A stretch of DNA of 64,000 bases from Thermophilibacter immobilis (GTDB lineage Bacteria; Actinomycetota; Coriobacteriia; Coriobacteriales; Atopobiaceae): NCBI RefSeq assembly GCF_015277515.1, contig NZ_CP063767.1, forward strand, positions 1,240,001 to 1,304,000, read 5' to 3'. A model generated the notes under the pieces. That model did not search any database and was not told where the DNA came from. It saw only the letters and a list, made by a program, of their open reading frames with translations. Positions 1 to 64,000 of this stretch are shown piece after piece (the stretch's first letter is position 1; each line of letters opens with the position of its first letter). The position numbers and the translations under genes are program-made.

Positions 1-4
1 AATC

Positions 5-1006
5 CTACTGCGGGTCCCTCAAAGTCGCGTACATCACCGCTTTTATGGTATGCAGGCGGTTCTCGGCCTCCTCGAAGACGCGCGAGCGTGGTCCCTCGAA
101 GACCTCGTCGGTGACCTCGAGCTCGGGCAGGCCGAACTTCTGGTAGACCTCCTCGCCCACGTCGGTCTTGCGGTCGTGGAAGCTCGGCAGACAGTGCATG
201 AAGATCGCGTCGGGGGCGGCCTCGCCCATGAGCCGCGCGTTCACCTGATAGGGCGAGAGGAGCTCGATGCGCTTGCCCCACAGCTCGGCAGGCTCGCCCA
301 TGGAGACCCAGATGTCGGTGTAGATGACGGAGGCCCCGCGCGCCCCAGCGGCCACGTCCTCGGTCAGCTCGATCTTGGAGCCCGACTCCTCGGCAAGAGC
401 GCGGCAGGTGCCCACGAGCGCGGAATCGGGCATCTGGGCGGCGGGGCCGCACGCGCAGAAGTCGATGCCGAGCTTGGCGCAGACCACCATGAGCGAGTTG
501 CCCACGTTGTTGCCGGCGTCACCCATGAACGTGACCTTGCGCCCGCGCATCTCGCCGAACTCCTCCTGCATGGTAAGGACGTCGGCGAGCATCTGCGTGG
601 GGTGGAACTCGGTGGTGAGGCCGTTCCAGACCGGCACGCCCGCGTGGGTGGCGAGGGTCTCGACGCGCTCCTGCCCGAACCCGCGGTACTCGATGCCGTC
701 GAACATGCTCCCGAGCACGCGCGCGGTGTCCTCGATCGACTCCTTCTTGCCGATCTGCGAGGCCGAGGGGTCCAGGTAGACGGCGTGCATGCCGAGGTCG
801 CGGGCACCCACCTCGAATGCGCAGCGCGTGCGCGTCGAGGTCTTCTCGAAGATGAGGGCGACGTTCTTGCCCTCGAGGTAGCGATGAGGCTCGCCCGCGC
901 GCTTGGCGCGCTTGAGGTCGGCCGCGAGGTCGAGAAGGCCTCGGATCTCCTCGGGGGTGAAGTCGAGGAGCTTCAGAAAGCTGCGTCCGGAAAGGCTGGA
1001 TGCCAT
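5..1006 (-). CDS. arcB: Ornithine carbamoyltransferase
   Basis: Interconverts ornithine plus carbamoyl phosphate and citrulline plus phosphate in the cytoplasm. The 333-residue length is normal for the family. Visible motifs are the carbamoyl-phosphate loop STRTR at residues 57-61, HPTQ at 135-138 and the ornithine-site HCLP at 271-274. The start chosen is the ATG at 1006, which follows a strong AAGGAGGG; the longer in-frame start has no such site. It lies 81 bp downstream of arginine deiminase on the same strand, so a catabolic role (citrulline phosphorolysis for ATP through carbamate kinase) is inferred. No carbamate kinase or antiporter is inside the window; they could lie beyond its left edge. 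The biosynthetic name argF cannot be ruled out from sequence alone. Confidence 0.95.
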
Positions 1007-1087
1007 GGTCCCTCCTTGTGGGCGCTCGGCGCCCGTCGTCGTGTGCTGGCGCAAGCGCCACCAGAAATTGTATCCCAGCCCCGGGGC

Positions 1088-2338
1088 CTAGAGCTCGTCG
1101 CGCCAGAAGGCCATGCTCATGCAGTGCGGGCCGCCGCGTCCGCGCGAGAGCTCGGCGGACGGCACCTCAAGCAGCTCGAGGCCGGCGCGGGAGAGGATGT
1201 CGTTGGTCACGGAGTTGCGCTGGTAGACGAAGATTCGACCCGGACGAACGCAGAGCGTGTTGGACCCGTCGTTCCACTGCTCGCGCGCACTCGCGATCTC
1301 GTCGCCCCCGCCGCACTTGATGAGCCGCACGCCGCCCACGCCCAGGGCCTGGGCGAGAATCGCGTCGAGGGTGCCGTCGAGCTGGCGGATGCGCACCTCG
1401 CCCGCGCATGCCCCGCGCGCGAGCTCGAAGACGCGCAGGGTCCCCAGGATGGCCGGATGCACGGTGAAGGTGTCCACGTCGACCTGGGTGAAGACCGTGT
1501 CGAGGTGCATGAAGGAGCGCTTGTGCGGAATGGAGAACGCGAAGACGCGCTCGACGCCGGAGGGGGGCTCCCCCCACAGGAGGCGGTGGGACAGGGAGTC
1601 AATCGCGGCGGGCTGGGTGCGCTCGGAGATGCCCACGCCAAGGACGCGGGGACCCAGCACGAGGATGTCGCCGCCCTCGATGTGGTAGGCAGAGCCGCTC
1701 TCGTGCCAGCGGGGCACGCCCGCGTAGGCGGGGTGATAGCGAAAGACGAAGTCACCAAAGATCGACTCGCGCCGCCGCGTCGCGCAGAGCATGCGATTCA
1801 TCGAGACGCCCCGCCCGATGACCGAGAAGGTGTCGCGCGTGAAGTAGGCGTTGGGGATGGGGTCCACGACCAGCGGGGAGACGGCGTTGCCGTGGGTGAG
1901 CATGAGGTCAGCGAGCGACAGGAGCGACGAGGGCGCGAGGTCGAGCTCGTCGGCGCGCACGCCCTCGATGCACTTGTCGACGAGGGCCGTGGTGTCCGCA
2001 ATCGAGTCGAGCTTCTCGCGCACGGCGGCGCGGGCGCACCGGCCGTCCACCCCCGACTCGCTCAGCCAGCGCTCGCAGAACTCGGCGCGGGCGCCCTCGT
2101 GCGCGTCGAGCGCCTCGGCGACGAGCCGGTCCAGGTAGAGCACCTCCACGCCCTCGTCGGCGAGCATCCAGGCAAAGCGATCGTGCTCGCGCTGGGCCTC
2201 CTGCAGAAAGGGGATGTCGTCGAAGAGCAGGGGCGCCAGGGTGTCCGGCGAGAGGTTCAGGAGCTCGCCTCCCGGACGATGCAGCATCACCGTGCGCAGG
2301 CGCCCTATCTCGGAGTGTACGTTGAGGCCCCGCTGCAT
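1088..2338 (-). CDS. arcA: Arginine deiminase
   Basis: Hydrolyses arginine to citrulline and ammonia, the first step of the arginine deiminase pathway, in the cytoplasm. The 416-residue protein ends with the expected catalytic cysteine, Cys406, in GPHCMSMAF, and has the N-terminal HRPG and the FTRD segment of the guanidino-modifying fold. I start it at the ATG at 2338 (MQRGLNVHSEIG), preceded by GAGGGGG, rather than at the upstream ATG of the open frame, because family members begin just before the NVxSEIG segment. It is transcribed toward arcB. Together they give ATP and acid resistance, a common trait in oral and gut Coriobacteriia (family knowledge). Confidence 0.97.
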   Translation of the reverse strand: MQRGLNVHSEIGRLRTVMLHRPGGELLNLSPDTLAPLLFDDIPFLQEAQREHDRFAWMLADEGVEVLYLDRLVAEALDAHEGARAEFCERWLSESGVDGRCARAAVREKLDSIADTTALVDKCIEGVRADELDLAPSSLLSLADLMLTHGNAVSPLVVDPIPNAYFTRDTFSVIGRGVSMNRMLCATRRRESIFGDFVFRYHPAYAGVPRWHESGSAYHIEGGDILVLGPRVLGVGISERTQPAAIDSLSHRLLWGEPPSGVERVFAFSIPHKRSFMHLDTVFTQVDVDTFTVHPAILGTLRVFELARGACAGEVRIRQLDGTLDAILAQALGVGGVRLIKCGGGDEIASAREQWNDGSNTLCVRPGRIFVYQRNSVTNDILSRAGLELLEVPSAELSRGRGGPHCMSMAFWRDEL

Positions 2339-2533
2339 CTGACTCCCCCTCGTCGGCGACTGCGTTCCTCTTACCATACTACTACCGTGGACGCAGACGC
2401 GCGCACCACGTCTACCTGCGCGTATTCGTATGGTCACGGTGCTATCGGAGCGAGAGAGCGGCCGTGGCGTATGCTACCCTGAAGCGACGACGCGACCCCC
2501 TCTTGAGAGGACGGCGCAACCTTGGAGGGCCCC

Positions 2534-3289
2534 ATGGCAGACGAGTTCCTAGACCTCACGGCAGACAACCTCGCCAACGAGCATCTCTGCTGCATAATCC
2601 GCACCAGGAGGCCACATCCGGGCGTCGAGGCCAAGCGTGTCTGGCTCGCCGACCGGCTCAACGAGGGGCACGTCTTTCGCAAGCTCGACGAGAGGGCCGC
2701 GGTCTTCATCGAATATGCGCCGCTCGAGTCGGCATGGGTCCCTGTGATGGGCGACAACTACCTCTACCTGTACTGCCTGTGGGTCTTGGGCAGCTCGTAC
2801 CGCGGACGCGGCTACGGTTCACGGCTCATGGAGAGCTGTCTGGCCGACGCGGAGGAGCAGGGCAGGTCCGGTGTCTGCATGCTCGGGGCGCGCAGACAGA
2901 AGGCCTGGCTCTCCGACCAGCGCTTCGCGCGGGGCCACGGCTTCGCGACCGTGGACGAGACGGAGACGGGCTACGAGCTTCTGGCATACTCCCTCGACGG
3001 CACCGTGCCGCGCTTCTCGCCCGCCGCGAAGGTCGGGACCATCGCGTCTGAGGACCTCACCGTCTACTACGACGACCAATGTCCCTACATTCACCAGAGC
3101 ATCGAGCTCGTCCGCGCGCGCTGCGCAGCGGCGCGAGCGCCGGTCGCGCTCGTCCATGTGGAGACGCTCGAGCAGTCCAAGGCCCTGCCCTGCCCCTTCA
3201 ACAACTACGCCGTCTTCTACCGGGGCAGGCTCGAGACCGTGAACCTCCTCGACTCCCGCAGCCTGGACAGACTCATCGGGGCGAGCTAG
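2534..3289 (+). CDS. GNAT N-acetyltransferase with C-terminal YoaP-like domain
   Basis: Predicted acetyl-CoA-dependent acetyltransferase of unknown substrate. The GNAT core is N-terminal: the acetyl-CoA loop reads SSYRGRGYGSRLM around residues 92-104. The C-terminal part, with CPFNNYAVFYRGR and a terminal leucine-rich helix, resembles the YoaP-type extension found on a subset of GNAT proteins. Start is the ATG at 2534, with GGAGGG 5-10 bases upstream; an in-frame TTG at 2522 is a poorer choice because it overlaps that site. It stands alone, diverging from arcA. Function beyond the fold is not assignable. Confidence 0.85.
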   Translation: MADEFLDLTADNLANEHLCCIIRTRRPHPGVEAKRVWLADRLNEGHVFRKLDERAAVFIEYAPLESAWVPVMGDNYLYLYCLWVLGSSYRGRGYGSRLMESCLADAEEQGRSGVCMLGARRQKAWLSDQRFARGHGFATVDETETGYELLAYSLDGTVPRFSPAAKVGTIASEDLTVYYDDQCPYIHQSIELVRARCAAARAPVALVHVETLEQSKALPCPFNNYAVFYRGRLETVNLLDSRSLDRLIGAS

Positions 3290-3338
3290 ACCGCGCGGCC
3301 GTCTTGGCGGCACAGGCGCCCTACAGTCTCGCGGTGAC

Positions 3339-3347
3339 TGCTATCAT
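3339..3347 (+). promoter_or_regulatory. Extended -10 promoter upstream of ppk1, followed by a UTR hairpin
   Basis: TGCTATCAT fits an extended -10 element (TGn followed by TATCAT at 3342-3347) 58 bp before the ppk1 start; no convincing -35 is present. A perfect 10-bp inverted repeat (3364-3373 with 3377-3386, loop of 3) then falls in the predicted 5' leader. The same TGCTA pattern recurs upstream of three other genes in this window. Confidence 0.45.
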
Positions 3348-3404
3348 GGGCCGTAACATGTTCCGGTCCGGCCCCTGGCCGGACCGCGCGAGAGAGGGGC
3401 GGAC

Positions 3405-5738
3405 ATGGGCAAGCAGGACAGCGGAGAAGATCTTCGGGGCAAGGCTCCCTCGGACGAGGCGCGCCGCCGCCACGACTACTCCTTCACCCAGAACCGCGAG
3501 TTGTCCTGGCTGCGCTTCGACGACCGGGTGCTCGACGAGGCCTTCGACCCCAAGGTCCCCCTCTTCGAGCGCCTCAAGTTCTGCGAGATCTTTGACTCCA
3601 ACCTCGACGAGTGGTTCATGATTCGCGTGGGCGGCCTCTCAGACCTCGCCTCCCTTAAGAACCAGCCCAAGGACAACAAGTCCAACCAGACGCCCGCCGA
3701 GCAGCTCGACCAGATCTTCTCGGCCCTGCCCCCACTCGTGGAGCGCCACGGGCGCGCCCTCTCCGAGGTGGAGGCCGCCCTCGCGGGCAAGGGCCTCGTG
3801 CGCGTCTGCCCGGCCGACTACACCGACGCCGACCGCTCCGCCGTGTCGCGCCACTTCGACCGACGGCTCGCGCCGATCATCTCGCCGCTCGTCGTTGATC
3901 CGCGCCACCCCTTCCCCAACCTCAGGAACGGCCGCCTCTTCGTGGCGTGCTCGCTCAAGGCGGCCGACGACGAGCGCGGCGTGCTCGGCCTCATCGAGCT
4001 CCCCGCCACGGAGCCCCGCGTCGTCGAGCTGCCGACCAGGCCCGGGATGTGGCGCTACACCCTCATCGAAGACGTGCTGAGCTGCTGCCTCGACCGCTGC
4101 TTCGGCGACTACGTACCCCGGCACGCCGCCGTCGTACGCGTCACGCGCAACGCCGACATAGACCCCGACGGCGAGGGCGTCGAGGAGGAGGAGGACTACC
4201 GCCAGCACATGAAGAAGGTCCTCAAGCTCCGCCAGCGCCTCCAGCCCGTACGCCTTGAGGTCCAGGGAAAGCTCGGCCACGCGCTGGAGTCGCTGGTAGC
4301 CCGCGAGCTCCACCTCGAGGAGCGCCGGATCTTCCACGTCGAACGTCCGCTCGACCTGGGCTACGTCTACGGGCTGGAGGAGCACGTCCCCGACCCCGCG
4401 CACGCGGCCTGCGTCTTCACGCCGTTCGAGCCCCAGGTCTCCCCCATGGTCGACCTCGCCCGTCCGCTCAGACCCCAGGTGGAGGACCACGACGTCCTGC
4501 TCACCTACCCCTACGAGTCCATGGCGCCCCTGCTGCAGCTCCTGCGCGAGGCCTCCGCCGAAGACGCGTGCATCTCGATCAAGGCCACCCTCTACCGCGT
4601 GGCCACGCGTTCCCACCTCTGCGAGAGCCTCGTGGCCGCCGCCGAGGCCGGCAAGGAGGTGACCGTGCTCATGGAACTGCGTGCCCGCTTCGACGAGGCC
4701 AACAACATCGCCTGGGCGGAGCGCCTCGACGACGCCGGCTGCACCGTCATCTACGGCTCCGAGGGCTTCAAGTGCCACTCCAAGATCTGTCAGATCACCT
4801 ACCATGACAAAGACGGCATCAGCCGCGTCACCTGCCTGGGGACGGGTAACTTCAACGAGAAGACCGCCCGGCTCTACTCCGACTTCATGCTGCTCACGGC
4901 CTCCGAGCGCATCGGCGCCGACGGCAACACCTTCTTCCGCAACCTCTCCCTGGGAAACCTGCGCGGCTCCTACTGCGAGCTCGGCGTGGCCCCGGCGGGC
5001 CTCAAGCCCCTCGTCATGAGGGGCCTCGACCGTGAGATCGGGCGCGCCCGCGCGAGCGAGCCGGCGCGCGTCTTCCTCAAGATGAACTCGCTCACCGACC
5101 GCGACGTCATCGACAAGATCTCCGAGGCCTGCGAGGCCGGCGTCGAGGTCGTGATGGTGGTGCGAGGCATCTGCTGCATCAAGGCGGGCGTGGCCGGCAG
5201 GACCGACGGGCTCGTGGTGCACCAGATCGTGGGCCGCTTCCTCGAGCACGCGCGCATCTACGCCTTTGGTGCCCAGGCAGATATGATTTATCTCTCGAGC
5301 GCGGACATGATGACGAGAAACACCGAGCGGCGCGTGGAGATAGCCTTCCCCGTGCACGACCCCGCCTGTCGCGCCATCGTCCGCCACTTCATTGAGCTGC
5401 AGCTCTCCGACAACGTCAAGGCGCGCCAGCTCACGAGCGAGGGCACCTGGGGGCCGGTTGACGCGCCCGAGGGGTCCGCGCGCGTCAATAGCCAGGAGGT
5501 CCTTCTCGTCGAGGCCTACCAGCGCGCGCGGGAGGCCGCCACGAGCCGCGACGCCCGTCCGCGGCAGCGCCCCGGGGCCCCGGCCGAGATCCCGGCGAGC
5601 GAGGGGCCGTCCGGCTCGGCCGCGCCGGACGTCGCGGCCGAGCCCGCAGCACCCGCCGCCTCGGGCCGGGGGCGCGTCTCGGCCGCGCTCGCGCTCTTCG
5701 GGGCCGCCTTCCGCACCCTTCTTGGAGGAGATCGCTAG
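3405..5738 (+). CDS. ppk: Polyphosphate kinase 1
   Basis: Transfers the gamma-phosphate of ATP to inorganic polyphosphate, reversibly. The 777 residues show the PPK1 order: an N-terminal domain starting with NRELSWLRFDDRVLDEA, then the catalytic half with KATLYRVA, and the autophosphorylated histidine in GFKCHSK near residue 457, followed by GTGNFNEKTARLY. Residues from about 690 onward form an Ala/Pro/Arg-rich, probably disordered tail not typical of PPK1. Start is the ATG at 3405 after GAGAGGGG. The stop abuts the ATG of the next gene, so the methyltransferase is probably translated from the same mRNA. Confidence 0.97.
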   Translation: MGKQDSGEDLRGKAPSDEARRRHDYSFTQNRELSWLRFDDRVLDEAFDPKVPLFERLKFCEIFDSNLDEWFMIRVGGLSDLASLKNQPKDNKSNQTPAEQLDQIFSALPPLVERHGRALSEVEAALAGKGLVRVCPADYTDADRSAVSRHFDRRLAPIISPLVVDPRHPFPNLRNGRLFVACSLKAADDERGVLGLIELPATEPRVVELPTRPGMWRYTLIEDVLSCCLDRCFGDYVPRHAAVVRVTRNADIDPDGEGVEEEEDYRQHMKKVLKLRQRLQPVRLEVQGKLGHALESLVARELHLEERRIFHVERPLDLGYVYGLEEHVPDPAHAACVFTPFEPQVSPMVDLARPLRPQVEDHDVLLTYPYESMAPLLQLLREASAEDACISIKATLYRVATRSHLCESLVAAAEAGKEVTVLMELRARFDEANNIAWAERLDDAGCTVIYGSEGFKCHSKICQITYHDKDGISRVTCLGTGNFNEKTARLYSDFMLLTASERIGADGNTFFRNLSLGNLRGSYCELGVAPAGLKPLVMRGLDREIGRARASEPARVFLKMNSLTDRDVIDKISEACEAGVEVVMVVRGICCIKAGVAGRTDGLVVHQIVGRFLEHARIYAFGAQADMIYLSSADMMTRNTERRVEIAFPVHDPACRAIVRHFIELQLSDNVKARQLTSEGTWGPVDAPEGSARVNSQEVLLVEAYQRAREAATSRDARPRQRPGAPAEIPASEGPSGSAAPDVAAEPAAPAASGRGRVSAALALFGAAFRTLLGGDR

Positions 5739-7109
5739 ATGACCGAGCCCCAGACCCTCGAGCTCACGGCCGAGCGGATGACCTACGGTGCGGACAGCGT
5801 CACGCACGACGCGGACGGCAGGGCCGTCTTTTTGTCCGGCGCCGTGACGGGCGACCGCGTGCGCGCTGTCGTCGACAAGCTCAGCGAGCGCTGGGCCCAC
5901 GCCCGCGTCACCGAGGTCCTGGAGGCCTCGCCCGATCGCGTCACGCCCGACTGCCCCTACGCCGGCGTCTGCGGCGGGTGCCCCTGGGCACAGCTCGCCT
6001 ACCCCGCCCAGGCCGAGGCCAAGCGCGCCAGCGTCGTCGACGCTCTCGCGCGCATCGGCCACCTCGGCCTCGAGCATGCCGAAAAGCTCGTGGCGCCGCT
6101 CGTCTCCCCTTCTGAGCCCTGGGGCTACCGCAACAAGATTGAGCTCGGCGTGGGCCGCACGCGAGGCGGCAAGGTCATCCTGGGCATGCACGGCGCGGGC
6201 GAGGGGGGCCTCGTGCGGGTCAAGAGCTGCATGCTGCTCGATCGCACCCACGCCGGGGCGGCCCGCTCCGTGGCAGGGGCCGTCGCCTTTCTCTCCAACA
6301 GCCATGGCCTCGACCTGGAGCGCGTGGGCATCCGCGTCTCCCGGCGCACCAAGGACGTCGAGGTGGCCCTCTGGGATCGCCCTGGCTCCTTCCCCCGCGC
6401 GCAGGCCGCCAAGATCCTCGCCGACGCCGAGCGCCCCACCTCCGTCGTGCGCGTCCTGCAGAAGGGCCCCGCCAAGGCCCGCCGCATCGCGGGCGTCGAG
6501 TGCCTCTCGGGCGCGGGCTCATGGGGCGAGCTCGTGGGCGAGGAGCGCATGCGCGTCTCGGCCCCGTCGTTCTTCCAGGTGAACACCAGGGGCGCCGAGA
6601 AGCTCGTGGAGCTCGTGCTCGAGGCGCTCGACCCCCAAAAGGACGAGGAGGCCATGGACCTCTACTGCGGCGCGGGGACCTTCACCGTGCCCCTCGCACG
6701 CAGGGCGGGCTTCGTCTCGGCGGTCGAGTCATACGGGCCCGCGGTGCGCGACCTGCGCCGCAACCTGGAGATCGCCGGCACGGACAACGTCGACCCCATC
6801 GGCGGTGACGCGGGTCGCGAGTTTCCCGACGCAGAGGCCGACGTCATCGTGGTGGACCCGCCGCGGGCGGGCCTCGCGGCCGACGTGGTGGAGCGCCTCT
6901 CGGCCCAGCCGGCGCGCGCGATCGCCTACGTGTCGTGCGACCCGGCCACCCTCGCCCGCGACCTCGCGCGCTTCGAGGCCACCGGGACCTTCTCGCCCGT
7001 CCGCGTGACGCCCGTGGACCTCTTCCCCCAGACCTTCCACGTGGAGACGGTGACCTTGCTGTCAAAGGCGACGCGAGGCGCGGGAACGTACCAGGTCAGG
7101 ACCCTCTGA
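5739..7109 (+). CDS. 23S rRNA (uracil-5-)-methyltransferase, RlmD/RlmCD (RumA/TrmA) family
   Basis: SAM-dependent methylation of a uridine C5, most likely in 23S rRNA. The 456 residues begin with a TRAM-like RNA-binding domain, then the iron-sulfur cysteines in CPYAGVCGGCPW (about residues 70-81), the SAM motif DLYCGAGTFTVPLAR, the NPPR-type motif as VDPPRAGL, and the catalytic cysteine in YVSCDPATLARDL. Start ATG directly follows the ppk stop, with GGAGGAG inside the end of ppk as ribosome site. Which uridine is modified (1939 or 747 type) cannot be told from sequence. Confidence 0.9.
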   Translation: MTEPQTLELTAERMTYGADSVTHDADGRAVFLSGAVTGDRVRAVVDKLSERWAHARVTEVLEASPDRVTPDCPYAGVCGGCPWAQLAYPAQAEAKRASVVDALARIGHLGLEHAEKLVAPLVSPSEPWGYRNKIELGVGRTRGGKVILGMHGAGEGGLVRVKSCMLLDRTHAGAARSVAGAVAFLSNSHGLDLERVGIRVSRRTKDVEVALWDRPGSFPRAQAAKILADAERPTSVVRVLQKGPAKARRIAGVECLSGAGSWGELVGEERMRVSAPSFFQVNTRGAEKLVELVLEALDPQKDEEAMDLYCGAGTFTVPLARRAGFVSAVESYGPAVRDLRRNLEIAGTDNVDPIGGDAGREFPDAEADVIVVDPPRAGLAADVVERLSAQPARAIAYVSCDPATLARDLARFEATGTFSPVRVTPVDLFPQTFHVETVTLLSKATRGAGTYQVRTL

Positions 7110-7124
7110 GAAAGGAGCTCCCCC

Positions 7125-7895
7125 ATGCCCAGAATGCCCGTGCTCTTTGTGGGCCACGGATCGCCGACCAACGCGATCGAGGACAACGACTACACGCAGG
7201 CCTGGGAGCGGGTGGCACGTGAGATTCCTCGTCCTCGGGCCATCGTGTCCCTCTCGGCCCATTGGTTCACGCGGGGCACCAGGATCATGAATCAGGGCCA
7301 CCCCGAGACCATCCATGACATGTACGGGTTCCCCCAGGCGCTCTATGACCTCACCTACGACGCGCCTGGGGACCCCGAGCTGGCTCAAGAGGTTGCGGGG
7401 CTGATCAGCCGAAAGACAACCTTCGATCAGTCCTGGGGCCTCGACCACGGGACCTGGTCGGTGCTCGCCCATCTCTATCCCGAGCGCGACATCCCCGTCA
7501 TCCAAGTGAGCATAGACGCCACGGCGACCCCCGAGGAGCACTACCGGACGGGTCGCGAGCTCGCTCCCCTGCGCGACCGGGGCGTGCTCCTATTGGGATC
7601 CGGAAACGTTGTCCACAACCTGCGCATGGTCGACTGGAGCCAGGAGCGCGGGGGCTACGACTGGGCTCGCGAGTTCGACGACCACGTCAAGGGCGCCATC
7701 GAGCGGGGAGGTTTCGAGGACGTCGTGGGCTACCGGAGCCTGGGCCAGACGGCCCGGCTCGCCGTGCCCACGCCGGACCACTTCAGCCCGCTTCTCTACG
7801 TGCTCGGCGCCGCCGACCCGGGCGAGAAGGCAGAGGTCTTCAATCACTCCTGCACGCTGGGTTCGCTCTCCATGACGAGCTTTCTGCTCGGTTAG
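7125..7895 (+). CDS. ygiD: LigB-type extradiol dioxygenase, 4,5-DOPA dioxygenase (YgiD) family
   Basis: A member of the class III extradiol dioxygenases, which use a non-haem metal held by histidines. At 256 residues it has the family length. The metal and active-site histidines are visible in GHGSPTNA near the N-terminus, AHWFTRG near residue 46 and DHGTWSVLAHLYP near residue 108. A strong AGAAAGGAG lies before the ATG at 7125. The in vivo substrate of bacterial YgiD proteins is generally unknown, and an oxygen-dependent reaction is odd in a strict fermenter, so the physiological role is left open. Confidence 0.85.
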   Translation: MPRMPVLFVGHGSPTNAIEDNDYTQAWERVAREIPRPRAIVSLSAHWFTRGTRIMNQGHPETIHDMYGFPQALYDLTYDAPGDPELAQEVAGLISRKTTFDQSWGLDHGTWSVLAHLYPERDIPVIQVSIDATATPEEHYRTGRELAPLRDRGVLLLGSGNVVHNLRMVDWSQERGGYDWAREFDDHVKGAIERGGFEDVVGYRSLGQTARLAVPTPDHFSPLLYVLGAADPGEKAEVFNHSCTLGSLSMTSFLLG

Positions 7896-8049
7896 GTCAG
7901 AACCGTAGCGCGGTGCTCGGAATAGCGGCAGCTCAGTAAGGCCTCTCCGTCTTTTGCGACTCCGCTCGCGACGGTTGCGCGTCAGGAGCGAAACGTGTAC
8001 AAAAGGGTGTGACTTGGGTAAGGGGCCCAGGCAAGAGAGAGGAATCAAC

Positions 8050-8235
8050 ATGAAGGCTACGGTCAACGAGGATTGCATCGGCTGCGGTGTCTGCGAGGGC
8101 ACCTGCCCCGAGGTCTTCTCCATCGGGGACGACGGCATGGCTCACGCCATCGAGGGGGACGTCCCCGCGGACGCCGAGGACAGCGCCCAGGAGGCCGCCG
8201 AGAACTGCCCTGTCTCCGCCATCGAGGTCGCGTAA
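8050..8235 (+). CDS. Small [4Fe-4S] ferredoxin
   Basis: A 61-residue electron carrier. One cluster motif is complete: C9-x2-C12-x2-C15-x3-C19-P, with a single remote cysteine in NCPVSAI that would supply the fourth ligand. The second CxxCxxC half of clostridial two-cluster ferredoxins is absent, so it should carry one cluster, with Cys19 left over as in Desulfovibrio-type ferredoxins (family knowledge). The start is the ATG at 8050 after GAGAGAGG; longer in-frame starts have no ribosome site. A terminator follows at 8278, so it is probably a one-gene transcript. Partner enzymes are not indicated by the neighbours. Confidence 0.93.
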   Translation: MKATVNEDCIGCGVCEGTCPEVFSIGDDGMAHAIEGDVPADAEDSAQEAAENCPVSAIEVA

Positions 8236-8277
8236 CCCGCGCGGCAAGAACGGGCTCGGCACGCATGACGTACGATG

Positions 8278-8309
8278 GGCGGGAGTCGCTTGCGGCTCCC
8301 GCCTCTTTT
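8278..8309 (+). terminator. Rho-independent terminator after ferredoxin
   Basis: Stem 8278-8289 pairs with 8292-8303 (GC-rich, one G-T pair, tiny loop) and is followed by TCTTTT. It separates the ferredoxin from maf, whose ribosome site begins four bases after the T-run, so maf needs read-through or a promoter of its own. Confidence 0.8.
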
Positions 8310-8326
8310 GTGAAGGAGAACCTCAC

Positions 8327-8956
8327 ATGATCCTGGCATCCCAGTCCCCGCGTCGCCGAGACCTGCTCGCGGCCGTGGGCTTCGAGCTTTCCGTCGCCCC
8401 CGCGCGCATAGACGAGGCCAGACACGACGGAGAGGCGCCTGTGGAGCTCGTCTCGCGTCTCGCGCGCGAGAAGGCCCGGGCGTGCCGCAGCCGGCTGGGC
8501 GAGGCGCCCGCCGACGGCCTTCTGGTGGCGGCCGACACCGTCGTCTGGACCGACGAGGCGACCGTGCTCGGAAAGCCCGCCGACGCCGCGGATGCGCGGC
8601 GCATGCTACGCGCCCTGTCCGGTCGCACCCACCACGTCTCGACGGGCGTCTCGGCACTTCTACTCTCGCCCGCGGCGGAGCAGCTGGACGCCAGGAGCTT
8701 CGTGGAGACGACCGACGTCACCTTCTGGCCGCTCGAAGAGGCCGTGATCGACGCCTACGTGGCCACGGGCGAGCCCTTCGACAAGGCCGGCTCCTACGCA
8801 ATCCAGGGGGCGGGCAGGCTGCTCGTGCAAAAGGTCCGCGGGGACTACGCCACCGTCGTGGGTCTGCCAATCGCGCGCCTCGTGCGCGAGCTCGCAGGCC
8901 TCACGGGTCGCGCCGACCTCGTCGCCCACGCGCTGGAGAGAGGCACCCATGCCTGA
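8327..8956 (+). CDS. maf: Maf family nucleotide pyrophosphatase
   Basis: Predicted house-cleaning pyrophosphatase acting on dTTP/UTP or modified nucleotides. The N-terminal ILASQSPRRRDLL is the Maf signature, followed by VAADTVVW and LGKPAD in the central active site and GSYAIQGAG near the C-terminus. The 209-residue length is typical (about 190-210). The ATG at 8327 follows AAGGAG. Its last 8 bases overlap the start of the P1 peptidase gene, indicating translational coupling. Confidence 0.95.
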   Translation: MILASQSPRRRDLLAAVGFELSVAPARIDEARHDGEAPVELVSRLAREKARACRSRLGEAPADGLLVAADTVVWTDEATVLGKPADAADARRMLRALSGRTHHVSTGVSALLLSPAAEQLDARSFVETTDVTFWPLEEAVIDAYVATGEPFDKAGSYAIQGAGRLLVQKVRGDYATVVGLPIARLVRELAGLTGRADLVAHALERGTHA

Positions 8957-9917
8957 CATCACGAGCATCACGCAGATCCCCGGCGTCTTCGCCGGACACG
9001 CCACGCACGCCGAGGCCGGCACCGGCTGCACGGTCGTCGTCTTTCCCGAGGGGGCCACGGGCGCGGTCGACGTGCGCGGGGGCGCCCCGGCCACGCGCGA
9101 GACTGACCTCCTGCGTCCGGAGGAGACCGTCGAGGTGCTCCATGCCGTGATCCTGGCTGGCGGCAGCGCCTTTGGCCTCGCGGCCTCCTGCGGCGTCGCC
9201 GAGGAGCTCGAGCGGCGTGGGTGCGGCCTGGACGTGGGCGTGACGCGGATACCCATCGTCTCGGGGGCCTGCCTGTTCGACCTCGCCTGCGGGGACGCCC
9301 ACGTGCGTCCCACGCTCGCCGACGGCCGCGCGGCCGTATCTGCGGCGCTGGACGGCGCAGGCGCGCCCCTCGCACGCGGAAACGTGGGCGCCGGGTGCGG
9401 CTGCACCGTGGGCAAGCTCGCGGGGCCCGAGCGCGCCATGAAGTCGGGCCTGGGCGAGGACGTGGAGCAGGCCGGCTCGCTCGTCTGCGGGGCCGTCGCC
9501 GCCGTCAACGCCTGCGGCGACGTCCTAGATCCGGACACGGGCGCGAGAATAGCCGGCATGCGCACGGCTGAGGGCGCGCTCGGCAGCAGCGTGGAGGCGC
9601 TTCTCGGCGCGCGCGCCCAGATGCCGCTCGCGCGGACCAACACCACGATCTCCTGCGTCATCGCCAACGCGCGGCTCACCAAGGCCCAGGCCACCAAGGT
9701 CGCCCAGATGTCCGCGGACGCCTACGCCCACGCCATCAGCCCCACCCACACCACCAACGACGGCGACACCGTCTTCGTCATGGCCACGGGCGAGGTCGAG
9801 GCAGCACTCGACGTGGTGGGGGCGCTCGCCACGCGCGCGCTCGGGCGCGCCATCGCAGACGCCGCGCGCTCGGCCGAGGGGGCCTTCGGCCTGCCCGCCG
9901 CGCGCGACCTGGTGTAG
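8949..9917 (+). CDS. P1 family (DmpA/NylC-like) N-terminal-nucleophile aminopeptidase
   Basis: Predicted self-cleaving peptidase of the DmpA superfamily. The 322 residues contain the N-terminal GVFAGHATH segment, the central LAGGSAFGLAA, and the junction RTNTTI, where autoproteolysis between Asn231 and Thr232 would free the catalytic threonine (inferred by comparison with NylC-type members; S is used in DmpA). The C-terminal SPTHTTNDGDTVF is also characteristic. The natural substrate of this clade is generally unknown. The gene overlaps maf by 8 bp. Confidence 0.88.
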   Translation: MPDITSITQIPGVFAGHATHAEAGTGCTVVVFPEGATGAVDVRGGAPATRETDLLRPEETVEVLHAVILAGGSAFGLAASCGVAEELERRGCGLDVGVTRIPIVSGACLFDLACGDAHVRPTLADGRAAVSAALDGAGAPLARGNVGAGCGCTVGKLAGPERAMKSGLGEDVEQAGSLVCGAVAAVNACGDVLDPDTGARIAGMRTAEGALGSSVEALLGARAQMPLARTNTTISCVIANARLTKAQATKVAQMSADAYAHAISPTHTTNDGDTVFVMATGEVEAALDVVGALATRALGRAIADAARSAEGAFGLPAARDLV

Positions 9918-9960
9918 GGTAGAGGCGACCCCAGCTCGCGCTCGTTCGAGAGGAACACGC

Positions 9961-10767
9961 ATGTATCGCCTCATAGCGTCCGACATGGACGAGACCTTCC
10001 TCGACCATCGCCACCGCATCCCCGCCCCCAACCTGTCCGCGCTCGCGCGCCTGCGCGCGCAGGGGGCGCTCTTCGTGCCCGCGTCGGGGCGCGGCTACCT
10101 CTCCATCATGGACAACTTCGCCCAGGTGGACCCCGCCCTCATGGAGGGGGGCTACGTCATCTCGTACAACGGCGGCACCCTCAATCGCTTCGGCGACCCC
10201 GAGCCCCTCCACGAACGCAGCCTCGACCACGGCCTCGCCAACGAGCTCTGGCGCCTGGGCGTGGCGCGCGGCATCTGCCTGCACGCCTACACGCCCGACT
10301 GCAGCGTCCTCGTGCGCGACTGGCCCGCGAAAGAGCGCACCTACCTCTCCACCCTCAAGCGGGTGCGCGAGTACCCCGAGCCCGACCTCTCGGGCGTGCC
10401 CGTCGTCTCCAAGATGCTGTACATGAGCGAGGACTTCGCCTTCCTGCACCGCTTCGCCGACGAGGTGCGGCCCCTGCTCGGGGGGCTCGCCAGCATCACC
10501 TACTCGTCGGGGCGCTACCTCGAGGTCGTCCCCGCAGGGGTCGACAAGGGTGCCGGCTTGGTCGGGCTCGCCGGCCTCCTGGGCATCGACGTCGCCGACA
10601 CCGTGGGCATGGGCGACTCCGCCAACGACCGCGAGATGGTCGTCGCCGCAGGCCTGGGCGTGGGCGTGGCCAACGTCTCCGACGAGCTCAGGCCCGTGTG
10701 CGACCTCGTCCTTTCGACCCCGGCCGAGGACGGTGCCCTCCCCGAGCTCGTGGACAAGATCTTCTAG
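9961..10767 (+). CDS. Cof-type HAD phosphatase
   Basis: Predicted phosphatase of small phosphorylated metabolites. HAD motif I is DMDET near residue 9 (nucleophile Asp plus second Asp), the Cof-type cap occupies the middle, and motif IV is GDSANDREM near the C-terminus. Length 268 is typical for the IIB class. The start ATG at 9961 follows GAGAGGAA. It is the last plus-strand gene before the 149-bp repeat, and there is no separate terminator between its stop and that repeat. Confidence 0.9.
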   Translation: MYRLIASDMDETFLDHRHRIPAPNLSALARLRAQGALFVPASGRGYLSIMDNFAQVDPALMEGGYVISYNGGTLNRFGDPEPLHERSLDHGLANELWRLGVARGICLHAYTPDCSVLVRDWPAKERTYLSTLKRVREYPEPDLSGVPVVSKMLYMSEDFAFLHRFADEVRPLLGGLASITYSSGRYLEVVPAGVDKGAGLVGLAGLLGIDVADTVGMGDSANDREMVVAAGLGVGVANVSDELRPVCDLVLSTPAEDGALPELVDKIF

Positions 10768-10841
10768 GCCCAGGCTTGCCCCTGCGCCCGGCTCCTAACG
10801 AGGGCACGCGCACCTCTCGCCGTCCTTTTCCCCACCTCATG

Positions 10842-10990
10842 AGGGTACGTACGCCCTCCTCCCGGGTGCGTACGCAGCTGCATTTTTTTAAAGGGGATCA
10901 TCGCAAAGGATCCGCAGGTAGGGCCCCTGACGAGAAGAGCATTAATCTAGAAATTGCATACGTATCCTAGGGATGGATGTACGTACCCTT
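10842..10990 (+). repeat. 149-bp interspersed repeat with nested GTACGTAC palindromes, full copy A
   Basis: This intergenic element has four palindromic units centred at 10848.5, 10869.5, 10961.5 and 10982.5 (cores TACGTA, TGCGTA, TACGTA, TACGTA), i.e. spacings 21, 92 and 21 bp. The outer thirds form imperfect terminal inverted repeats of about 33 bp. It aligns without gaps to the copy at 42852-43000 in reverse orientation; I count 113 of 149 identical positions. A further related unit, GGGCACGCGCACC, sits 41 bp upstream at 10801. It fills the space between the convergent ends of the HAD gene and the ABC exporter, whose stop codon starts at the next base. Roles as MITE, protein-binding array or terminator-like element are all open. 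Confidence 0.85.
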
Positions 10991-12646
10991 CTACAGGCGG
11001 ACCACCTTGTCGGCTATGTCATCGAACAGGTCCGTATGCTCGATGACCACCACGATGCCAGACTCCGACAGGTGCCGGACGACCCCCTTCAGCTCCAGGG
11101 ACGAGCCTTGGTCGAGACTCGTGGTCGGCTCGTCAAGAATCAGGACGCTCGCCCCTCGCAGGAGGGCTCGGGCGAGGGAGACCTTCTGCCGCTCGCCTCC
11201 CGACAGCTTTTTCGCGCCCTCGCCCACGACGGTCGCGTCGCCATCGGGGAGCCTCTCGAGCACCCCGTCGAGGCCGGAGAGCCGCACGGCGCTCTCGTAG
11301 GCGGCCTGCTCGTAGTCCTCGCCGCTGAACGCGACGTTATCCCTGATGGTCGCATTCGCGAGAAAGGGCCGCTGCGAGACCGTGGCGCAGCGCTCGCGCC
11401 AGCTCTCCTCGGAGATCTGCTGCAGCGGGACCCCGTCGACCTTGACGGAGCCGGCCCAGTTGCTCACGAGCCCGAGCAGGATCTTCGCGAGCGTCGTCTT
11501 GCCGGAGCCGTTCTGACCCCTCACGACGACGAGGGACGGCGACGTCAGCGAGAAGGAGAGGCCTCCAAAGAGCTCCCCGTTGGAGCCGGGCCACGTGAAG
11601 CGCAGGTCCCTCACGACTATCGACGACGGCTCACCCATCTCGACCGATCCCCGCGTGGGCCCCTCGTCCTGATAGAACGTGTCGGCGATCCGTCCGAGAC
11701 TCGCGAGCGCGGGCTGCACCATGAGCGACACGGACACGGCGACCAGAATCGGGCTGTACATCTGGGAGGCATACTGGACGGCGGCGACCAGCTGGCCGAT
11801 GGTGAGAGACGAGTTGACCACGTACCAGCCGCAGACGATGTAGACGAGTGACGTGGAGAGGGTGGTTAGGGTCTTCATGCCCTCGCCCGTGACCACCGCT
11901 ATGAGCGCCTGGCGTATCCCCTTTGCCTTGAGGGTCTGGTTAAATGCCGCGAGCCGGCCCTTCTCCCGCTTAATGGAACCGTTGACCCTCACCTCCTCGC
12001 GTCCTCCGAGGGTCTCGTTCATCTTCCCCGAGAGCGAGGCCCCGATCTCGAGTGCCTCCTTCGTAACAGCACGATATTGCCCGATCGAATGGTGAGCACA
12101 GAGCAGATAGAGCGGAACGGGCAGAAGGCAGAGGAGAAAAACGGGGAGGCTGATCGAGGCCAGCAGGCCGACGGCGATGAACGCCTGGAAGAGGCTCCCC
12201 AAGAAGGCGAAGTTGGTCTGGGAGAAGAGCATCGAGACGTTCGATACCTCGTTGACGCGTGAGGAGATATAGCCACTGTCCTTGTCGGAGAGCCAGTCCA
12301 GCGGCATCGACAGGGCGCGCTCCATCATATCGGTTCGCATGTCAGCGGCAACGGTCTGGCCCATCGTCGCGAAGAGCTTCGTCGCCAGGATGGAGAGGGC
12401 AGACCGAAGAATTGCCGCCAGGAGCAGGGCAGCGGCGCACAGGACAACGGTTCGGAAGCTTCTCGCCGTGAGGCCGTCGTCTATTAGTCTCTGCGTTATG
12501 AATGCCGGAAGAACGGAAGGGACAGAGTACGCCAGTGTCGTGACGAGTGCGAGGACGAGCTTCGACCAGGTGCGCGCGAGGTAGGGAACTAGCAGCTTCA
12601 CACCGGGACTTCTAAGCATACCGCTACCGAACAGATGAGCATGCAT
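10991..12646 (-). CDS. ABC exporter, fused permease and ATPase
   Basis: Predicted homodimer or half of a heterodimeric exporter in the membrane. Residues about 20-310 contain the transmembrane domain, and the nucleotide-binding domain follows with Walker [10 protein letters not shown] (377-385), signature [15 protein letters not shown] and Walker [13 protein letters not shown]. At 551 residues it is slightly short for a type-I exporter. The start is uncertain: ATG at 12646 or 12619, neither with a clear ribosome site; the first overlaps the truncated gene upstream by 23 bp, suggesting coupling. Cargo is unknown. Codon use and GC look lower in the permease half than in neighbouring genes (impression, not computed), so acquisition by transfer is possible. 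Confidence 0.85.
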
Positions 12647-12791
12647 GAGGGCTCTTCTTCACAGACGCGATGTTGAGCCCCAGCGCGAACAGCGGCATGC
12701 CGCAGGTCTTGTCCCTGAGCCCCAGTCGGATGAGGTCTAGGTACACGACCGTCCAGCAGACCCCGCTCAAGACCGTGAGAAACATGACCAT
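12624..12791 (-). pseudogene. Truncated small integral membrane protein
   Basis: A 55-codon frame starting MVMFLTVLSGVCWTVVYLD and continuing GLRDKTCGMPLFALGLNIA. This resembles the start of a family of multi-pass membrane proteins in which the segment ends ALNIAWE and about 150 more residues follow; I recognise the pattern but cannot name a function. Here the match ends after NIA and a stop follows within 12 residues. The frame runs into the ABC exporter start, so a deletion seems to have joined the two genes. A GGGGAG lies 8-13 bases before the ATG at 12791. Confidence 0.5.
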
Positions 12792-12871
12792 CGTTCGCCA
12801 CTCCCCGCTGTGTCCCCGCCTTGGCGAGGGCGCCACCTTGTCCTAAGGGTTTTTCATCATAGTGCCAAACT

Positions 12872-12960
12872 AGGGCACGTGCACCCCCTGTCCTTGTCTC
12901 CGTTCCCCACAGGGTACGTACACTCCCCTTTCGGGTACGTACACCGTTGCAATATCCGCA
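12872..12960 (+). repeat. Partial copy C of the GTACGTAC repeat
   Basis: Three palindromic units, AGGGCACGTGCACC, AGGGTACGTACACT and CGGGTACGTACACC, centred at 12878.5, 12917.5 and 12938.5 (spacings 39 and 21 bp). They correspond to the extra upstream unit plus the left pair of copy A, including the CCGTT/CGTCC-TTCCCCAC spacer. The similarity fades soon after TTGCAATATCCGCA; the core and the right-hand pair are missing. It lies just before the frameshifted endonuclease-like pseudogene. Confidence 0.7.
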
Positions 12961-13070
12961 CTCGCACGCTGGGGAGAGCTCGGACTTGCCGAGAAGCTCG
13001 GGGGCCCCGCCGCGAGCCCCGGGCCCAGAGCCGGCCCCTTTCGCCGGCAGCCGAGCTCGCGACCCTTGAC

Positions 13071-13863
13071 CTGCGCTCGGCACGCGTCGAGGCAACGCAG
13101 GGGCGGTTCCCCACATCCTGGTCTCAAAGGAGGGCCGGCGGATTCGCTGCAAGAGCGTCAGGAACCGCATCTGGTCGACTCCCCTTCCCAAGGGTGGGTT
13201 CTACCGGCTCGCCGATGACGTACTGCTCGCCTCCCCGGGTTTCTGCCTGCAGCAGATGTCCGCCCGGTCGGGCCTCGCGCGAGCCGCAAGCGTGGGCATG
13301 GAGATCTGCGGCACCTACGCGCGCTCCCCGCACCCCGAGGGAGGGTTCCACAAGAGGCCCGCATGCGACTTCGCCCACAACCACGGCTGCGGGGCACGCC
13401 GGGCGCGCCAGGCTCTGGGCCGCATCATGGCCGGCTCGCGCTCCCCCATGGAGACGGTCGTCGCCCTGCTGCTCACCCTGCCCCGGGAGCTGGGCGGCTG
13501 CGGCCTGCCCCAGCCCCGCCTCAGCCTGCGGGTGGAGATCCCGCCGGACCTCCAGGTCGCGCTCGGCAAGCCCTACCTCGTCGTCTGCCCGTGCTGGCCC
13601 AGCCTGCTTCTCATCGTGGAGTACGACAGCTGCGACCACCACAGCGGCGCCCATGAGGTCGACGGCGACGACGCCAGAAACGAGGGGCTGCGCAACGTGG
13701 GGTGGATGGTGCGCTCCGTCACGTCGGGGATCCTTCTGGACGACGCCCTTCTCGCGACTTTACGCACAAGGTCATGCGACACCCAAAGATCGAGTCTCTC
13801 TGCGACCTCGCGTTCGCCCGCCTCCAGCATGCGCTCGTGCGCGAGCTCCTCTTCCTCGACTGA
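13071..13863 (+). pseudogene. Frameshifted endonuclease-like (DUF559/AbiEi-type) protein remnant
   Basis: An open frame with no start codon runs from 13071 and reads ILVSKEGRRIRCK, FYRLADDVLLASPGFCLQQM, GMEICGTYA, then GSRSPMETVVALLLTLP and VEYDSCDHHS. This order is that of a protein family common in Coriobacteriia that pairs an AbiEi-like N-terminus with a restriction-endonuclease-like fold. Near 13745-13757 the frame shifts by one base: the natural ending THKVMRHPKIESLCDLAFARL continues in another frame to the TGA at 13861. Missing start plus frameshift indicate a decayed gene. Function of intact members is unproven. Confidence 0.65.
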
Positions 13864-13940
13864 GCGGGGAAGCTTTGCAGGGAGTCCTGCACGAGTTCCC
13901 AGGGCCCTGCGGCCCGCGGCTCCGCGTCCCCGCGACGCCC

Positions 13941-14975
13941 CTAGTTGAACTTCACGACCCTCTGGGCCACGCGATAGCCGCCCAGCGTGAGCGACTTGCC
14001 CACGGAGCCCGGCAGGTTGGTGACCAGGCCTACCACGTGGTGGCGCGCGTGGCGATACATGCGCGCGTCGTAGTCCTTGAGCTCGTCCCAGAGGGCCTGG
14101 AGCTGAGCCTCGGCGTCATCGCGCTCGCTCATCTTGGAGAACACCGAGCAGATGGCCATGATGATGGTGAAGTAGCTCAGCATGTAGCCCCTGAGCTGCG
14201 CGGAGTCGATGTCGTCGTAGAGGTGGTAGGCGCGCATCATGATGCGCGCCACCCGCCAGTAGTGGTCCACGCGGCTCGTGAGGACCTTCTCGTTGACCGA
14301 CTGGTCCTCACGACCGATGAGATAGCGGTAGAGGTCGACGTCCAAGTAGTAGAGCGAGCGGCACCGGGGGAACGGCACGTACGCGTAGATGTTGTCCACG
14401 TAGAAGGTGTGGGGCGGCATCTGGAGCTCGGAGGCGCGCAGGACGTCCGTGCGGTAGGTCAGCGCGTGCATGAGCAGGTACTGCCACGGCATGAAGTGGC
14501 CGATCTGGCCCCAGCCGAAGACCATGCCCGTGGGCAGGACGCGGCGGTAGTCGACGGCGTTGTGCGTGTGGTCCTCGACGTGCTCGTAGACGTAGTTGGT
14601 GATAACCAGGTCGATGCGGTCCTCCAGCTCGATGAAGCGCCTGAGCTGGTCGAGAAGGGCGCGCGCCGCATCCGCATCCACCCAGTCGTCCGAGTCGACG
14701 TTCTTGAAGTAGACCCCGTCGGCGTGGGCGACGGCCTTCATGACGGCCACGCCATGTCCGCCGTTGTCCTGGTGGACGGCCTTGACGATCGCGGGGTGGC
14801 GCGCGGCCCAAGCGTCAGCCTTGGCGGCGGTGTCGTCCTTGGTCGAGCCGTCGTCCACGATCACGATCTGGACGTCGTCGGCGTAGCCCGTTCCCACCAG
14901 GATGGACTCGACGCAGCGGTCCATGTAGTCGGCCGAGTTGTAGCACGGGATGCCAAAGGTGATGGTCTTCTTCAT
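13941..14975 (-). CDS. Family 2 glycosyltransferase
   Basis: GT-A fold sugar transferase, probably acting on a cell-surface glycan at the cytoplasmic face. The N-terminus has the usual FGIPCYNSADYMDRCVESIL, the nucleotide-sugar motif VDDGSTKDD and the metal-binding DSDDW (about residues 93-97). The rest (to 344 residues) has no predicted multi-span membrane domain. It is 67 bp downstream of UDP-galactopyranose mutase, so a role in adding galactofuranose or to a Galf-containing polymer is inferred. ATG at 14975 follows AAGAGAGGAA. A large hairpin sits between the two genes. Confidence 0.88.
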   Translation of the reverse strand: MKKTITFGIPCYNSADYMDRCVESILVGTGYADDVQIVIVDDGSTKDDTAAKADAWAARHPAIVKAVHQDNGGHGVAVMKAVAHADGVYFKNVDSDDWVDADAARALLDQLRRFIELEDRIDLVITNYVYEHVEDHTHNAVDYRRVLPTGMVFGWGQIGHFMPWQYLLMHALTYRTDVLRASELQMPPHTFYVDNIYAYVPFPRCRSLYYLDVDLYRYLIGREDQSVNEKVLTSRVDHYWRVARIMMRAYHLYDDIDSAQLRGYMLSYFTIIMAICSVFSKMSERDDAEAQLQALWDELKDYDARMYRHARHHVVGLVTNLPGSVGKSLTLGGYRVAQRVVKFN

Positions 14976-14997
14976 CGACGTTCCTCTCTTGCCCCTT

Positions 14998-15037
14998 CAC
15001 ATGCGAAACGGGCCCTGAGGGGCCCGTTTCGCATGTG
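14998..15037 (-). terminator. 18-bp perfect intercistronic hairpin between glf and glycosyltransferase
   Basis: Bases 14998-15015 pair perfectly with 15020-15037 around a 4-base loop. There is no T-run on either side, so on the minus strand it is more likely an mRNA stability or partial-attenuation element after glf than a full terminator. Confidence 0.6.
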
Positions 15038-15042
15038 AAGCG

Positions 15043-16245
15043 CTAGTTGTGCTCGGAGATGATCTCGTCGGACAGCTCGAGCGCCGAGGCCGTGACGCCG
15101 TCCATGTCGTAGTAGCGGTACTCGGCGAGGCGGCCCACGCAGTGGAAGTTAACCAGGCCCGAGATCCGCGCGCGATAGCGCTTGTAAAGGTCGCGGTTGG
15201 CGTCGTCCAGAATCGCGTAGTAGGGCGTCTGGCCGCGGCCCGGCTCGTAGGGCTGCGGATACTCCCTCATGATCGTGGTCCTGCCGGGCAGGACCTGGCC
15301 GGTCATGTTCTTGAACTCGGTGATGCGCGTGAAGTCCTCGCTCGTGGTGTAGTTCACCGTGCCCACGGGCTGGAACTGGTCGACGTCGAGCGTCTCGAAG
15401 ACCATGTCGAGCGAGCGGTACGGCAACGGTCCCAGGTCCAGGCCAAAGAGCTCGTCGAGGGGGCCGGTGTAGATGATCTCGCCGCCGTAGGGCCTGCCGC
15501 ACACGCTGGCGCTCGTCTCGGTGAGCCTGAGCAGGTCGCGGGCGTCGACGTCAAGGAAGACGGAAATGAGGTCATGCTCCAGCATGCGCTCGAACAGGGC
15601 CGTGTAGCCCTGGGCGGGCATGCCCTGGTAGGTGGACGTGGGGAAGTAGCGGTCGTCGTCGCCCACGAAGACGGGCACGCGCCCCATGACGGAGGGGTCG
15701 ATCTGGTCGGGAGCCTGGCCCCACTGCTTCATGGTGTAGTGCAGGAAGACGTTCTCGTAGACGTAGTCGGCGACCTCCACGAGCTCGGGGTCGTTCTTCT
15801 CGCGAAGCTCCATGATGGGAACCTTCTTGTTCTCGCCGAAGGTGTCCACGAGCTTCTGGTAGAGGCGCTCGCCGCGCTCGTCGCCAAAGGCGAGCCTGAG
15901 CGAGCGGTGGTTGAACGGGACCGGCATGAGGGTACCATGAATGTTGGCGAGCACCTTGTGCTGATAGTCGGTCCAGTCGGTGAAGCGCGAGAGGAAGTCG
16001 TTCACGCGGTCGCTGATGGTGTGGTAGATGTGCGGGCCGTACTTGTGGACCAGGACGCCCGCCTCGTCGGCGTAGTCGTAGGCGTTGCCCGCGATGTGGC
16101 CGCGCCGCTCGAGGATGGCGACCTTGAAGCCGCACGACTCGGCCAGGCGCCGCGCGCACACCACGCCCGCGTAGCCGGCCCCCACCACGATGACGTCGTA
16201 GACGTCGGGGGAAAACCCCGCGGGCAGACCGCTCTGGATACCCAT
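15043..16245 (-). CDS. glf: UDP-galactopyranose mutase
   Basis: Flavoenzyme converting UDP-galactopyranose to UDP-galactofuranose for surface polysaccharides. At 400 residues it has the family length. The FAD-binding VIVVGAGYAGVVCARRLAE is at about residues 18-36, followed by ILERRGHIAGNAYD, the conserved YGPHIYHT, FNHRSL and, near the C-terminus, NYTTSEDFTRITEFK and EYPQPY. Start ATG at 16245 after GAGAGGAC. It diverges from pta across a 193-bp region holding a GC-rich palindrome (near 16269-16288). Confidence 0.96.
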   Translation of the reverse strand: MGIQSGLPAGFSPDVYDVIVVGAGYAGVVCARRLAESCGFKVAILERRGHIAGNAYDYADEAGVLVHKYGPHIYHTISDRVNDFLSRFTDWTDYQHKVLANIHGTLMPVPFNHRSLRLAFGDERGERLYQKLVDTFGENKKVPIMELREKNDPELVEVADYVYENVFLHYTMKQWGQAPDQIDPSVMGRVPVFVGDDDRYFPTSTYQGMPAQGYTALFERMLEHDLISVFLDVDARDLLRLTETSASVCGRPYGGEIIYTGPLDELFGLDLGPLPYRSLDMVFETLDVDQFQPVGTVNYTTSEDFTRITEFKNMTGQVLPGRTTIMREYPQPYEPGRGQTPYYAILDDANRDLYKRYRARISGLVNFHCVGRLAEYRYYDMDGVTASALELSDEIISEHN

Positions 16246-16347
16246 ACAAGTCCTCTCAGCGTCTTCGGCATGCGCGCCGCCCCAGGCGGCGCGGCGAGAA
16301 GAGCACGCATCTGGCCAATCGTCCCCATGATTCTAGCATCTCGACCC

Positions 16348-16353
16348 TATAAT
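16348..16353 (+). promoter_or_regulatory. -10 box upstream of pta
   Basis: A perfect TATAAT lies 86 bp before the pta ATG. The -35 region is poor (no TTGACA-like hexamer at 16-18 bp). It is the only consensus -10 in the glf-pta intergenic space and fits the high expression expected of pta. Confidence 0.55.
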
Positions 16354-16438
16354 GGGTCTGCGTCCGCCCCGCGCCGTCAACATGCACAAAACGCGCGGTG
16401 GACGAGCTGGTAGAGGAGTCTTTTTTCGAAGGAGCACC

Positions 16439-17419
16439 ATGAGCGATTTTCTATCCCGCATGAAGACGGCGGCCAAGGCCGACAAGAAGACGATCGTCCT
16501 GCCGGAGGGCGAGGACCCGCGCACCCTCGAGGCGGCGCGCAAGGTCATCGCCGAGGACCTCGCCGAGCTCGTCATCCTGGGCAACCCCGATGCAATCGAC
16601 GTCAAGGGCGCGACCGTGATCGACCCGCGCTCCTCCGAGAGGCGCGAGGGGTACGCCGCCAAGTTCGCCGAGCTGCGCGCCAAGAAGGGCGTCACGCTGC
16701 CCGAGGCCCGCGAGCAGATGGGCGACGCCACCTACTTCGGCACCATGATGGTCAAGATGGGCGACGCCGACGGCCTGGTCTCCGGAGCCTGCCACTCCAC
16801 CGCCAACACCCTGCGCCCGGCGCTCCAGATCCTCAAGACCGCCCCGGGCACCAAGCTCGTCTCGGCGTTCATGATCATGTGCACCAAGACGCCCGAGTAC
16901 GGCGCGGACGGCACGCTGCTCTTCGCCGACTGCGGCCTGAACATCGCTCCCACCGCCGACGAGCTCTCCGAGATCGCCCTGGCGTCCGCCGAGTCCTTCA
17001 AGACGTTCATGGGCGACGTCGAGCCCAAGGTGGCCATGCTCAGCTTCTCCACGATGGGCTCCGCCAAGGGCGACGTGCCCACCAGGGTCCAGGAGGCCAC
17101 CAGGCTCGCCAACGAGAAGAATCCCGCAATCGAGCTCGACGGTGACCTGCAGCTCGACGCCGCTCTGGTCCAGTCCGTCGCCGACCTCAAGGCCCCGGCC
17201 TCCAAGGTCGCCGGCCACGCCAACGTCCTGGTCTTCCCCGACCTGGAGAGCGGCAACATCGGCTACAAGCTGGTGCAGCGCCTTGGTGGCGCCGAGGCCT
17301 ACGGCCCCATCCTGCAGGGCATTGCCAAGCCGGTCAACGACCTCTCGCGCGGCTGCTCCGCCGACGACATCGTGGGCGTGGTCGCCATCACCGCCGTCCA
17401 GGCGCAGCTGGCCGAGTAG
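16439..17419 (+). CDS. pta: Phosphate acetyltransferase
   Basis: Converts acetyl-CoA and phosphate to acetyl phosphate, feeding acetate kinase for ATP. The 326 residues are the short catalytic form without the regulatory N-terminal domain of enterobacteria. Recognisable segments are IVLPEGEDPRTLEAA at the start, SGACHSTANTLRPALQ and MLSFSTMGSAKGD in the middle, and VFPDLESGNIGYKLVQRLGGAEAYGPILQG near the end. The start is the ATG at 16439 after GAAGGAGC. Acetate kinase is not adjacent; it lies about 14 kb away. Confidence 0.97.
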   Translation: MSDFLSRMKTAAKADKKTIVLPEGEDPRTLEAARKVIAEDLAELVILGNPDAIDVKGATVIDPRSSERREGYAAKFAELRAKKGVTLPEAREQMGDATYFGTMMVKMGDADGLVSGACHSTANTLRPALQILKTAPGTKLVSAFMIMCTKTPEYGADGTLLFADCGLNIAPTADELSEIALASAESFKTFMGDVEPKVAMLSFSTMGSAKGDVPTRVQEATRLANEKNPAIELDGDLQLDAALVQSVADLKAPASKVAGHANVLVFPDLESGNIGYKLVQRLGGAEAYGPILQGIAKPVNDLSRGCSADDIVGVVAITAVQAQLAE

Positions 17420-17445
17420 GCTCTCCCCCTCATCTCGCACGGCTT

Positions 17446-17477
17446 GGGGCGTCACCTTTTGGGGTGGCGCCCCTTCT
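17446..17477 (+). terminator. Terminator after pta
   Basis: Stem 17446-17456 pairs with 17463-17473 (one G-T pair) around a 6-base loop, followed by TTCT. It begins 26 bp after the pta stop. Confidence 0.75.
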
Positions 17478-17486
17478 CATCGCGTT

Positions 17487-17605
17487 TGTGCGGCCGCACA
17501 TGACAGGATTCCTCGACTGACAAAAACAAACGACTCCTCTACCTGCATAAACATAAAGATGAAATCGAACAGCGCGCTATCTCCGAGTTTTGCGGCCGCA
17601 CAAAA
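17487..17605. repeat. Two GTGCGGCCGCAC palindromes between pta and pckA
   Basis: TGTGCGGCCGCACA at 17487-17500 and TTTTGCGGCCGCACAAAA at 17588-17605 share a 15-base sequence in opposite orientation. The 87 bp between them are markedly AT-rich for this genome. The pair lies between the convergent 3' ends of pta and pckA. They look like binding sites or the edges of a lost insertion; no gene is visible between them. Confidence 0.5.
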
Positions 17606-17663
17606 GAGAGACATTGGGGCGAGAAGCACCGTCACCGCGCCCAGCCCCGCCGTGCGGGTGAGA

Positions 17664-19277
17664 CTACCGATTCACGATCACGCCCAGGGGGTGCGGCCCG
17701 GCGGCGCGCACCGCGTCGGACATGGTCGTGAGGCGCTTCTCGGCGTTGTCCACGAACATCTGGGCCAGGCTCTCGGCCACGCGGTCGTAGGCTTCGCGGT
17801 CAACCCACGTGTCGCGGGCGCAAAGCAGCGCGGAGGGCACGCCCGGGCACCTCACCGGCACGTCGAGGTTGAAGCGCTCGTCGTGCACGAACTCGCCGTC
17901 GTCGATGATGCCCGTCTGGGCCGCCTCGACCATCCTGCGCGTGTAGGCGAGCTTGATGCGCGAGCCCGCACCGTAGGAGCCGCCCGTCCAGCCAGTGTTG
18001 ACCAGGTAGACGCGGGTGCCGCCGGCGTCGATCCTCTCGCCGAGCATGCGCGCGTAGACGTTGGGGTCAAGGGGCATGAACGGCTCGCCAAACAGGGACG
18101 AGAACGTGGGTTGCGGCTCCTTGATGCCGCACTCGGTGCCGGCGACCTTGGAGGTGAAGCCGGTCATGAAGTGGTACATCGCCGCGTCGCGATCGAGCTT
18201 GGAGACCGGCGGCAGCACCCCGAAGGCGTCGGCGGTCAGGAAGATCACCACGTCGGGAATGCGCTTGGCCGTGCCCGCGACCACGGCGTCGGGTACGAAC
18301 TCCACCGGGTAGGCCACGCGGCCGTTCTCGGTCAGCGCGACGTCGAAGTAGTCGGCCATGCGGGTCACCGGGTCGATCACCACGTTCTCGCTCACCGAGC
18401 CAAAGCGAATGGCATCAAAAATCTGCGGCTCGGTCTGGGGCGTGATGCCGATGGTCTTGGCGTAGCAGCCGCCCTCTATGTTGAAGACCGCGTCATCGCA
18501 CCAGCCGTGCTCATCGTCCCCGATGAGCATGCGGCCCTCGGCGGCGGAGAGCGTGGTCTTGCCCGTCCCAGACAGGCCGAAGAAGACCGTAGTGCCGTGC
18601 GACAGGGGGTTCATGTTGCAGGAGCAGTGCATGGTGAGGACGTGATTCTCAAGGGGCAACAGGTAGTTCATGAACGAGAAGATCGCCTTCTTGATCTCTC
18701 CGGAGTACTGCGTGCCCACCACGAGGATGGTTCGCTCCTGGAAGTTGATGAGGACGACGGCCTCGGAGTGGGTCCCGTACGTCGCGGTGTCGAGCTTGAG
18801 GCTGGGGGCCGCCATGACCACGAAGTCCGCCGGTCCAAAATCATCAAGCTCACGCGCGGTCGGCCGGACGAGCATCTGCCGGACGAAGAGCGCCTGGCTC
18901 GCAAGCTCGCAGATGGCGCAGACCCTGCGCGAGTAGCGGCGGTCGGCACCGGCCAGTCCGTGCACCACGAAGAGCCTCCGCTCGGAGAGGTGGCCGATGA
19001 CCTCGGCCTTGATGCGCTCGTAGGCCTCAGGCGAGAAGGGCGCGTTGACTGTGCCCCACGCGATCTTGTCGTGCACGTCGGGCGTGTCCACGATGAAGCG
19101 GTCCCGAGGCGAGCGGCCGGTGTAGGCGCCCGTGACGACCGAGAGGCTGCCCGTGCTCGTAAGCTTGCCCTCACCGCGCGCCAGCGCCGTCTCCACGAGC
19201 ACGGCCGGAGAGGCGTCGATGACGGTCTTCTCCTGGGTGTGGGCGATGCCGTAGCGCGAGAGCTCCTCGATGACCAT
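17664..19277 (-). CDS. pckA: Phosphoenolpyruvate carboxykinase (ATP)
   Basis: Interconverts oxaloacetate plus ATP and PEP plus CO2 plus ADP. The 537 residues include the P-loop GLSGTGKTTLSA, the metal-site GDDEHGW, the substrate segment TGAYTGRSPRDRF near the N-terminus and NTGWTGGSYGAG in the C-terminal part, all typical of the ATP class. The chosen ATG at 19277 precedes IEELSRYGI; GGAGG is 6-10 bases upstream. In anaerobes this enzyme can run toward oxaloacetate (family knowledge). It is transcribed alone, converging on pta. Confidence 0.97.
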   Translation of the reverse strand: MVIEELSRYGIAHTQEKTVIDASPAVLVETALARGEGKLTSTGSLSVVTGAYTGRSPRDRFIVDTPDVHDKIAWGTVNAPFSPEAYERIKAEVIGHLSERRLFVVHGLAGADRRYSRRVCAICELASQALFVRQMLVRPTARELDDFGPADFVVMAAPSLKLDTATYGTHSEAVVLINFQERTILVVGTQYSGEIKKAIFSFMNYLLPLENHVLTMHCSCNMNPLSHGTTVFFGLSGTGKTTLSAAEGRMLIGDDEHGWCDDAVFNIEGGCYAKTIGITPQTEPQIFDAIRFGSVSENVVIDPVTRMADYFDVALTENGRVAYPVEFVPDAVVAGTAKRIPDVVIFLTADAFGVLPPVSKLDRDAAMYHFMTGFTSKVAGTECGIKEPQPTFSSLFGEPFMPLDPNVYARMLGERIDAGGTRVYLVNTGWTGGSYGAGSRIKLAYTRRMVEAAQTGIIDDGEFVHDERFNLDVPVRCPGVPSALLCARDTWVDREAYDRVAESLAQMFVDNAEKRLTTMSDAVRAAGPHPLGVIVNR

Positions 19278-19521
19278 GCGGGCCTCCTTTGGGCAAGCCT
19301 CAGGACGGGTCTTGTGACTTGACGGATGACGGGAGACCCCCGAAGAGGTCCCCTGGCTCCCCCGGTCGGGGCGCATCTCTGAAGGATAACAACCTTAAGG
19401 CACTTTATTTAGATGGAGTCGCCCAGCGGGCTGTTTTTGTCAGTTGAGCGCTCCGGATGGCGGCGCGGCCCCGTCAGGGATATTGTGGAGAGGTCGCAAA
19501 TCCTCGTGGACGGGAGAGCCC

Positions 19522-20406
19522 ATGTCAGAGCTCGCCAGCATCAGAAACGACCTGCTCGAGGCTCAGGTGGACTCACTCGGTGCCCAGCTCATGAGCCTCA
19601 GGAGAAACGGGACCGAGTACCTCTGGCAGGCAGACGAGCGCTTCTGGGCCCGCCGTGCCCCGATCCTGTTCCCCATAGTCGGGCGCCTGAGGAACGACCA
19701 CGCCATCAGCGCAGCGGGAGAGGTCCGTCTCAAGCGCCACGGCCTCGCGCGCCTCTACGAGCACCGTGTGGTCAGACAGACGGAGTCGAGCGTGACCTAC
19801 GAGCTCGCCTCCACCGAGCAGACGCGCGCCGCCTATCCGTACGACTTTCGCCTCAACATGACCTACGCCCTCGAGGGCGACAGGCTCGTCCAGACCTTCG
19901 CCGTGACCAATGCCGGCGAGGCGGACCTGCCCTTCACGCTGGGGGCGCACCCGGCCTTCAACGTGCCCGTGCCGGGGACGGGCGAGGGATTCTCGGACTA
20001 CGAGCTCGTCTTCGAGCGACCCTGGACCGCGCGCGTCCCTACGATCGACGCGGACGGCCTGCACGACTTCTCGCGCACGCACGAGGTCCTACGCGACGAC
20101 GACCGCCTGCCGCTCACCCACGAGCTCATCGAGCGCCTGCTCACGCTCGTCTTTACGGAGGTGCCCGGAAACGCGGTGACGCTCAGGGGCACGCGCAGCG
20201 GGCGAGGCGTGGAGCTGGGCTTCGACGGGTTCGACTACCTAGGCGTCTGGACCGCGTCCGCCGACTCCCCCTTCGTGGCCCTCGAGCCCTGGTGCGGCTG
20301 CGCCACCTGCTACGACGAGTCTGACGTGTTCGAGGAGAAGCGCGGCACCGTCACGCTTGGGCCCGGCGGCTCCTATGAGCGCTCCCTCTTTCTGAGGCCC
20401 TTCTAG
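19522..20406 (+). CDS. Aldose 1-epimerase family protein (LacX-like)
   Basis: Predicted mutarotase-fold protein acting on sugars or sugar phosphates. The 294 residues show the LacX-type pattern: GAQLMSLRRNGTEYLWQ at the start, FPIVGRLRND, then HPAFNVP with the catalytic histidine near residue 156, and the catalytic glutamate likely in VALEPWCG. Start is the ATG at 19522 after GGGAGAG; the frame is open further upstream without a better site. It overlaps the next gene by one base. The exact sugar is not inferable. Confidence 0.85.
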   Translation: MSELASIRNDLLEAQVDSLGAQLMSLRRNGTEYLWQADERFWARRAPILFPIVGRLRNDHAISAAGEVRLKRHGLARLYEHRVVRQTESSVTYELASTEQTRAAYPYDFRLNMTYALEGDRLVQTFAVTNAGEADLPFTLGAHPAFNVPVPGTGEGFSDYELVFERPWTARVPTIDADGLHDFSRTHEVLRDDDRLPLTHELIERLLTLVFTEVPGNAVTLRGTRSGRGVELGFDGFDYLGVWTASADSPFVALEPWCGCATCYDESDVFEEKRGTVTLGPGGSYERSLFLRPF

Positions 20407-20927
20407 TGGGGGTCGCATCGGAGGCGGGGCCGCGGCGGGCCCGCGAGGAGGACCTCGACGCCGTGGCCGCCCTCTACGAGCGCGCCCGCGCCTTCATGCG
20501 CGCGCAGGGCAACCACACCCAGTGGACGGGGGCCTATCCCGGTCGCGTCGACGCCCAGAGGGACCTCGCAGCCGGGGCGCTCTGGGTGATCGACGACGGC
20601 GCGGGGCCGGCGGCCTGCCTGAGCCTTCTCTCGGGCCCCGACCCCACCTACGAGCGCATCGAGGGAGAGGGCTGGCTCGATGACGCCCCCTACTGGGTCG
20701 TGCACCGCGTCGCCGTGAGCACGTCAGGGCGCGGACTGGGCTCCCGCTTCCTCAGGTGGGCCTGCGAGCGCCACGGCAACGTGCGCGCGGACACCCACGA
20801 GAGCAACCTCCCCATGCGCGGCGCGCTCGAGCGCTGCGGCTTCGTTTCATGCGGGACCATCTGGGTCGCCGACGGCACCCCGCGCGTGGCCTACCACTTC
20901 GCGCGCGAGGGCGCGCTGGCCTTCTAG
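20406..20927 (+). CDS. GNAT N-acetyltransferase
   Basis: A 173-residue single-domain acetyltransferase of unknown substrate. The acetyl-CoA binding segment is VHRVAVSTSGRGLGSRFLRWA around residues 99-119, and the C-terminal NLPMRGALERCGFVSCG is the usual last strand-helix-strand. It starts at GTG 20406, sharing one base with the TAG of the upstream epimerase gene, so it is translationally coupled. No functional link between the two products is evident. Confidence 0.85.
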   Translation: MGVASEAGPRRAREEDLDAVAALYERARAFMRAQGNHTQWTGAYPGRVDAQRDLAAGALWVIDDGAGPAACLSLLSGPDPTYERIEGEGWLDDAPYWVVHRVAVSTSGRGLGSRFLRWACERHGNVRADTHESNLPMRGALERCGFVSCGTIWVADGTPRVAYHFAREGALAF

Positions 20928-20969
20928 CGCGCGGCGCCCGGTCGCCCCTCAAAGACGAGCGAGAAGAAG

Positions 20970-21797
20970 CTACCTCGCGAGCTTGACCGGGGCAGGCTCG
21001 ACGGGAGCGCCCTTCCCCTCGTGAGTCGTCCGGGCGGAGGCGTCCACGAAGGCCCTCCAGAGCGAGAAGTCGGTCTCGATCTTGCCCCAGGTGTACTCGG
21101 GATGCCACTGGACACCCAGGCAGAAGCGCTGGGAGGAGACCTCGATAGCCTCGGGGACCCCGTCGGTCGCCCTCCCCACGAGCCGCACGCCCTCGCCGAG
21201 CCGCTCGACGCAGCAGTGGTGGCTCGAGTTCACCTGGATGAGGCGGGCGCTCCCGACGCTGCGCGCGAGCAGCGTCTCCTCCTCGACCTCGACTGGGTGG
21301 GCCGGGTCGTTGAGGATCATCTCGTGGCGCCACAGGGCCATGCCCGCGCGCGGCTCGAGGCTGGGGACGTCCATGCACAGGCTTCCCCCCAGGGCCACGT
21401 TCAGGAGCTGCATGCCGCGGCAGGTGGCAAAGAGGGGCTTGTTGGCCGCCAGGGCGCGGCGCACCAGCTCGAGCTCGAAGGCGTCGCGCTTGTCGCAGAG
21501 CATGCGCGGGTCGTAGTCGCCCTCGTCGCCCCACAGGCGCGGGTTCACGTCCTGACCGCCGGGCAGGGCCACGCCGTCGCACATGTCAACGAAGGTCTCC
21601 ATGAGCACGGAGTCGTCCGTGAGCGGCATCGTGAGCGGCATCCCGCCCGCGGCGATGATGGCGTCGGCGAAGACGCTCGCTATGGCCTCCTCGGGAGCCA
21701 GCTTCTCGGGCATGCGCACGCAGGGCTCGCAGGACTCCCAGCGCGGGGAGACAAGGATGAGCGGGCGGCGGACAGAGCACGTGGGACGAGAGGACAT
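20970..21797 (-). CDS. Class I glutamine amidotransferase-like hydrolase (peptidase C26 family)
   Basis: Predicted gamma-glutamyl hydrolase, by family similar to gamma-glutamyl-GABA hydrolase PuuD. Of the 275 residues, ALPGGQDVNPRLWG marks the first half, the nucleophile cysteine is in ATCRGMQLLNVALGG (near residue 125), and the catalytic His-Glu pair is in GVQWHPEY near residue 240. No synthetase domain is attached. It lies 57 bp upstream of the amino acid ABC transporter ATPase gene on the same strand, which might hint at peptide or amine use, but this is only positional. Confidence 0.85.
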   Translation of the reverse strand: MSSRPTCSVRRPLILVSPRWESCEPCVRMPEKLAPEEAIASVFADAIIAAGGMPLTMPLTDDSVLMETFVDMCDGVALPGGQDVNPRLWGDEGDYDPRMLCDKRDAFELELVRRALAANKPLFATCRGMQLLNVALGGSLCMDVPSLEPRAGMALWRHEMILNDPAHPVEVEEETLLARSVGSARLIQVNSSHHCCVERLGEGVRLVGRATDGVPEAIEVSSQRFCLGVQWHPEYTWGKIETDFSLWRAFVDASARTTHEGKGAPVEPAPVKLAR

Positions 21798-21854
21798 GCG
21801 AAAAAACCTCCAAGATGACGGCGGTCGAATGACAAGAGGAACAGGAGCAGGGAG

Positions 21855-22619
21855 CTAGTGGCCCTTGATGGAGTCCAGGAACTCCCGGGCGCGCCCGGTG
21901 GCGGGGTGGTCGAAGAAGTCGGCCGGGGCGGCCTCCTCCACGATCTGCCCCTCGGACATGAAGACGACCCGGTCGGCGACGCGGCGGGCGAAGCTCATCT
22001 CGTGCGTGACCACGACCATCGTCATGCCCTGACGGGCCAGGCCGACCATGACGTCGAGGACCTCGTTGATCATCTCGGGGTCGAGCGCGCTCGTGGGCTC
22101 GTCGAACATCATAGCCTTGGGGCGCATGGCGAGCGAGCGGGCGATGGCGGCGCGCTGCTGCTGGCCGCCGGAGAGCTGGGCGGGCACCTTCTTGGCCTGC
22201 TCGGCCACGCCCACGCGCTCGAGGAGCTCCATCGCGCGTCTCTCGGCCTCGTCCTTCTTCATGCCGAGGACCTGGATGGGTCCGAGCGTGACGTTGTCCA
22301 GGACGCTCATGTGCGAGAAGAGGTTGAACGACTGGAAGACCATGCCGAGCTCGGCGCGCATGGCGGTGAGCTCCTTTCCCTCCTGCGGCAGCAGAGCTCC
22401 CTCGACGAGAATCTCACCGGAGTCGATGGTCTCCAGGCGGTTGATCGTGCGGCACAGCGTCGACTTGCCTGAGCCCGAAGGCCCCACGACGACGAGCACC
22501 TCTCCTCTTCTGACCTGGAGGTTGATGTCCCGGAGCACGTGAAGGTCCCCGAAGTGCTTCTCGACGTGGCGAAGCTCGATGAGGGGCGCGTCGCCCAGGC
22601 CTGCGCTCTTCTGTGTCAT
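21855..22619 (-). CDS. Polar amino acid ABC transporter ATPase (GlnQ type)
   Basis: Energises uptake of a polar amino acid. Walker [13 protein letters not shown]-loop VFQSFNLF, signature [15 protein letters not shown] and Walker [13 protein letters not shown] are all intact; 254 residues is standard. It is the last gene of a four-gene importer operon (binding protein, two permeases, ATPase) on the minus strand. The ATG at 22619 lies 25 bp after the preceding permease stop. Confidence 0.95.
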
Positions 22620-22644
22620 GGCTCTCCGATCGGTGGGTCCGCGG

Positions 22645-23478
22645 CTAGCGGATGATCTTGACGCCCGTGCGCCGCGAGACGTAGACGGACACCTTGTTGA
22701 TGACGTAGTTGATGAGGATGTAGATGACGGCCACCACGAGGTACATCGAGACGAGCGAGTCGTAGCGGGTGATGAGGACGCGCGCGTTCTGCATGAGGTC
22801 GGGGTAGCTCACCACGTAGGCGACCGTGGTGTCCTTGACCACGACCACGAGCTGCGAGATGAGCGAGGGAATCACGTAGCGCACGGCCTGCGGGAGGACG
22901 ATCCTGAGCATTGTCTTGGCGGGAGAGAGGCCGAGCGAGAGAGCGGCCTCCACCTGCCCCGTGGGCACGGCGTTGACGCCGGCGCGAAAGACCTCGGCGA
23001 GCACCCCCGAGGCGGCGAGCGCCACGGGAAGCGTGAGCATCCAGAACGAGGAGATCTTAATGCCGTACTGCGGGACCACGAGGAAGAAGAAGTAGATGAG
23101 CAGCAGGCTGGGGACCCCGCGGAAGAAGTCGATGACCACGCGGCAGACGGCCGAGAGCGGACGCCACGAGCTCGTGCGCCCGAGCATGAGCAGAAGGCCC
23201 AGGGCGAGTGCAATGAGGCCGGCCGTGAAGGCGACCTCGACGGTGCCCACGAAGCCCTTAAGTAGAAAGCTCCACGTGGTCGACGCGAGGAAGAATGACC
23301 AGTACTGCGGGGCGAGCTGCCCCGTCACGTAGAACTGTCGCACGACGGCGGCGAGGCCGACCAGGACGACAAGGGCGGAGAGGGCCGTCCCGATCCTGAT
23401 GGTTCGACGCGTCCGGGGGCCGGGGGCCTCGTAGAGGGCGTCGCGCATGGAGTCGGCCGCGGGTGCGCGGGTGCTCAT
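22645..23478 (-). CDS. Amino acid ABC transporter permease
   Basis: Membrane subunit of the polar amino acid importer. The 277 residues have the HisM/GlnP-type conserved segment, [23 protein letters not shown], which is the EAA loop contacting the ATPase, and [17 protein letters not shown] after it. An N-terminal cytoplasmic stretch of about 25 residues precedes the first span. Its start overlaps the previous permease gene by 4 bp (ATGA type), so the two are co-translated and likely form a heterodimer. Confidence 0.93.
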
Positions 23479-24134
23479 CGCAGGATCCTCACCCTCTTGT
23501 CGAGGCGGTTGCCCGCCAGGCTCACGACGAAGGCCGTGCCCAGGTAGCCGGCCGCCGAGATCAGAAACGCCAGAACGCCTCCCGTGGTGCGGGTGTTGAC
23601 GTAGGAGACGACGCCGGTGAGCTCGAGCGGCGAGAGGGGCACCTGCGAGCCCAGGGCAGTCGTGAGCATCACGGCTATGAGGAGGTTGGTCATGGGCAGG
23701 ACCGTCGTGCGCAGGGCCTGCGGTATCACGACCCTGCGCAGGATCTGGGTGAAGGAGAGGCCGAGCGAGCGAGCGGCCTCTATCTGCCCCACGCCGATCG
23801 TGTTGATGCCGCTCATGAAGTTCTCCGAGCCAAAGGCCGAGCCGAGCAGCACCGTGGTCGCGATCACGCAGACGCGGTAGTCAAGCACGACCCTCAAGTT
23901 GGGAAGCGCGTACACGATGATAATGAGCAGCGCGACACCGGGGATGTTGCGAAACACCTGCACGTAGAAGTCCCCCACCGCGCGCAGGGGGCCAAGGGGC
24001 GAGACGCGCATGACCGTGACGAGCACGGAGAGCACCATGACGAGCAGAAACGAGACGGCCGTCATGCTCCAGGTGGCGAGCAGGCCGTCCAGATACCTCT
24101 GCCCGTATGTCGATAAAAGCTCCGTGAGCCCCAT
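23475..24134 (-). CDS. Amino acid ABC transporter permease
   Basis: Second membrane subunit of the importer, 219 residues. The EAA-type loop is ENFMSGINTIGVGQIEAARSLG, followed by LRRVVIPQALRTTVLP. The ATG at 24134 follows GAGGAGG. It is separated from the upstream binding-protein gene by a strong hairpin at 24152-24182, which would lower its expression relative to the binding protein. Confidence 0.93.
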   Translation of the reverse strand: MGLTELLSTYGQRYLDGLLATWSMTAVSFLLVMVLSVLVTVMRVSPLGPLRAVGDFYVQVFRNIPGVALLIIIVYALPNLRVVLDYRVCVIATTVLLGSAFGSENFMSGINTIGVGQIEAARSLGLSFTQILRRVVIPQALRTTVLPMTNLLIAVMLTTALGSQVPLSPLELTGVVSYVNTRTTGGVLAFLISAAGYLGTAFVVSLAGNRLDKRVRILR

Positions 24135-24151
24135 GCAACCTCCTCACGCAC

Positions 24152-24182
24152 GTGGGGCCTCCACCATGTGCGGAGGCCCCAC
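24152..24182 (-). terminator. Intercistronic hairpin after the binding-protein gene
   Basis: Bases 24152-24162 pair perfectly with 24172-24182 (11 bp, 9-base loop). No T-run follows on the minus strand. Such hairpins after binding-protein genes commonly stabilise the upstream message or attenuate the downstream one. Confidence 0.6.
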
Positions 24183-24238
24183 CTGCTACCAGTACACGCC
24201 CGCGGCCCGTTCGCAGAAAAGGGCCGTGCGCTCACGTC

Positions 24239-25237
24239 CTAGGCACCGATGGCGGGAGGCTCGGGGACATCCTCGATGCCGGCACGGTTGCCGATGCAGA
24301 TCTTCCAGAGGTCCTCCCAGAGGCCCTCGTCCTCGACCTTGTGCAGGAAGACATTCACGAAGTCGACCCCGTCGGAGTCGAGCGGCAGCCCGATGCCGTA
24401 GGCGTCGACCGGGCCGAAGGGATCGCCGGCGAGGCGATACTTGCCGGGGTTGCGCACCATGCTGCCGAGCTGCATGTTGGTGTCGATGACGTAGGCGTCG
24501 ACGCGGCCCTGGGAGAGCGCCGCACGGGCCTCCTCGTCGGTCTTGAACTCCTGGATCGTGGCGTCGGGGGCGAGCTCCTCGAGGATCGAGGGGCCCGTCG
24601 AGCCGGACTGGGCGGCGACGTTCTTGCCCGCGAGGTCGTCCACGGAGTTGATGTCCGTGTTGTCGACGTTGACGAGGATGGACTGCTGGGTGGTGTAGTA
24701 CGGGCCGGCGAAGGAGATGACCTCCTTGCGCTTGTCGCTGATCGAGTAGGTGGCAAAGACCGTGTCGACCTGGTCGTTCTGCAGGACCGACTCGCGCGTG
24801 TCAGAGGTGACCTGGGTGTTCTCGATCTTGGACTCGTCACCCAGGACGTAGCGGGCCAGGAGCTGCGCGAGGCCGGCGTCGAATCCACGGAGCTTGCCGT
24901 CCGTCTCGTCGAGGAGGCTGAAGAGCATCGAGGTCTGGACGCCGCCGACGCGCATGGTGCCCGCGTCCTTGACCTTGGTCGCCCAGGTGCTCGCGGAGAT
25001 GGCCGCGTCGTCGGCGACGGAGCCCGTGGCAATCAGGGCGTCGTAGGCAGACGAGTCGATCTGGACGGTCTCGTCCTCGGTGTCCTCGGTCGCATCCGTG
25101 GAGCTGTCCGTGCTGGAGGAGCCGGAGGCATCAGAGGACTCGGAGGAGCCGCAGGCCACAAGGCCAAGGGTCGTGGCGAGACCGAGGCCCAGGCCGACGA
25201 CCTGGCGGCGGCTTACGGTGAGATTGCTCAGTGACAT
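24239..25237 (-). CDS. Amino acid ABC transporter substrate-binding lipoprotein
   Basis: Surface-anchored binding protein for the importer encoded next. The N-terminus has SRRQVVGLG (a twin-arginine-like motif), a hydrophobic stretch and the lipobox LVAC, so the mature lipoprotein would begin at a Cys near residue 29; a Ser/Asp/Thr-rich linker to about residue 55 follows. The type-3 binding fold shows MRVGG, FDAGLAQLLA, QVDTVFATYSIS and KRKEVISFAGPYY, as in glutamate/glutamine-type receptors. The ligand cannot be fixed from sequence. A 230-bp AT-rich region upstream probably holds the promoter. Confidence 0.92.
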   Translation of the reverse strand: MSLSNLTVSRRQVVGLGLGLATTLGLVACGSSESSDASGSSSTDSSTDATEDTEDETVQIDSSAYDALIATGSVADDAAISASTWATKVKDAGTMRVGGVQTSMLFSLLDETDGKLRGFDAGLAQLLARYVLGDESKIENTQVTSDTRESVLQNDQVDTVFATYSISDKRKEVISFAGPYYTTQQSILVNVDNTDINSVDDLAGKNVAAQSGSTGPSILEELAPDATIQEFKTDEEARAALSQGRVDAYVIDTNMQLGSMVRNPGKYRLAGDPFGPVDAYGIGLPLDSDGVDFVNVFLHKVEDEGLWEDLWKICIGNRAGIEDVPEPPAIGA

Positions 25238-25399
25238 GGGGATTCCCTTCCCTTGGGAGCGCTTCTGCGTTCGGTTCCAAAAAAGTTTACCCCTTCTTTA
25301 GCCTTTCTAGTTCCTTGTGCGGCGCCCGCAATAAACCCCTAACAATAGGGTACAAAAAATGAATCCAATTTCATTGGTTTATCTGAAGCGTATAGATAT

Positions 25400-25438
25400 A
25401 AAAAACGGCTGTGACGCCCTAGGGGATCGTCGCGGTCG
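25400..25438 (-). terminator. Probable terminator of the beta-glucoside operon
   Basis: On the minus strand an imperfect 11-bp stem (8 pairs) is followed by TTTTTTATAT. It lies about 30 bp past the EIIA stop codon and just before the AT-rich promoter region of the amino acid binding protein. Confidence 0.5.
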
Positions 25439-25467
25439 CTCGCCTGCCCACCGGATGCCAAGGCGCG

Positions 25468-25995
25468 TCAGCGCGCCGAGGCAACCTCGAAGATCTTCTC
25501 GCCGGCGCTCACGTGAGCGGGGGCAACGGGCTCAACCCTGGCGAGGTCGTCCGTGTTGGTGATGACGACGATCACCGTGTCGGGATAGCCAGCCTGCCTG
25601 ATCTTGGCGCGGTCGAAGCTCATGAGCGGCTCGCCGGCAGCGACGCGCTGGCCCTTCTCGACGAAGCTCTCGAAGCCGTCCCCCTTCATGTTGACGGTGT
25701 CCACGCCCACGTGGATCAGCACCTCGACGCCGGCATCGGAGCACAGGCCCACCGCGTGCAGGGTCGCTGTGGTGGCCGTGACGGTGCCCGAGACCGGGGC
25801 GTAGACGATGCCGTCGGCGGGCTCGACGCCGTACGCCGTGCCCATGGCCCCACCCGCGAAGAGCGGGTCGGGAAGGGCCGCCATGGCCACGCCCTCGCCC
25901 GAGACGGGCGCGAGGACCTCCGTCGCGGACGCGGTGACGGACAGGGACGCAGGCCTTGCAGGCTCTGCCTTCTTGAATCTGTCGAGAAAACTCAT
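25468..25995 (-). CDS. PTS glucose/beta-glucoside-type EIIA component
   Basis: Phosphocarrier that passes phosphate from HPr to an EIIB domain. The 175 residues contain the conserved start LAPVSGEGVAMAALPDPLFA, GTVTATTATLHAVGL with one active-site His, and the phosphorylated His in VEVLIHVGVDTVNMKG. The EIIBC protein encoded in the same cluster lacks its own EIIA domain, so this stand-alone EIIA is the likely partner. It is the last gene of the licT-led run on the minus strand, 85 bp after the HAD gene. Confidence 0.92.
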   Translation of the reverse strand: MSFLDRFKKAEPARPASLSVTASATEVLAPVSGEGVAMAALPDPLFAGGAMGTAYGVEPADGIVYAPVSGTVTATTATLHAVGLCSDAGVEVLIHVGVDTVNMKGDGFESFVEKGQRVAAGEPLMSFDRAKIRQAGYPDTVIVVITNTDDLARVEPVAPAHVSAGEKIFEVASAR

Positions 25996-26080
25996 GTGTC
26001 ACTCCCTAGCTTGCCTCGGGCGAGGCGGACGTTTCATGCGTTTAGTTTAAGACTGGCTGGCAGCCACGTCCCTCGCGCGC

Positions 26081-26935
26081 TCAATTCTCCAGAAAGGGGT
26101 CCCCGATCAGACCGAGGTGCCGGAAGGCGTGACACAGGCCGTCCTTGTCAACGTCCGTGGTAACGTAGTCGGCCATGGCGCGTATCTCCTCGCCGCCCGA
26201 TCCCATGGCCACCCCCACGCCACAGGCCTCGAGCATGGGTATGTCCACCTTGGCGTCGCCCATGGCTATGGTGTCAGATATCCGGACGCCCAGGTGCTCC
26301 GCGGCCATGCGAACAGCGCGGGCCTTGTCCACGTCCGCAAGTCCGACGTCTGCGAACAGGGCCTTCTCTCCCCTGCCGCCCCAGGTCCCGACCCTCATGT
26401 CGGCAAACGCCTCTCTGGCGTCAAGATAGTCCTGGTAGTCGCTGAGGATGAAGCTCACCTTGTTGACGTCGTCGCGATAGAGCTCGCCGCCGTAGACGGA
26501 GCCATGAAGCTCCGTCTCCGCGCCCTCGGGGGCCTCGGTACCCCTGCTCCTGGCATAGGCGCGCAGAACGGGTCCCGAAGCCTCCCTGAAGCGCTCGGAC
26601 ACGAACAGGCCGTCGTTGGTCTCGAGGTAGAACTCGTGGCTGCGGGCGTGGCACCAGTCCACGATGCGACGACACTGCCCGGCAGTCAGGACCTGGTGCA
26701 TCACCACCTCGCCCTCGACCTCAACGTAGGAGCCGTTGCCGCCGATCATGCCGTCGAAGCCCACGGACCAGAGCTCCGGCGGATTCTCCGCCTTCGAGCG
26801 ACCAGTGCACATGAGCACCTTATGGCCCCGCGAGCGCGCCTGGCCGATGGCCCGGCGCGCGCTCGCGGGGATGACGTTCTCGTAGGTGGTGATCGTGCCG
26901 TCGACGTCGAGAAAGACGACCCTCCTGTCGCTCAT
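26081..26935 (-). CDS. Cof-type HAD phosphatase
   Basis: Predicted sugar-phosphate phosphatase, 284 residues. Motif I is FLDVDGTITTYEN with the nucleophilic Asp near residue 10; motif II is MCTGRSK; motif IV is MGDAKVDIPML near residue 235, where the usual N in GDAxND is V. It sits between the 6-phospho-beta-glucosidase and EIIA genes, so it may dephosphorylate accumulating sugar phosphates (inference). Start ATG at 26935 after GGGGAGGAG. Confidence 0.88.
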   Translation of the reverse strand: MSDRRVVFLDVDGTITTYENVIPASARRAIGQARSRGHKVLMCTGRSKAENPPELWSVGFDGMIGGNGSYVEVEGEVVMHQVLTAGQCRRIVDWCHARSHEFYLETNDGLFVSERFREASGPVLRAYARSRGTEAPEGAETELHGSVYGGELYRDDVNKVSFILSDYQDYLDAREAFADMRVGTWGGRGEKALFADVGLADVDKARAVRMAAEHLGVRISDTIAMGDAKVDIPMLEACGVGVAMGSGGEEIRAMADYVTTDVDKDGLCHAFRHLGLIGDPFLEN

Positions 26936-26959
26936 GCAACTCCTCCCCACGCGTCTGGG

Positions 26960-29960
<3,001 letters not shown>

Positions 29961-30059
29961 GCCGATCCTCCCTTGCTGTCTCGAGCGGGCGGGTGCCCGC
30001 CTCTGGCCGTGCCGTGCTATGCGAACCCTCGCCCCGGGCCCAGGGCAGAGGGGTCGAAT

Positions 30060-30902
30060 CTAGTGCAGGGCCGAGAGGCGGCCGATGTGCATCATGAGGT
30101 AGAGCAGCTCCTCGCTGGTGCACGACAGGCCGTGCGCCTCGGTGAGATAGTCGTTGATCTGACGCGCGCAGGCGTAGGTCTGGGGGAAGTCGCGGGCCGC
30201 CTCGTCGAACAGGGCTCTGTTGGGGGAGGCCACACTCTCGTCCTTGAGCAGGCGACCCAGGAGGAACCGTAGGTGCGCGACGAAGCGCACGTAGGCGTAG
30301 GAGTCGCGCGCGAGCGTGACGCCGAGCTCACGCTCGACGATGCCCGTGATCTTCTCGATGTCCAGGGCGCTCCTGACAACCAGGCTCATGTCACCCTGGC
30401 CCTCGCCCGCCTCCCCGCTCACGATATGCAGCGCGACCGAGCAGGCCTCAGTGGGAGGCAGCTCAACGCCCACGCGCCCCTTTACCATGCCGAGGGCGGT
30501 CTTGCCGAGCCCGTACTCGCGCGGGTAGACGTAGGCCACGTCGGCGGCAAGCGGATTCTCGATCGTGATGCTCTCCCCCACGCGCTCGACCGCGAACTGG
30601 AGGTGGTCGGCGAGCGTGAAGACGAGGTTCGGGGAGAGCCGCGTCATCTCGCCGAGCTCGACGCGAGCGAGGTCCACGATGTCCGAGGAGACCACGAGGA
30701 CCCCATCCGAGATCGTGGCGGCGGCCTCGGCGACGCGGGCGCTCACGTCGCGAAAGACGCGCTTGATCTGTCGCTCGTCGCGTAGCAGATAGGGCATGGG
30801 GGGAAATCCCACCCCACGCCCGAAGATCACGACCTCGTTGCCCGCCTCGTCGAGGGCGAGGGCAACGTTGTTGTTCACCTTCTTGGTGACGCGCATGGCC
30901 AT
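30060..30902 (-). CDS. licT: BglG/LicT-type transcriptional antiterminator
   Basis: RNA-binding regulator whose activity is set by PTS phosphorylation of two PRD domains. The first 55 residues (VTKKVNNNVALALDEAGNEVVIFGRGVGF) are the co-antiterminator RNA-binding domain; PRD1 and PRD2 follow, with conserved histidines in LADHLQFAVER and FVAHLRFLLGRLL. Start at 30902 has AAGGAG 7 bases upstream; a second ATG lies two codons on. A RAT-like site in its own leader suggests that it controls its own operon. Confidence 0.94.
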   Translation of the reverse strand: MAMRVTKKVNNNVALALDEAGNEVVIFGRGVGFPPMPYLLRDERQIKRVFRDVSARVAEAAATISDGVLVVSSDIVDLARVELGEMTRLSPNLVFTLADHLQFAVERVGESITIENPLAADVAYVYPREYGLGKTALGMVKGRVGVELPPTEACSVALHIVSGEAGEGQGDMSLVVRSALDIEKITGIVERELGVTLARDSYAYVRFVAHLRFLLGRLLKDESVASPNRALFDEAARDFPQTYACARQINDYLTEAHGLSCTSEELLYLMMHIGRLSALH

Positions 30903-30956
30903 GAAAAAACTCCTTAGGGGCAAACTGCGCACCGGGCCTACGAGCAACCACTGCGC

Positions 30957-30986
30957 AAGTAATGCCTCCCGAGGAGTAACAACCTT
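30957..30986 (-). promoter_or_regulatory. RAT (ribonucleic antiterminator) site for LicT
   Basis: On the minus strand the leader reads AAGGTTGTTACTCCTCGGG then AGGCATTACTT, matching the BglG-family RAT pattern (GGnTTGTTACT, loop, GGCA-rich 3' side). It lies 54 bp upstream of licT and downstream of a good promoter. A following inverted TGCGCA pair with TTT could be the competing terminator, though that hairpin is weak. Confidence 0.65.
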
Positions 30987-30996
30987 GCAGGATTTA

Positions 30997-31025
30997 TTTA
31001 TAGCATTCCTTGCAAGGGGCCGCAA
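30997..31025 (-). promoter_or_regulatory. Sigma-A-type promoter of the bgl operon
   Basis: Minus strand: TTGCGG (31025-31020), 17 bp, TATAAA (31002-30997). Spacing is ideal and transcription would start just before the RAT. Confidence 0.6.
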
Positions 31026-31075
31026 GGACATTTTGGGGAGCGGACGAGCAGACCTCCCTCGGCGTGACCAACTGC

Positions 31076-31117
31076 AAAAAGGGCCGCCCCGACGCAGGCA
31101 GATGCGTCGGGGCGGCC
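31076..31117 (-). terminator. Terminator after ackA
   Basis: A perfect 15-bp GC-rich stem (31082-31096 with 31103-31117, 6-base loop) is followed on the minus strand by a T-run at 31080-31076. It ends the transcript containing ackA. Confidence 0.92.
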
Positions 31118-31148
31118 TCAAAGACTGCAGGTGATGCCAGTAGGCGTC

Positions 31149-32318
31149 CTAGCCGAGTAGCTCGGCGACGTCGAGGGCGATCATGTACTCCTCGTTGGTG
31201 GGGACCACCATGCAGGTGATCGCGGAGTCCGGCGTGGAGATCACGCGCGGCTCGTCGGAGCGCACGGCGTTCTTCTGGGCGTCTAGGTGCACGCCCATCC
31301 AGGCGAGGCGATCGGCCACGCCCTGGCGCATCTCGGCGGAGTTCTCGCCGATGCCGGCGGTGAAGGCCATGGTGTCCACGCCCTGCATCGACGAGGCCAT
31401 CTCAGCGAAGAGCTGCGCGGTGCGGTAGTAGAACATCTCGAGCGCCATCTGGCAGTGCTCGTCGCCGACGTGCGCGCCCTCCTCGATGTCACGGGAGTCC
31501 GAGGAGCGTCCCGAGACGGCGAGAAGGCCCGACTCCTTGTTCATCATGGTGTCGATCTGGTCGATGGAGTAGCCACCGACGCGGTTGAGGTACACGACCG
31601 TGGAGGGGTCGATGGTGCCGCAGCGCGTGCCCATGATCAGGCCGTCAAGCGGCGTGAGACCCATCGTGGTGTCCATGCACTTGCCGTCCTCGATGGCGCA
31701 CAGGGAGGCACCGGAGCCCAGGTGGCAGCTCACGAGTCGATGGGTCTTGTCGCCCCGAAGCTCGTGGACGGTGCGCCAGATGAAGCGGTGGCTCGTGCCG
31801 TGGGCGCCGTACTTGCGCACGTGGTAGGTGTCGACCACGTCGCGCGGCAGGGCGTAGCGCCAGGCGTGCTCGGGCATGTGGTAGTGGAAGGCGGTGTCCG
31901 GGACGATGACGTTGCCGATCTGGGCGAACATGTCGCGGCAGATCTCGATGACGTCGGCCTCGGCGTAGTTGTGCAGGGGCGCCAGGGGCGCGACCTCGCG
32001 CACCCACCCCAGGGTCTCGTCGGTGACCAGGGCAGACTCGGGGAAGTACCAGCCGCCCTGGACCACGCGGTGGCCGATGCCGTCGATGGGGGCGTCGACG
32101 GCCTTGAGGATCTCAAAGACGTGCTTGATGGCGGTACGGTGGTCGGGCAGCGCGACCTCGAGCTTCTGCTTGGGCCCGCCGTTCTCCTCGTGGCCCACGA
32201 AGGACCCGTCGATGCCGATGCGCTCGCAGTTGCCCTTGGCGTAGACCTCGCGCGTGTCCACGTTCAGGAACTGGTACTTGAGCGACGAGCTACCAGCATT
32301 GATGACAAGAACGTTCAT
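31149..32318 (-). CDS. ackA: Acetate kinase
   Basis: Makes ATP and acetate from acetyl phosphate. The 389 residues begin MNVLVINAGSSSLKYQF, the ASKHA phosphate-1 motif; GTSHRF holds the catalytic histidine region, HLGSGAS is phosphate-2, TRCGTIDPS contains the substrate loop, and TAGIGENSAEMR is the adenosine motif. The start chosen is the ATG at 32318, after GAGAGGAG. It is the final gene of a minus-strand series (rnd to ackA) but is 85 bp from hinT, so may also have a promoter of its own. Confidence 0.97.
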   Translation of the reverse strand: MNVLVINAGSSSLKYQFLNVDTREVYAKGNCERIGIDGSFVGHEENGGPKQKLEVALPDHRTAIKHVFEILKAVDAPIDGIGHRVVQGGWYFPESALVTDETLGWVREVAPLAPLHNYAEADVIEICRDMFAQIGNVIVPDTAFHYHMPEHAWRYALPRDVVDTYHVRKYGAHGTSHRFIWRTVHELRGDKTHRLVSCHLGSGASLCAIEDGKCMDTTMGLTPLDGLIMGTRCGTIDPSTVVYLNRVGGYSIDQIDTMMNKESGLLAVSGRSSDSRDIEEGAHVGDEHCQMALEMFYYRTAQLFAEMASSMQGVDTMAFTAGIGENSAEMRQGVADRLAWMGVHLDAQKNAVRSDEPRVISTPDSAITCMVVPTNEEYMIALDVAELLG

Positions 32319-32403
32319 GACTCTCCTCTCGTGGGTCTTTCCCACAATTAGGCTGCGACAACCTGCTCATGATATCCCTTTGGAAGCCTCGGCGGGCACC
32401 GCG

Positions 32404-32751
32404 CTACGCGTCCGGCAAGAGGCCCTCGCCCAGAGGGGTGCCCCCGAGCACGTGGAGGTGCAAGTGCATGACGGTCTGCCCGGCGTCGGCCCCCGTGTTC
32501 ACGATGCAGCGAAAGCCGCGCTCGCCCAGGTCGAACCTCTTGGCAACGCTGGCCACGGCCCTTCTCATGGAGACCAGGGTCGGGGCGTCCACGTCCTCGA
32601 GGAGGGTGGCGTAGTGGGCCTTGGGGACCACGAGCACGTGAACGGGGGCCTGGGGGTTGAGGTCCTCGAAGGCGACGACGTTGTCGTCCTCGTAGAGGAG
32701 GTCGCTAGGAATCTCGCCGTGGGCGATCTTGCAGAAGATGCAGTCTGACAT
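32404..32751 (-). CDS. hinT: HIT family nucleoside phosphoramidase-like protein
   Basis: Small purine nucleotide-binding hydrolase. The 115 residues contain CIFCKIAHGEIPS with zinc-type cysteines at the start, and the histidine triad HLHLHVLGG near the C-terminus. Biological substrate is uncertain, as for most HIT proteins. The ATG at 32751 is 23 bp after the xseB stop, so it is probably co-transcribed with the exonuclease VII genes. Confidence 0.95.
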   Translation of the reverse strand: MSDCIFCKIAHGEIPSDLLYEDDNVVAFEDLNPQAPVHVLVVPKAHYATLLEDVDAPTLVSMRRAVASVAKRFDLGERGFRCIVNTGADAGQTVMHLHLHVLGGTPLGEGLLPDA

Positions 32752-32774
32752 GGTGCTCCCTTCGGGTGCGGGAC

Positions 32775-33047
32775 CTACTCGTCTATGAAGGCGGTCGCCG
32801 GTGCCGAGGCGGTGTCGGTCGTGGGGGCCGCCTCGTTAGTGGCGTCGAGAAGGACGCGGACCTTCTGCTCGGCGCCCGTGAGGCGCTCGCGCAGGCTCTT
32901 GAGGAGCTCGACGCCCCTCGTGTAGCGCTCGAGGGACTCCTCGAGCTCAAGGTCGCCGGCCTCCAGGGACCGCACGATCTGTTCGAGCTCGACGGAGGCC
33001 TCCTTGAAGGTCATGTCCTTGATGCTGGGGTACTTCTCGTCTGCCAT
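32775..33047 (-). CDS. xseB: Exodeoxyribonuclease VII small subunit
   Basis: Binds XseA to form the single-strand DNA exonuclease. The 90-residue chain has the diagnostic FKEASVELEQIVRSLEAGDLELEESLERYTRGVELLK helical region (residues about 14-50), then an Ala/Thr-rich tail. It follows xseA by 47 bp. Confidence 0.93.
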   Translation of the reverse strand: MADEKYPSIKDMTFKEASVELEQIVRSLEAGDLELEESLERYTRGVELLKSLRERLTGAEQKVRVLLDATNEAAPTTDTASAPATAFIDE

Positions 33048-33094
33048 GGGGTGTTCCTTTCTGCGCCGTGAGGCGTCTTGTATGCGAGCTGGGT

Positions 33095-34441
33095 CTAGTG
33101 GGACCAGGCGTGCGTGCGCGTGACGGTGGCGTCGACGGAGCCCACGCCCAAAACGAGGCTCACCTCGTCTCCCGCCGCGAGCACCTGGGCGTCCTTCACC
33201 ACGTGCCCCGCCCCGTCGCGTGCGATCGCGTAGCCGCGCGCGAGAACCGAGAGCGGCGAGAGCGCGTCGAGCGAGGCAGAGAGCCGCGCGAAGGTCGCCT
33301 CGCCGGTGCGCGTGAGGCGCTCCCCCACGAGACGCAGGCGCCCGGACGCCTGGTCGAGCCCTGCGGCCTGGCGGGCCAGGGAGCGGGGAATGGCGTCGTG
33401 GAGGCGCTGCTCGGTCTGCATGAGCTCCGTCTGCCGGTCTCGGGTGGGGGCGTAGGGGTCGGTAAGGCAGCGACGGCTCCCGAGCGCGTCAAGGGAGACG
33501 CGACGACGGGAGAGCCCGGAGCCCATCGCGTTGGCGGCGAGGCGGGAGAGCCCCTCGACCCGCTGAGAGCATGCGACGAGCAGGGCGTCCATGGAGCGGC
33601 CCAGGCGCACCTGGCGCTGGACCATCTGGCGCTCGACCTCGTCGATCGCCGGGGCCACGGACTCGGCGGCGGCGGTGGGCGTGGAGGCGCGCCGGTCGGC
33701 CACCATGTCCGCGATCGAGGTGTCCGGCTCGTGGCCGATGCCGGTGACGACGGGGACGGGGCAGGCCGCGATGGCGCGGGCCACGGATTCCTCGTTGAAG
33801 CACATGAGGTCCTCGAAAGAGCCTCCTCCGCGCACGAGCAGGATGGCGTCGGGGGCCGCGGCCGCGGCGACGCCGAGCGCCCGCACGATGGTGGCCGCGG
33901 CGCCGGCGCCCTGCACGCTCGCCCCCACCACGTCTATCTCCACGAGGGGGTTGCGCCGCGCGAGCGTGCGCTTGACGTCCTCGATGACGCTGCCCGAAAG
34001 CGACGTCACCACGCAGACGCGCGAGCAGAACGCGGGGACGCTCCGCTTGCGCTCGGGGGCCATGAGGCCCTCGCGCTCGAGGGCGCGGGCGAGCTCGGCG
34101 ACCTGCTGGCGCAAGAGCCCCTCCCCCGCCGCCTCGACCCTGCTCGCCACGAAGGAGAGCTTGCCGGACGCCTTGTAGACGTCGAATTTACCCGTGAGCT
34201 GCACCGCGAGGCCGTCACGCAGGGCGAACCCCATCTTGGCCGCCGTACCGCGCCACACGATCACGCTCATGGAGGCCCCATCATCCTTGACCTCGAAGTA
34301 GCAGTGCCCCGAGCGCGCGTTGGGACCGCGGAATCCCGAGACCTCGCCGTTGACCACGAGCGTGGGCCAGGCGTCGACGCTTCCCCTGGCGAAGGCCACG
34401 GCGTCGGTGACGCTGATGGGCGAGCTCTTCTCCCGGGCCAT
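33095..34441 (-). CDS. xseA: Exodeoxyribonuclease VII large subunit
   Basis: Catalytic subunit of exonuclease VII. The 448 residues begin with an OB-fold domain (VVNGEVSGFRGPNARSGHCYF), followed by the catalytic core with the conserved ILLVRGGGSFEDLMCFNEE and PVVTGIGHEPDTSIADMVADRRASTPTAAAE segments, then a coiled-coil-like C-terminal region. The ATG at 34441 shares one base with the stop of the zinc peptidase gene, giving tight coupling. Confidence 0.96.
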   Translation of the reverse strand: MAREKSSPISVTDAVAFARGSVDAWPTLVVNGEVSGFRGPNARSGHCYFEVKDDGASMSVIVWRGTAAKMGFALRDGLAVQLTGKFDVYKASGKLSFVASRVEAAGEGLLRQQVAELARALEREGLMAPERKRSVPAFCSRVCVVTSLSGSVIEDVKRTLARRNPLVEIDVVGASVQGAGAAATIVRALGVAAAAAPDAILLVRGGGSFEDLMCFNEESVARAIAACPVPVVTGIGHEPDTSIADMVADRRASTPTAAAESVAPAIDEVERQMVQRQVRLGRSMDALLVACSQRVEGLSRLAANAMGSGLSRRRVSLDALGSRRCLTDPYAPTRDRQTELMQTEQRLHDAIPRSLARQAAGLDQASGRLRLVGERLTRTGEATFARLSASLDALSPLSVLARGYAIARDGAGHVVKDAQVLAAGDEVSLVLGVGSVDATVTRTHAWSH

Positions 34442-35142
34442 CAGCGCCTGCCCCCGCGGTTCCCGTAGCGGGCGAGCAGGTAGACGAGCTGCATGACGGA
34501 GGTGAGGGCCGCGGCAACGTACGTCAGGGCCGCGGCGGTGAGCACCGCGCGGGCCCCGCGCTCGTCTAGGCCCGAGCCGCGCGCGCCGAGGTAGGCGACC
34601 GCGCGCCGGGAGGCGTCTATCTCGACGGGCAGCGTCACGAGCTGGAAGACGACCGAGACGGCGAACAGGACGAGGGCGACCTGAACAAGCCCGACCGTGT
34701 TCAGGAAGACGCCAAGCAGGAGCACGAGGGTCCAGGAGCGCTCGGCCAGGCTCACGGCCGGCACGAGGGCCGAGCGCAGGCGATAGGGCACGAAGCCGCG
34801 CGCGGCCTGGACCGCGTGTCCGGCCTCGTGGCAGGCCACGGCGACCGAGGCGACCGATCCGCCGCGGTAGTTGTCCTGGGAGAGGTGCAGCTGGTTGTCG
34901 CGCGGGTCGTAGTGGTCGGTCAGGGTGCCGTCCACGCGCGTAATGCCCACCTCGCCGGCACCCCCCTCCTCGAGCATGCGGCGCGCGACGTCAGCCCCGG
35001 TGCCGGGGATGCCCGAGTCGACCTCCGACCACTTGCGGTAGGTGCGCCTGATGTAGCCCTGCGCGAGCGCGCCGATCACGAGCGCGACGAGCGCGATGAC
35101 GTAGTAGCCCACGTCGATTCCATAACCAAAGTACAGGGGCAT
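34441..35142 (-). CDS. Membrane-bound zinc metallopeptidase (YugP family)
   Basis: Predicted integral membrane neutral zinc peptidase of unknown target. The 233 residues have an N-terminal span, the zinc motif HEAGHAVQ near residue 105 with the downstream glutamate probably in LPVEIDASRRAV, and two or three further spans. LSQDNYRGGSVASVAVACHEAGHA is the family signature. I use the second Met (35142, MPLYFGYG), which matches the usual N-terminus. It overlaps xseA by one base. Confidence 0.9.
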   Translation of the reverse strand: MPLYFGYGIDVGYYVIALVALVIGALAQGYIRRTYRKWSEVDSGIPGTGADVARRMLEEGGAGEVGITRVDGTLTDHYDPRDNQLHLSQDNYRGGSVASVAVACHEAGHAVQAARGFVPYRLRSALVPAVSLAERSWTLVLLLGVFLNTVGLVQVALVLFAVSVVFQLVTLPVEIDASRRAVAYLGARGSGLDERGARAVLTAAALTYVAAALTSVMQLVYLLARYGNRGGRR

Positions 35143-35256
35143 GCGTGACTCCAATCACAAGACGAAAGAGACCCCTCGCTGTTCTCGACCATTCTACCCA
35201 GCGGGCGGGACACAAACCCCGTCTGGCGGCAAAGCGGCACAGACGACAGGGCACGC

Positions 35257-36387
35257 CTAGAGCAGCTCGATGCGCCCCTCCTTGACCGTGACGCCAACCT
35301 CGCCAGAGAGCAGCCGGCCGAGGGTCTTTCCCGCGAGCTCCCAGCGCCACGAGCGGCCCAGGCGCGACGCGCCCCGGTCATGGAGGAAGTCGAGGAGGTC
35401 GTCGCGCGTGGCGATGAGCTGGGTGGCCACGCCGCTCTTCTCGGATATGACGCGCATGACCGCGTACATGAGGTCGACGACGCCCTCGGACTCGCTCGAC
35501 AGGCGCGCGCGGCGGCTCACCTTGGGGCACTTCTCGGCCGGGCACGCCACGCCCTTCTCGACGTCCTCCACGAGGGCACGGCAGACGCGCTCGGAGAGCT
35601 GCTCGGTCCCGCGGATGCGCCTCAGGCGCTCAGGGGACGTGGGCATGCGCTTGCTCACCTCGACCACGATCTCGTCGGACAGGACCCACTTGCGCGGGAC
35701 GTCGCGCTCGGCCGCAGTCCTCTCGCGCCAGGCGCAGACCTCGCGGGCCACGGCGAGCTGGCGACGGGTGAGCGAGCCGGCGCGCTTAAGGTGGGTAAAG
35801 GCCTCGCGCGGCTCGCGACGGACGTGAGACACGTCCGTCAGCTCGCGCATCTCGGGCTCCACCCAGCCCAGGCGATCGGCCTTGACGAGCTGGGCCATCA
35901 TGCGCTCGTAGATGCCCGTGAGGTAGCGCACGTCGTCCTCGGCGTAGGTGAGCTGCTCGGGGTCGAGCGGGCGGCGCGACCAGTCGGTGAGCGCCTCGGC
36001 CTTGGGCAGGCGGACGTCGCAGTAGGCCTCGACGAGCGAGCCGTAGCTCACCTGCTGGCGCATGCCCAGGAAGGCGGCCGCGAGCTGCGTGTCAAAGACC
36101 GACGCGCAGGCGCAGCCCATGCCATCGAGCAGGACCTCGAGGTCCTGGGTGCACGCGTGGAAGACCTTGGTCACCGAGGGGTCCTCAAACAGGGCGGACA
36201 GGGGCGAGAGGTCCTCGATGAGAATCGGGTCGATCGCGGCAATCTGGTCGCCGGCGGCCACCTGGACCAGGCAGAGCCGGGGGTAGTAGGTCTTCTCGCG
36301 GAGAAACTCGGTGTCGACGGCAAGGACCCTGGAGTCTCCCGCGCGCTCGCAGAAGGCCTGAAGCTCGGATTGGTTCGAGAGGTACAC
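35257..36387 (-). CDS. rnd: Ribonuclease D-like 3'-5' exonuclease
   Basis: DEDD-family exonuclease for tRNA 3' maturation or RNA turnover. The exo motifs are DTEFLREKTYYPRL (exo I, Asp and Glu), HACTQDLEVLL (exo II) and YAEDDVRYL (exo III, Tyr and Asp). An HRDC domain follows near residues 195-275 (REVCAWRERTAAERDVPRKWVL). The start is uncertain: I choose GTG at 36387, just before YLSNQSELQAF, since upstream codons of the open frame show no homology; its ribosome site is weak. Divergent from the lipid kinase gene. Confidence 0.88.
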   Translation of the reverse strand: MYLSNQSELQAFCERAGDSRVLAVDTEFLREKTYYPRLCLVQVAAGDQIAAIDPILIEDLSPLSALFEDPSVTKVFHACTQDLEVLLDGMGCACASVFDTQLAAAFLGMRQQVSYGSLVEAYCDVRLPKAEALTDWSRRPLDPEQLTYAEDDVRYLTGIYERMMAQLVKADRLGWVEPEMRELTDVSHVRREPREAFTHLKRAGSLTRRQLAVAREVCAWRERTAAERDVPRKWVLSDEIVVEVSKRMPTSPERLRRIRGTEQLSERVCRALVEDVEKGVACPAEKCPKVSRRARLSSESEGVVDLMYAVMRVISEKSGVATQLIATRDDLLDFLHDRGASRLGRSWRWELAGKTLGRLLSGEVGVTVKEGRIELL

Positions 36388-36512
36388 GGCGCTCGATTCT
36401 GTCGTGCGAGGTTCGAGATAACATACGGGGACGTCTTCGGCGGCCCCTCGCAGGCCTGCCGCAGTATATGATACAGACAATGGTCCGGTCCGATTCCTGG
36501 GGAGCAAAAGGC

Positions 36513-37487
36513 GTGCGTGCGCTTATCATTCACAATCCGAAGTCGGGCTTTGGCTCGGACGCGATCTTCCAGTTCGAGCGGGTGCTCGTCCACGACGGCG
36601 ACGAGTGCCTGCTGCGCGTCCTGGCCGACGACTTCGTGGCCACCGACGTCTGCGCGGACGCGACACGCTTCGACGTGGTCGTAGTCTCGGGCGGCGACGG
36701 GACCGTTACCTCGCTGCTCTACGCCCTCAGGGACACCGGGGTTCCCGTCTGCGTCTTTCCCTCAGGTACGGCCAACCTCCTGTGCGCCAACATAGGCAAC
36801 GCCCCCGAGCCCACGGCGCTCGCGCGCGCCTGCCGCGCGGGCAAGGTGGCCGAGGTCGACCTCGGCGAGATCTCGTGGACGGACGCGGACGGCACCAGGC
36901 AGGTGCGCGGCTTTGGCCTCATGTCGGGCACCGGCTTCGACGCCCAGCTCATGGAGGCGGCCCTGCCGAACAAGGCGCTCATGGGGCAGGCCGCCTACTT
37001 CGCGGCCGCCCTCACCAACCCCCGGCCGGCCGTCGAGCGCTTCGCCATCACCGTGGACGGAGACAGCGTCGAGCGCGACGGCATCACCTGCCTCGTGGCG
37101 AACAACGCCATGATCCAGGGGGACATCCAGATCGTCCCCAACTGCCGCATGGACGACGGCTTGCTCGACGTCATCGTGGTGGAGACCTCGGCGACCGCCC
37201 AGCTGCTCGCCCCGCTCGCCCTCGGGCTCGCGGACAGGAGCGGCAAGGCGCTGGGGCGACCATTTCTGGAGAGCTTCCAGGGTCGCTCGATTCGCGTCGA
37301 GGCGAGCGAGCCGATGCCGCTCGAGGTGGACGGTGACGTGGTCTGCGACGGCGTCATCGCCTACGAAGCGCGCGCCCTGCCCCGCTGCGTCCGCCTCATC
37401 GTGGACGCCATGAGCCCCTACGGCACGATCGATGACGGCTCCTCGCGCTTCGGGGGCTCCGACGTGATCGCCTACCCAGACGCGTAG
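36513..37487 (+). CDS. Diacylglycerol kinase family lipid kinase
   Basis: Predicted ATP-dependent lipid kinase of the DagK/YegS fold. The 324 residues start at a GTG preceded by GGAG and read IIHNPKSGFGSD, then the nucleotide motif VVVSGGDGTVTSLL (near residue 60) and PSGTANLLCANI. The second half is the beta-sandwich domain ending in LEVDGDVVCDG. Whether the substrate is diacylglycerol or another lipid such as an undecaprenol is not decidable here. Confidence 0.88.
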   Translation: MRALIIHNPKSGFGSDAIFQFERVLVHDGDECLLRVLADDFVATDVCADATRFDVVVVSGGDGTVTSLLYALRDTGVPVCVFPSGTANLLCANIGNAPEPTALARACRAGKVAEVDLGEISWTDADGTRQVRGFGLMSGTGFDAQLMEAALPNKALMGQAAYFAAALTNPRPAVERFAITVDGDSVERDGITCLVANNAMIQGDIQIVPNCRMDDGLLDVIVVETSATAQLLAPLALGLADRSGKALGRPFLESFQGRSIRVEASEPMPLEVDGDVVCDGVIAYEARALPRCVRLIVDAMSPYGTIDDGSSRFGGSDVIAYPDA

Positions 37488-37677
37488 GGCGCCGCGCGGC
37501 GGGTTTCTCACCGTTGGCCCGGCTGGATTTCTCGCCTGCGTTTCTCGGCCGCTCGCGAATTTCGAGCCCTGGCAGATTTCGAGAGGTTGGGACGTGCCGC
37601 AGCCCGTGATTCTTGCGCAAGGCGACCCCTCCGCGCGCCGTAGCCCTCAATTCCTGAGCAGCACGGGTGCCAGCCCG

Positions 37678-37989
37678 CTACAGCACGAGCGACAGCAGCG
37701 CGTAGACCGCCATGCCCGCCAGGGCACACCAGATGAGCGAGCCGGTCTTGCGGGCCACCAGGACCACGAGCGCCGCCGAGACGAGCGGCACCGGGTCCGG
37801 GCCGGCCGCGGGGTCGATGAGGTCGTTGGCCACGAGGGCCGCGAAGGCGGCGGGCGGGATGAACCCGAGCGCCTCGCTCACGCGCGGCGAGAGGGTGCGG
37901 CCCTTGAGGGCGAAGAGGGGCACGCAGCGAAAGACGAGTATCGCCGCGAGCACGCAGGCATAAAAGACCCAGAAGCCCTCCCCGCTCAT
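37678..37989 (-). CDS. azlD: AzlD family branched-chain amino acid transport subunit
   Basis: Small membrane partner of AzlC in export of branched-chain amino acids or analogues. The 103 residues contain three or four spans and the family segment LSPRVSEALGFIPPAAFAALVANDL. Its ATG (37989) overlaps the azlC stop by 4 bp. The 190-bp stretch after it, up to the lipid kinase stop, holds no gene; it has several TTTCTCG repeats of unclear meaning. Confidence 0.88.
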   Translation of the reverse strand: MSGEGFWVFYACVLAAILVFRCVPLFALKGRTLSPRVSEALGFIPPAAFAALVANDLIDPAAGPDPVPLVSAALVVLVARKTGSLIWCALAGMAVYALLSLVL

Positions 37990-38669
37990 CGGGCAAGCGC
38001 CCCCCTGGCCATGCCCGCCACGACCCCCGCCACAGCACCGACCACCACGGCCGCCCCGCCGAGACCCGCGAGCTTCATGAGCGCCACCACGACCACCGAG
38101 CAGGCCACCACCACGAGCGTGGTGGAGTCCCAGCGCTGGCCCACGAGCAGGCAGATGAAGATCGCAGTCATGGCGAACGACATCACGGCCACGGGCACGG
38201 CGATGACGGCACCCGCGGCGCACCCCACGGTGTTCGACAGGGTCCACGACGCCATGCTGACGAGGTTCACGCAGACGGCGCTCACGGCGTCCCATCCCCC
38301 GTCGGACGCGAAGCGCTCGAGGTTGACCCCGAAGCTCTCGTCGGTCACCGTGGCCGAGAACAGGGCGGCGAGCGGTCGTCCCACCTGCGAGAAGTAGGGC
38401 GAGAAGGCCGCCGCGTAGAGCATCTGCCTGCTGCTCACCAAGGTGATGCTGGCCACGATCGAGGCCAGGGGCGCGCCGGCGAGCGCCATGGAGGACATCA
38501 TGAACTGCCCCGCGCCCGAGTAGAACGTGCAGGAGAGCAGGAGGGCCTGCCACCAGGCGAGCCCCGCCTGGGAGGCCATCACGCCGCAGGGGAGGCCGAT
38601 CGTCACGTAGCCGAGCGCCACGGGGGCGGCTGCGGACAGGGCTGGCCGCATGTCTGGCAGGGACCTCAC
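37986..38669 (-). CDS. azlC: AzlC family branched-chain amino acid permease
   Basis: Main membrane subunit of the AzlCD exporter, 227 residues with about six spans. Typical segments are FYSGAGQFMMSSMALAGA, SSRQMLYAAAFSPYF and TDESFGV. It begins at GTG 38669, overlapping the end of the oxidoreductase gene by 4 bp (GTGA), although an ATG at 38651 is an alternative. The overlap chain oxidoreductase-azlC-azlD implies one operon. Confidence 0.9.
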   Translation of the reverse strand: MRSLPDMRPALSAAAPVALGYVTIGLPCGVMASQAGLAWWQALLLSCTFYSGAGQFMMSSMALAGAPLASIVASITLVSSRQMLYAAAFSPYFSQVGRPLAALFSATVTDESFGVNLERFASDGGWDAVSAVCVNLVSMASWTLSNTVGCAAGAVIAVPVAVMSFAMTAIFICLLVGQRWDSTTLVVVACSVVVVALMKLAGLGGAAVVVGAVAGVVAGMARGALAR

Positions 38670-39736
38670 GCCTCCGCGCGCTCGTCTGCCGGGAAGCGCA
38701 CGCCCACCTGACGGCGCACCTCGTCCATCACGTGAAGCGACCCCAGGGTCACGCCCTCGAAGCGCTCGCGGCGCGCGAGCGCGGCCGCGTCGCCCCGAAC
38801 GGCACCGACAAAGGCGTCGATCTCGCAGACCATGTCCCTCTCGGGGACCTCGACCTCCAGGGGGCGCAGCTCCTCGGCCCCCACGCGAAAGACCATGCCC
38901 TTGTCCTCATGCTCGTGGACGCGTAGGTTCACGGGGCACGACGTCTGGTCCCAGACGAGCGTGGCCTTCTCCCCCGCCACCTGCGAGGAGAGCATGTCGT
39001 CGGCCGCCTTGCCGTAGGAGATGCTCACGATCTTGTCGCCATAGCCCAGAAGGACCTCACCGGCCAGGTCGATCGTGGCGTATGCGCTGCCCTCGGGCTC
39101 GCCGGGCACGGCAGCGGTGACTCCGAGGGCGCGCACCGTCTGCGGGACGCCGAACAGCGCCACCGCCGGCTCGACGCAGTAGACGCCGATGTCCATGAGG
39201 GCCCCGGCGGACATGCGGGGGTCGAAGATGTTCAGCCGCTCGCCGGCGGCAAGGCGGGCCATGCGCGAGGTGACCTTGGCGAAGCGCAGGGTTGCCTGGC
39301 GAACGCGCCCCAGCTCGCCCAGGGTGCGCTCGATGGCGTCGAAGGTGGGAACGTAGAGGTTGCGTATGGCCTCCATGGCCACCACGCCGGCCGTGCGCGC
39401 CGCGTCGAAGACGTCTTGGGCCTCGCGTTCGTTGGAGGCGAGGGACTTCTCCACGAGGACGTGCTTCCCGCGCGCGATGAGCTCGAGCGCCTGGGGTGCG
39501 TGCAGGGCGTTGGGGCTCGCCACGTAGACGGCGTCCACCTCGGGACTGGTCGCGAGCGTGGAGAGGTCGTCGAAGAACAGGCGCGCCCCGTGGGGCTCGC
39601 CGAACGCGCGCGCGTGGGCGCGGTCACGCGAGTAGGCCCCCACGTAGGTCCCCTCCTCGGAGAGGGGGAGCGCCTGCAGGAACTGCTCGCAGATGCCGCT
39701 CGTTCCTATGGTCGCAAACCGCACCTTTTTGTCCAT
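38666..39736 (-). CDS. Gfo/Idh/MocA family oxidoreductase
   Basis: NAD(P)-dependent dehydrogenase of unknown substrate. The 356 residues begin with the Rossmann segment RFATIGTSGICEQFLQAL; the dinucleotide/substrate motif VYVASPNALHAPQALELIARGKHVLVEKSLA, containing the conserved EK(S/P), follows near residues 75-105. The C-terminal domain spans about 125-350. ATG at 39736 after GAGGAG. Its link to the AzlCD exporter is positional only. Confidence 0.9.
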   Translation of the reverse strand: MDKKVRFATIGTSGICEQFLQALPLSEEGTYVGAYSRDRAHARAFGEPHGARLFFDDLSTLATSPEVDAVYVASPNALHAPQALELIARGKHVLVEKSLASNEREAQDVFDAARTAGVVAMEAIRNLYVPTFDAIERTLGELGRVRQATLRFAKVTSRMARLAAGERLNIFDPRMSAGALMDIGVYCVEPAVALFGVPQTVRALGVTAAVPGEPEGSAYATIDLAGEVLLGYGDKIVSISYGKAADDMLSSQVAGEKATLVWDQTSCPVNLRVHEHEDKGMVFRVGAEELRPLEVEVPERDMVCEIDAFVGAVRGDAAALARRERFEGVTLGSLHVMDEVRRQVGVRFPADERAEA

Positions 39737-39812
39737 GGTATCCTCCTCGCGCACCGCGCCGTTTTGCCCGATTGTACACTACGTGCTTTTCTCGTGCGCA
39801 GGGTCTGCGACC

Positions 39813-39821
39813 TGCTATGGT
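39813..39821 (+). promoter_or_regulatory. Extended -10 promoter upstream of the thioesterase gene
   Basis: TGCTATGGT fits an extended -10 (TGn followed by TATGGT) 31 bp before the ATG at 39853. No -35 element is clear. Confidence 0.4.
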
Positions 39822-39852
39822 TTTGGTGGAAAGATCTGATGACGGGAGTCCT

Positions 39853-40569
39853 ATGTACTCATTCGACGCTCGCGTGCGCTACAGCGAATGCGACAAGGAC
39901 GGGCGCCTCTCGCTCGTCGCCATGATCAACTACCTGCAGGACTGCTCGACCTTCCACTCCGAGAGCCTGGGCATAGGGTTCGGGCCCCTCGGCGAGCGCG
40001 GCCTTGCGTGGGTTCTTGGTGCCTGGCAGATAGAGATAGAGGAGCTGCCGCTCTTCAACACCCCCATCACGGTCTCGACCTGGTGCCATGAGATAACGCA
40101 CGCACACGCGCTCAGGAACTTCCAGATCCTGGACTGCGAGGGGCGCACCCTCGTGCGCGCGGACTCGCAGTGGCTCATGTTCGACACGGCCAAGCAGCGC
40201 GCCACGCGCGTCCCCGAGGACCAGCGCGCCTACTTCACCGGCGAGAAGCGCCTGGACATGGCCCCCTTCGAGCGCAAGATTCGGGTTCCCGAGGGAGGGC
40301 GGCGCTGTCAGACCATCGTGGTCGGCGAGCAGAACCTCGACACGAACCGACACGTCAACAACGCCCAGTACGTGCTCTTCGCCCTGGACGCGCTCGCGGA
40401 GCTGGGCCACGCGATTGACCTCGCGCGCCTCTCGGTGCAGTACCGCAAGATGGCCTGGCTGGGAGACTCCATCGTTGCTGTGGCGCACGAGGATGGGGGC
40501 GGCTGGGTCGTCGAGCTCGAAGACGAGGCGGGGACGAACTACGCCCTCGTCAGGCTCAAGACAAGGTAG
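39853..40569 (+). CDS. Acyl-ACP thioesterase
   Basis: Predicted to release fatty acids from acyl carrier protein. The 238 residues form a double hot-dog fold: the first half carries VRYSECDKDGRLSLVAMINYLQD and the second repeats with NLDTNRHVNNAQYVLFAL, the conserved Asn-His-x-Asn-Asn segment of FatA/FatB-type enzymes. Start is the ATG at 39853 after GGGAG. The Nudix gene follows after 9 bp. The gene occurs widely in anaerobic Gram-positives, where its role is not well defined. Confidence 0.9.
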   Translation: MYSFDARVRYSECDKDGRLSLVAMINYLQDCSTFHSESLGIGFGPLGERGLAWVLGAWQIEIEELPLFNTPITVSTWCHEITHAHALRNFQILDCEGRTLVRADSQWLMFDTAKQRATRVPEDQRAYFTGEKRLDMAPFERKIRVPEGGRRCQTIVVGEQNLDTNRHVNNAQYVLFALDALAELGHAIDLARLSVQYRKMAWLGDSIVAVAHEDGGGWVVELEDEAGTNYALVRLKTR

Positions 40570-40578
40570 GGGGACAAC

Positions 40579-40995
40579 ATGCCCATCACCCACGTCTCGG
40601 CGGCCATCATCTATCGTGACGAGCGCGTCCTCGCGGGACATCGCACGGACGGCAAGCTGGCCGGCGGCTGGGAGTTTCCCGGCGGCAAGGTGAAGGACGG
40701 CGAGACCCCCGAGGAGGCCCTGCGCCGCGAGATCGCAGAGGAGCTCGGCTGCGACCTGCAGCTCATGTGGCCCTACGACACCATCGAGTACGACTACCCC
40801 GCCTTCCACCTGAGCATGGACTGCTTCGTCTGCACGCTCGCGCATGGCGAGGAACCCCGAGGGATCGTCCATGACGAGCTGCGTTGGCTGAGCAAGGCCG
40901 AGCTCCTCGACGTGGAGTGGCTCCCCGCCGACGTGCGCCTCGTGCGCGAGCTGGGCCTGTTCTGGGACAACACCTTCGAGCCCGAGCACCTCTAG
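40579..40995 (+). CDS. Nudix hydrolase, MutT (8-oxo-dGTP diphosphatase) type
   Basis: Predicted sanitising hydrolase for oxidised nucleotides. The Nudix box is intact: GGKVKDGETPEEALRREIAEELG at residues 34-56. WEFPGGK just before it, and the 138-residue size, are typical of MutT. ATG at 40579 after GGTAGGGGG; 9 bp from the thioesterase and 11 bp before the next gene, in a same-strand run leading to thyA and dfrA. Confidence 0.92.
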   Translation: MPITHVSAAIIYRDERVLAGHRTDGKLAGGWEFPGGKVKDGETPEEALRREIAEELGCDLQLMWPYDTIEYDYPAFHLSMDCFVCTLAHGEEPRGIVHDELRWLSKAELLDVEWLPADVRLVRELGLFWDNTFEPEHL

Positions 40996-41006
40996 GGAGG
41001 ATGCGC

Positions 41007-41417
41007 ATGGATGAGACAGACGACCGGCGGCCGACGCGCGTGCCACCCGTCATAGAGAGCGCGAGCGCGACCACCTCCCCCGACAACGCGCGCTCGGGAC
41101 CCGTCGCCTACGTGGTCACGGCCCTGGTCGTGGGGCTTCTCGCCCTCTTCACCCTGAGCCTCTCCAGCTGCGTGTCCGCCGTGGGCCAGATTGCCACCAC
41201 CTCGGGATACGCGCGTCCCGATGACTACGGCTATGACCATTACGACTACTATGACTACTACGATAACTACCCTGACGAGGACTCCTACTCCGACGACTAC
41301 GAGCCCTACGACGAGTACCTCAACGAGCTCCATGACGGCTCGCCGGAGAGGAGCGGCCCTCTCGACGGGCTTTCCCTCCTGACGAGCTCTCTGGATTCGA
41401 GCCCCTCGGCGCGCTAG
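41007..41417 (+). CDS. Tyr/Asp-rich single-span membrane protein, unknown function
   Basis: Not recognised. The 136 residues consist of a polar N-terminus (1-30), one hydrophobic span (about 33-55, VAYVVTALVVGLLALFTLSL), and a C-terminal region in which residues about 68-100 are almost entirely Tyr, Asp, Glu and Ser (for example HYDYYDYYDNYPDED). I use the ATG at 41007, 6 bases after GGGAGG; an ATG at 41001 touches that site. A Cys right after the span (SSCVS) is a possible but poor lipobox. It lies in a tight same-strand run between the Nudix gene and thyA. Confidence 0.75.
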   Translation: MDETDDRRPTRVPPVIESASATTSPDNARSGPVAYVVTALVVGLLALFTLSLSSCVSAVGQIATTSGYARPDDYGYDHYDYYDYYDNYPDEDSYSDDYEPYDEYLNELHDGSPERSGPLDGLSLLTSSLDSSPSAR

Positions 41418-41455
41418 GTCGCGTCGACGCCCCCGCACGCAGGAAGGAACGCCTC

Positions 41456-42304
41456 ATGAGCAAGGCCGACGACCTCTTCGTCTCCATGTGCTCCGACATC
41501 ATCGAGCACGGAACCACCACCGAGGGCCAGCGCGTCCGCCCGCGCTGGGAGGACGGCACCCCCGCCTACACCCTCAAGCGCTTCGGCGTGTGCAACCGCT
41601 ACGACCTGCGCGAGGAGTTCCCCGCGCTCACGCTGCGCCGCACCGCCCTCAAGTCCGCCCTGGACGAGGTCCTCTGGATCTACCAGAAGAAGTCGAACAA
41701 CGTACGCGACCTCCGCTCCCACATCTGGGACGCGTGGGCCGACGAGTCAGGCTCGATCGGCAAGGCCTACGGCTACCAGGTGGGCGTCACGTCCCGCTAC
41801 CCCGAGGGCGACTTCGACCAGATGGACCGCGTCCTGTTCGACCTGCGCGAGAACCCCTACTCGCGGCGCATCATGACGAACCTCTACACCTTCTCGGACC
41901 TCTCCGAGATGCACCTGTACCCCTGCGCCTTCAACGCCATCTACAACGTGACGCAGGAGCCCGGTGCCGAGCGGCCCACCCTCAACATGCTGCTCGTCCA
42001 GCGCAGCCAGGACGTGCTCGCGGCCAACAACTGGAACGTCTGCCAGTACGCCCTGCTGCTCATGATGGTCGCCCAGGTCTCGGGCATGGAGGCCGGGGGG
42101 CTCGTCCACATGATCGCAGACGCGCACATCTACGACCGCCACGTGGACATCGTCCGCGAGCTCATCGAGAGGCCCCATTACCCCGCGCCGCACGTGAGCC
42201 TGAACCCCGAGGTCACGGACTTCTACGACTTCACCTGCGACGACCTTGTCGTCGAGGGCTACGAGCACGGGCCGCAGGTCAAGAACATCCCCATCGCCGT
42301 CTAG
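41456..42304 (+). CDS. thyA: Thymidylate synthase
   Basis: Methylates dUMP to dTMP with methylene-THF, giving dihydrofolate. The nucleophilic cysteine is in YPCAFNAIYNV (near residue 158); this has Ala where the E. coli type has His after the Cys. QRSQDVLAANNWNVCQYALL and HIYDRHVD are conserved substrate-binding segments. Length 282. This PCA form is, from memory, seen in a divergent ThyA subgroup in Gram-positives and phages, so I regard it as functional. ATG after GGAAGGAA. dfrA follows, recycling the dihydrofolate. Confidence 0.92.
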   Translation: MSKADDLFVSMCSDIIEHGTTTEGQRVRPRWEDGTPAYTLKRFGVCNRYDLREEFPALTLRRTALKSALDEVLWIYQKKSNNVRDLRSHIWDAWADESGSIGKAYGYQVGVTSRYPEGDFDQMDRVLFDLRENPYSRRIMTNLYTFSDLSEMHLYPCAFNAIYNVTQEPGAERPTLNMLLVQRSQDVLAANNWNVCQYALLLMMVAQVSGMEAGGLVHMIADAHIYDRHVDIVRELIERPHYPAPHVSLNPEVTDFYDFTCDDLVVEGYEHGPQVKNIPIAV

Positions 42305-42362
42305 GTCGCACACGGCCGAGCGTGAGTCAAGGGCTGGAAGCCGAGAGAGCCGAGGAGGCATC

Positions 42363-42899
42363 ATGAACGCCATCGTATCCGTGACGTCCGACTGGGGCAT
42401 CGGCAGATCAGGTGCCCTGCTCGTGAGAAACCCCGCCGACATGCGCTTCTTTGTGGAGCACACCCGGGGCGGCACCGTCATCATGGGCCGCAGGACCCTC
42501 GAGAGCTTCCCGGGCGGGCCCCTCAAGGGGCGCAGGAACGTCGTGATCTCGCGCCGGCCGGACGAGGTCCCCGCGGGGGTCGAGGTCGCGGGCTCTCCCG
42601 TCGCCGCGGTGAGTCTCGTGGCGGACGACGACCCCGAGCGGGTCTGGCTCATCGGCGGCGCCTCGGTCTACGCCGCCCTCATCGACCGCTGCACGCGCGC
42701 CTACGTGACCAAGCACGACTGCGTGCTGCCGGCCGACGCCTACTTCCCCGACCTGGACGCCGACCCGTCCTGGGTCGTCGAGGCGCAGGAGCCGGGAGGG
42801 ACCACCGAGGATGGCACGGCCTTCTCGTTCGTGACGTACCGGCGGGCGTATAGGGCGCGCACACCCCTCCCCAAGGTACGTACACAATTTCTAGATTGA
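42363..42899 (+). CDS. dfrA: Dihydrofolate reductase
   Basis: Reduces dihydrofolate to tetrahydrofolate. The 178 residues have DWGIGRSGALLVRNPADMRFF at the start, TVIMGRRTLESFPGGPLKGRRNVVISR (NADPH and folate sites), and VWLIGGASVYAAL. ATG at 42363 after GAGGAGG. The usual C-terminal strand ends near FVTYRRA; the last 16 or so residues (YRARTPLPKVRTQFLD) are encoded inside the 149-bp repeat. The gene therefore ends in repeat DNA, a probable acquired tail. Confidence 0.93.
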   Translation: MNAIVSVTSDWGIGRSGALLVRNPADMRFFVEHTRGGTVIMGRRTLESFPGGPLKGRRNVVISRRPDEVPAGVEVAGSPVAAVSLVADDDPERVWLIGGASVYAALIDRCTRAYVTKHDCVLPADAYFPDLDADPSWVVEAQEPGGTTEDGTAFSFVTYRRAYRARTPLPKVRTQFLD

Positions 42900-43000
42900 T
42901 GCTCTTCTCGCCAAGAGCCCTACCTGCGGACTCTCTCAGATGACCCCGCTTTAAAAAGCGCAACTGCGTACATACCCCAAGAGAGAGTGTACGTACCCTT
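42852..43000 (-). repeat. 149-bp interspersed repeat with nested GTACGTAC palindromes, full copy B
   Basis: This is the reverse-oriented partner of the copy at 10842-10990. Palindromic units are centred at 42858.5, 42879.5, 42971.5 and 42992.5 (plus-strand cores CGCGCA, TACGTA, TACATA, TACGTA): spacings 21, 92, 21, identical to copy A. The best-conserved part is the core with GTCCGCAGGTAGGGC and GAGAAGAGCAT, then AATCTAGAAATTG. It overlaps the last 48 bases of dfrA and lies before the convergent small membrane gene. Confidence 0.85.
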
Positions 43001-43102
43001 CAATAACGGAGCATGGACACGAGCGTGCCATGGCGCACAGAAGTCCTCCCGAGAGAGGCCGAACCGCGCTCCATGGCAGGCTCGTCGATTCCTGGTCGGC
43101 CC

Positions 43103-43348
43103 CTATCGGCGATGCCACAGAAGAAAGCCCGGCACGAGCGCCACGATAACCCCAGCTATGCCCAGGGGGAGCGCGGCGACATAGAGGAGAAAGCCGAGCG
43201 AGACCGCGCCGAGGCCCTGGGTCCCCACCAGATAGGATTTGTAGCCCAGGCCGGGAAAGGCCTGCGGATACCATGCGTAGCAGGCAAAGAAGATGACGGC
43301 AAGCACGGCACCAAGGATTGCAAGCGTACGATAAGAGTTCCTCGACAC
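43103..43348 (-). CDS. Small two-span membrane protein, unknown function
   Basis: Not recognised. The 81 residues have a first span at about 6-25 (LAILGAVLAVIFFACYAW) and a second in the C-terminal half (VSLGFLLYVAALPLGIAGVIVALVPGFLL), with a short Gly/Tyr/Lys loop between. I favour GTG at 43348, which has GGAG 8 bases upstream and begins right after the lipoprotein stop; two in-frame ATGs (43369, 43360) overlap that gene and lack ribosome sites. It is probably co-expressed with the lipoprotein. Confidence 0.65.
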   Translation of the reverse strand: MSRNSYRTLAILGAVLAVIFFACYAWYPQAFPGLGYKSYLVGTQGLGAVSLGFLLYVAALPLGIAGVIVALVPGFLLWHRR

Positions 43349-43349
43349 C

Positions 43350-44009
43350 CTATGCTCCATTCGTGTCATTAGCGGCAGCGGAAAGCCCCGCAAGGACGTC
43401 CGAGCCGCCGTAGAGCGCCGAGAAGAACTCCTCGTTGCCCGCGGGGTCGAAGGTCCAAGTTCCGTCATCATCCTTCGTGCAGGTGAGGCTCACCGTGGTG
43501 GAGACGAGGTCCTCGTCGGCGCCCAGGTGGTCATAGACGCCCTGCACGAGCTTCGAGAAGAGCGCGGGACGGCCACCCTCCTGGGAGACGGTCTGCACCT
43601 CGTCCGTCTGGGCGAAGGCCGCGAAGTCCGTCCCGGCTGCCTCCACGGCACCGGCCAGGCTCGCGTTGGTCACAGTGACGCTCACCGCGGCGCTCTTGTC
43701 CTCCACGACGGCCTCCCCCACCTCGTAGGAGAAGTGCGAGAAGCAGTGGCGATGCCACTCGTCCGGATCGACCCCATACGTCTGGAGGACCCCCATCGTG
43801 GCCTCGTCACCGAAGTTCGCCGAGGCCCAGGCGTCATCATCGGGCTTCTTTCTCTGGTTGTCATCGGCGGGTACGACATAGCCGTCAAGTACGCCGCTCA
43901 CGGCCTTTTTGGCCTTGTCCTCGTCCGACGTGCAAGCCGCAAGGCCCACCACCAGCACGAGGGTGAGAAGCCCCGCCGCGACGGCACGAAGACGCATGCG
44001 ATTGTCCAT
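43350..44009 (-). CDS. Lipoprotein of unknown function
   Basis: The 219-residue product has a clear signal peptide (LRAVAAGLLTLVLVVGLAAC) with lipobox LAAC, then a soluble domain beginning TSDEDKAKKAVSGVLDGYV. The domain contains one glycine-poor alpha/beta region and conserved-looking aromatic residues (YGVDPDEWHRHCFSHFSYEVGEA). It resembles small Gram-positive lipoproteins of unknown role, but I cannot assign a family. Downstream small membrane gene is one base away. Confidence 0.8.
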   Translation of the reverse strand: MDNRMRLRAVAAGLLTLVLVVGLAACTSDEDKAKKAVSGVLDGYVVPADDNQRKKPDDDAWASANFGDEATMGVLQTYGVDPDEWHRHCFSHFSYEVGEAVVEDKSAAVSVTVTNASLAGAVEAAGTDFAAFAQTDEVQTVSQEGGRPALFSKLVQGVYDHLGADEDLVSTTVSLTCTKDDDGTWTFDPAGNEEFFSALYGGSDVLAGLSAAANDTNGA

Positions 44010-44142
44010 GGAGATCCCTTCAGACGTGTCCGCACGTAAGCTTATCCCAATCGGTCACAAGACGAGCTGCCGGCACCTCTCCCCGCTCCGCCTCTTCAGG
44101 ATTGGGGCGAAGAGAGGGGGATGAGCCGGGACCGAACACACG

Positions 44143-44179
44143 CAAAACGGCCCGCCAGCCGAAAGGGGCTGACGGGCCG
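44143..44179 (-). terminator. Terminator after the phosphotransferase gene
   Basis: A 13-bp stem (44148-44160 with 44167-44179, one mismatch, 6-base loop) is followed on the minus strand by GTTTTG-like T-run at 44147-44144. It separates the adhE-phosphotransferase unit from the lipoprotein gene. Confidence 0.85.
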
Positions 44180-44208
44180 AGAGACGCGGGGGCTCGGACG
44201 CGGACGCG

Positions 44209-44982
44209 CTACTCGTAGTCGTTGGCGGCGTTGACCCAGGCCCTCAGGGTCTCCTCGTTCTCCTTGCGGCCGCGCGAGAGCTCGGCGGCGGCCACGACGG
44301 GCACCCAGTAGAGGATCTTCTGCTTGGGGACATCGGCCTTCTGGGCGTAGAGGTCCAGGTAGGCCGCAGCGGTCTGGGGAGACTTGTCGGCGGTGAGGAT
44401 GTAGGTCATCGCGGCGTCGGCCTCGGGCAGGCCGCGGGTGACGTGGGCCCAGTCGCAGACGTAGAGCTCGCCGTCGGCGCCCACGATGACGTTCGTGGGA
44501 TTGAAGTCTCCGTGGCAGACGCTGCGACCCGGCATCATGCGGTCGGCCTTCATCTGCAGGTCATAGCGAATCGTCGGGTCGAGGTCCTCGAGGACGGCGA
44601 TCATGTGGGAGATCTTCTCGCGCTGGGCGTTGAGCAGGGTCGGGGCGGGCGTGCCCTGGACGGCCACCTGCAGGTCGACGAACTGCTCGAGGTAGCCGTC
44701 GAACGCGGGCGTGCCCGAGGACTCGACGAAGAACTCGTCGAGCACCCTGCCCTCGACGTACTGCGTGGAGAGCGCCCAGGAGCCGTCAGCGACCTGCGAG
44801 ACCTCGAGCACGTGGGGGTGTCTGATGCCCGTCTCGCCGATGCGCGCGATGTTGAGCGCCTCGTTGAAGACGTCGCCGGCCGGCTTCGCCGCGTTGAAGA
44901 CCTTGACCACGCGCGCGCCGTCCCGGTAGACGACCTTGTTCTGGCGCCGTGCGAGTTCGACCTTACTGTCAGAGAGTTCCAT
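44209..44982 (-). CDS. Aminoglycoside phosphotransferase-fold kinase
   Basis: Predicted small-molecule kinase with a protein-kinase-like fold; 257 residues. It has an N-lobe lysine in RVVKVFN, the Brenner motif VCHGDFNPTNVIV (catalytic Asp and Asn near residues 158-163), and the metal-binding Asp in LYVCDWAHVTRG. The substrate is unknown; similarity to choline or fructosamine kinase-type members is possible. It lies 39 bp downstream of adhE on the same strand and ahead of a terminator, so it is likely in the adhE transcript. Confidence 0.85.
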   Translation of the reverse strand: MELSDSKVELARRQNKVVYRDGARVVKVFNAAKPAGDVFNEALNIARIGETGIRHPHVLEVSQVADGSWALSTQYVEGRVLDEFFVESSGTPAFDGYLEQFVDLQVAVQGTPAPTLLNAQREKISHMIAVLEDLDPTIRYDLQMKADRMMPGRSVCHGDFNPTNVIVGADGELYVCDWAHVTRGLPEADAAMTYILTADKSPQTAAAYLDLYAQKADVPKQKILYWVPVVAAAELSRGRKENEETLRAWVNAANDYE

Positions 44983-45021
44983 TGCTGCCTCCTTCTGGGC
45001 AACGAACCGAACGTGTCCGGA

Positions 45022-47643
45022 CTAGTCCTCGTAGGAGCTGGGCTCGCGGCCGTAGTAGGCGTCGAGGTAGAGCTCCTTGATCTCGGTGACGAGCGGGTAG
45101 CGCGGGTTGGCGCCCGTGCACTGGTCGTTGAAGGCGTTCTCGGACATCTCGTCCAAGGTGTCCAGGAAGTACGTCTCGTCGACGCCGAAGTCGGCGATGG
45201 TCTTCTTGACCCCCACGTGATCGTTGAGCTCCTCGATCTTGGCGAGGAACTTCTCGAAGACCTCCGCGTCACTGGCGCCGGTCACGCCGCAGAAGCGCGC
45301 GGCCTCGGCGTAGCGGGCCAGCGTGTGCGGGTAGGCGTACTGCGGGAAGGTGCCCATCTTGGTCGGGCGCTCGGCGGCGTTGTAGCGCATGACGCGCGTG
45401 AGGATGACCGCGTTGGCCCAACCGTGCGGGATGTGGTGGTAGGCGCCAAGCTTGTGGGCCATCGAGTGGTTGACGCCCAAAAAAGCGTTGGCGAAGGCCA
45501 TGCCGGCCATGCAGGAAGCGTTGGCCATGTGGTCGCGGGCCTCGACGTCGTTGGGGTTGTCGTAGGCGCGCGGCAGGTACTCGAAGACGAGCTTCATCGC
45601 GCGCAGGGACAGGCCCTCGGTGAAGTCGGAGGCCATGACCGAGACGAACGACTCGAGCGCGTGGGTGAGGACGTCGACGCCGGAGGCCGAGGTGAGGCCC
45701 CTGGGCTGCGTCATCATGTTGTCGGTGTCCACGATGGCCATGTTGGGCAGGAGCTGGTAGTCGGTGATAGGCCACTTGGTGCCGGTCGCAGCGTCCGTGA
45801 TGATCGAGAAGGGCGTGACCTCGGAGCCCGTGCCCGAGGAGGTCGGGATGGCCACGAAGAAGGCCTTCTTGCCCATCTCGGGGAAGCTGTAGACGCGCTT
45901 CCTGATGTCCATGAAGTCCATGGCCATGTCCTCGAACTTCTCGTCCGGGTTCTCGTACATGGACCACATGATCTTGCCGGCGTCCATGGCAGAGCCGCCG
46001 CCGATGGCGATGATGCAGTCGGGCTCGAAGGCGCGCAGCTGCTTCAAGCCCTCGAGTGCGCACTGCAGCGTGGGGTCGGGAGCGACGTCCCAGAAGCTCG
46101 AGTGGGCGATGCCCTGCTCGTCCAGGGACTCCTCGATCTTCTTGGTGAAGCCACTCTTGAAGAGGAACTGGTCGGTGACGATAAACGCGCGCTTCTTACC
46201 ATAGGCCTCGGAGAGCTCGCGCAGGGCGACGGGCATGCAGCCCTTCTTGAAGTAGACCTTCTCGGGTATGCGAAGCCACAGCATGTTCTCACGCCTCTCT
46301 GCCACGGACTTGATGTTGAGCAGATGCTGGGGGCCGACGTTTCCGGAGACGGAGTTGCCGCCCCAGGAGCCGCAGCCCAGCGTGAGGGAGGGCGCCATCT
46401 TGAAGTTGTAGAGGTCGCCGATGCCACCCTGGGAGGAGGGGGTGTTGATCAGGATGCGGCAGGTCTTCATGGCCTCGTAGTGCCGCTCGATCTTCTCCTT
46501 CTGGTTCACGTCAACGTAGAGCGACGAGGTGTGGCCGTAGCCGCCGTCGGCGACGAGGCGCTCGGCCTTGGCCAGGGCGTCGCCGAAGTCCTTGGCCTTG
46601 TACATGGCCAGGACCGGGGAGAGCTTCTCGTGCGCGAACTCCTCGGAGGGGTCGACGGAGGTGACCTCGCCGATGAGAATCTTGGTCTTCTCGGGTACCT
46701 CGACGCCGGCGAGCGCAGCGATCGTATGCGCGCTCTGGCCGACGATCTTGGCGTTGACCGACCCGTTGATGATGACGGTCTTACGGACGCGGTCGAGCTC
46801 CTCGCCCTCGAGGAAGTAGCAGCCGCGAGCCGCGAACTCCTCCTTGACCGCATCGTAGACGGGCGCCAGGACGGTCACGGACTGCTCTGAGGCGCAGATC
46901 ATGCCGTTGTCGAAGGTCTTGGAGTGGACGATCGAGTTGACGGCCAGCTTGACGTCGGCCGTGTCGTCGATGATGGCAGGCGTGTTGCCCGGGCCGACGC
47001 CCAGGGCGGGCTTGCCGGAGGAGTAGGCGGCGCTGACCATGCCCGGGCCACCCGTGGCCAGGATGATGTCGGCGGAGCGCATGAGCTCGTTGGTCATGTC
47101 GAGGGTGGGGACGTCGATCCAGTCGATGACGCCCTTGGGGCACCCGGCGGCCTCGGCGGCCTCGCGTACGACGCGCGCGGCCTGGGCGGTGCACAGGCGG
47201 GCGCGGGGATGCGGCGAGATGAGGATCGCGTTTCTAGTCTTGAGCGCGATGAGACACTTGAAGATGGCCGTGGAGGTGGGGTTGGTCGTGGGAATGACCG
47301 CCGCCACGAGGCCCATGGGCTCGGCGACCTGCTTGAAGCCGAAGGCCTCGTCGTCGGAGATGACGCCGCAGGTCCTCATGTCCTTGTACTTGTGGTAGAT
47401 GTACTCGGAGGCGTAGTGGTTTTTGATGACCTTGTCCTCCATGACGCCCATGCCCGTCTCCTCGACGGCCATCTTGGCGAGCGGGATGCGCTCCTTGTTC
47501 GCCGCCATGGAGGCCTCGTAGAAGATCTTGTCGACCTGCTCCTGGCTGAACTTGGCGAACTCGGCCTGCGCGGCGCGCATCTGCTGGATGCGCCTCTGCA
47601 GCACCTCGACGCTGTCTATGGTTGCCGGGACCTTCTTTGCCAT
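45022..47643 (-). CDS. adhE: Bifunctional acetaldehyde-CoA/alcohol dehydrogenase
   Basis: Reduces acetyl-CoA to acetaldehyde and then ethanol, regenerating NAD. The 873-residue protein has the two expected halves. The aldehyde dehydrogenase part has [22 protein letters not shown] and the catalytic cysteine in [10 protein letters not shown] (near residue 244). The iron-dependent alcohol dehydrogenase part has [26 protein letters not shown], and the metal histidines in [22 protein letters not shown] at 47643 after AGAGGAGG. AdhE usually forms spirosomes (family knowledge). A 290-bp AT-rich leader lies upstream. Confidence 0.98.
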
Positions 47644-47751
47644 GCGTTCCTCCTCTTTCACGAGACCGCGCGGGCGACCGTTCGCGGGCGCGATCGTACA
47701 AAGGACAGCTCACACACGTTTAGGGCATCACCGATAAAAGCAGTCCGAACG

Positions 47752-47760
47752 AGTATAGCA
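47752..47760 (-). promoter_or_regulatory. Extended -10 promoter upstream of adhE
   Basis: On the minus strand TGCTATACT is an extended -10 (TGn then TATACT) about 110 bp before the adhE ATG. I see no good -35 and no clear Rex-type inverted repeat (TTGTGAA-N4-TTCACAA) nearby. Confidence 0.5.
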
Positions 47761-47912
47761 TGAGAAAATCGCGCCCATCGTCCATATGGCGCCGTTCGTT
47801 CGATTGCCTCTTGACAAGTCGTTCGCATTGCATGTTTAAAAGAGCTTCCTGGAACTAGGCCAGCTCTATCGTATCTTCTTTTTACTTTATTCTCAAAAGT
47901 ATTTTTGAAATA

Positions 47913-47931
47913 TTACTGTTATTTCAACAGT
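47913..47931 (-). terminator. Hairpin after the folD-folC stop
   Basis: TACTGTT and AACAGTA pair around a 5-base loop directly after the stop codon (2 bp away), in an AT-rich stretch. A second AT-rich inverted repeat (CAAAA/TTTTG) follows. The stem is weak, but position fits the end of the C1 operon. Confidence 0.45.
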
Positions 47932-47933
47932 AT

Positions 47934-50276
47934 CTAGGAGAGAAGGGCGCTGACCTCGCCTGCGGTGGTGATGGAGCCGCAGGCCACGCACTCCTCGCCG
48001 CGCGCCGTGATGAGGGCGAGCGCCTCGGTGATTGTGGGGCAGGTGGCGAGGGGCTCGACGCCGGCGCGCTCGAACGCGCGCGCGAGCTCGCCGGCGGCAA
48101 GGGCGCGCGGCGAGGACGTCTGCGCGCACACGACGCGGGGAAACTCGGGCGCAAGCAGGCCGACGATGCCCTCCACGTCCTTGTCGGCGAGCACGGCGCA
48201 CAGGAGCGTGGGCCTCGAGCAGACGTCCGCGTGCACCTGGCGCACAGCCGTGAGGAAGGTCTCCACGGACTGCGGGTTGTGACAGGCGTCGACGAGCACG
48301 AGCGGGTCGGCGCGCCTCACGTCGAAGCGTCCCGGCGTGGGGCACGAGACCACGGAGTCAGCAAGGGCCCGCTCGTCGAGGGGGCGCCCGAGGTAGTCCT
48401 CCGCGAGCGCGACGGCGCAGGCCACGTTGGCGGCTTGGTAGGTGGGCTTCAACGCCGCGACCTCGCGGTAGGTGGCGCGGAGCGTCTGCACGTCGAGCAC
48501 GAGGGCACCCCCGATTCGACCGGGGCGACGCGTGACCAGGTAGCTCGCGTGGGGCAGATCCTCGTGCGCGCGCGGGACGCCGGGGTGCAGCTCGCCGGCG
48601 GCGTCGTCGAGGTTGTCCGGCCGCAGCAGCGTGGGCGTGACCCCCTCACGCACGCACTGCTCGAGGAAGACGTCCTCCATCGTGTCCGGCGTCGCCGTGC
48701 CCACGCCGAGCACGCAGGTACGGCCACGCTTGATGATGGCGGCCTTCTCGCCGGCGATCTTCTCGAGGGTGTCGCCGAGTATGCGCATGTGATCGAGGCC
48801 GATGCCGGTCACGGCCACCGAGCGGATCGAGCGCGCGGCGGAGGTGGCGTCCCAGCGGCCGCCCATGCCGCACTCGAGCACGCACACGTCGACGCCAGCC
48901 TCGGCAAAGGCCACGAGCGCGCCGACCGTGAGCAGGTCGAACTCCGTGATGTCATAGGGACGTGCGCCGATCGCGGAGCGCCGGGCGTTCACGCGCTCTG
49001 CGGCCGTGGCGGCGACGGCGATGCCGCGCGCGAAGGACTCACGGCTCACGGGCGCGCCGGCGACCTCCATGCGCTCGTTCATGTCCACGAGCTCCGGCGA
49101 GGTGTAGAGGGCCGTCCGGAGCCCCTCTCCCGCAAGGATCGCGGCCGTGTAGCGTGCGGTCGAGGTCTTGCCGTTGGTACCCGCTATCTGCACGCAGTCA
49201 AAGGCCAGGTCAGGGTCGCCCGCCTCGACAAGCATGTCCTCCACGCTCTCGAGCATGGGCTGTATGCCAAAGTGGAGCGCCTGGTGGAGGCGGCCCAGCG
49301 CCTGGTCGTAGGTCCACGCCGGGACCGAGAAGGGAACCTCGTATGCCATGTTCCACGCAGCCATTCCTCTGGAGGCGAGCCGATGCGCACCGCCTACAGA
49401 GGATAGCGCCGCCGACCTCCGGCCGTCGAGCGCGCGCTCGGCGGCCTCGATGACATGCGCGCAGAGAACCGCCGTGGTGACGGCCCCCACGCCGCCCGGC
49501 ACTGGGGTGATCGCGCCCACGAGGGGCTCCACCTCGTCGAAGGCGACGTCGCCCACGAGCTTGCCGGCCCCCTCGTCCCAGTTCACGCCCACGTCCACGA
49601 CGACCTGCCCGGCGCGCACGGCGTTGACGCGCACGGTGTTGGGGTGTCCGGCGGCCACCACGAGGACCTCCGCCTCGCGGCAGCGGCGGGCCAGGTCGCG
49701 CGTCTTGGTGTGGCACATCGTCACCGTGGCGTCGGCGGCCTGGAGCATCATCGCGACCGGTCGCCCGATCACGAGCGAGCGTCCCACCACGCAGACGCTG
49801 GCCCCCGAGAGGACGTGGCCGTAGTGCTCGAGCAGGCGCACGACCGCCTCCGCCGTGCACGGGGGAAACCCCCAGGACCGGCCCGCGAAGACGCCCGCGA
49901 GCGAGCCCGTCGTGGCGCAGTCCACGTCCTTGGCGGGCTCGAGCGCCGCGCAGGCGGCCTCCTCGTCGAGATCTCTGGGCAGGGGCCTGAACATCAGACA
50001 CCCGTGGACGGAGGCGTCCTCATTGACCCCGGCGAGGACGGCCACGAGCTCCTCCTGGGAGCAGTCAGCCGGCAGGATAAACCTTCTGATCGCGACGCCC
50101 ACCTTCCCCGCGCGCCTGAGCACGGCGCGCTCGTAGGAGAGGTCGTCGGGGCGCTCCCCCACGCGCACGATCGCGAGCGTGGGGGTCACGCCCCGCTCGA
50201 CGAGCGCGCGGATGCGGACGACGAGCTCCTCGATCAGCGCCTGGGCGACGGGAGCGCCTCTGAGCAGGTCAGCCAT
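47934..50276 (-). CDS. FolD-FolC fusion: methylene-THF dehydrogenase plus folylpolyglutamate synthase
   Basis: One 780-residue frame joins two folate enzymes. Residues 1 to about 285 are FolD: KDVDCATTG, CTAEAVVRLLEHYG, GRSLVIGRPVAMML and PVPGGVGAVTTAVLCAHV. After a short Arg/Ser/Ala linker, residues about 310-780 are FolC, with the P-loop GTNGKTSTARY near 368, TSPELVDMNERM, ECGMGGRWDATSA and LVDACHNPQS. There is no stop or frameshift between them. In the FolD half, the tyrosine of the active site (Tyr48) is not followed by the expected Lys, and the usual QLPLP reads FRPLP, so cyclohydrolase activity is doubtful. It is last in an operon after fhs and fchA. Confidence 0.93.
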   Translation of the reverse strand: MADLLRGAPVAQALIEELVVRIRALVERGVTPTLAIVRVGERPDDLSYERAVLRRAGKVGVAIRRFILPADCSQEELVAVLAGVNEDASVHGCLMFRPLPRDLDEEAACAALEPAKDVDCATTGSLAGVFAGRSWGFPPCTAEAVVRLLEHYGHVLSGASVCVVGRSLVIGRPVAMMLQAADATVTMCHTKTRDLARRCREAEVLVVAAGHPNTVRVNAVRAGQVVVDVGVNWDEGAGKLVGDVAFDEVEPLVGAITPVPGGVGAVTTAVLCAHVIEAAERALDGRRSAALSSVGGAHRLASRGMAAWNMAYEVPFSVPAWTYDQALGRLHQALHFGIQPMLESVEDMLVEAGDPDLAFDCVQIAGTNGKTSTARYTAAILAGEGLRTALYTSPELVDMNERMEVAGAPVSRESFARGIAVAATAAERVNARRSAIGARPYDITEFDLLTVGALVAFAEAGVDVCVLECGMGGRWDATSAARSIRSVAVTGIGLDHMRILGDTLEKIAGEKAAIIKRGRTCVLGVGTATPDTMEDVFLEQCVREGVTPTLLRPDNLDDAAGELHPGVPRAHEDLPHASYLVTRRPGRIGGALVLDVQTLRATYREVAALKPTYQAANVACAVALAEDYLGRPLDERALADSVVSCPTPGRFDVRRADPLVLVDACHNPQSVETFLTAVRQVHADVCSRPTLLCAVLADKDVEGIVGLLAPEFPRVVCAQTSSPRALAAGELARAFERAGVEPLATCPTITEALALITARGEECVACGSITTAGEVSALLS

Positions 50277-50277
50277 G

Positions 50278-50907
50278 CTAGTCGCGCCCCCTCAGGTGAT
50301 CCGTGACGCCCTCGGCGACGGTCTGTGCACGCGGCACGTAGCAGGCGAGCATCTCGTCGCAGGCGGCCTCGATGCGCGCGGCCCAGGCACGGTCCGTGGC
50401 GTCATGCGTGTTGACGAAGACGTTCAGGCTCGCGGCCTCCAGCGCCGCGCGGGCGAGGAGCGCCCCGCACCCCACGTCGGAGAGAAGCGCGCGCGAGCCC
50501 TTCTGGCCCATCTCCTCGAGCAGCTCGATGACGTGGCAGACCTGTCGCATGACCTGCAGGGGGGGCTCGGTCGCTGACTCGGTCGCCTCCTCGAGGGTGC
50601 GCGCGCGGGTCGGGTCCTCCCTGGGGACGCCGTAGGCGACCGAGAGGGGCTCGAACGCGACGGCGTCGGCCTCCACGAGGTCAAGCAGGCTCGCCCGCGC
50701 GTCGTCGAGCTCTCCCCGCATGCGCGCGACGTCGGACTCCACGTCGGCGTAGCGCCTCTTTCCCGTGGTGTAGCTGCCGACCATCGAGCAGAGCGCGGCC
50801 GCGAGGGAGCCCACCAGCGCGGCCGCCCCACCACCTCCGGGCGTGGGCTGCTTGGCCGCGACGAGGCCCGCGAACTCCGCGCAGCTCTTGTCAGTAAGAC
50901 GTTGCAT
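50278..50907 (-). CDS. fchA: Methenyl-THF cyclohydrolase / formimido-THF cyclodeaminase family protein
   Basis: Interconverts methenyl-THF and formyl-THF (FchA), or deaminates formimino-THF. The 209 residues form the all-helical cyclodeaminase domain: KQPTPGGGGAAALVGSLAAALCSMV near the N-terminus is the family signature. No formiminotransferase domain or histidine-degradation gene is nearby, whereas formate-THF ligase and FolD are, so the cyclohydrolase role is favoured. It is one base from the folD-folC start and 48 bp after fhs. Confidence 0.9.
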   Translation of the reverse strand: MQRLTDKSCAEFAGLVAAKQPTPGGGGAAALVGSLAAALCSMVGSYTTGKRRYADVESDVARMRGELDDARASLLDLVEADAVAFEPLSVAYGVPREDPTRARTLEEATESATEPPLQVMRQVCHVIELLEEMGQKGSRALLSDVGCGALLARAALEAASLNVFVNTHDATDRAWAARIEAACDEMLACYVPRAQTVAEGVTDHLRGRD

Positions 50908-50955
50908 GGCTCCCCCTTGGAGGCCTCGAAAACCCTAAGACTTTAAGACGACCGC

Positions 50956-52632
50956 CTAGAACAGCCCCGTGATCCTGCCGTCCTCGTCCACGTCGATGCT
51001 CTCGGCAGCGGGGTGCCTGGGCAGGCCGGGCATCGTCATGATGTCGCCGGTGAGCGCCACGACGAAGCCCGCGCCCGCCGAGACGCGCACGCTGCGCACC
51101 GTGATGGCGAAGCCGGTGGGAGCGCCCAGCTTGGTCTGGTCGTCGGTGAAGGAGTACTGGGTCTTTGCGATGCAGACCGGCAGGTTCGTGAAGCCCTGCT
51201 CCTCGAGCTGGGCGATCTGCCTCTCCGCGGCGCTCGTGTAGCTGACGCCGTCGGCGCGATAGACGCGCCGGGCCACAAACTCGAGCTCCTCCTTGAGAGA
51301 ACCGAGCTCGTAGGCGTACCGGAAGTCGCTGGGCTCGTCGCACAGGCGCACGACCTCGCGAGCCAGGGCCCCTCCGCCCTCGCTGCCCTTGGCCCAGACC
51401 TCGGAGAGCGCGACGTTGACGCCAAGCGCGCGGCACTTGTCCTCGACGAGAGCGAGCTCGGCGGGGGTATCGGTGGGAAACGCGTTCACCGCCACGACCA
51501 CGGGCAGGCCGTAGACGCTTCTCATGGTGTCCACGTGCTGCAGGAGGTTGGGCAGGCCGCGCTCGAGGGCCTCAAGGTTCTCGGTGCCCAGATCCGCCCT
51601 GGCCACGCCCCCATGATGCTTGAGGGCGCGCACCGTGGCCACGACGACACAGGCGTCCGGCGCAAGGCCGGCCATGCGGCACGTGATGTCGCAGAACTTC
51701 TCGGCACCGAGGTCCGCGCCGAAGCCCGCCTCGGTGACCACGTAGTCGCCGAGGCGCAGCGCGGCATCGGTGGCCATGACGGAGTTGCAGCCGTGCGCGA
51801 TGTTGGCGAAGGGGCCGCCGTGGACGAGGGCGGGATTGTGCTCGAGCGTCTGGACGAGGTTCGGGGCCAGGGCGTCCTTGAGAAGCGCCGTCATGGCGCC
51901 CTCGGCGTGCAGGTCGTGGGCCGTGACGGGCATGCGGTCGTAGGTGTAGCCCACGACCATGCGGCCCAGGCGGCACTTGAGGTCGGCCAGGCTCGTGGCC
52001 AGGCAGAAGACCGCCATGACCTCGGAGGCCACGGTGATGTCGTAGTGGTCCTCACGGACCGTGCCGTTGGCCACGCCGCCCAGGCCGTCAACGACGTTTC
52101 TGAGCTGGCGGTCGTTCATGTCCACGACGCGGTGCCACGTGATGCGCCTCGGGTCGATGTTGAGCTCGTTTCCCTGCTTGACGTGGTTGTCGACCATGGC
52201 GGCGAGCAGGTTGTTGGCGGCGCCGATGGCATGGAAGTCGCCCGTGAAGTGCAGGTTGATGTCCTCCATGGGGATGACCTGGGCGTGCCCGCCCCCGGCG
52301 GCTCCGCCCTTGACGCCAAAGACGGGCCCGAGCGAAGGCTCGCGCAGGCACAGGACGCACTTCTTGCCGATGCGGTTCAGCGCGTCGGCCAGGCCGACGG
52401 AGGTGGTGGTCTTGCCCTCCCCTGCTGGCGTGGGGCTGATGGCGGTCACGAGGACGAGCTTGGCCTTGCGCGGCCTCTGGGCGAGGTCGCTCACGTCCAC
52501 CTTTGCCTTGTCATATCCGTACGGCACGAGGCTCTCGCGCGCGAGGCCGAGCTCATCGGCCACCTTGGCTATGGGGTAGCCCTCCTCCTCGGCCTCCTGC
52601 GCAATCTGGATATCTGTCTTGAACTCGGCCAT
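50956..52632 (-). CDS. fhs: Formate-tetrahydrofolate ligase
   Basis: ATP-dependent formation of 10-formyl-THF from formate; reversible, giving ATP in some anaerobes. The 558 residues contain the P-loop [25 protein letters not shown] read here as [16 protein letters not shown] (near residue 60), [39 protein letters not shown] and the C-terminal [19 protein letters not shown] at 52632 after GGGAG. First gene of the C1 operon fhs-fchA-folDC. No acetogenesis genes (CODH/ACS) are in view. Confidence 0.97.
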
Positions 52633-52758
52633 CGTGTTCTCCCATCTGCACCGACACCGGAGCTCTCGCGTCTCCCCTATGAGCATGAGCTTACACACGC
52701 CGCAGCGCGCCGTCGACCTTCGGACACACGCGCGTGACCAAATTCGCTTCTCGGGCGC

Positions 52759-53388
52759 CTATCGTCCGCCGAGAAGCGCCTCGAGCTCGAGCACCTGATC
52801 GCGAGGGTCGCGCGCGTCCGCCGAGAAGCGCCTCCACGCGTCCTTGTCGCCACGGGCCCGCCAGTCCACGATGGGGCCGAAGCCTCCCTGGAGCGTGCGC
52901 GCGGCAACCGAGAAGCTCGGGTCCGCGCGCAGGCCCAGGTAGCGCACCTCGGCCACAAGGGGATGACAGGCGAGGTAGGAGGCCACGACCTGGGCCGCGT
53001 CCGAGCGAGCGCGCCAGCGGACACGGGCGTCGGCGTCCGCGAGCGCGCACGTTGCTTCGTCTGCGCCCAAAGGCTCGAGCGCCTCGTCCAGGCATGACGC
53101 AAGGGCTGCGTGCCCGCCAATTCCCACGAGGACCCGCCCGGAGGCCAGCGCGCGCACGAGGGCAACGTCCGCGCCCATCCCGAGAGCGGGGCAGGCGGAG
53201 GGGCCCGTCTGGCTCACGTCACAAACGAGCTCCCTGCGCGCCTCGTGGGCCGTACGTGCCTGCACCCGCACGTCGGCGCAGGAGACGGGGACGCCCCCGA
53301 GCGGCGCGATCACGCGCACGTCAGGGGCGTCGGAGAGCATCTTGTCCAAGGTGGCAGCATCCGCGACGTACCAGCGCGACGTGCCCAT
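52759..53388 (-). CDS. PLP-enzyme-like protein (Cys/Met metabolism fold) lacking the catalytic lysine
   Basis: Weak but ordered similarity to the C-terminal two thirds of cystathionine-lyase-type enzymes: GMGADVALVRAL matches the LGADIVVHSATK strand, GIGGHAA matches YxGGHSD, and VASYLACHPLVAEVRYLGL then GGFGPIVDWRARGD match the C-terminal domain. The 209-residue chain lacks the N-terminal PLP half, and no Lys occupies the Schiff-base position (a hydrophobic residue sits there). It starts 5 bp after the thrS stop, so it is co-translated with ThrRS. A regulatory or structural role is possible; catalysis of the parent reaction is unlikely. Confidence 0.6.
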   Translation of the reverse strand: MGTSRWYVADAATLDKMLSDAPDVRVIAPLGGVPVSCADVRVQARTAHEARRELVCDVSQTGPSACPALGMGADVALVRALASGRVLVGIGGHAALASCLDEALEPLGADEATCALADADARVRWRARSDAAQVVASYLACHPLVAEVRYLGLRADPSFSVAARTLQGGFGPIVDWRARGDKDAWRRFSADARDPRDQVLELEALLGGR

Positions 53389-53393
53389 CTGCC

Positions 53394-55154
53394 CTACCTG
53401 CGCTCGGAGATCTCGGCGCCCACCTGGGAGACGAAGTCGTCGAGGGCCATCTGGTGCGTCTCGTTGGTGCGGTCGCGCACGGAAATGTTGTTGGCCTCGA
53501 CCTCCTTCTCGCCCAAGATGAGCATGTAGGGGACGCGGTCGATCGAGCGGGCCTCGCGGATCTTGTAGCCGATCTTCTCGTCGCGGTCGTCCACCTTGAC
53601 GCGCACGCCGGCAGCGCGCAGTTCGTCGGCGACCGCATGGGAGTAAGCGCGGGTCTTCTCGGAGACGGGCAGGACCTTGACCTGGCAGGGAGAGAGCCAC
53701 GTGGGGAACTTGCCCGCGTACTGCTCGGTCAGCATGCCTATGAAGCGCTCGAACGAGCCGAAGCCCGCACGATGGATCATGATGGGCTGCTTCTTGGAGC
53801 CGTCAACGTCCGTGTATTCGAGCTCGAAGTTGTGTGGGAGCTGGAAGTCGAGCTGGATCGTGCCGCACTGCCATGTGCGGCCCAGGCAGTCCTCGAGGTG
53901 GAAGTCAATCTTGGGGCCGTAGAAGGCGCCGTCGCCCTCGTTGACGGTGTAGTCCAGGCCCATCGAGTCGAGAGCGTCGCGCAGGCCCTGCTCTGCGCGC
54001 TCCCAGTCCTCGTCGGAGCCCATCGAGTCGTCCGGGCGCGTGGAGAGTTCTACGCGGTACGGGAAGCCGAACTGCGCGTAGTAGGCCGTGATGAGGTGCG
54101 CGGTGTCCGTGACCTGCTCGGTGATCTGGTCCGGGCGGATGAACAGGTGGGCGTCGTCCTGGGTGAACTCGCGGACGCGGAAGAGGCCGTGCAGGGCACC
54201 CTTGAGCTCATGGCGGTGGTCGAGGCCCGCCTCGGCGAGCTTCAGGGGCAGATCACGATACGAGCGCGGCTTGGACTGGTAGATGAGGCACGCGCCGGGG
54301 CAGTTCATCGGCTTGATCGCATAGTCCTCCTCGTCGATCTGGGTCGTGTACATGTTGTCCTTGTAGTGCTCCCAGTGACCCGAGGTCTCCCAGAGCTTGC
54401 GCGACAAGATGATGGGGGTCTGGACCTCGTCGTAGCCGTAGGCGGCCTGCATCTCGTGCCAGTACTGCATGAGGGAGTTGCGCACGACCATGCCGTTGGG
54501 CAGCCAGAACGGGAAGCCCGGGCCGGCGTCGTTGGTCATGAAGAGCTCCATCTCGCGGCCTATCTTGCGGTGGTCGCGGCGCTCGGCCTCCTCGAGCATC
54601 TTGAGGTGATGGTCGAGCTCGTCCTTGGTGGCGAAGGCGGTGCCGTTCACGCGCGTGAGCATCTTGTTGTTCTTGTCGGCCTTCCAGTAGGCTCCCGAGA
54701 CGCCCGTGAGCTTGAAGGCCTTGAGGGCCTTGGTGTAGGTGAGGTGGGGGCCCACGCACATGTCGATGTACTCGCCCTGCTGGTAGAAGGTGATGCGGGC
54801 GTCTCCGGGGAGGTCGGCGATGTGCTCGACCTTGTACTTCTCGCCGCGCTCCTCCATGAGCTTCACGGCCTCGTCGCGCGGTAGCTCGTAGGTGGTGAAC
54901 TTGAGGTTCTCCTTGGCGATCTTCTTCATCTCGGCCTCGATGGCGGGCAGGTCGTCCTCGGAGATCTTGGCGTCACCGAGGTCGACGTCGTAGTAGAAGC
55001 CGTTGTCGGTGGCCGGTCCGTAGGCGAAGTGGGCCTGGGGGTGCAGGCGCTTTATGGCCTGGGCCATGATGTGCGCGGCGGAGTGGCGCACGACGTGGGT
55101 GACCTCCTCGGCGGGGCACTCATCCACGTGGCCGTCGTTATAGAGAACCTTCAT
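53394..55154 (-). CDS. thrS: Threonine-tRNA ligase lacking the N-terminal TGS domain
   Basis: Charges tRNA-Thr. The chain starts MKVLYNDGHVDECPAEEV and enters directly the editing domain (VVRHSAAHIMAQAIKRL, with the HxxxH pair); class II motifs follow (HRHELKGALHGLFRVREFTQDDAH; NCPGACLIYQS with the zinc Cys), and the anticodon-binding domain ends it. At 586 residues it is about 60 shorter than usual because the TGS domain is absent. The ATG at 55154 has GAGGAAGAGG upstream. An attenuator-like leader precedes it. Confidence 0.96.
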   Translation of the reverse strand: MKVLYNDGHVDECPAEEVTHVVRHSAAHIMAQAIKRLHPQAHFAYGPATDNGFYYDVDLGDAKISEDDLPAIEAEMKKIAKENLKFTTYELPRDEAVKLMEERGEKYKVEHIADLPGDARITFYQQGEYIDMCVGPHLTYTKALKAFKLTGVSGAYWKADKNNKMLTRVNGTAFATKDELDHHLKMLEEAERRDHRKIGREMELFMTNDAGPGFPFWLPNGMVVRNSLMQYWHEMQAAYGYDEVQTPIILSRKLWETSGHWEHYKDNMYTTQIDEEDYAIKPMNCPGACLIYQSKPRSYRDLPLKLAEAGLDHRHELKGALHGLFRVREFTQDDAHLFIRPDQITEQVTDTAHLITAYYAQFGFPYRVELSTRPDDSMGSDEDWERAEQGLRDALDSMGLDYTVNEGDGAFYGPKIDFHLEDCLGRTWQCGTIQLDFQLPHNFELEYTDVDGSKKQPIMIHRAGFGSFERFIGMLTEQYAGKFPTWLSPCQVKVLPVSEKTRAYSHAVADELRAAGVRVKVDDRDEKIGYKIREARSIDRVPYMLILGEKEVEANNISVRDRTNETHQMALDDFVSQVGAEISERR

Positions 55155-55205
55155 GAGAAACCTCTTCCTCCGTGCGTTCATGTGTCTTTTTGTGGTTGCC
55201 CGACA

Positions 55206-55247
55206 AGAAAAGCGCCCGCACGCCACCTGGGGGTGACGTCGAGCGCT
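55206..55247 (-). terminator. Attenuator-like terminator in the thrS leader
   Basis: Minus strand: outer stem 55211-55215 with 55243-55247, inner stem 55221-55227 with 55232-55238 (one mismatch), then TTTTCTT. It lies 52 bp before the thrS ATG and would stop transcription entering thrS. A second hairpin (55251-55261 with 55286-55296, 11 perfect pairs) lies just upstream and could be the alternative fold. A T-box was considered but its conserved sequence is not clear. Confidence 0.6.
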
Positions 55248-55440
55248 CTGAGGCGTCTGTCGCGTGGCCTGCCGGCCGATGAGGGGACAGACGCCTAGAT
55301 AGTCTGCGTTCGCGCGCTGCGCGCCATGAGGCAATACATCAGGTTGGGGCCCTTCCCGTAGGCGGATGCTGCTTATGGTTTACCACAAGAGGGGGCTTCG
55401 TGTCTGCGAGCCGCAGGTGAACGCAAATATACCCGTCGTC

Positions 55441-55548
55441 TGCGAGGAAGTCCGTCCAAAGCACGGAATTTGTCGAGGAAGAGCGTCCTGTGCAACATAC
55501 TGGGCGCCCTTTCTCGCATGGGCTCGCGCACGGGGCGGACTTCCTCGC
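55441..55548. repeat. Inverted 13-14-base arms around an 81-bp spacer
   Basis: TGCGAGGAAGTCCG (55441-55454) and CGGACTTCCTCGC (55536-55548) are exact reverse complements over 13 bases. A third GAGGAAGAGCGTCC lies inside. No gene is associated. It may fold as a small RNA or be the relic of an insertion. Confidence 0.5.
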
Positions 55549-55670
55549 GGAGAACCGAGCTCACGGGATTGCGCGCACGTCCTTCTGACAGGGACGCTAT
55601 GCAAACCTGCGTTTTTCTCGCCAGAGCGCCTTTGCGTAGCGGCTGCGCCGGCGGGCGGAGCCACGCTCAC

Positions 55671-55698
55671 AAAAAAGCCCGCGTCGCAAGGCGCGGGC
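55671..55698 (-). terminator. Terminator after the zinc-ribbon gene
   Basis: Stem 55677-55683 with 55692-55698 (7 GC-rich pairs) followed on the minus strand by six Ts. It begins 23 bp after the stop. Confidence 0.9.
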
Positions 55699-55720
55699 AA
55701 AAGACTCGCTCAGACGAAGT

Positions 55721-56152
55721 CTACTGGATGCGCGTCCGGCAGTACGGGCAGGTCTTCCAGTCCGCGTTGAGGGGCCGGTGGCAGGTCGGGCAGACGTTTC
55801 TCACCTGGGTGTTGCAGATCGGGCAGACCACGAAGTCGCGGTCGATGGGCGCGCCGCACTTGGGACAGATGCCGTAGTGCGACAGCTGATGCTCCCGCAG
55901 AGCGATGTCGAGGTCCTGCTCCTCACGGTCGATGAGATAGGAGCTCGGGCGCAAGATCACGTAGGCGAGAAGCCCCACGATGGGGATCACGGAGATGATG
56001 GCCCACATCCACCACGGCTCGGCCCCGCGGCGCTGGGCGTCGCGGATGACGTAGACGATCGAGAGGATGTAGAGCATCACGACGCAGATGACCATCAGGT
56101 AGAGGACCATGCGGACCTCAGGCGTGATGATCTGGTCGAGCAGTTCTTGCAT
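55721..56152 (-). CDS. Membrane protein with double zinc-ribbon tail
   Basis: Unknown function. The 143 residues have two membrane spans (about 12-35 and 50-66, the second in the WWMWAIISVIPIVGLLAYVIL style of PLD-N-like small membrane proteins), a short acidic linker, and a cytoplasmic C-terminus with three CxxC pairs and a fourth (CPKCG, CPICN, CPTCH, CPYC), enough for two zinc ribbons. ATG at 56152 after AAGGAG. It has an extended -10 promoter upstream and a terminator downstream, so it is monocistronic. Confidence 0.85.
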   Translation of the reverse strand: MQELLDQIITPEVRMVLYLMVICVVMLYILSIVYVIRDAQRRGAEPWWMWAIISVIPIVGLLAYVILRPSSYLIDREEQDLDIALREHQLSHYGICPKCGAPIDRDFVVCPICNTQVRNVCPTCHRPLNADWKTCPYCRTRIQ

Positions 56153-56208
56153 GGGGACTCCTTCTCATGTCGGGGCACGCCCGTACGCGGCACCGCAGAT
56201 GCCACAGC

Positions 56209-56217
56209 ATTGTAGCA
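56209..56217 (-). promoter_or_regulatory. Extended -10 promoter upstream of the zinc-ribbon gene
   Basis: Minus strand TGCTACAAT is an extended -10 (TGn plus TACAAT) 57 bp before the ATG. No matching -35. Confidence 0.5.
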
Positions 56218-56326
56218 AAAGTGGACTTCTGGAGGCGCTTCGGACGAGCCCCTAGCGACGCGAGTCGCCTCCATCAGGCGATTCTTCACACAATGGCGAT
56301 GCTACGCAGCCCACACGGCCCCCCGC

Positions 56327-56917
56327 CTACAGACCCAGGAGCCGCAGCGCCTCCTCGCGTGTCTTGAGGTCGCGCAGGCATCCGCGCACGGCCGACGTCG
56401 TGGTGAGGGCACCGGCGGCCCGCACGCCGCGCATGGTCATGCAGGTGTGCTCGGCCTCGAGGACCACGAGCACCCCCAGGGGGTCGAGCTCGCGGACCAT
56501 GGCGTCGGCGACCTGGCCCGTCAGGCGCTCCTGAACCTGCAGGCGCCGGGCGTAGCCGCTCACGCAGCGCGCGATCTTGGAGAGGCCCGTGATGCGCCCG
56601 TCGCGCGGGATGTAGCAGACGTGCGCGCGGCCTATGAAGGGAAGCACGTGGTGCTCGCACAGAGACGAGAAGGGAATGTCCTTGACGATCACCATCTCCT
56701 GGTTGCCGGGCTCGTGGAACTGCGTGCGCAGGTACGCGCCCGGGTCCTCCTGCATGCCGCCGAGGATTTCCTCGCAGGCGCGCGCCACGCGGTCGGGCGT
56801 GCCGAGAAGCCCCTCGCGGCTCGGGTCCTCCCCTATCGCCACGAGGAACTCGCGCACCGCGGCCTCCACGCGCATCTTGTCAAGCTCGTTGAAGTGCCGC
56901 TCGTCGGTATCGCTCAT
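56327..56917 (-). CDS. folE: GTP cyclohydrolase I
   Basis: First enzyme of folate synthesis, making dihydroneopterin triphosphate from GTP. The 196 residues have the zinc-binding CEHHVLPF (near residue 90) and [10 protein letters not shown] near residue 160, plus GLSKIARCV and [11 protein letters not shown] use the ATG at 56917; an earlier in-frame start (56971) adds residues without homology. The other folate genes are elsewhere in the window. Confidence 0.96.
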
Positions 56918-57028
56918 GCGCCGCGACGATCCTCTCTTTGGTCGTGGGGAACTCCCCGGGAAGGACAACACGCTTCACAGCGTGTACTCGCCGTCCCATG
57001 GTACGCCATCGACTGGAGGGCGCGCGTC

Positions 57029-58054
57029 TCAGCTCACGTCGGCCACGGTCTCCCGCTCGACGAGCGTCCCGGGAATCCTGATCGCCGCGGTCTCGTAGCC
57101 GGGCTCGGAGCCCCGTATGGCGTGCTCGAAGGCCACCCGCCCGCGCGCGAGCAGGTCGAAGCGGACGGTCGTGAGCCTGTTGTGCGGAACGGTGTTCTCG
57201 AGCGAGTCATCGATGCCCACCACGCTCACGTCCTCGGGAACCCGACGGCCGGCGTCGGTGAGGGCGGCGATCACGCCCATCGCCATCTGGTCGTTGGCCA
57301 CGTAGACGGCCGTGGCCCCCTTGTCTCGGGCAAGCCTGGAGCCGGCCTCGTAGCCGCTGTTGGCAGTCCAGTCCCCCCGGAGGGGCTCCGCCGCCTCGAG
57401 GCCGCGGCTCACGAGCGCGGAGCGCCAGCCCGCCTCGCGAAACTGCGAGTCGATGGAGTAGGTGGGGCCGCTCACGAAGCGGATGGCTCGGTGGCCGTGG
57501 GAGAAAAGGTAGCTCATGAGCAGGGTGGAGCAGCCGTACTGGTCGGAGTCGACCGTCGTGCAGAACGGGTGCGCATGCATGGTCAGGAGCACTGTGGAGA
57601 GGCCCGGGTGCGGACGGAACTCGTTGAAGTCATTGGCCATGATGCTCATGCTCAAGATGAGCCCGTCCACGGGGAGCTCCATGATGCGCTGGGACATCTC
57701 CTCGAGCGAGATGGGGGCGTCGTCGCCCATCTCGATCATGGTGAGCGCGTAGCCGTGGTCGCGCGCCGCCGAGGTGATGCCGTCAAGGGTGGCCAGGTTG
57801 CCGAACTCGGTGACGTTGTAGAGGCACAGCCCCACCGCATGGTAGCGACCGCTTCTGAGCGAGCGGCCCGCGAAGTTGGGTCTGAACCCCAGCTCGTCCA
57901 TGGCGCGCAGGATGCGCTCACGCGTCTTGGGGCTCACGTTGGGGGCGTCGTTGGCGACGCGGGAGACGGTCTGCTGGGAGACCCCGACAGAGCGCGCCAC
58001 CTGTGCCATGGAGACCGGGCGGGGGGCTCCGCCCGGTCGCTGCGATTCGTGCAT
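57029..58054 (-). CDS. LacI family transcriptional regulator
   Basis: DNA-binding repressor with a sugar-sensing domain, 341 residues. The helix-turn-helix reads SMAQVARSVGVSQQTVSRVAND, with the hinge helix SPKTRERILRAMDELGFRPNFAGRSLR after it, and a periplasmic-binding-type domain to the end. The ATG at 58054 is chosen; one at 58075 is also possible. It is 204 bp downstream of mglC on the same strand, and a LacI-type operator (62943-62956) precedes mglB, so galactose-dependent control of mglBAC is inferred. Confidence 0.9.
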   Translation of the reverse strand: MHESQRPGGAPRPVSMAQVARSVGVSQQTVSRVANDAPNVSPKTRERILRAMDELGFRPNFAGRSLRSGRYHAVGLCLYNVTEFGNLATLDGITSAARDHGYALTMIEMGDDAPISLEEMSQRIMELPVDGLILSMSIMANDFNEFRPHPGLSTVLLTMHAHPFCTTVDSDQYGCSTLLMSYLFSHGHRAIRFVSGPTYSIDSQFREAGWRSALVSRGLEAAEPLRGDWTANSGYEAGSRLARDKGATAVYVANDQMAMGVIAALTDAGRRVPEDVSVVGIDDSLENTVPHNRLTTVRFDLLARGRVAFEHAIRGSEPGYETAAIRIPGTLVERETVADVS

Positions 58055-58258
58055 GTGACTCACGCTCCTCACCATGACCTTGAAGGTGGACGCCTCCCGG
58101 AATGCCGGGGGCCGCTCGCAACGCGCGGGCGGTCCCTCGGCGGCACGTGGAGACCCCAGGCGAGGTTCCTTCAGACAATGCGGAGGGAAGGAAGGAGCCG
58201 CGGTTGCCTGGTGCCGAGATGCGCGGACGGGCGCAGAGGATCCGCCGCCGCGGTCCGC

Positions 58259-59920
58259 TTACTTCTTCTGCACGTACTTCAGGCAGTCGAGGGTCACGGC
58301 GACGAGGATGATGATGCCCGAGAAGATGAACTGGAGGTTCGTGTCGATGCCCAGGATGGTAAGCGAGTAGGTGAGCGCCGTGAAGATGATCACGCCCACG
58401 CACACGCCCGAGATCTTGCCGATGCCGCCGGTGAACGACACGCCGCCCACGACGCACGCCGCGATGGCGTCCATGTCCCAGCCCTGGCCGTAGGCCGCCG
58501 AGCCGGAGCCGACCATGCGGATGCACTCGAGCCAGGAGCCAAAGCCGTACAGCACGCCGGCGAGCATGAAGGCGCCCAGGGTCACGGCGATGACGGAGAT
58601 GCCGGAGGCCGTGGCCGCCTCGGCGTTGCCGCCCACGGCGTAGAGGTTCTTGCCAAAGGTCGTCTTGTTCCAGATGAACCACACCACGACGATGGCCGCG
58701 ACGGCCCACAAGATGATCGTGGGGAACGCGCCGATCTTGGGGATCACCATGTTGGGAATCGACGGGTCGATGGAGCCAAAGGAGACGCCCTTGGTCGCAT
58801 AGGTGACCAGGCCGAAGATGATGAGCATGTTGGCCATGGTGGCGATGAACGGGTGCATCTTGAAGCGCGCCGAGAAGAACCCGGCTATGGACGTGAAGAT
58901 CGTGCAGAACACGATGCACAGAACGAGCGCGAGAAGCACCCTGCCGATGACCGGGATGCCCGTGAGGTCGAACACGTGACCGAACACCGAACCGGTGTTG
59001 ACACCCTGGTGCATCACGATGGTCGCTGTGGTCATGCCCATGCCCACCATGCGGCCGATCGAGAGGTCCGTGCCCGCGAGCAGGATGAGGCCGGACACGC
59101 CGAGCGCCAGGAACATGCGCGGGGAGGCCTGCTGGAAGATGTTGAGGATGTTCTGGGTCGTCAGGAGCTGGGTGCCCTTGACGTAGGGCGTGATGATGGA
59201 CAGCACGATGAAGACCAGCACGATGGCGATGTAGAGGCCGTTCTTCAGGAGGAAGGAGCGACGGTTGAACGTGAAGCGGTAGTTCTCCCACTTCTGGGCC
59301 CAGGACTCCGCGACCGTGAACTTAGACATGCGGAGAAGGTCAATCAGGTGGTACTGGTAGCTAAACGCCGTGTGCGAGCGCTCCTTGATGGCCTGCAGCG
59401 CGCGCTCGTTCTCGAGCTTGGCGTCGTAGCAGCGGTTCTTGTAGACGTACTTCTCCTCCTTGGTCTCCTGGGAGTCGGAGGTGGCCGCCATGTTCTGCTT
59501 GTGCTCGACGGCAAGCTCGGCGAGCTTGCTCTGGTAGTCCTTCTTTGCCTGCCCCTTCTGGGCCGCGCAGCTGGCGGCGACCGCATCGTAGTAGTCGCTC
59601 TTGAAGTGCTCCTTCAGGTAGGAGGTGCCCTCGGCGATCAGGCGGTCCACCTCCGGCTTGTTCTGCGCCTCGACGGCCTTGGCCGCCTTGAGCTCGTCCT
59701 CGAAGGCGGCTATCTCGTTCGCGCGCTCCCCCTTGGTGAGGGTGCGGTCGCGCTTGGTCGTGTCGATGCCGCTCTGCAGCGCGATGACCTTGTTGGAGCC
59801 GTCGACGCGCAGGGCGTCGATCTTCTTCTGGATAGCGCCGACGTGCTCGTCGATCGGACGCAGGAGCTCGGCCTCCTGGTCCTCCGTGAGAATCCTCGTG
59901 TCTTGCTTTGACATGCTCAT
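58259..59920 (-). CDS. mglC: Galactose/methylgalactoside ABC permease with long N-terminal extension
   Basis: Membrane subunit of the Mgl importer. Residues from about 227 on are a normal MglC/RbsC-type permease of some 325 residues with SGLILLAGTDLSIGRMVGMGM and YAVGGNAEAATASGIS. The preceding 225 residues are highly charged, rich in Lys, Glu, Ala and Gln and predicted helical (for example FEDELKAAKAVEAQNKPEVD), with no span. E. coli MglC has 336 residues, so this part is extra. Start at ATG 59920 or 59914, after GAGGGG. It follows mglA by 11 bp. Confidence 0.92.
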   Translation of the reverse strand: MSMSKQDTRILTEDQEAELLRPIDEHVGAIQKKIDALRVDGSNKVIALQSGIDTTKRDRTLTKGERANEIAAFEDELKAAKAVEAQNKPEVDRLIAEGTSYLKEHFKSDYYDAVAASCAAQKGQAKKDYQSKLAELAVEHKQNMAATSDSQETKEEKYVYKNRCYDAKLENERALQAIKERSHTAFSYQYHLIDLLRMSKFTVAESWAQKWENYRFTFNRRSFLLKNGLYIAIVLVFIVLSIITPYVKGTQLLTTQNILNIFQQASPRMFLALGVSGLILLAGTDLSIGRMVGMGMTTATIVMHQGVNTGSVFGHVFDLTGIPVIGRVLLALVLCIVFCTIFTSIAGFFSARFKMHPFIATMANMLIIFGLVTYATKGVSFGSIDPSIPNMVIPKIGAFPTIILWAVAAIVVVWFIWNKTTFGKNLYAVGGNAEAATASGISVIAVTLGAFMLAGVLYGFGSWLECIRMVGSGSAAYGQGWDMDAIAACVVGGVSFTGGIGKISGVCVGVIIFTALTYSLTILGIDTNLQFIFSGIIILVAVTLDCLKYVQKK

Positions 59921-59931
59921 CAGTCCCCTCG

Positions 59932-61440
59932 TTACAGATACTTCGCGCTGAGGCGCAGGAGCTCTTCCTGGTTCGTTTCCTTGGTGTTGACGATGCCCGA
60001 AAGGCGCCCGTTGGACATGACGCCGATGCGGTTGGTGATACCGAGGATCTCGGGCATCTCAGAGGAGACGACGACGATCGTCTTGCCCTCCTTCGCCATC
60101 CTGACGATGAGCTCGTAGATCTCGTACTTGGCGCCGACGTCGATGCCACGCGTCGGCTCGTCCATCATGAAGATGCGCGGCGCGCGCTCCATCCACTTGC
60201 CGAAGATGACCTTCTGCTGGTTGCCGCCCGACAGGCTCGAGATCAGGTCATCGGGGCCGATGCACTTCGTGGCCATGGTCTTGATCTCGTCGTTGGTGGC
60301 CTTGGTCATCTTGGGGTTGGAGAGCGCGGGGCCGCTCTTGTAGCTCTCGAGGTTCGCGATCGTGGTGTTGAAGGTCAGGTTGCCCTTGAGGAACAGCCCG
60401 TCCTGCTTGCGCTCCTCGGTGATCATGGCGAAGCCGTGCTCCATGGCGTCGCGCGCGCTGTTGAAGTTCATAATCTTGTCGTTGTAGTAGACGCGCCCGG
60501 CCGCGCGCGTGCGCACGCCGAAGATCGTCTCCAGAAGCTCCGTACGCCCGGCACCCACCAGCCCGTACAGGCCGAAGATCTCTCCGCGGCGCACGTCGAA
60601 CGAGATGTCGGAGAGGTGCGGCTCGAACTTCGTCGAGAGGTGCTGGACGGAAAGGATCACGTCGCTCGGCTCGTTGTCCACGTCCGGGAAGCGATTCTCG
60701 AGCGAGCGGCCCACCATGGCGGCGATGAGCTCGTTCATGTTCGTCTCCGCGGTGGGCCTGGTCATGATCATGTTGCCGTCGCGCAGGACCGACACCTCGT
60801 CGCAGATCTCGAAGACCTCGTCCATCTTGTGCGAGATGTAGATGAGCGCGACGCCCTCGTCCTTGAGCCTGCGCATCATCTTGAACAGCTTCTCCACCTC
60901 CTGGACCGCGAGCGAGGAGGTGGGCTCGTCCAAGACGATGACCTTGGCGTTGTAGGAGATGGCGCGGGCGATCTCGCACATCTGGCGCTCGGAGACCGAC
61001 ATGTTGCGCATGGGTTGCGTGAGGTCGACCGTCATGCCGAGTCTGCGGAACAGCTCGCTGGCCTCCTTGCGCATGCGGCGCTCGTCGACGACGCCCGCCG
61101 CGTTGACCGGGTAGCGTCCCAAAAACAGGTTGTCCACCACGTTGCGCTCGAGGCACTGGTTCAGCTCCTGGTGCACCATGGCGATCCCGTTTTCCAGGGC
61201 TTCCTTAGGACCGGAGAAGCTCACCTCCTTCCCCTCGAGCAAGATGGTGCCCTCGTCCTTCTGGTAGGTGCCGAAGAGGCACTTCATCATGGTCGACTTG
61301 CCGGCGCCGTTCTCGCCCATAAGTCCCATGACGGTGCCGCGTCTCACCTCGAGGTCGACGTGGTCCAAGACCCGGTTCATGCCGAAGGACTTGCTCATGC
61401 CCTGCAGCGACAAGATGACGTCCTCTTGAGTGTCCGCCAT
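59932..61440 (-). CDS. mglA: Galactose/methylgalactoside ABC transporter ATPase
   Basis: Tandem-ATPase subunit, 502 residues. First domain: Walker A GENGAGKSTMM, signature MSVSERQMCEIARAI, Walker B VIVLDEPTSSL. Second domain: Walker-A region GLVGAGRTELLE (degenerate, as is usual in this family), LSGGNQQKVIFGKWM and FMMDEPTRGIDVGAK. It lies between mglB and mglC; a hairpin separates it from mglB. Confidence 0.95.
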   Translation of the reverse strand: MADTQEDVILSLQGMSKSFGMNRVLDHVDLEVRRGTVMGLMGENGAGKSTMMKCLFGTYQKDEGTILLEGKEVSFSGPKEALENGIAMVHQELNQCLERNVVDNLFLGRYPVNAAGVVDERRMRKEASELFRRLGMTVDLTQPMRNMSVSERQMCEIARAISYNAKVIVLDEPTSSLAVQEVEKLFKMMRRLKDEGVALIYISHKMDEVFEICDEVSVLRDGNMIMTRPTAETNMNELIAAMVGRSLENRFPDVDNEPSDVILSVQHLSTKFEPHLSDISFDVRRGEIFGLYGLVGAGRTELLETIFGVRTRAAGRVYYNDKIMNFNSARDAMEHGFAMITEERKQDGLFLKGNLTFNTTIANLESYKSGPALSNPKMTKATNDEIKTMATKCIGPDDLISSLSGGNQQKVIFGKWMERAPRIFMMDEPTRGIDVGAKYEIYELIVRMAKEGKTIVVVSSEMPEILGITNRIGVMSNGRLSGIVNTKETNQEELLRLSAKYL

Positions 61441-61514
61441 GCTCTCACGCTCCCATCCGTGTCACGCCGTCGAGGTCCGAGAGACCAGGCACCCAGGCCA
61501 CTTCGCCGCAGAAA

Positions 61515-61547
61515 GGCAAGAGGGAGGGACGTACCCTCCCTCTTGCC
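61515..61547 (-). terminator. Intercistronic hairpin between mglB and mglA
   Basis: A perfect 14-bp stem (61515-61528 with 61534-61547, 5-base loop) followed on the minus strand by TTTCT. It should cause partial termination or protect the mglB message, raising binding-protein levels over the membrane parts. Confidence 0.75.
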
Positions 61548-61577
61548 GTGTCACCTATCGCATGTCCGTCTTGCGCC

Positions 61578-62885
61578 CTAGCTCAGAAGCGAGGTGTACG
61601 AGGAGGCGTTGTCGGTCTTCACCATGTTGATGGCGAAGGCGTCGTACTCGCTGGGGTTGCCCAGGCGGTTGGTGATGTTGGCCTCGGTCTGGCCGTCGCC
61701 GGCGATGTAGTCGACGTTGAGGTTCAGCAGGTCGTCGTACTTCTCAAGCAGCGGCTGGTAGGTCGAGCCGAGGAAGTTGTCGGAGGAGTTGTAGATGTCG
61801 AGCCAGACCTTCTTCTCGGGCGAGGAGCTCGCGTCGAGCTGGTTGGAGACCTCTTTCCAGGTGACCGTGGAGTCCAAGTAGTCCTTGTAGTTCTCGGCCG
61901 TGACGGCAACGTTCAGGGAGTAGTACGAGCGCTCGTCCTCGACGTACTTGTAGGTGTCCTCGGAGAGCTTGTTGCCCGCGTCGTCGGCGATGGAGATGCC
62001 GGTGTTGATGTCCACGTTGTCGAGGGCGTTGCGCAGAAGACGCAACGTCAGGTAGGCCTGGACGTCGGCGTGCTGGGAGATGGTCCCGCCGTAGCCCTCG
62101 GCGATGGCGCTGACGGCGTCGGAGTTGGCGTCGTAGCCGAAGACGGGAACCTCGTTGTCCTTGCCCCACGCGTTGAACATGGACATGCCCATGCCGTCGT
62201 TGTTGGAGACGATGACGTCGATCTGGTCGCCGAAGGAGGAGGCCCAGGTGCTGATGGCGTTGCCGGCGGTGGCCGCGTCCCACGTGGCGCCCGCGGAATT
62301 CTTCATCTCCTGCGAGGCGAGCTCGCGCACGGTGAAGGTCTTGCCGTCAATCTCGAGGGTGGCGTCCTTGACCAGGCTCGAGGAGCCGTCGGAGTTGGTG
62401 CCCACGGCCTCGGAGTCGATGTCGTCGCCCTTCATGACGGCTGTGCCGAGCATCTTGCGGGTGCCGCGCGTGCGGGCGATGGAGTCGTTGTGGCCCACGT
62501 CGCCGATGGCGAGCACGTAGCCGATGACGCCGTCGCCGTTGCGGTCAATCTTGTCCGCGTTGGCCTTGATGTAGTCGAGGACCATCTGGCCGGCGAGCTC
62601 GGCGCCCTGGTTAGCGTCGAAGCCGACGTAGTAGGTCTTGTCGTTGAAGTTAAGGGCGTCCTTGTCGAGCTCGCCCGTCGAGCTGTTGGACGGCTGGCGG
62701 TTGAACCAGACGAGCGGCTTCTCGCTGTTGGCGACCGTGGCGTCGCTGGTGTCCGTGCTGGAGCCGGAGTCGGTGCTCGTGTCGCTCGAGCCGCCGCAGC
62801 CGGCAAGCGTGGCCGTGCCCGCAACGCCCATGACACCAAGGCCGCAGTACTGCAGGAACCTACGGCGAGACAAATCCATACTCAT
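61578..62885 (-). CDS. mglB: Galactose/glucose-binding lipoprotein
   Basis: Substrate receptor of the Mgl importer, 435 residues. The signal region has SRRRFLQYCGLGVMG (twin-arginine type) and the lipobox LAGC, so a Tat-exported lipoprotein is likely. After a Ser/Thr/Asp linker comes the sugar-binding fold with the calcium loop DRNGDGVIGYVL, equivalent to the E. coli MglB site, and VIVSNNDGMGMSMFNAWGK and VFGYDANSDAV. It is about 100 residues longer than E. coli MglB owing to insertions. ATG at 62885 after GGAAAGGAAA. Confidence 0.93.
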   Translation of the reverse strand: MSMDLSRRRFLQYCGLGVMGVAGTATLAGCGGSSDTSTDSGSSTDTSDATVANSEKPLVWFNRQPSNSSTGELDKDALNFNDKTYYVGFDANQGAELAGQMVLDYIKANADKIDRNGDGVIGYVLAIGDVGHNDSIARTRGTRKMLGTAVMKGDDIDSEAVGTNSDGSSSLVKDATLEIDGKTFTVRELASQEMKNSAGATWDAATAGNAISTWASSFGDQIDVIVSNNDGMGMSMFNAWGKDNEVPVFGYDANSDAVSAIAEGYGGTISQHADVQAYLTLRLLRNALDNVDINTGISIADDAGNKLSEDTYKYVEDERSYYSLNVAVTAENYKDYLDSTVTWKEVSNQLDASSSPEKKVWLDIYNSSDNFLGSTYQPLLEKYDDLLNLNVDYIAGDGQTEANITNRLGNPSEYDAFAINMVKTDNASSYTSLLS

Positions 62886-62942
62886 GCGCTTTTCCTTTCC
62901 TCTCGACGCGCAGATGCCCTTTTGGCCGCGCGCCTTTCCCAA

Positions 62943-62956
62943 TGAGTACGTTAACA
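62943..62956. promoter_or_regulatory. LacI-family operator upstream of mglB
   Basis: On the minus strand TGTTAACGTACTCA matches the LacI-family consensus TGTAAACGTTTACA at 10 of 14 positions, including the central CG and the outer TG/CA. It overlaps a TATGTT that may be the -10 and lies about 58 bp before the mglB ATG. Confidence 0.5.
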
Positions 62957-63091
62957 TAGGGCTTGCGAAATGGTCCCGACACAATTAGTCCGCCCGCTGG
63001 GCGGTTGATTAATTATCCTGAGCGGTCGTGGGCCCCTCCCCAAGGAGGGAGAAGCGGTAGCATTTTGCGGCCGAGCGGAAGGGGAAGACGC

Positions 63092-63832
63092 ATGGGACAA
63101 GAAGCGACGACCGAGACGGCGACCGATCGTCTGCGCCTCATCCTGGGCGACGAGGGCCTCGCGCGGCTCGCGCAGGCACGCGTCATGGTGGTGGGGCTCG
63201 GCGGCGTGGGGTCATCGTGTGCCGAGGCGCTCGCGCGCGGCGGGGTGGGTCGCCTCGTGCTCGTGGACCGAGACATGGTGACGCCAAGCAACGTGAACCG
63301 TCAGGCGCTTGCCTTCACGAGCACGCTCGGACGCGACAAGGCCGAGGTCATGCGCGAGATGGTCCTCGACATCAATCCCGCGGCCGAGGCCTGCGCGCGG
63401 CGCCTCTATCTCTCTTGCGAGGAGCTCGCAGAGGCCCTGGGGGCGCTCCCCCGCCCCGACTACGTCGTCGACGCGATCGACACCGTGACGCAGAAGGTCG
63501 CGCTCGCCTCCTGGTGCCAGGACGAGGGAATCGCCGAGCTCAGCGCCATGGGCGGGGCCAACAAGCTCGACCCGTGCCGGCTGCGCTTCGCGCGCATCGA
63601 GGACACCACCGACTGCCCGCTCGCACGCGTCATGCGCAAGAGGTGCCGTCGAAGCGGCGTGCACGACCTGCGGGTGCTCTTCTCGGACGAGGAGCCCCTG
63701 CGCATGGCGGCCATCTCCGAGGAGCAGTGGGCACGCTCGGGCGCGCTTCTGGGCACGATGTCCTACCTGCCCCCCATCATGGGGCAGATGATCGCAAGCC
63801 GCGTGATCCGCGACCTGTTGGGATGGGCGTAG
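63092..63832 (+). CDS. tcdA: tRNA threonylcarbamoyladenosine dehydratase
   Basis: E1-like ATP-dependent enzyme that cyclises t6A at position 37 of tRNAs. The 246 residues contain the nucleotide motif VMVVGLGGVGSSCAEALARGGVG (near residue 30), DxDMVTPSNVNRQ with the adenylation residues, and VDAIDTVTQKVAL, ending in the CsdL/TcdA-type C-terminal region without a rhodanese domain. ATG at 63092 after GAAGGGGAAG. It diverges from the mgl operon. Confidence 0.92.
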   Translation: MGQEATTETATDRLRLILGDEGLARLAQARVMVVGLGGVGSSCAEALARGGVGRLVLVDRDMVTPSNVNRQALAFTSTLGRDKAEVMREMVLDINPAAEACARRLYLSCEELAEALGALPRPDYVVDAIDTVTQKVALASWCQDEGIAELSAMGGANKLDPCRLRFARIEDTTDCPLARVMRKRCRRSGVHDLRVLFSDEEPLRMAAISEEQWARSGALLGTMSYLPPIMGQMIASRVIRDLLGWA

Positions 63833-63864
63833 GGGCGCCAGGCTGGGCGCGGGCCGGCTGGGGC

Positions 63865-64000
63865 TCAGCGAAGCCACCAGACGAGCAGGGCCGCGCCGGC
63901 CACCAGGCACCCGAGCGCCCAGACGGCCCCCAGAAGCGCGAGCGCCCCCGCTGCAAGATACGCAAGCACCGAGAAGGACATGCAGGTCAGACGGGGTCCC
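63865..64000 (-). CDS. C-terminal end of a possible membrane protein, cut by the window edge
   Basis: On the minus strand a frame open to the window edge ends at the TGA at 63865-63867. Its last 38 residues are hydrophobic (YLAAGALALLGAVWALGCLV) and end VWWLR. An internal ATG at 63981 has no ribosome site, so the gene probably starts outside the window. Not identified. Confidence 0.4.
   Translation of the reverse strand, partial: GPRLTCMSFSVLAYLAAGALALLGAVWALGCLVAGAALLVWWLR

Follow-up and report, generated by a model that had tools for sequence, protein, structure and literature searches.

A paired-site repeat of Thermophilibacter and a nuclease gene that may together form a small mobile system similar to REP/RAYT

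Introduction

MITEs and repeats of the CREE, RUP and IRU type are short and intergenic and have terminal inverted repeats. Homing, for its part, normally leaves its target split in two halves. The arrangement of a repeat with its cognate gene is known in bacteria from the RAYT transposases, in which, according to PMC2817692, the gene is located between two copies of a palindromic repeat, more copies are dispersed and the letters of the repeat are lineage-specific. The EDxHD homing endonuclease family is reported in PMC3943268 to dimerise on a target of nearly 60 bp, and the protein that gave its name to MTES_1575 is described in PMC3710099 as fused to HEPN and wHTH domains. We have analyzed a symmetric element of about 150 bp detected in a 64-kb stretch (the window) of the genome of Thermophilibacter immobilis. 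As in REP/RAYT, there is a gene with a repeat copy on each side, many dispersed intergenic copies and lineage-specific letters. The gene codes for a different kind of enzyme.

Results

Copies of the element in the window

The window contains two full copies of the element, in opposite orientation:

10842..10989, plus strand: full element copy, 148 bp, between convergent genes
10845..10873, plus strand: left end of the first copy, two GTACGTAC-type sites (10845-10852, 10866-10873), 21 bp apart
10912..10945, plus strand: conserved core motif CCGCAGGTAG-N9-CGAGAAGAGCATTAA of the first copy
10958..10986, plus strand: right end of the first copy, ATACGTAT (10958-10965) and GTACGTAC (10979-10986), 21 bp apart
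42852..42999, minus strand: full element copy, 148 bp, within which a predicted reading frame (folA by eye) terminates
42855..42883, minus strand: right end of the second copy, decayed GCGCGCAC (42855-42862) and GTACGTAC (42876-42883)
42896..42929, minus strand: conserved core motif of the second copy
42968..42996, minus strand: left end of the second copy, sites 42968-42975 and 42989-42996

Both copies align without any gap and with 113 identities, as the first-pass annotation had counted; the length of 149 bases given there must be corrected, since the true overlap is 148 and the spans quoted were one base out of register. The spacing of 21, 92 and 21 bp between site centres, read from the sequence, is found in both copies, and across the genus it is restricted to one lineage group. 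In the second copy the outermost site reads GCGCGCAC, the GTACGTAC form having been lost. Chance can be discarded as the origin of this similarity, because BLAST between the two copies gave E = 2.5e-25 and further full copies are present in the host genome. The gene names folA, aroB, hisS and rpmB were assigned by eye.

Distribution and lineage classes of the element

Further copies, whose absence would have spoken against the first-pass reading, were found in the host genome and in related genomes. In the host genome (G000) the element occupies seven places: five hold full copies of 146-150 bp, one a decayed copy and one just an isolated end. Those outside the window are:

731668-731817: full copy
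773590-773737: full copy
1466055-1466200: full copy
718501-718615: decayed copy

All six copies are located 3' of at least one gene. The profile R1 was built from 25 copies, one of which (L057) itself flanks a gene, and the element profile matched in 31/31 genomes of the genus. By eye, at least 20 distinct places were counted in each of two of them (G004 and G006), and a genome outside the genus (G087) gave seven matches. A search of the open PMC literature yielded no description of the repeats or of the gene family.

The strict length claimed for the element is nearly true of the host genome (146, 148, 148, 148 and 150 bp). Elsewhere the number of end sites varies from 1 to 4 per side, with sides that can be unequal, and the core lengths cluster at about 70-73, 80-82 and 90-93 bp (near 72, 81 and 92), that is, about one helical turn apart. 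Lengths and spacings therefore do vary to some extent, which the first-pass annotation had considered contrary to its reading; most of the variation is between lineages, with steps of about 10 bp. Half-site letters, with classes that include GTATGTAC and GTACGTAC, and core length mostly follow the lineage of the gene, with exceptions: the flanking cores differ in L163 (91 and 72) and L165 (80 and 90), and in L173 the half-sites differ. When the best profile match of each genome was compared by eye with the class of its intact gene, they agreed in 8 of 18 genomes and disagreed in 10, a comparison in which R1 is biased to the GTACGTAC class and from which G002 was left out, its best copy being the gene's own flank.

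A nuclease gene between the repeats

The gene found between copies codes for a protein of about 318 amino acids without a family name, with an AbiEi-like N part and a Vsr/EDxHD-like nuclease part, and its product is likely a DNA-cutting enzyme. The nuclease part of the model was nearest to I-Bth0305I (3r3p_A; VIA Z 6.0, rmsd 3.0, 86 aligned) and residues 1-174 to the AbiEi antitoxin 6y8q (Z 4.9, rmsd 3.3, 113 aligned), both weak resemblances; Foldseek with the model gave nothing significant (best E 0.19) and VIA Z was at most 6. Among 21 proteins of what we call subfamily A, D227, E238, H245 and D252 are invariant and D240 nearly so. From the compatible order of these residues we infer a probable correspondence with E, D, H and D of the EDxHD motif. 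A Pfam scan of these 21 proteins gave weak MTES_1575 matches in 18, one of which scored 15.6 bits, below the curated cut-off of 38.2, weak DUF559 matches in 5 and one chance match. NCBIfam and PADLOC contained no family for the gene; there was no match in phages and the plasmid collection gave two weak matches, on very large replicons. Members of the protein family are present in 269 of the 396 genomes sampled from the class (Coriobacteriia).

R1 was found on both sides of the subfamily-A gene at 17/19 loci, and in the named set of subfamily-A loci at 19/21, a set that overlaps the former and is made up mostly of the same genomes, with two second gene copies added. BLAST detected flanking repeats of 84-207 bp at 18/19 loci. 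As a control, R1 was on both sides of aroB in 0/30 loci. R1 had no match at any of ten loci of other subfamilies (L125-L134), and the other members of the nuclease family in the host genome (L031-L034) gave no match to the element. A link to the whole DUF559-like family was thus dropped and narrowed to subfamily A. It was later widened again because subfamily B has a palindrome of its own, which in the host genome flanks the gene over 66-68 bp and is found at nine further places. Flanking matches in this subfamily span 60-75 bp in L125-L128 and just 18-22 bp in L129 and L130; L131-L134 and the host gene at 567554 showed no flanking pair. For distant homologs, flanking repeats were detected at 14/30 loci (0/30 for the aroB control), some of them spanning only 29-40 bp; the other 16 showed none at the threshold used.

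The two flanking copies can be direct or inverted. They are 96-98% alike at some loci and 74-80% at others. In L171 they are 98% alike within the locus and 85% between sister species, with flanks at 94.5%; concerted evolution, strong there, is not general and we do not claim it. By eye, the nuclease was the sole gene that recurred between flanking copies at the fetched loci.

Changes of place

The 21 subfamily-A genes are distributed over eight loci, with neighbour genes that differ from one to another (by eye) and at least seven changes of place. At one of the loci, one genome carries the entire unit in inverted orientation. Members of a clade mostly have a single copy of the gene, at a constant locus, so movement is rare. 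The region between aroB and aroA, compared in 30 genomes, was found in three states: the gene between two elements in 6, a solo element in 2 and neither in 22. R1 detected 7 of the 8 occupied sites and 0 of the other 22. Inspection by eye of the filled, solo and empty sites, which lie in divergent regions, revealed no target-site duplication. The aroB-type element of G026 gave 16-43 matches in 5 of 31 genomes and 0-5 in the other 26, and in each of the five rich genomes the aroB locus is occupied, by the gene or by a solo element. G004, G013 and G015, three of the six genomes that have the gene there, gave few such matches (5, 0 and 4), and their own half-sites differ. It is from this comparison of genomes that we infer that the element moves.

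A decaying system in the host genome

Within the window there are also remnants of a unit of this kind:

10991..12646, minus strand: ABC transporter gene (named by eye), given only as context, between the full copy and the isolated end; its frame ends 2 bp from the element
12911..12950, plus strand: isolated left end with two perfect GTACGTAC sites at a spacing of 21 bp, the remainder of the element being absent
12951..13945, plus strand: broken subfamily-A nuclease gene, recognised by homology to an intact homolog

The homology starts immediately after the isolated end, with the first codons missing, and continues through three different frames; over residues 62-285 the broken gene is 64% identical to the intact homolog. 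The system is decaying in this genome, as seen in the broken nuclease gene, the isolated end and the low similarity of the full copies (73-80%).

Discussion

The best reading of these data is that of a system similar to REP/RAYT and built on an unrelated nuclease, and element and gene together have the appearance of a small mobile DNA of an undescribed kind. We consider it reasonably probable that the element, both as terminal repeat and as scattered solo copies, belongs to a small mobile system with the AbiEi-like/Vsr-like nuclease as its sole gene. Protein oligomers would bind the inverted site arrays at the ends of the element, in which sites are about two helical turns apart and cores differ by about one turn. 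The nuclease would cut at or near the element, and repair or recombination could then copy, excise or move it. Solo copies might be non-autonomous products, or remnants left after recombination of two flanking copies, like solo LTRs. The first-pass annotation was right in describing a symmetric, mobile-element-like repeat with paired putative binding sites at its ends and spread in relatives, and it missed the cognate gene.

The first-pass annotation had suggested a MITE or a repressor array. Under the latter type of explanation the elements are operators, and the AbiEi-like regulator represses its own gene and scattered targets, with a nuclease-like domain that plays no part in mobility. AbiEi antitoxins do autoregulate through inverted repeats at the promoter (PMC7319586), the N part of the model appears AbiEi-like, phased palindromes resemble operator arrays and, by eye, some copies occupy equivalent positions in different species. 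However, the gene also has a copy on its downstream side, and at 17 of the 18 loci measured the upstream copy stops 208-303 bp short of the start (in L115 the distance is 435 bp), while a candidate TAnnnT promoter-like box is found 13-16 bp before the start in 17/21 loci. A plain repressor array becomes less likely because of these copies on both sides and at this distance. Besides, the genes around 24 fetched element loci (26 minus the mis-centred L046 and L059) were codirectional in 15, divergent in 5 and convergent in 4, with no clear bias to divergent genes, and the six host copies are each 3' of a gene. The three states of the aroB-aroA locus and the changes of place are also against operators, and we regard this explanation as rather unlikely.

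A homing-endonuclease-like selfish gene could copy itself into solo elements that it cuts, the elements being its natural target and the solo copies having another origin or function. We find this improbable: both flanking copies are usually whole instead of a split target, and just two solo states were observed, even if solo, filled and empty states do occur at one locus, the nuclease part of the model is nearest to an EDxHD homing endonuclease and this family is reported to dimerise on a long target. If the element were an ordinary MITE, derived from a DDE or another classical transposon and close to the nuclease gene by accident, this would account for the terminal inverted repeats, the intergenic placement and the tens of copies. 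Yet the association is confined to one nuclease subfamily whose lineages have matching ends, and at the fetched loci no classical transposase gene recurs between copies (by eye), leaving the MITE of a classical IS unsupported and this origin very improbable. A structured RNA or transcription terminator seems to us the least credible of all. The strong predicted hairpins (z -4.2 and -3.3) and the 3' placement in the host genome would fit, but the fold is to be expected from the palindromic end sites, Rfam gave no match at gathering score in the 64-kb window, the covariation term over five copies was slightly unfavourable (+0.76), and elsewhere there are copies between divergent genes and with unequal numbers of sites per side. 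With the hairpins explained by end symmetry and Rfam negative, this possibility was not kept.

The preferred REP/RAYT-like reading has limits to its likeness. RAYTs are Y1/HUH tyrosine transposases (Pfam Transposase_17), whereas the Pfam scan of our proteins contained no Transposase_17. REPs have a GT(A/G)G head and then a short GC-rich palindrome, and PMC3733652 gives them as palindromes of 20-40 bp, in contrast with the 148-bp symmetric element and its GTACGTAC-type arrays. Copy numbers are also different, seven places in the host genome and at least 20 in two others against the 37-427 perfect REP copies in PMC2817692, and we count the direct or inverted arrangement of flanking copies as another difference. 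I-Bth0305I and other EDxHD/Vsr-like homing endonucleases have the closest fold to the nuclease part and, if our assignment is right, a compatible order of E, D, H and D, and differ in lacking the AbiEi-like N part, the long two-sided repeats and the tens of further repeats in the genus. The weak Pfam matches of subfamily A connect it with MTES_1575/DUF559 (Vsr-type REase domains); the accessible text of PMC3710099 does not describe the MTES_1575 fusion as a repeat-flanked gene. In the type IV toxin-antitoxin AbiE the antitoxin gene is paired with an adjacent gene for the AbiEii nucleotidyltransferase toxin. AbiEi aligns with the N part and binds inverted repeats (PMC7319586), but here there is no constant partner gene (eight loci, neighbours by eye), and there are an extra nuclease part and scattered elements. 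MITEs, CREE/RUP/IRU-type repeats and, only as an analogy, solo LTRs share with our element the short intergenic repeats with terminal inverted repeats, in paired and solo states; the link here is to a nuclease of another fold and not to a transposase or reverse transcriptase.

For a wider proposal we see about even chances. There could be a mobile group across the Coriobacteriia that encodes a Vsr/EDxHD-type nuclease alone, which recognises inverted site arrays ending a terminal element of 60-150 bp, with specificity and end geometry re-set in each lineage and several non-cross-reacting systems per chromosome; the REP/RAYT way of life would then have been invented independently with a different enzyme. 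If true, a second, unrelated enzyme would have its own palindromic repeats and the arrangement would have arisen more than once, restriction-type nucleases would join the enzymes that may spread repeats, and intergenic repeats and unnamed proteins of many of these bacteria would have an origin. The shifts of half-sites between lineages provide a natural series for the study of nuclease DNA specificity and site spacing.

Two minor features of the core can be added. GTAG is present within the core of many copies and absent from some. GGCGAGAAG, a piece of the core, is found 18 times in the window where 2.45 occurrences would be expected, an excess that probably reflects codon use, since 15 of the 18 occurrences fall in predicted genes.

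Copies and structure of the element in the host genome

A base-by-base comparison of the two element copies in the window gives a gap-free alignment in which 113 of 148 bases are identical, and each copy carries four sites whose centres are 21, 92 and 21 bp apart, as the first-pass annotation had described. The repeat itself stands at slightly less than the 149 bp claimed there, since the overlap is 148 bases and the quoted spans are shifted by one base. In the host genome (a single contig of 2.16 Mb, with the window at 1240001-1304000) there are five full copies of 146-150 bp, and the other four matched the first with BLAST E values of 3e-16 to 3e-25. Besides the two full copies in the window, the list below gives two degraded forms that the search also recovered:

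Window 10842-10989, plus strand: full element copy
Window 42852-42999, minus strand: full element copy
Window 12911-12950: isolated element end
Host genome 718501-718615: decayed element copy

Six host copies lie outside predicted genes or at their very ends, three of them between convergent genes and three between codirectional ones. One copy takes up the end of a predicted frame, folA by eye, whose last codons and stop come from the element (window 42852-42899), and an ABC transporter reading frame stops 2 bp away from another copy.

The sites are of the type [A/C]GG(G/T)TRYGYRCAC, point inwards and number one to four per side, repeated every 19-22 bp. Their letters are lineage-specific and include GGGTACGTACAC, AGGGTATGTACACC, AGGTTATGCGGCAT, CGGTTATGCGCA, GCGGTATGCGCAA, CGGTTATGTACAGT, CGGTTACGTACAC and CGGGTGTGTACGAA. 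One half of the core has the conserved motif CCGCAGGTAG-N6-TGGCGAGAAGAACATCAA, and the other half is highly variable in its letters, yet nearly constant in length over 25 aligned copies. In the host copies as a whole the length is nearly, though not strictly, fixed. The 21-92-21 spacing found in the window is not general. Across lineages the distance between the innermost sites (L159 excluded, giving no measurement with the pattern used) falls, mostly by lineage, at about 70-73 bp with a step of 19, at 80-82 bp with a step of 22, or at 90-93 bp, the step being 21 wherever a side has several sites. Such core differences of about 10 bp would fit a protein complex sitting on one helix face. There are exceptions: locus L163 has 91 bp upstream and 72 bp downstream, L165 has 80 and 90 bp, and the two copies flanking L173 differ in their half-site. 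At the orthologous locus L173/L174 the half-site of the element 3' of the gene is CGGGTATGTGCACC in one species and CGGGTGTGTACGAA in its sister, as if the downstream element had been replaced in one of them.

The word GGCGAGAAG is over-represented about seven-fold in the window (18 places). Since 15 of these are inside predicted genes, the excess probably reflects Gly-Glu-Lys codons.

Distribution and link to a nuclease gene

By plain DNA search, 11 of the 31 genomes of the genus (Thermophilibacter/Olsenella, from the named records) carry the element. R1, a profile built from 25 element copies, one of which (L057) itself flanks a gene, detected it in all 31 and, outside the genus, in 3 of 109 genomes of the same family. 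One element was often matched by R1 on both strands; counted by eye among the matches listed, G004 and G006 had at least 20 distinct element places each. G087, from another genus of the family, gave seven R1 matches (best E 8.4e-8).

Regions around clustered R1 matches were fetched to identify the enclosed genes, and in five of the ten stretches (L096, L097, L099, L100 and L103) the same kind of protein was encoded between the matches. A broken copy of the gene directly follows the isolated end in the window, with homology running from the end of this element onward, the first codons missing and three different frames. The window's own system is in decay. The intact protein used as query gave 7 to 19 family matches in each of the 31 genomes. 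The subfamily tied to the element, A, comprises those with more than 50% identity. R1 matched on both sides of 17 of its 19 genes (L115 on one side only, L117 on none) and in 0/10 loci of other subfamilies. Direct comparison of upstream and downstream DNA gave repeats of 84-207 bp in 18/19 A loci, only half-sites being common to both sides in L117. A named set of 21 loci, drawn largely from these genomes with two second gene copies added, had the element on both sides in 19 (L163 on one side, L165 on none). The control gene aroB had R1 on both sides in none of 30 loci of the genus, supporting the link between element and gene. The family sought by the first-pass annotation exists, its repeats being part of nuclease-linked elements.

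A structure model from the 21 named relatives reached a mean pLDDT of 84 and a pTM of 0.84. For residues 180-294 of the model the best alignment was with the EDxHD homing endonuclease I-Bth0305I, in its catalytic domain (a modest Z of 6.0, rmsd 3.0, 86 aligned), and for residues 1-174 with an AbiEi antitoxin (again modest, Z 4.9, rmsd 3.3, 113 aligned); Foldseek returned no significant match to the model. Weak Pfam matches to MTES_1575 and DUF559, together with the invariant D227, E238, H245 and D252 and the nearly invariant D240, agree with these fold matches. NCBIfam and PADLOC had no family for the three members tried.

Changes of place

The 21 A genes occupy eight loci (rpmB, hisS, a beta-galactosidase gene, aroB-aroA and four others, named by eye), at one of which the whole unit is inverted in one genome. 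The protein tree requires at least seven changes of place. Every locus with two or more members forms one side of a branch, with good support for hisS, beta-galactosidase and comF and weak support for aroB (75/86) and rpmB (49/10), so moves are rare.

Thirty genomes were compared at aroB-aroA (all of the genus but G028). Six of them (G004, G013, G015, G023, G026 and G030) have the gene with an element on each side, two (G019 and G027) have a solo element without the gene, and the remaining 22 have neither, their intergenic space measuring -3 to 121 bp. These last are the empty sites that the first-pass annotation had proposed to look for. R1 found the element in 7/8 occupied sites and 0/22 others. 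Searching with the aroB-type element of G026 gave 16-43 matches in each of G019, G023, G026, G027 and G030, which all carry at aroB either the gene or a solo element; the other 26 genomes gave 0-5 each. G004, G013 and G015, with the gene at aroB, had only 5, 0 and 4 such matches, and their own half-sites differ. The best R1 match per genome agreed with the class of the resident gene in 8/18 genomes and disagreed in 10/18. Many genomes hold element classes whose gene was not found in them, possibly having been lost. No target-site duplication was recognised by eye. From this genome comparison we infer that the element moves.

Possible mechanism

The geometry and the matching letters make it most likely that the protein binds, as an oligomer, the arrays at both ends of the element. 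Its fold and conserved residues suggest that it may cut there. After such a cut, copying, excision or replacement of the element by recombination would become possible, and the gene may be carried along where two elements flank it. The main rival is regulation, the AbiEi-like protein acting on the element as a regulator. AbiEi proteins are reported to bind inverted repeats in the promoter of their own gene (PMC7319586), and regulation would account for the site arrays. However, it leaves unexplained the downstream copies, the changes of place and the locus found in three states. In 17/18 loci the upstream copy stops 208-303 bp short of the start (435 bp in L115), whereas a promoter-like TAnnnT box is located 13-16 bp before the start codon in 17/21 loci, a count without a chance control.

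The proposed mobile arrangement has a layout in common with REP repeats and their associated tyrosine transposases (RAYT). The present protein is not the tyrosine transposase that defines RAYT systems, which places the system outside them, although on present evidence it would work like one. The likeness to homing endonucleases is in the nuclease fold. We found no description of the system among the open PMC papers searched and, as far as searched, nuclease-linked elements of this kind are undescribed.

Other subfamilies and distant relatives

A second subfamily, B, has its own palindrome:

Host genome 1826370-1827631 (L031 1871-3133): subfamily B gene with two palindrome copies

The gene (1826467-1827375) is intact and flanked by the 66-68 bp palindrome CGACCATACCCGAACGCC...GGCGTTCGGGTATGGTCG, which recurs in nine further places of the host genome at E below 1e-3. 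In six other genomes the relatives of B share a GACC...GGTC frame around different letters; it is clear in L125-L128, less so in L129 and L130. At about 568.5 kb of the host (L032 2431-2559) there is a 129-bp inverted repeat with 40-nt arms, GGGACTTGTCAATAGATTT ... AAATCTATTGACAAGTCCC. It follows a gene of a third subfamily, next to hisS (by eye), and has no partner repeat upstream of that gene. Subfamily A, too, uses hisS as a landing place in other species.

Among 30 distant loci found with the Gordonibacter protein described below as query (L219-L248; L219 is the same place as L175, and L235 and L239 have less than 250 bp downstream), 14 had flanking repeats of 29 to 298 bp (E <= 1e-5) and the rest none at this threshold. 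The aroB loci of the genus, treated in the same way as a control, gave 0/30. A Gordonibacter homolog (36% identity) is flanked by inverted repeats about 150 bp long that are 72% identical, and one from an uncultured actinobacterium (28%) has 121-bp direct repeats, 96% identical. Relatives of the Gordonibacter protein were found in 269 of 396 sampled genomes of the class, and Coriobacteriia genomes often hold at least five matches to the nuclease family.
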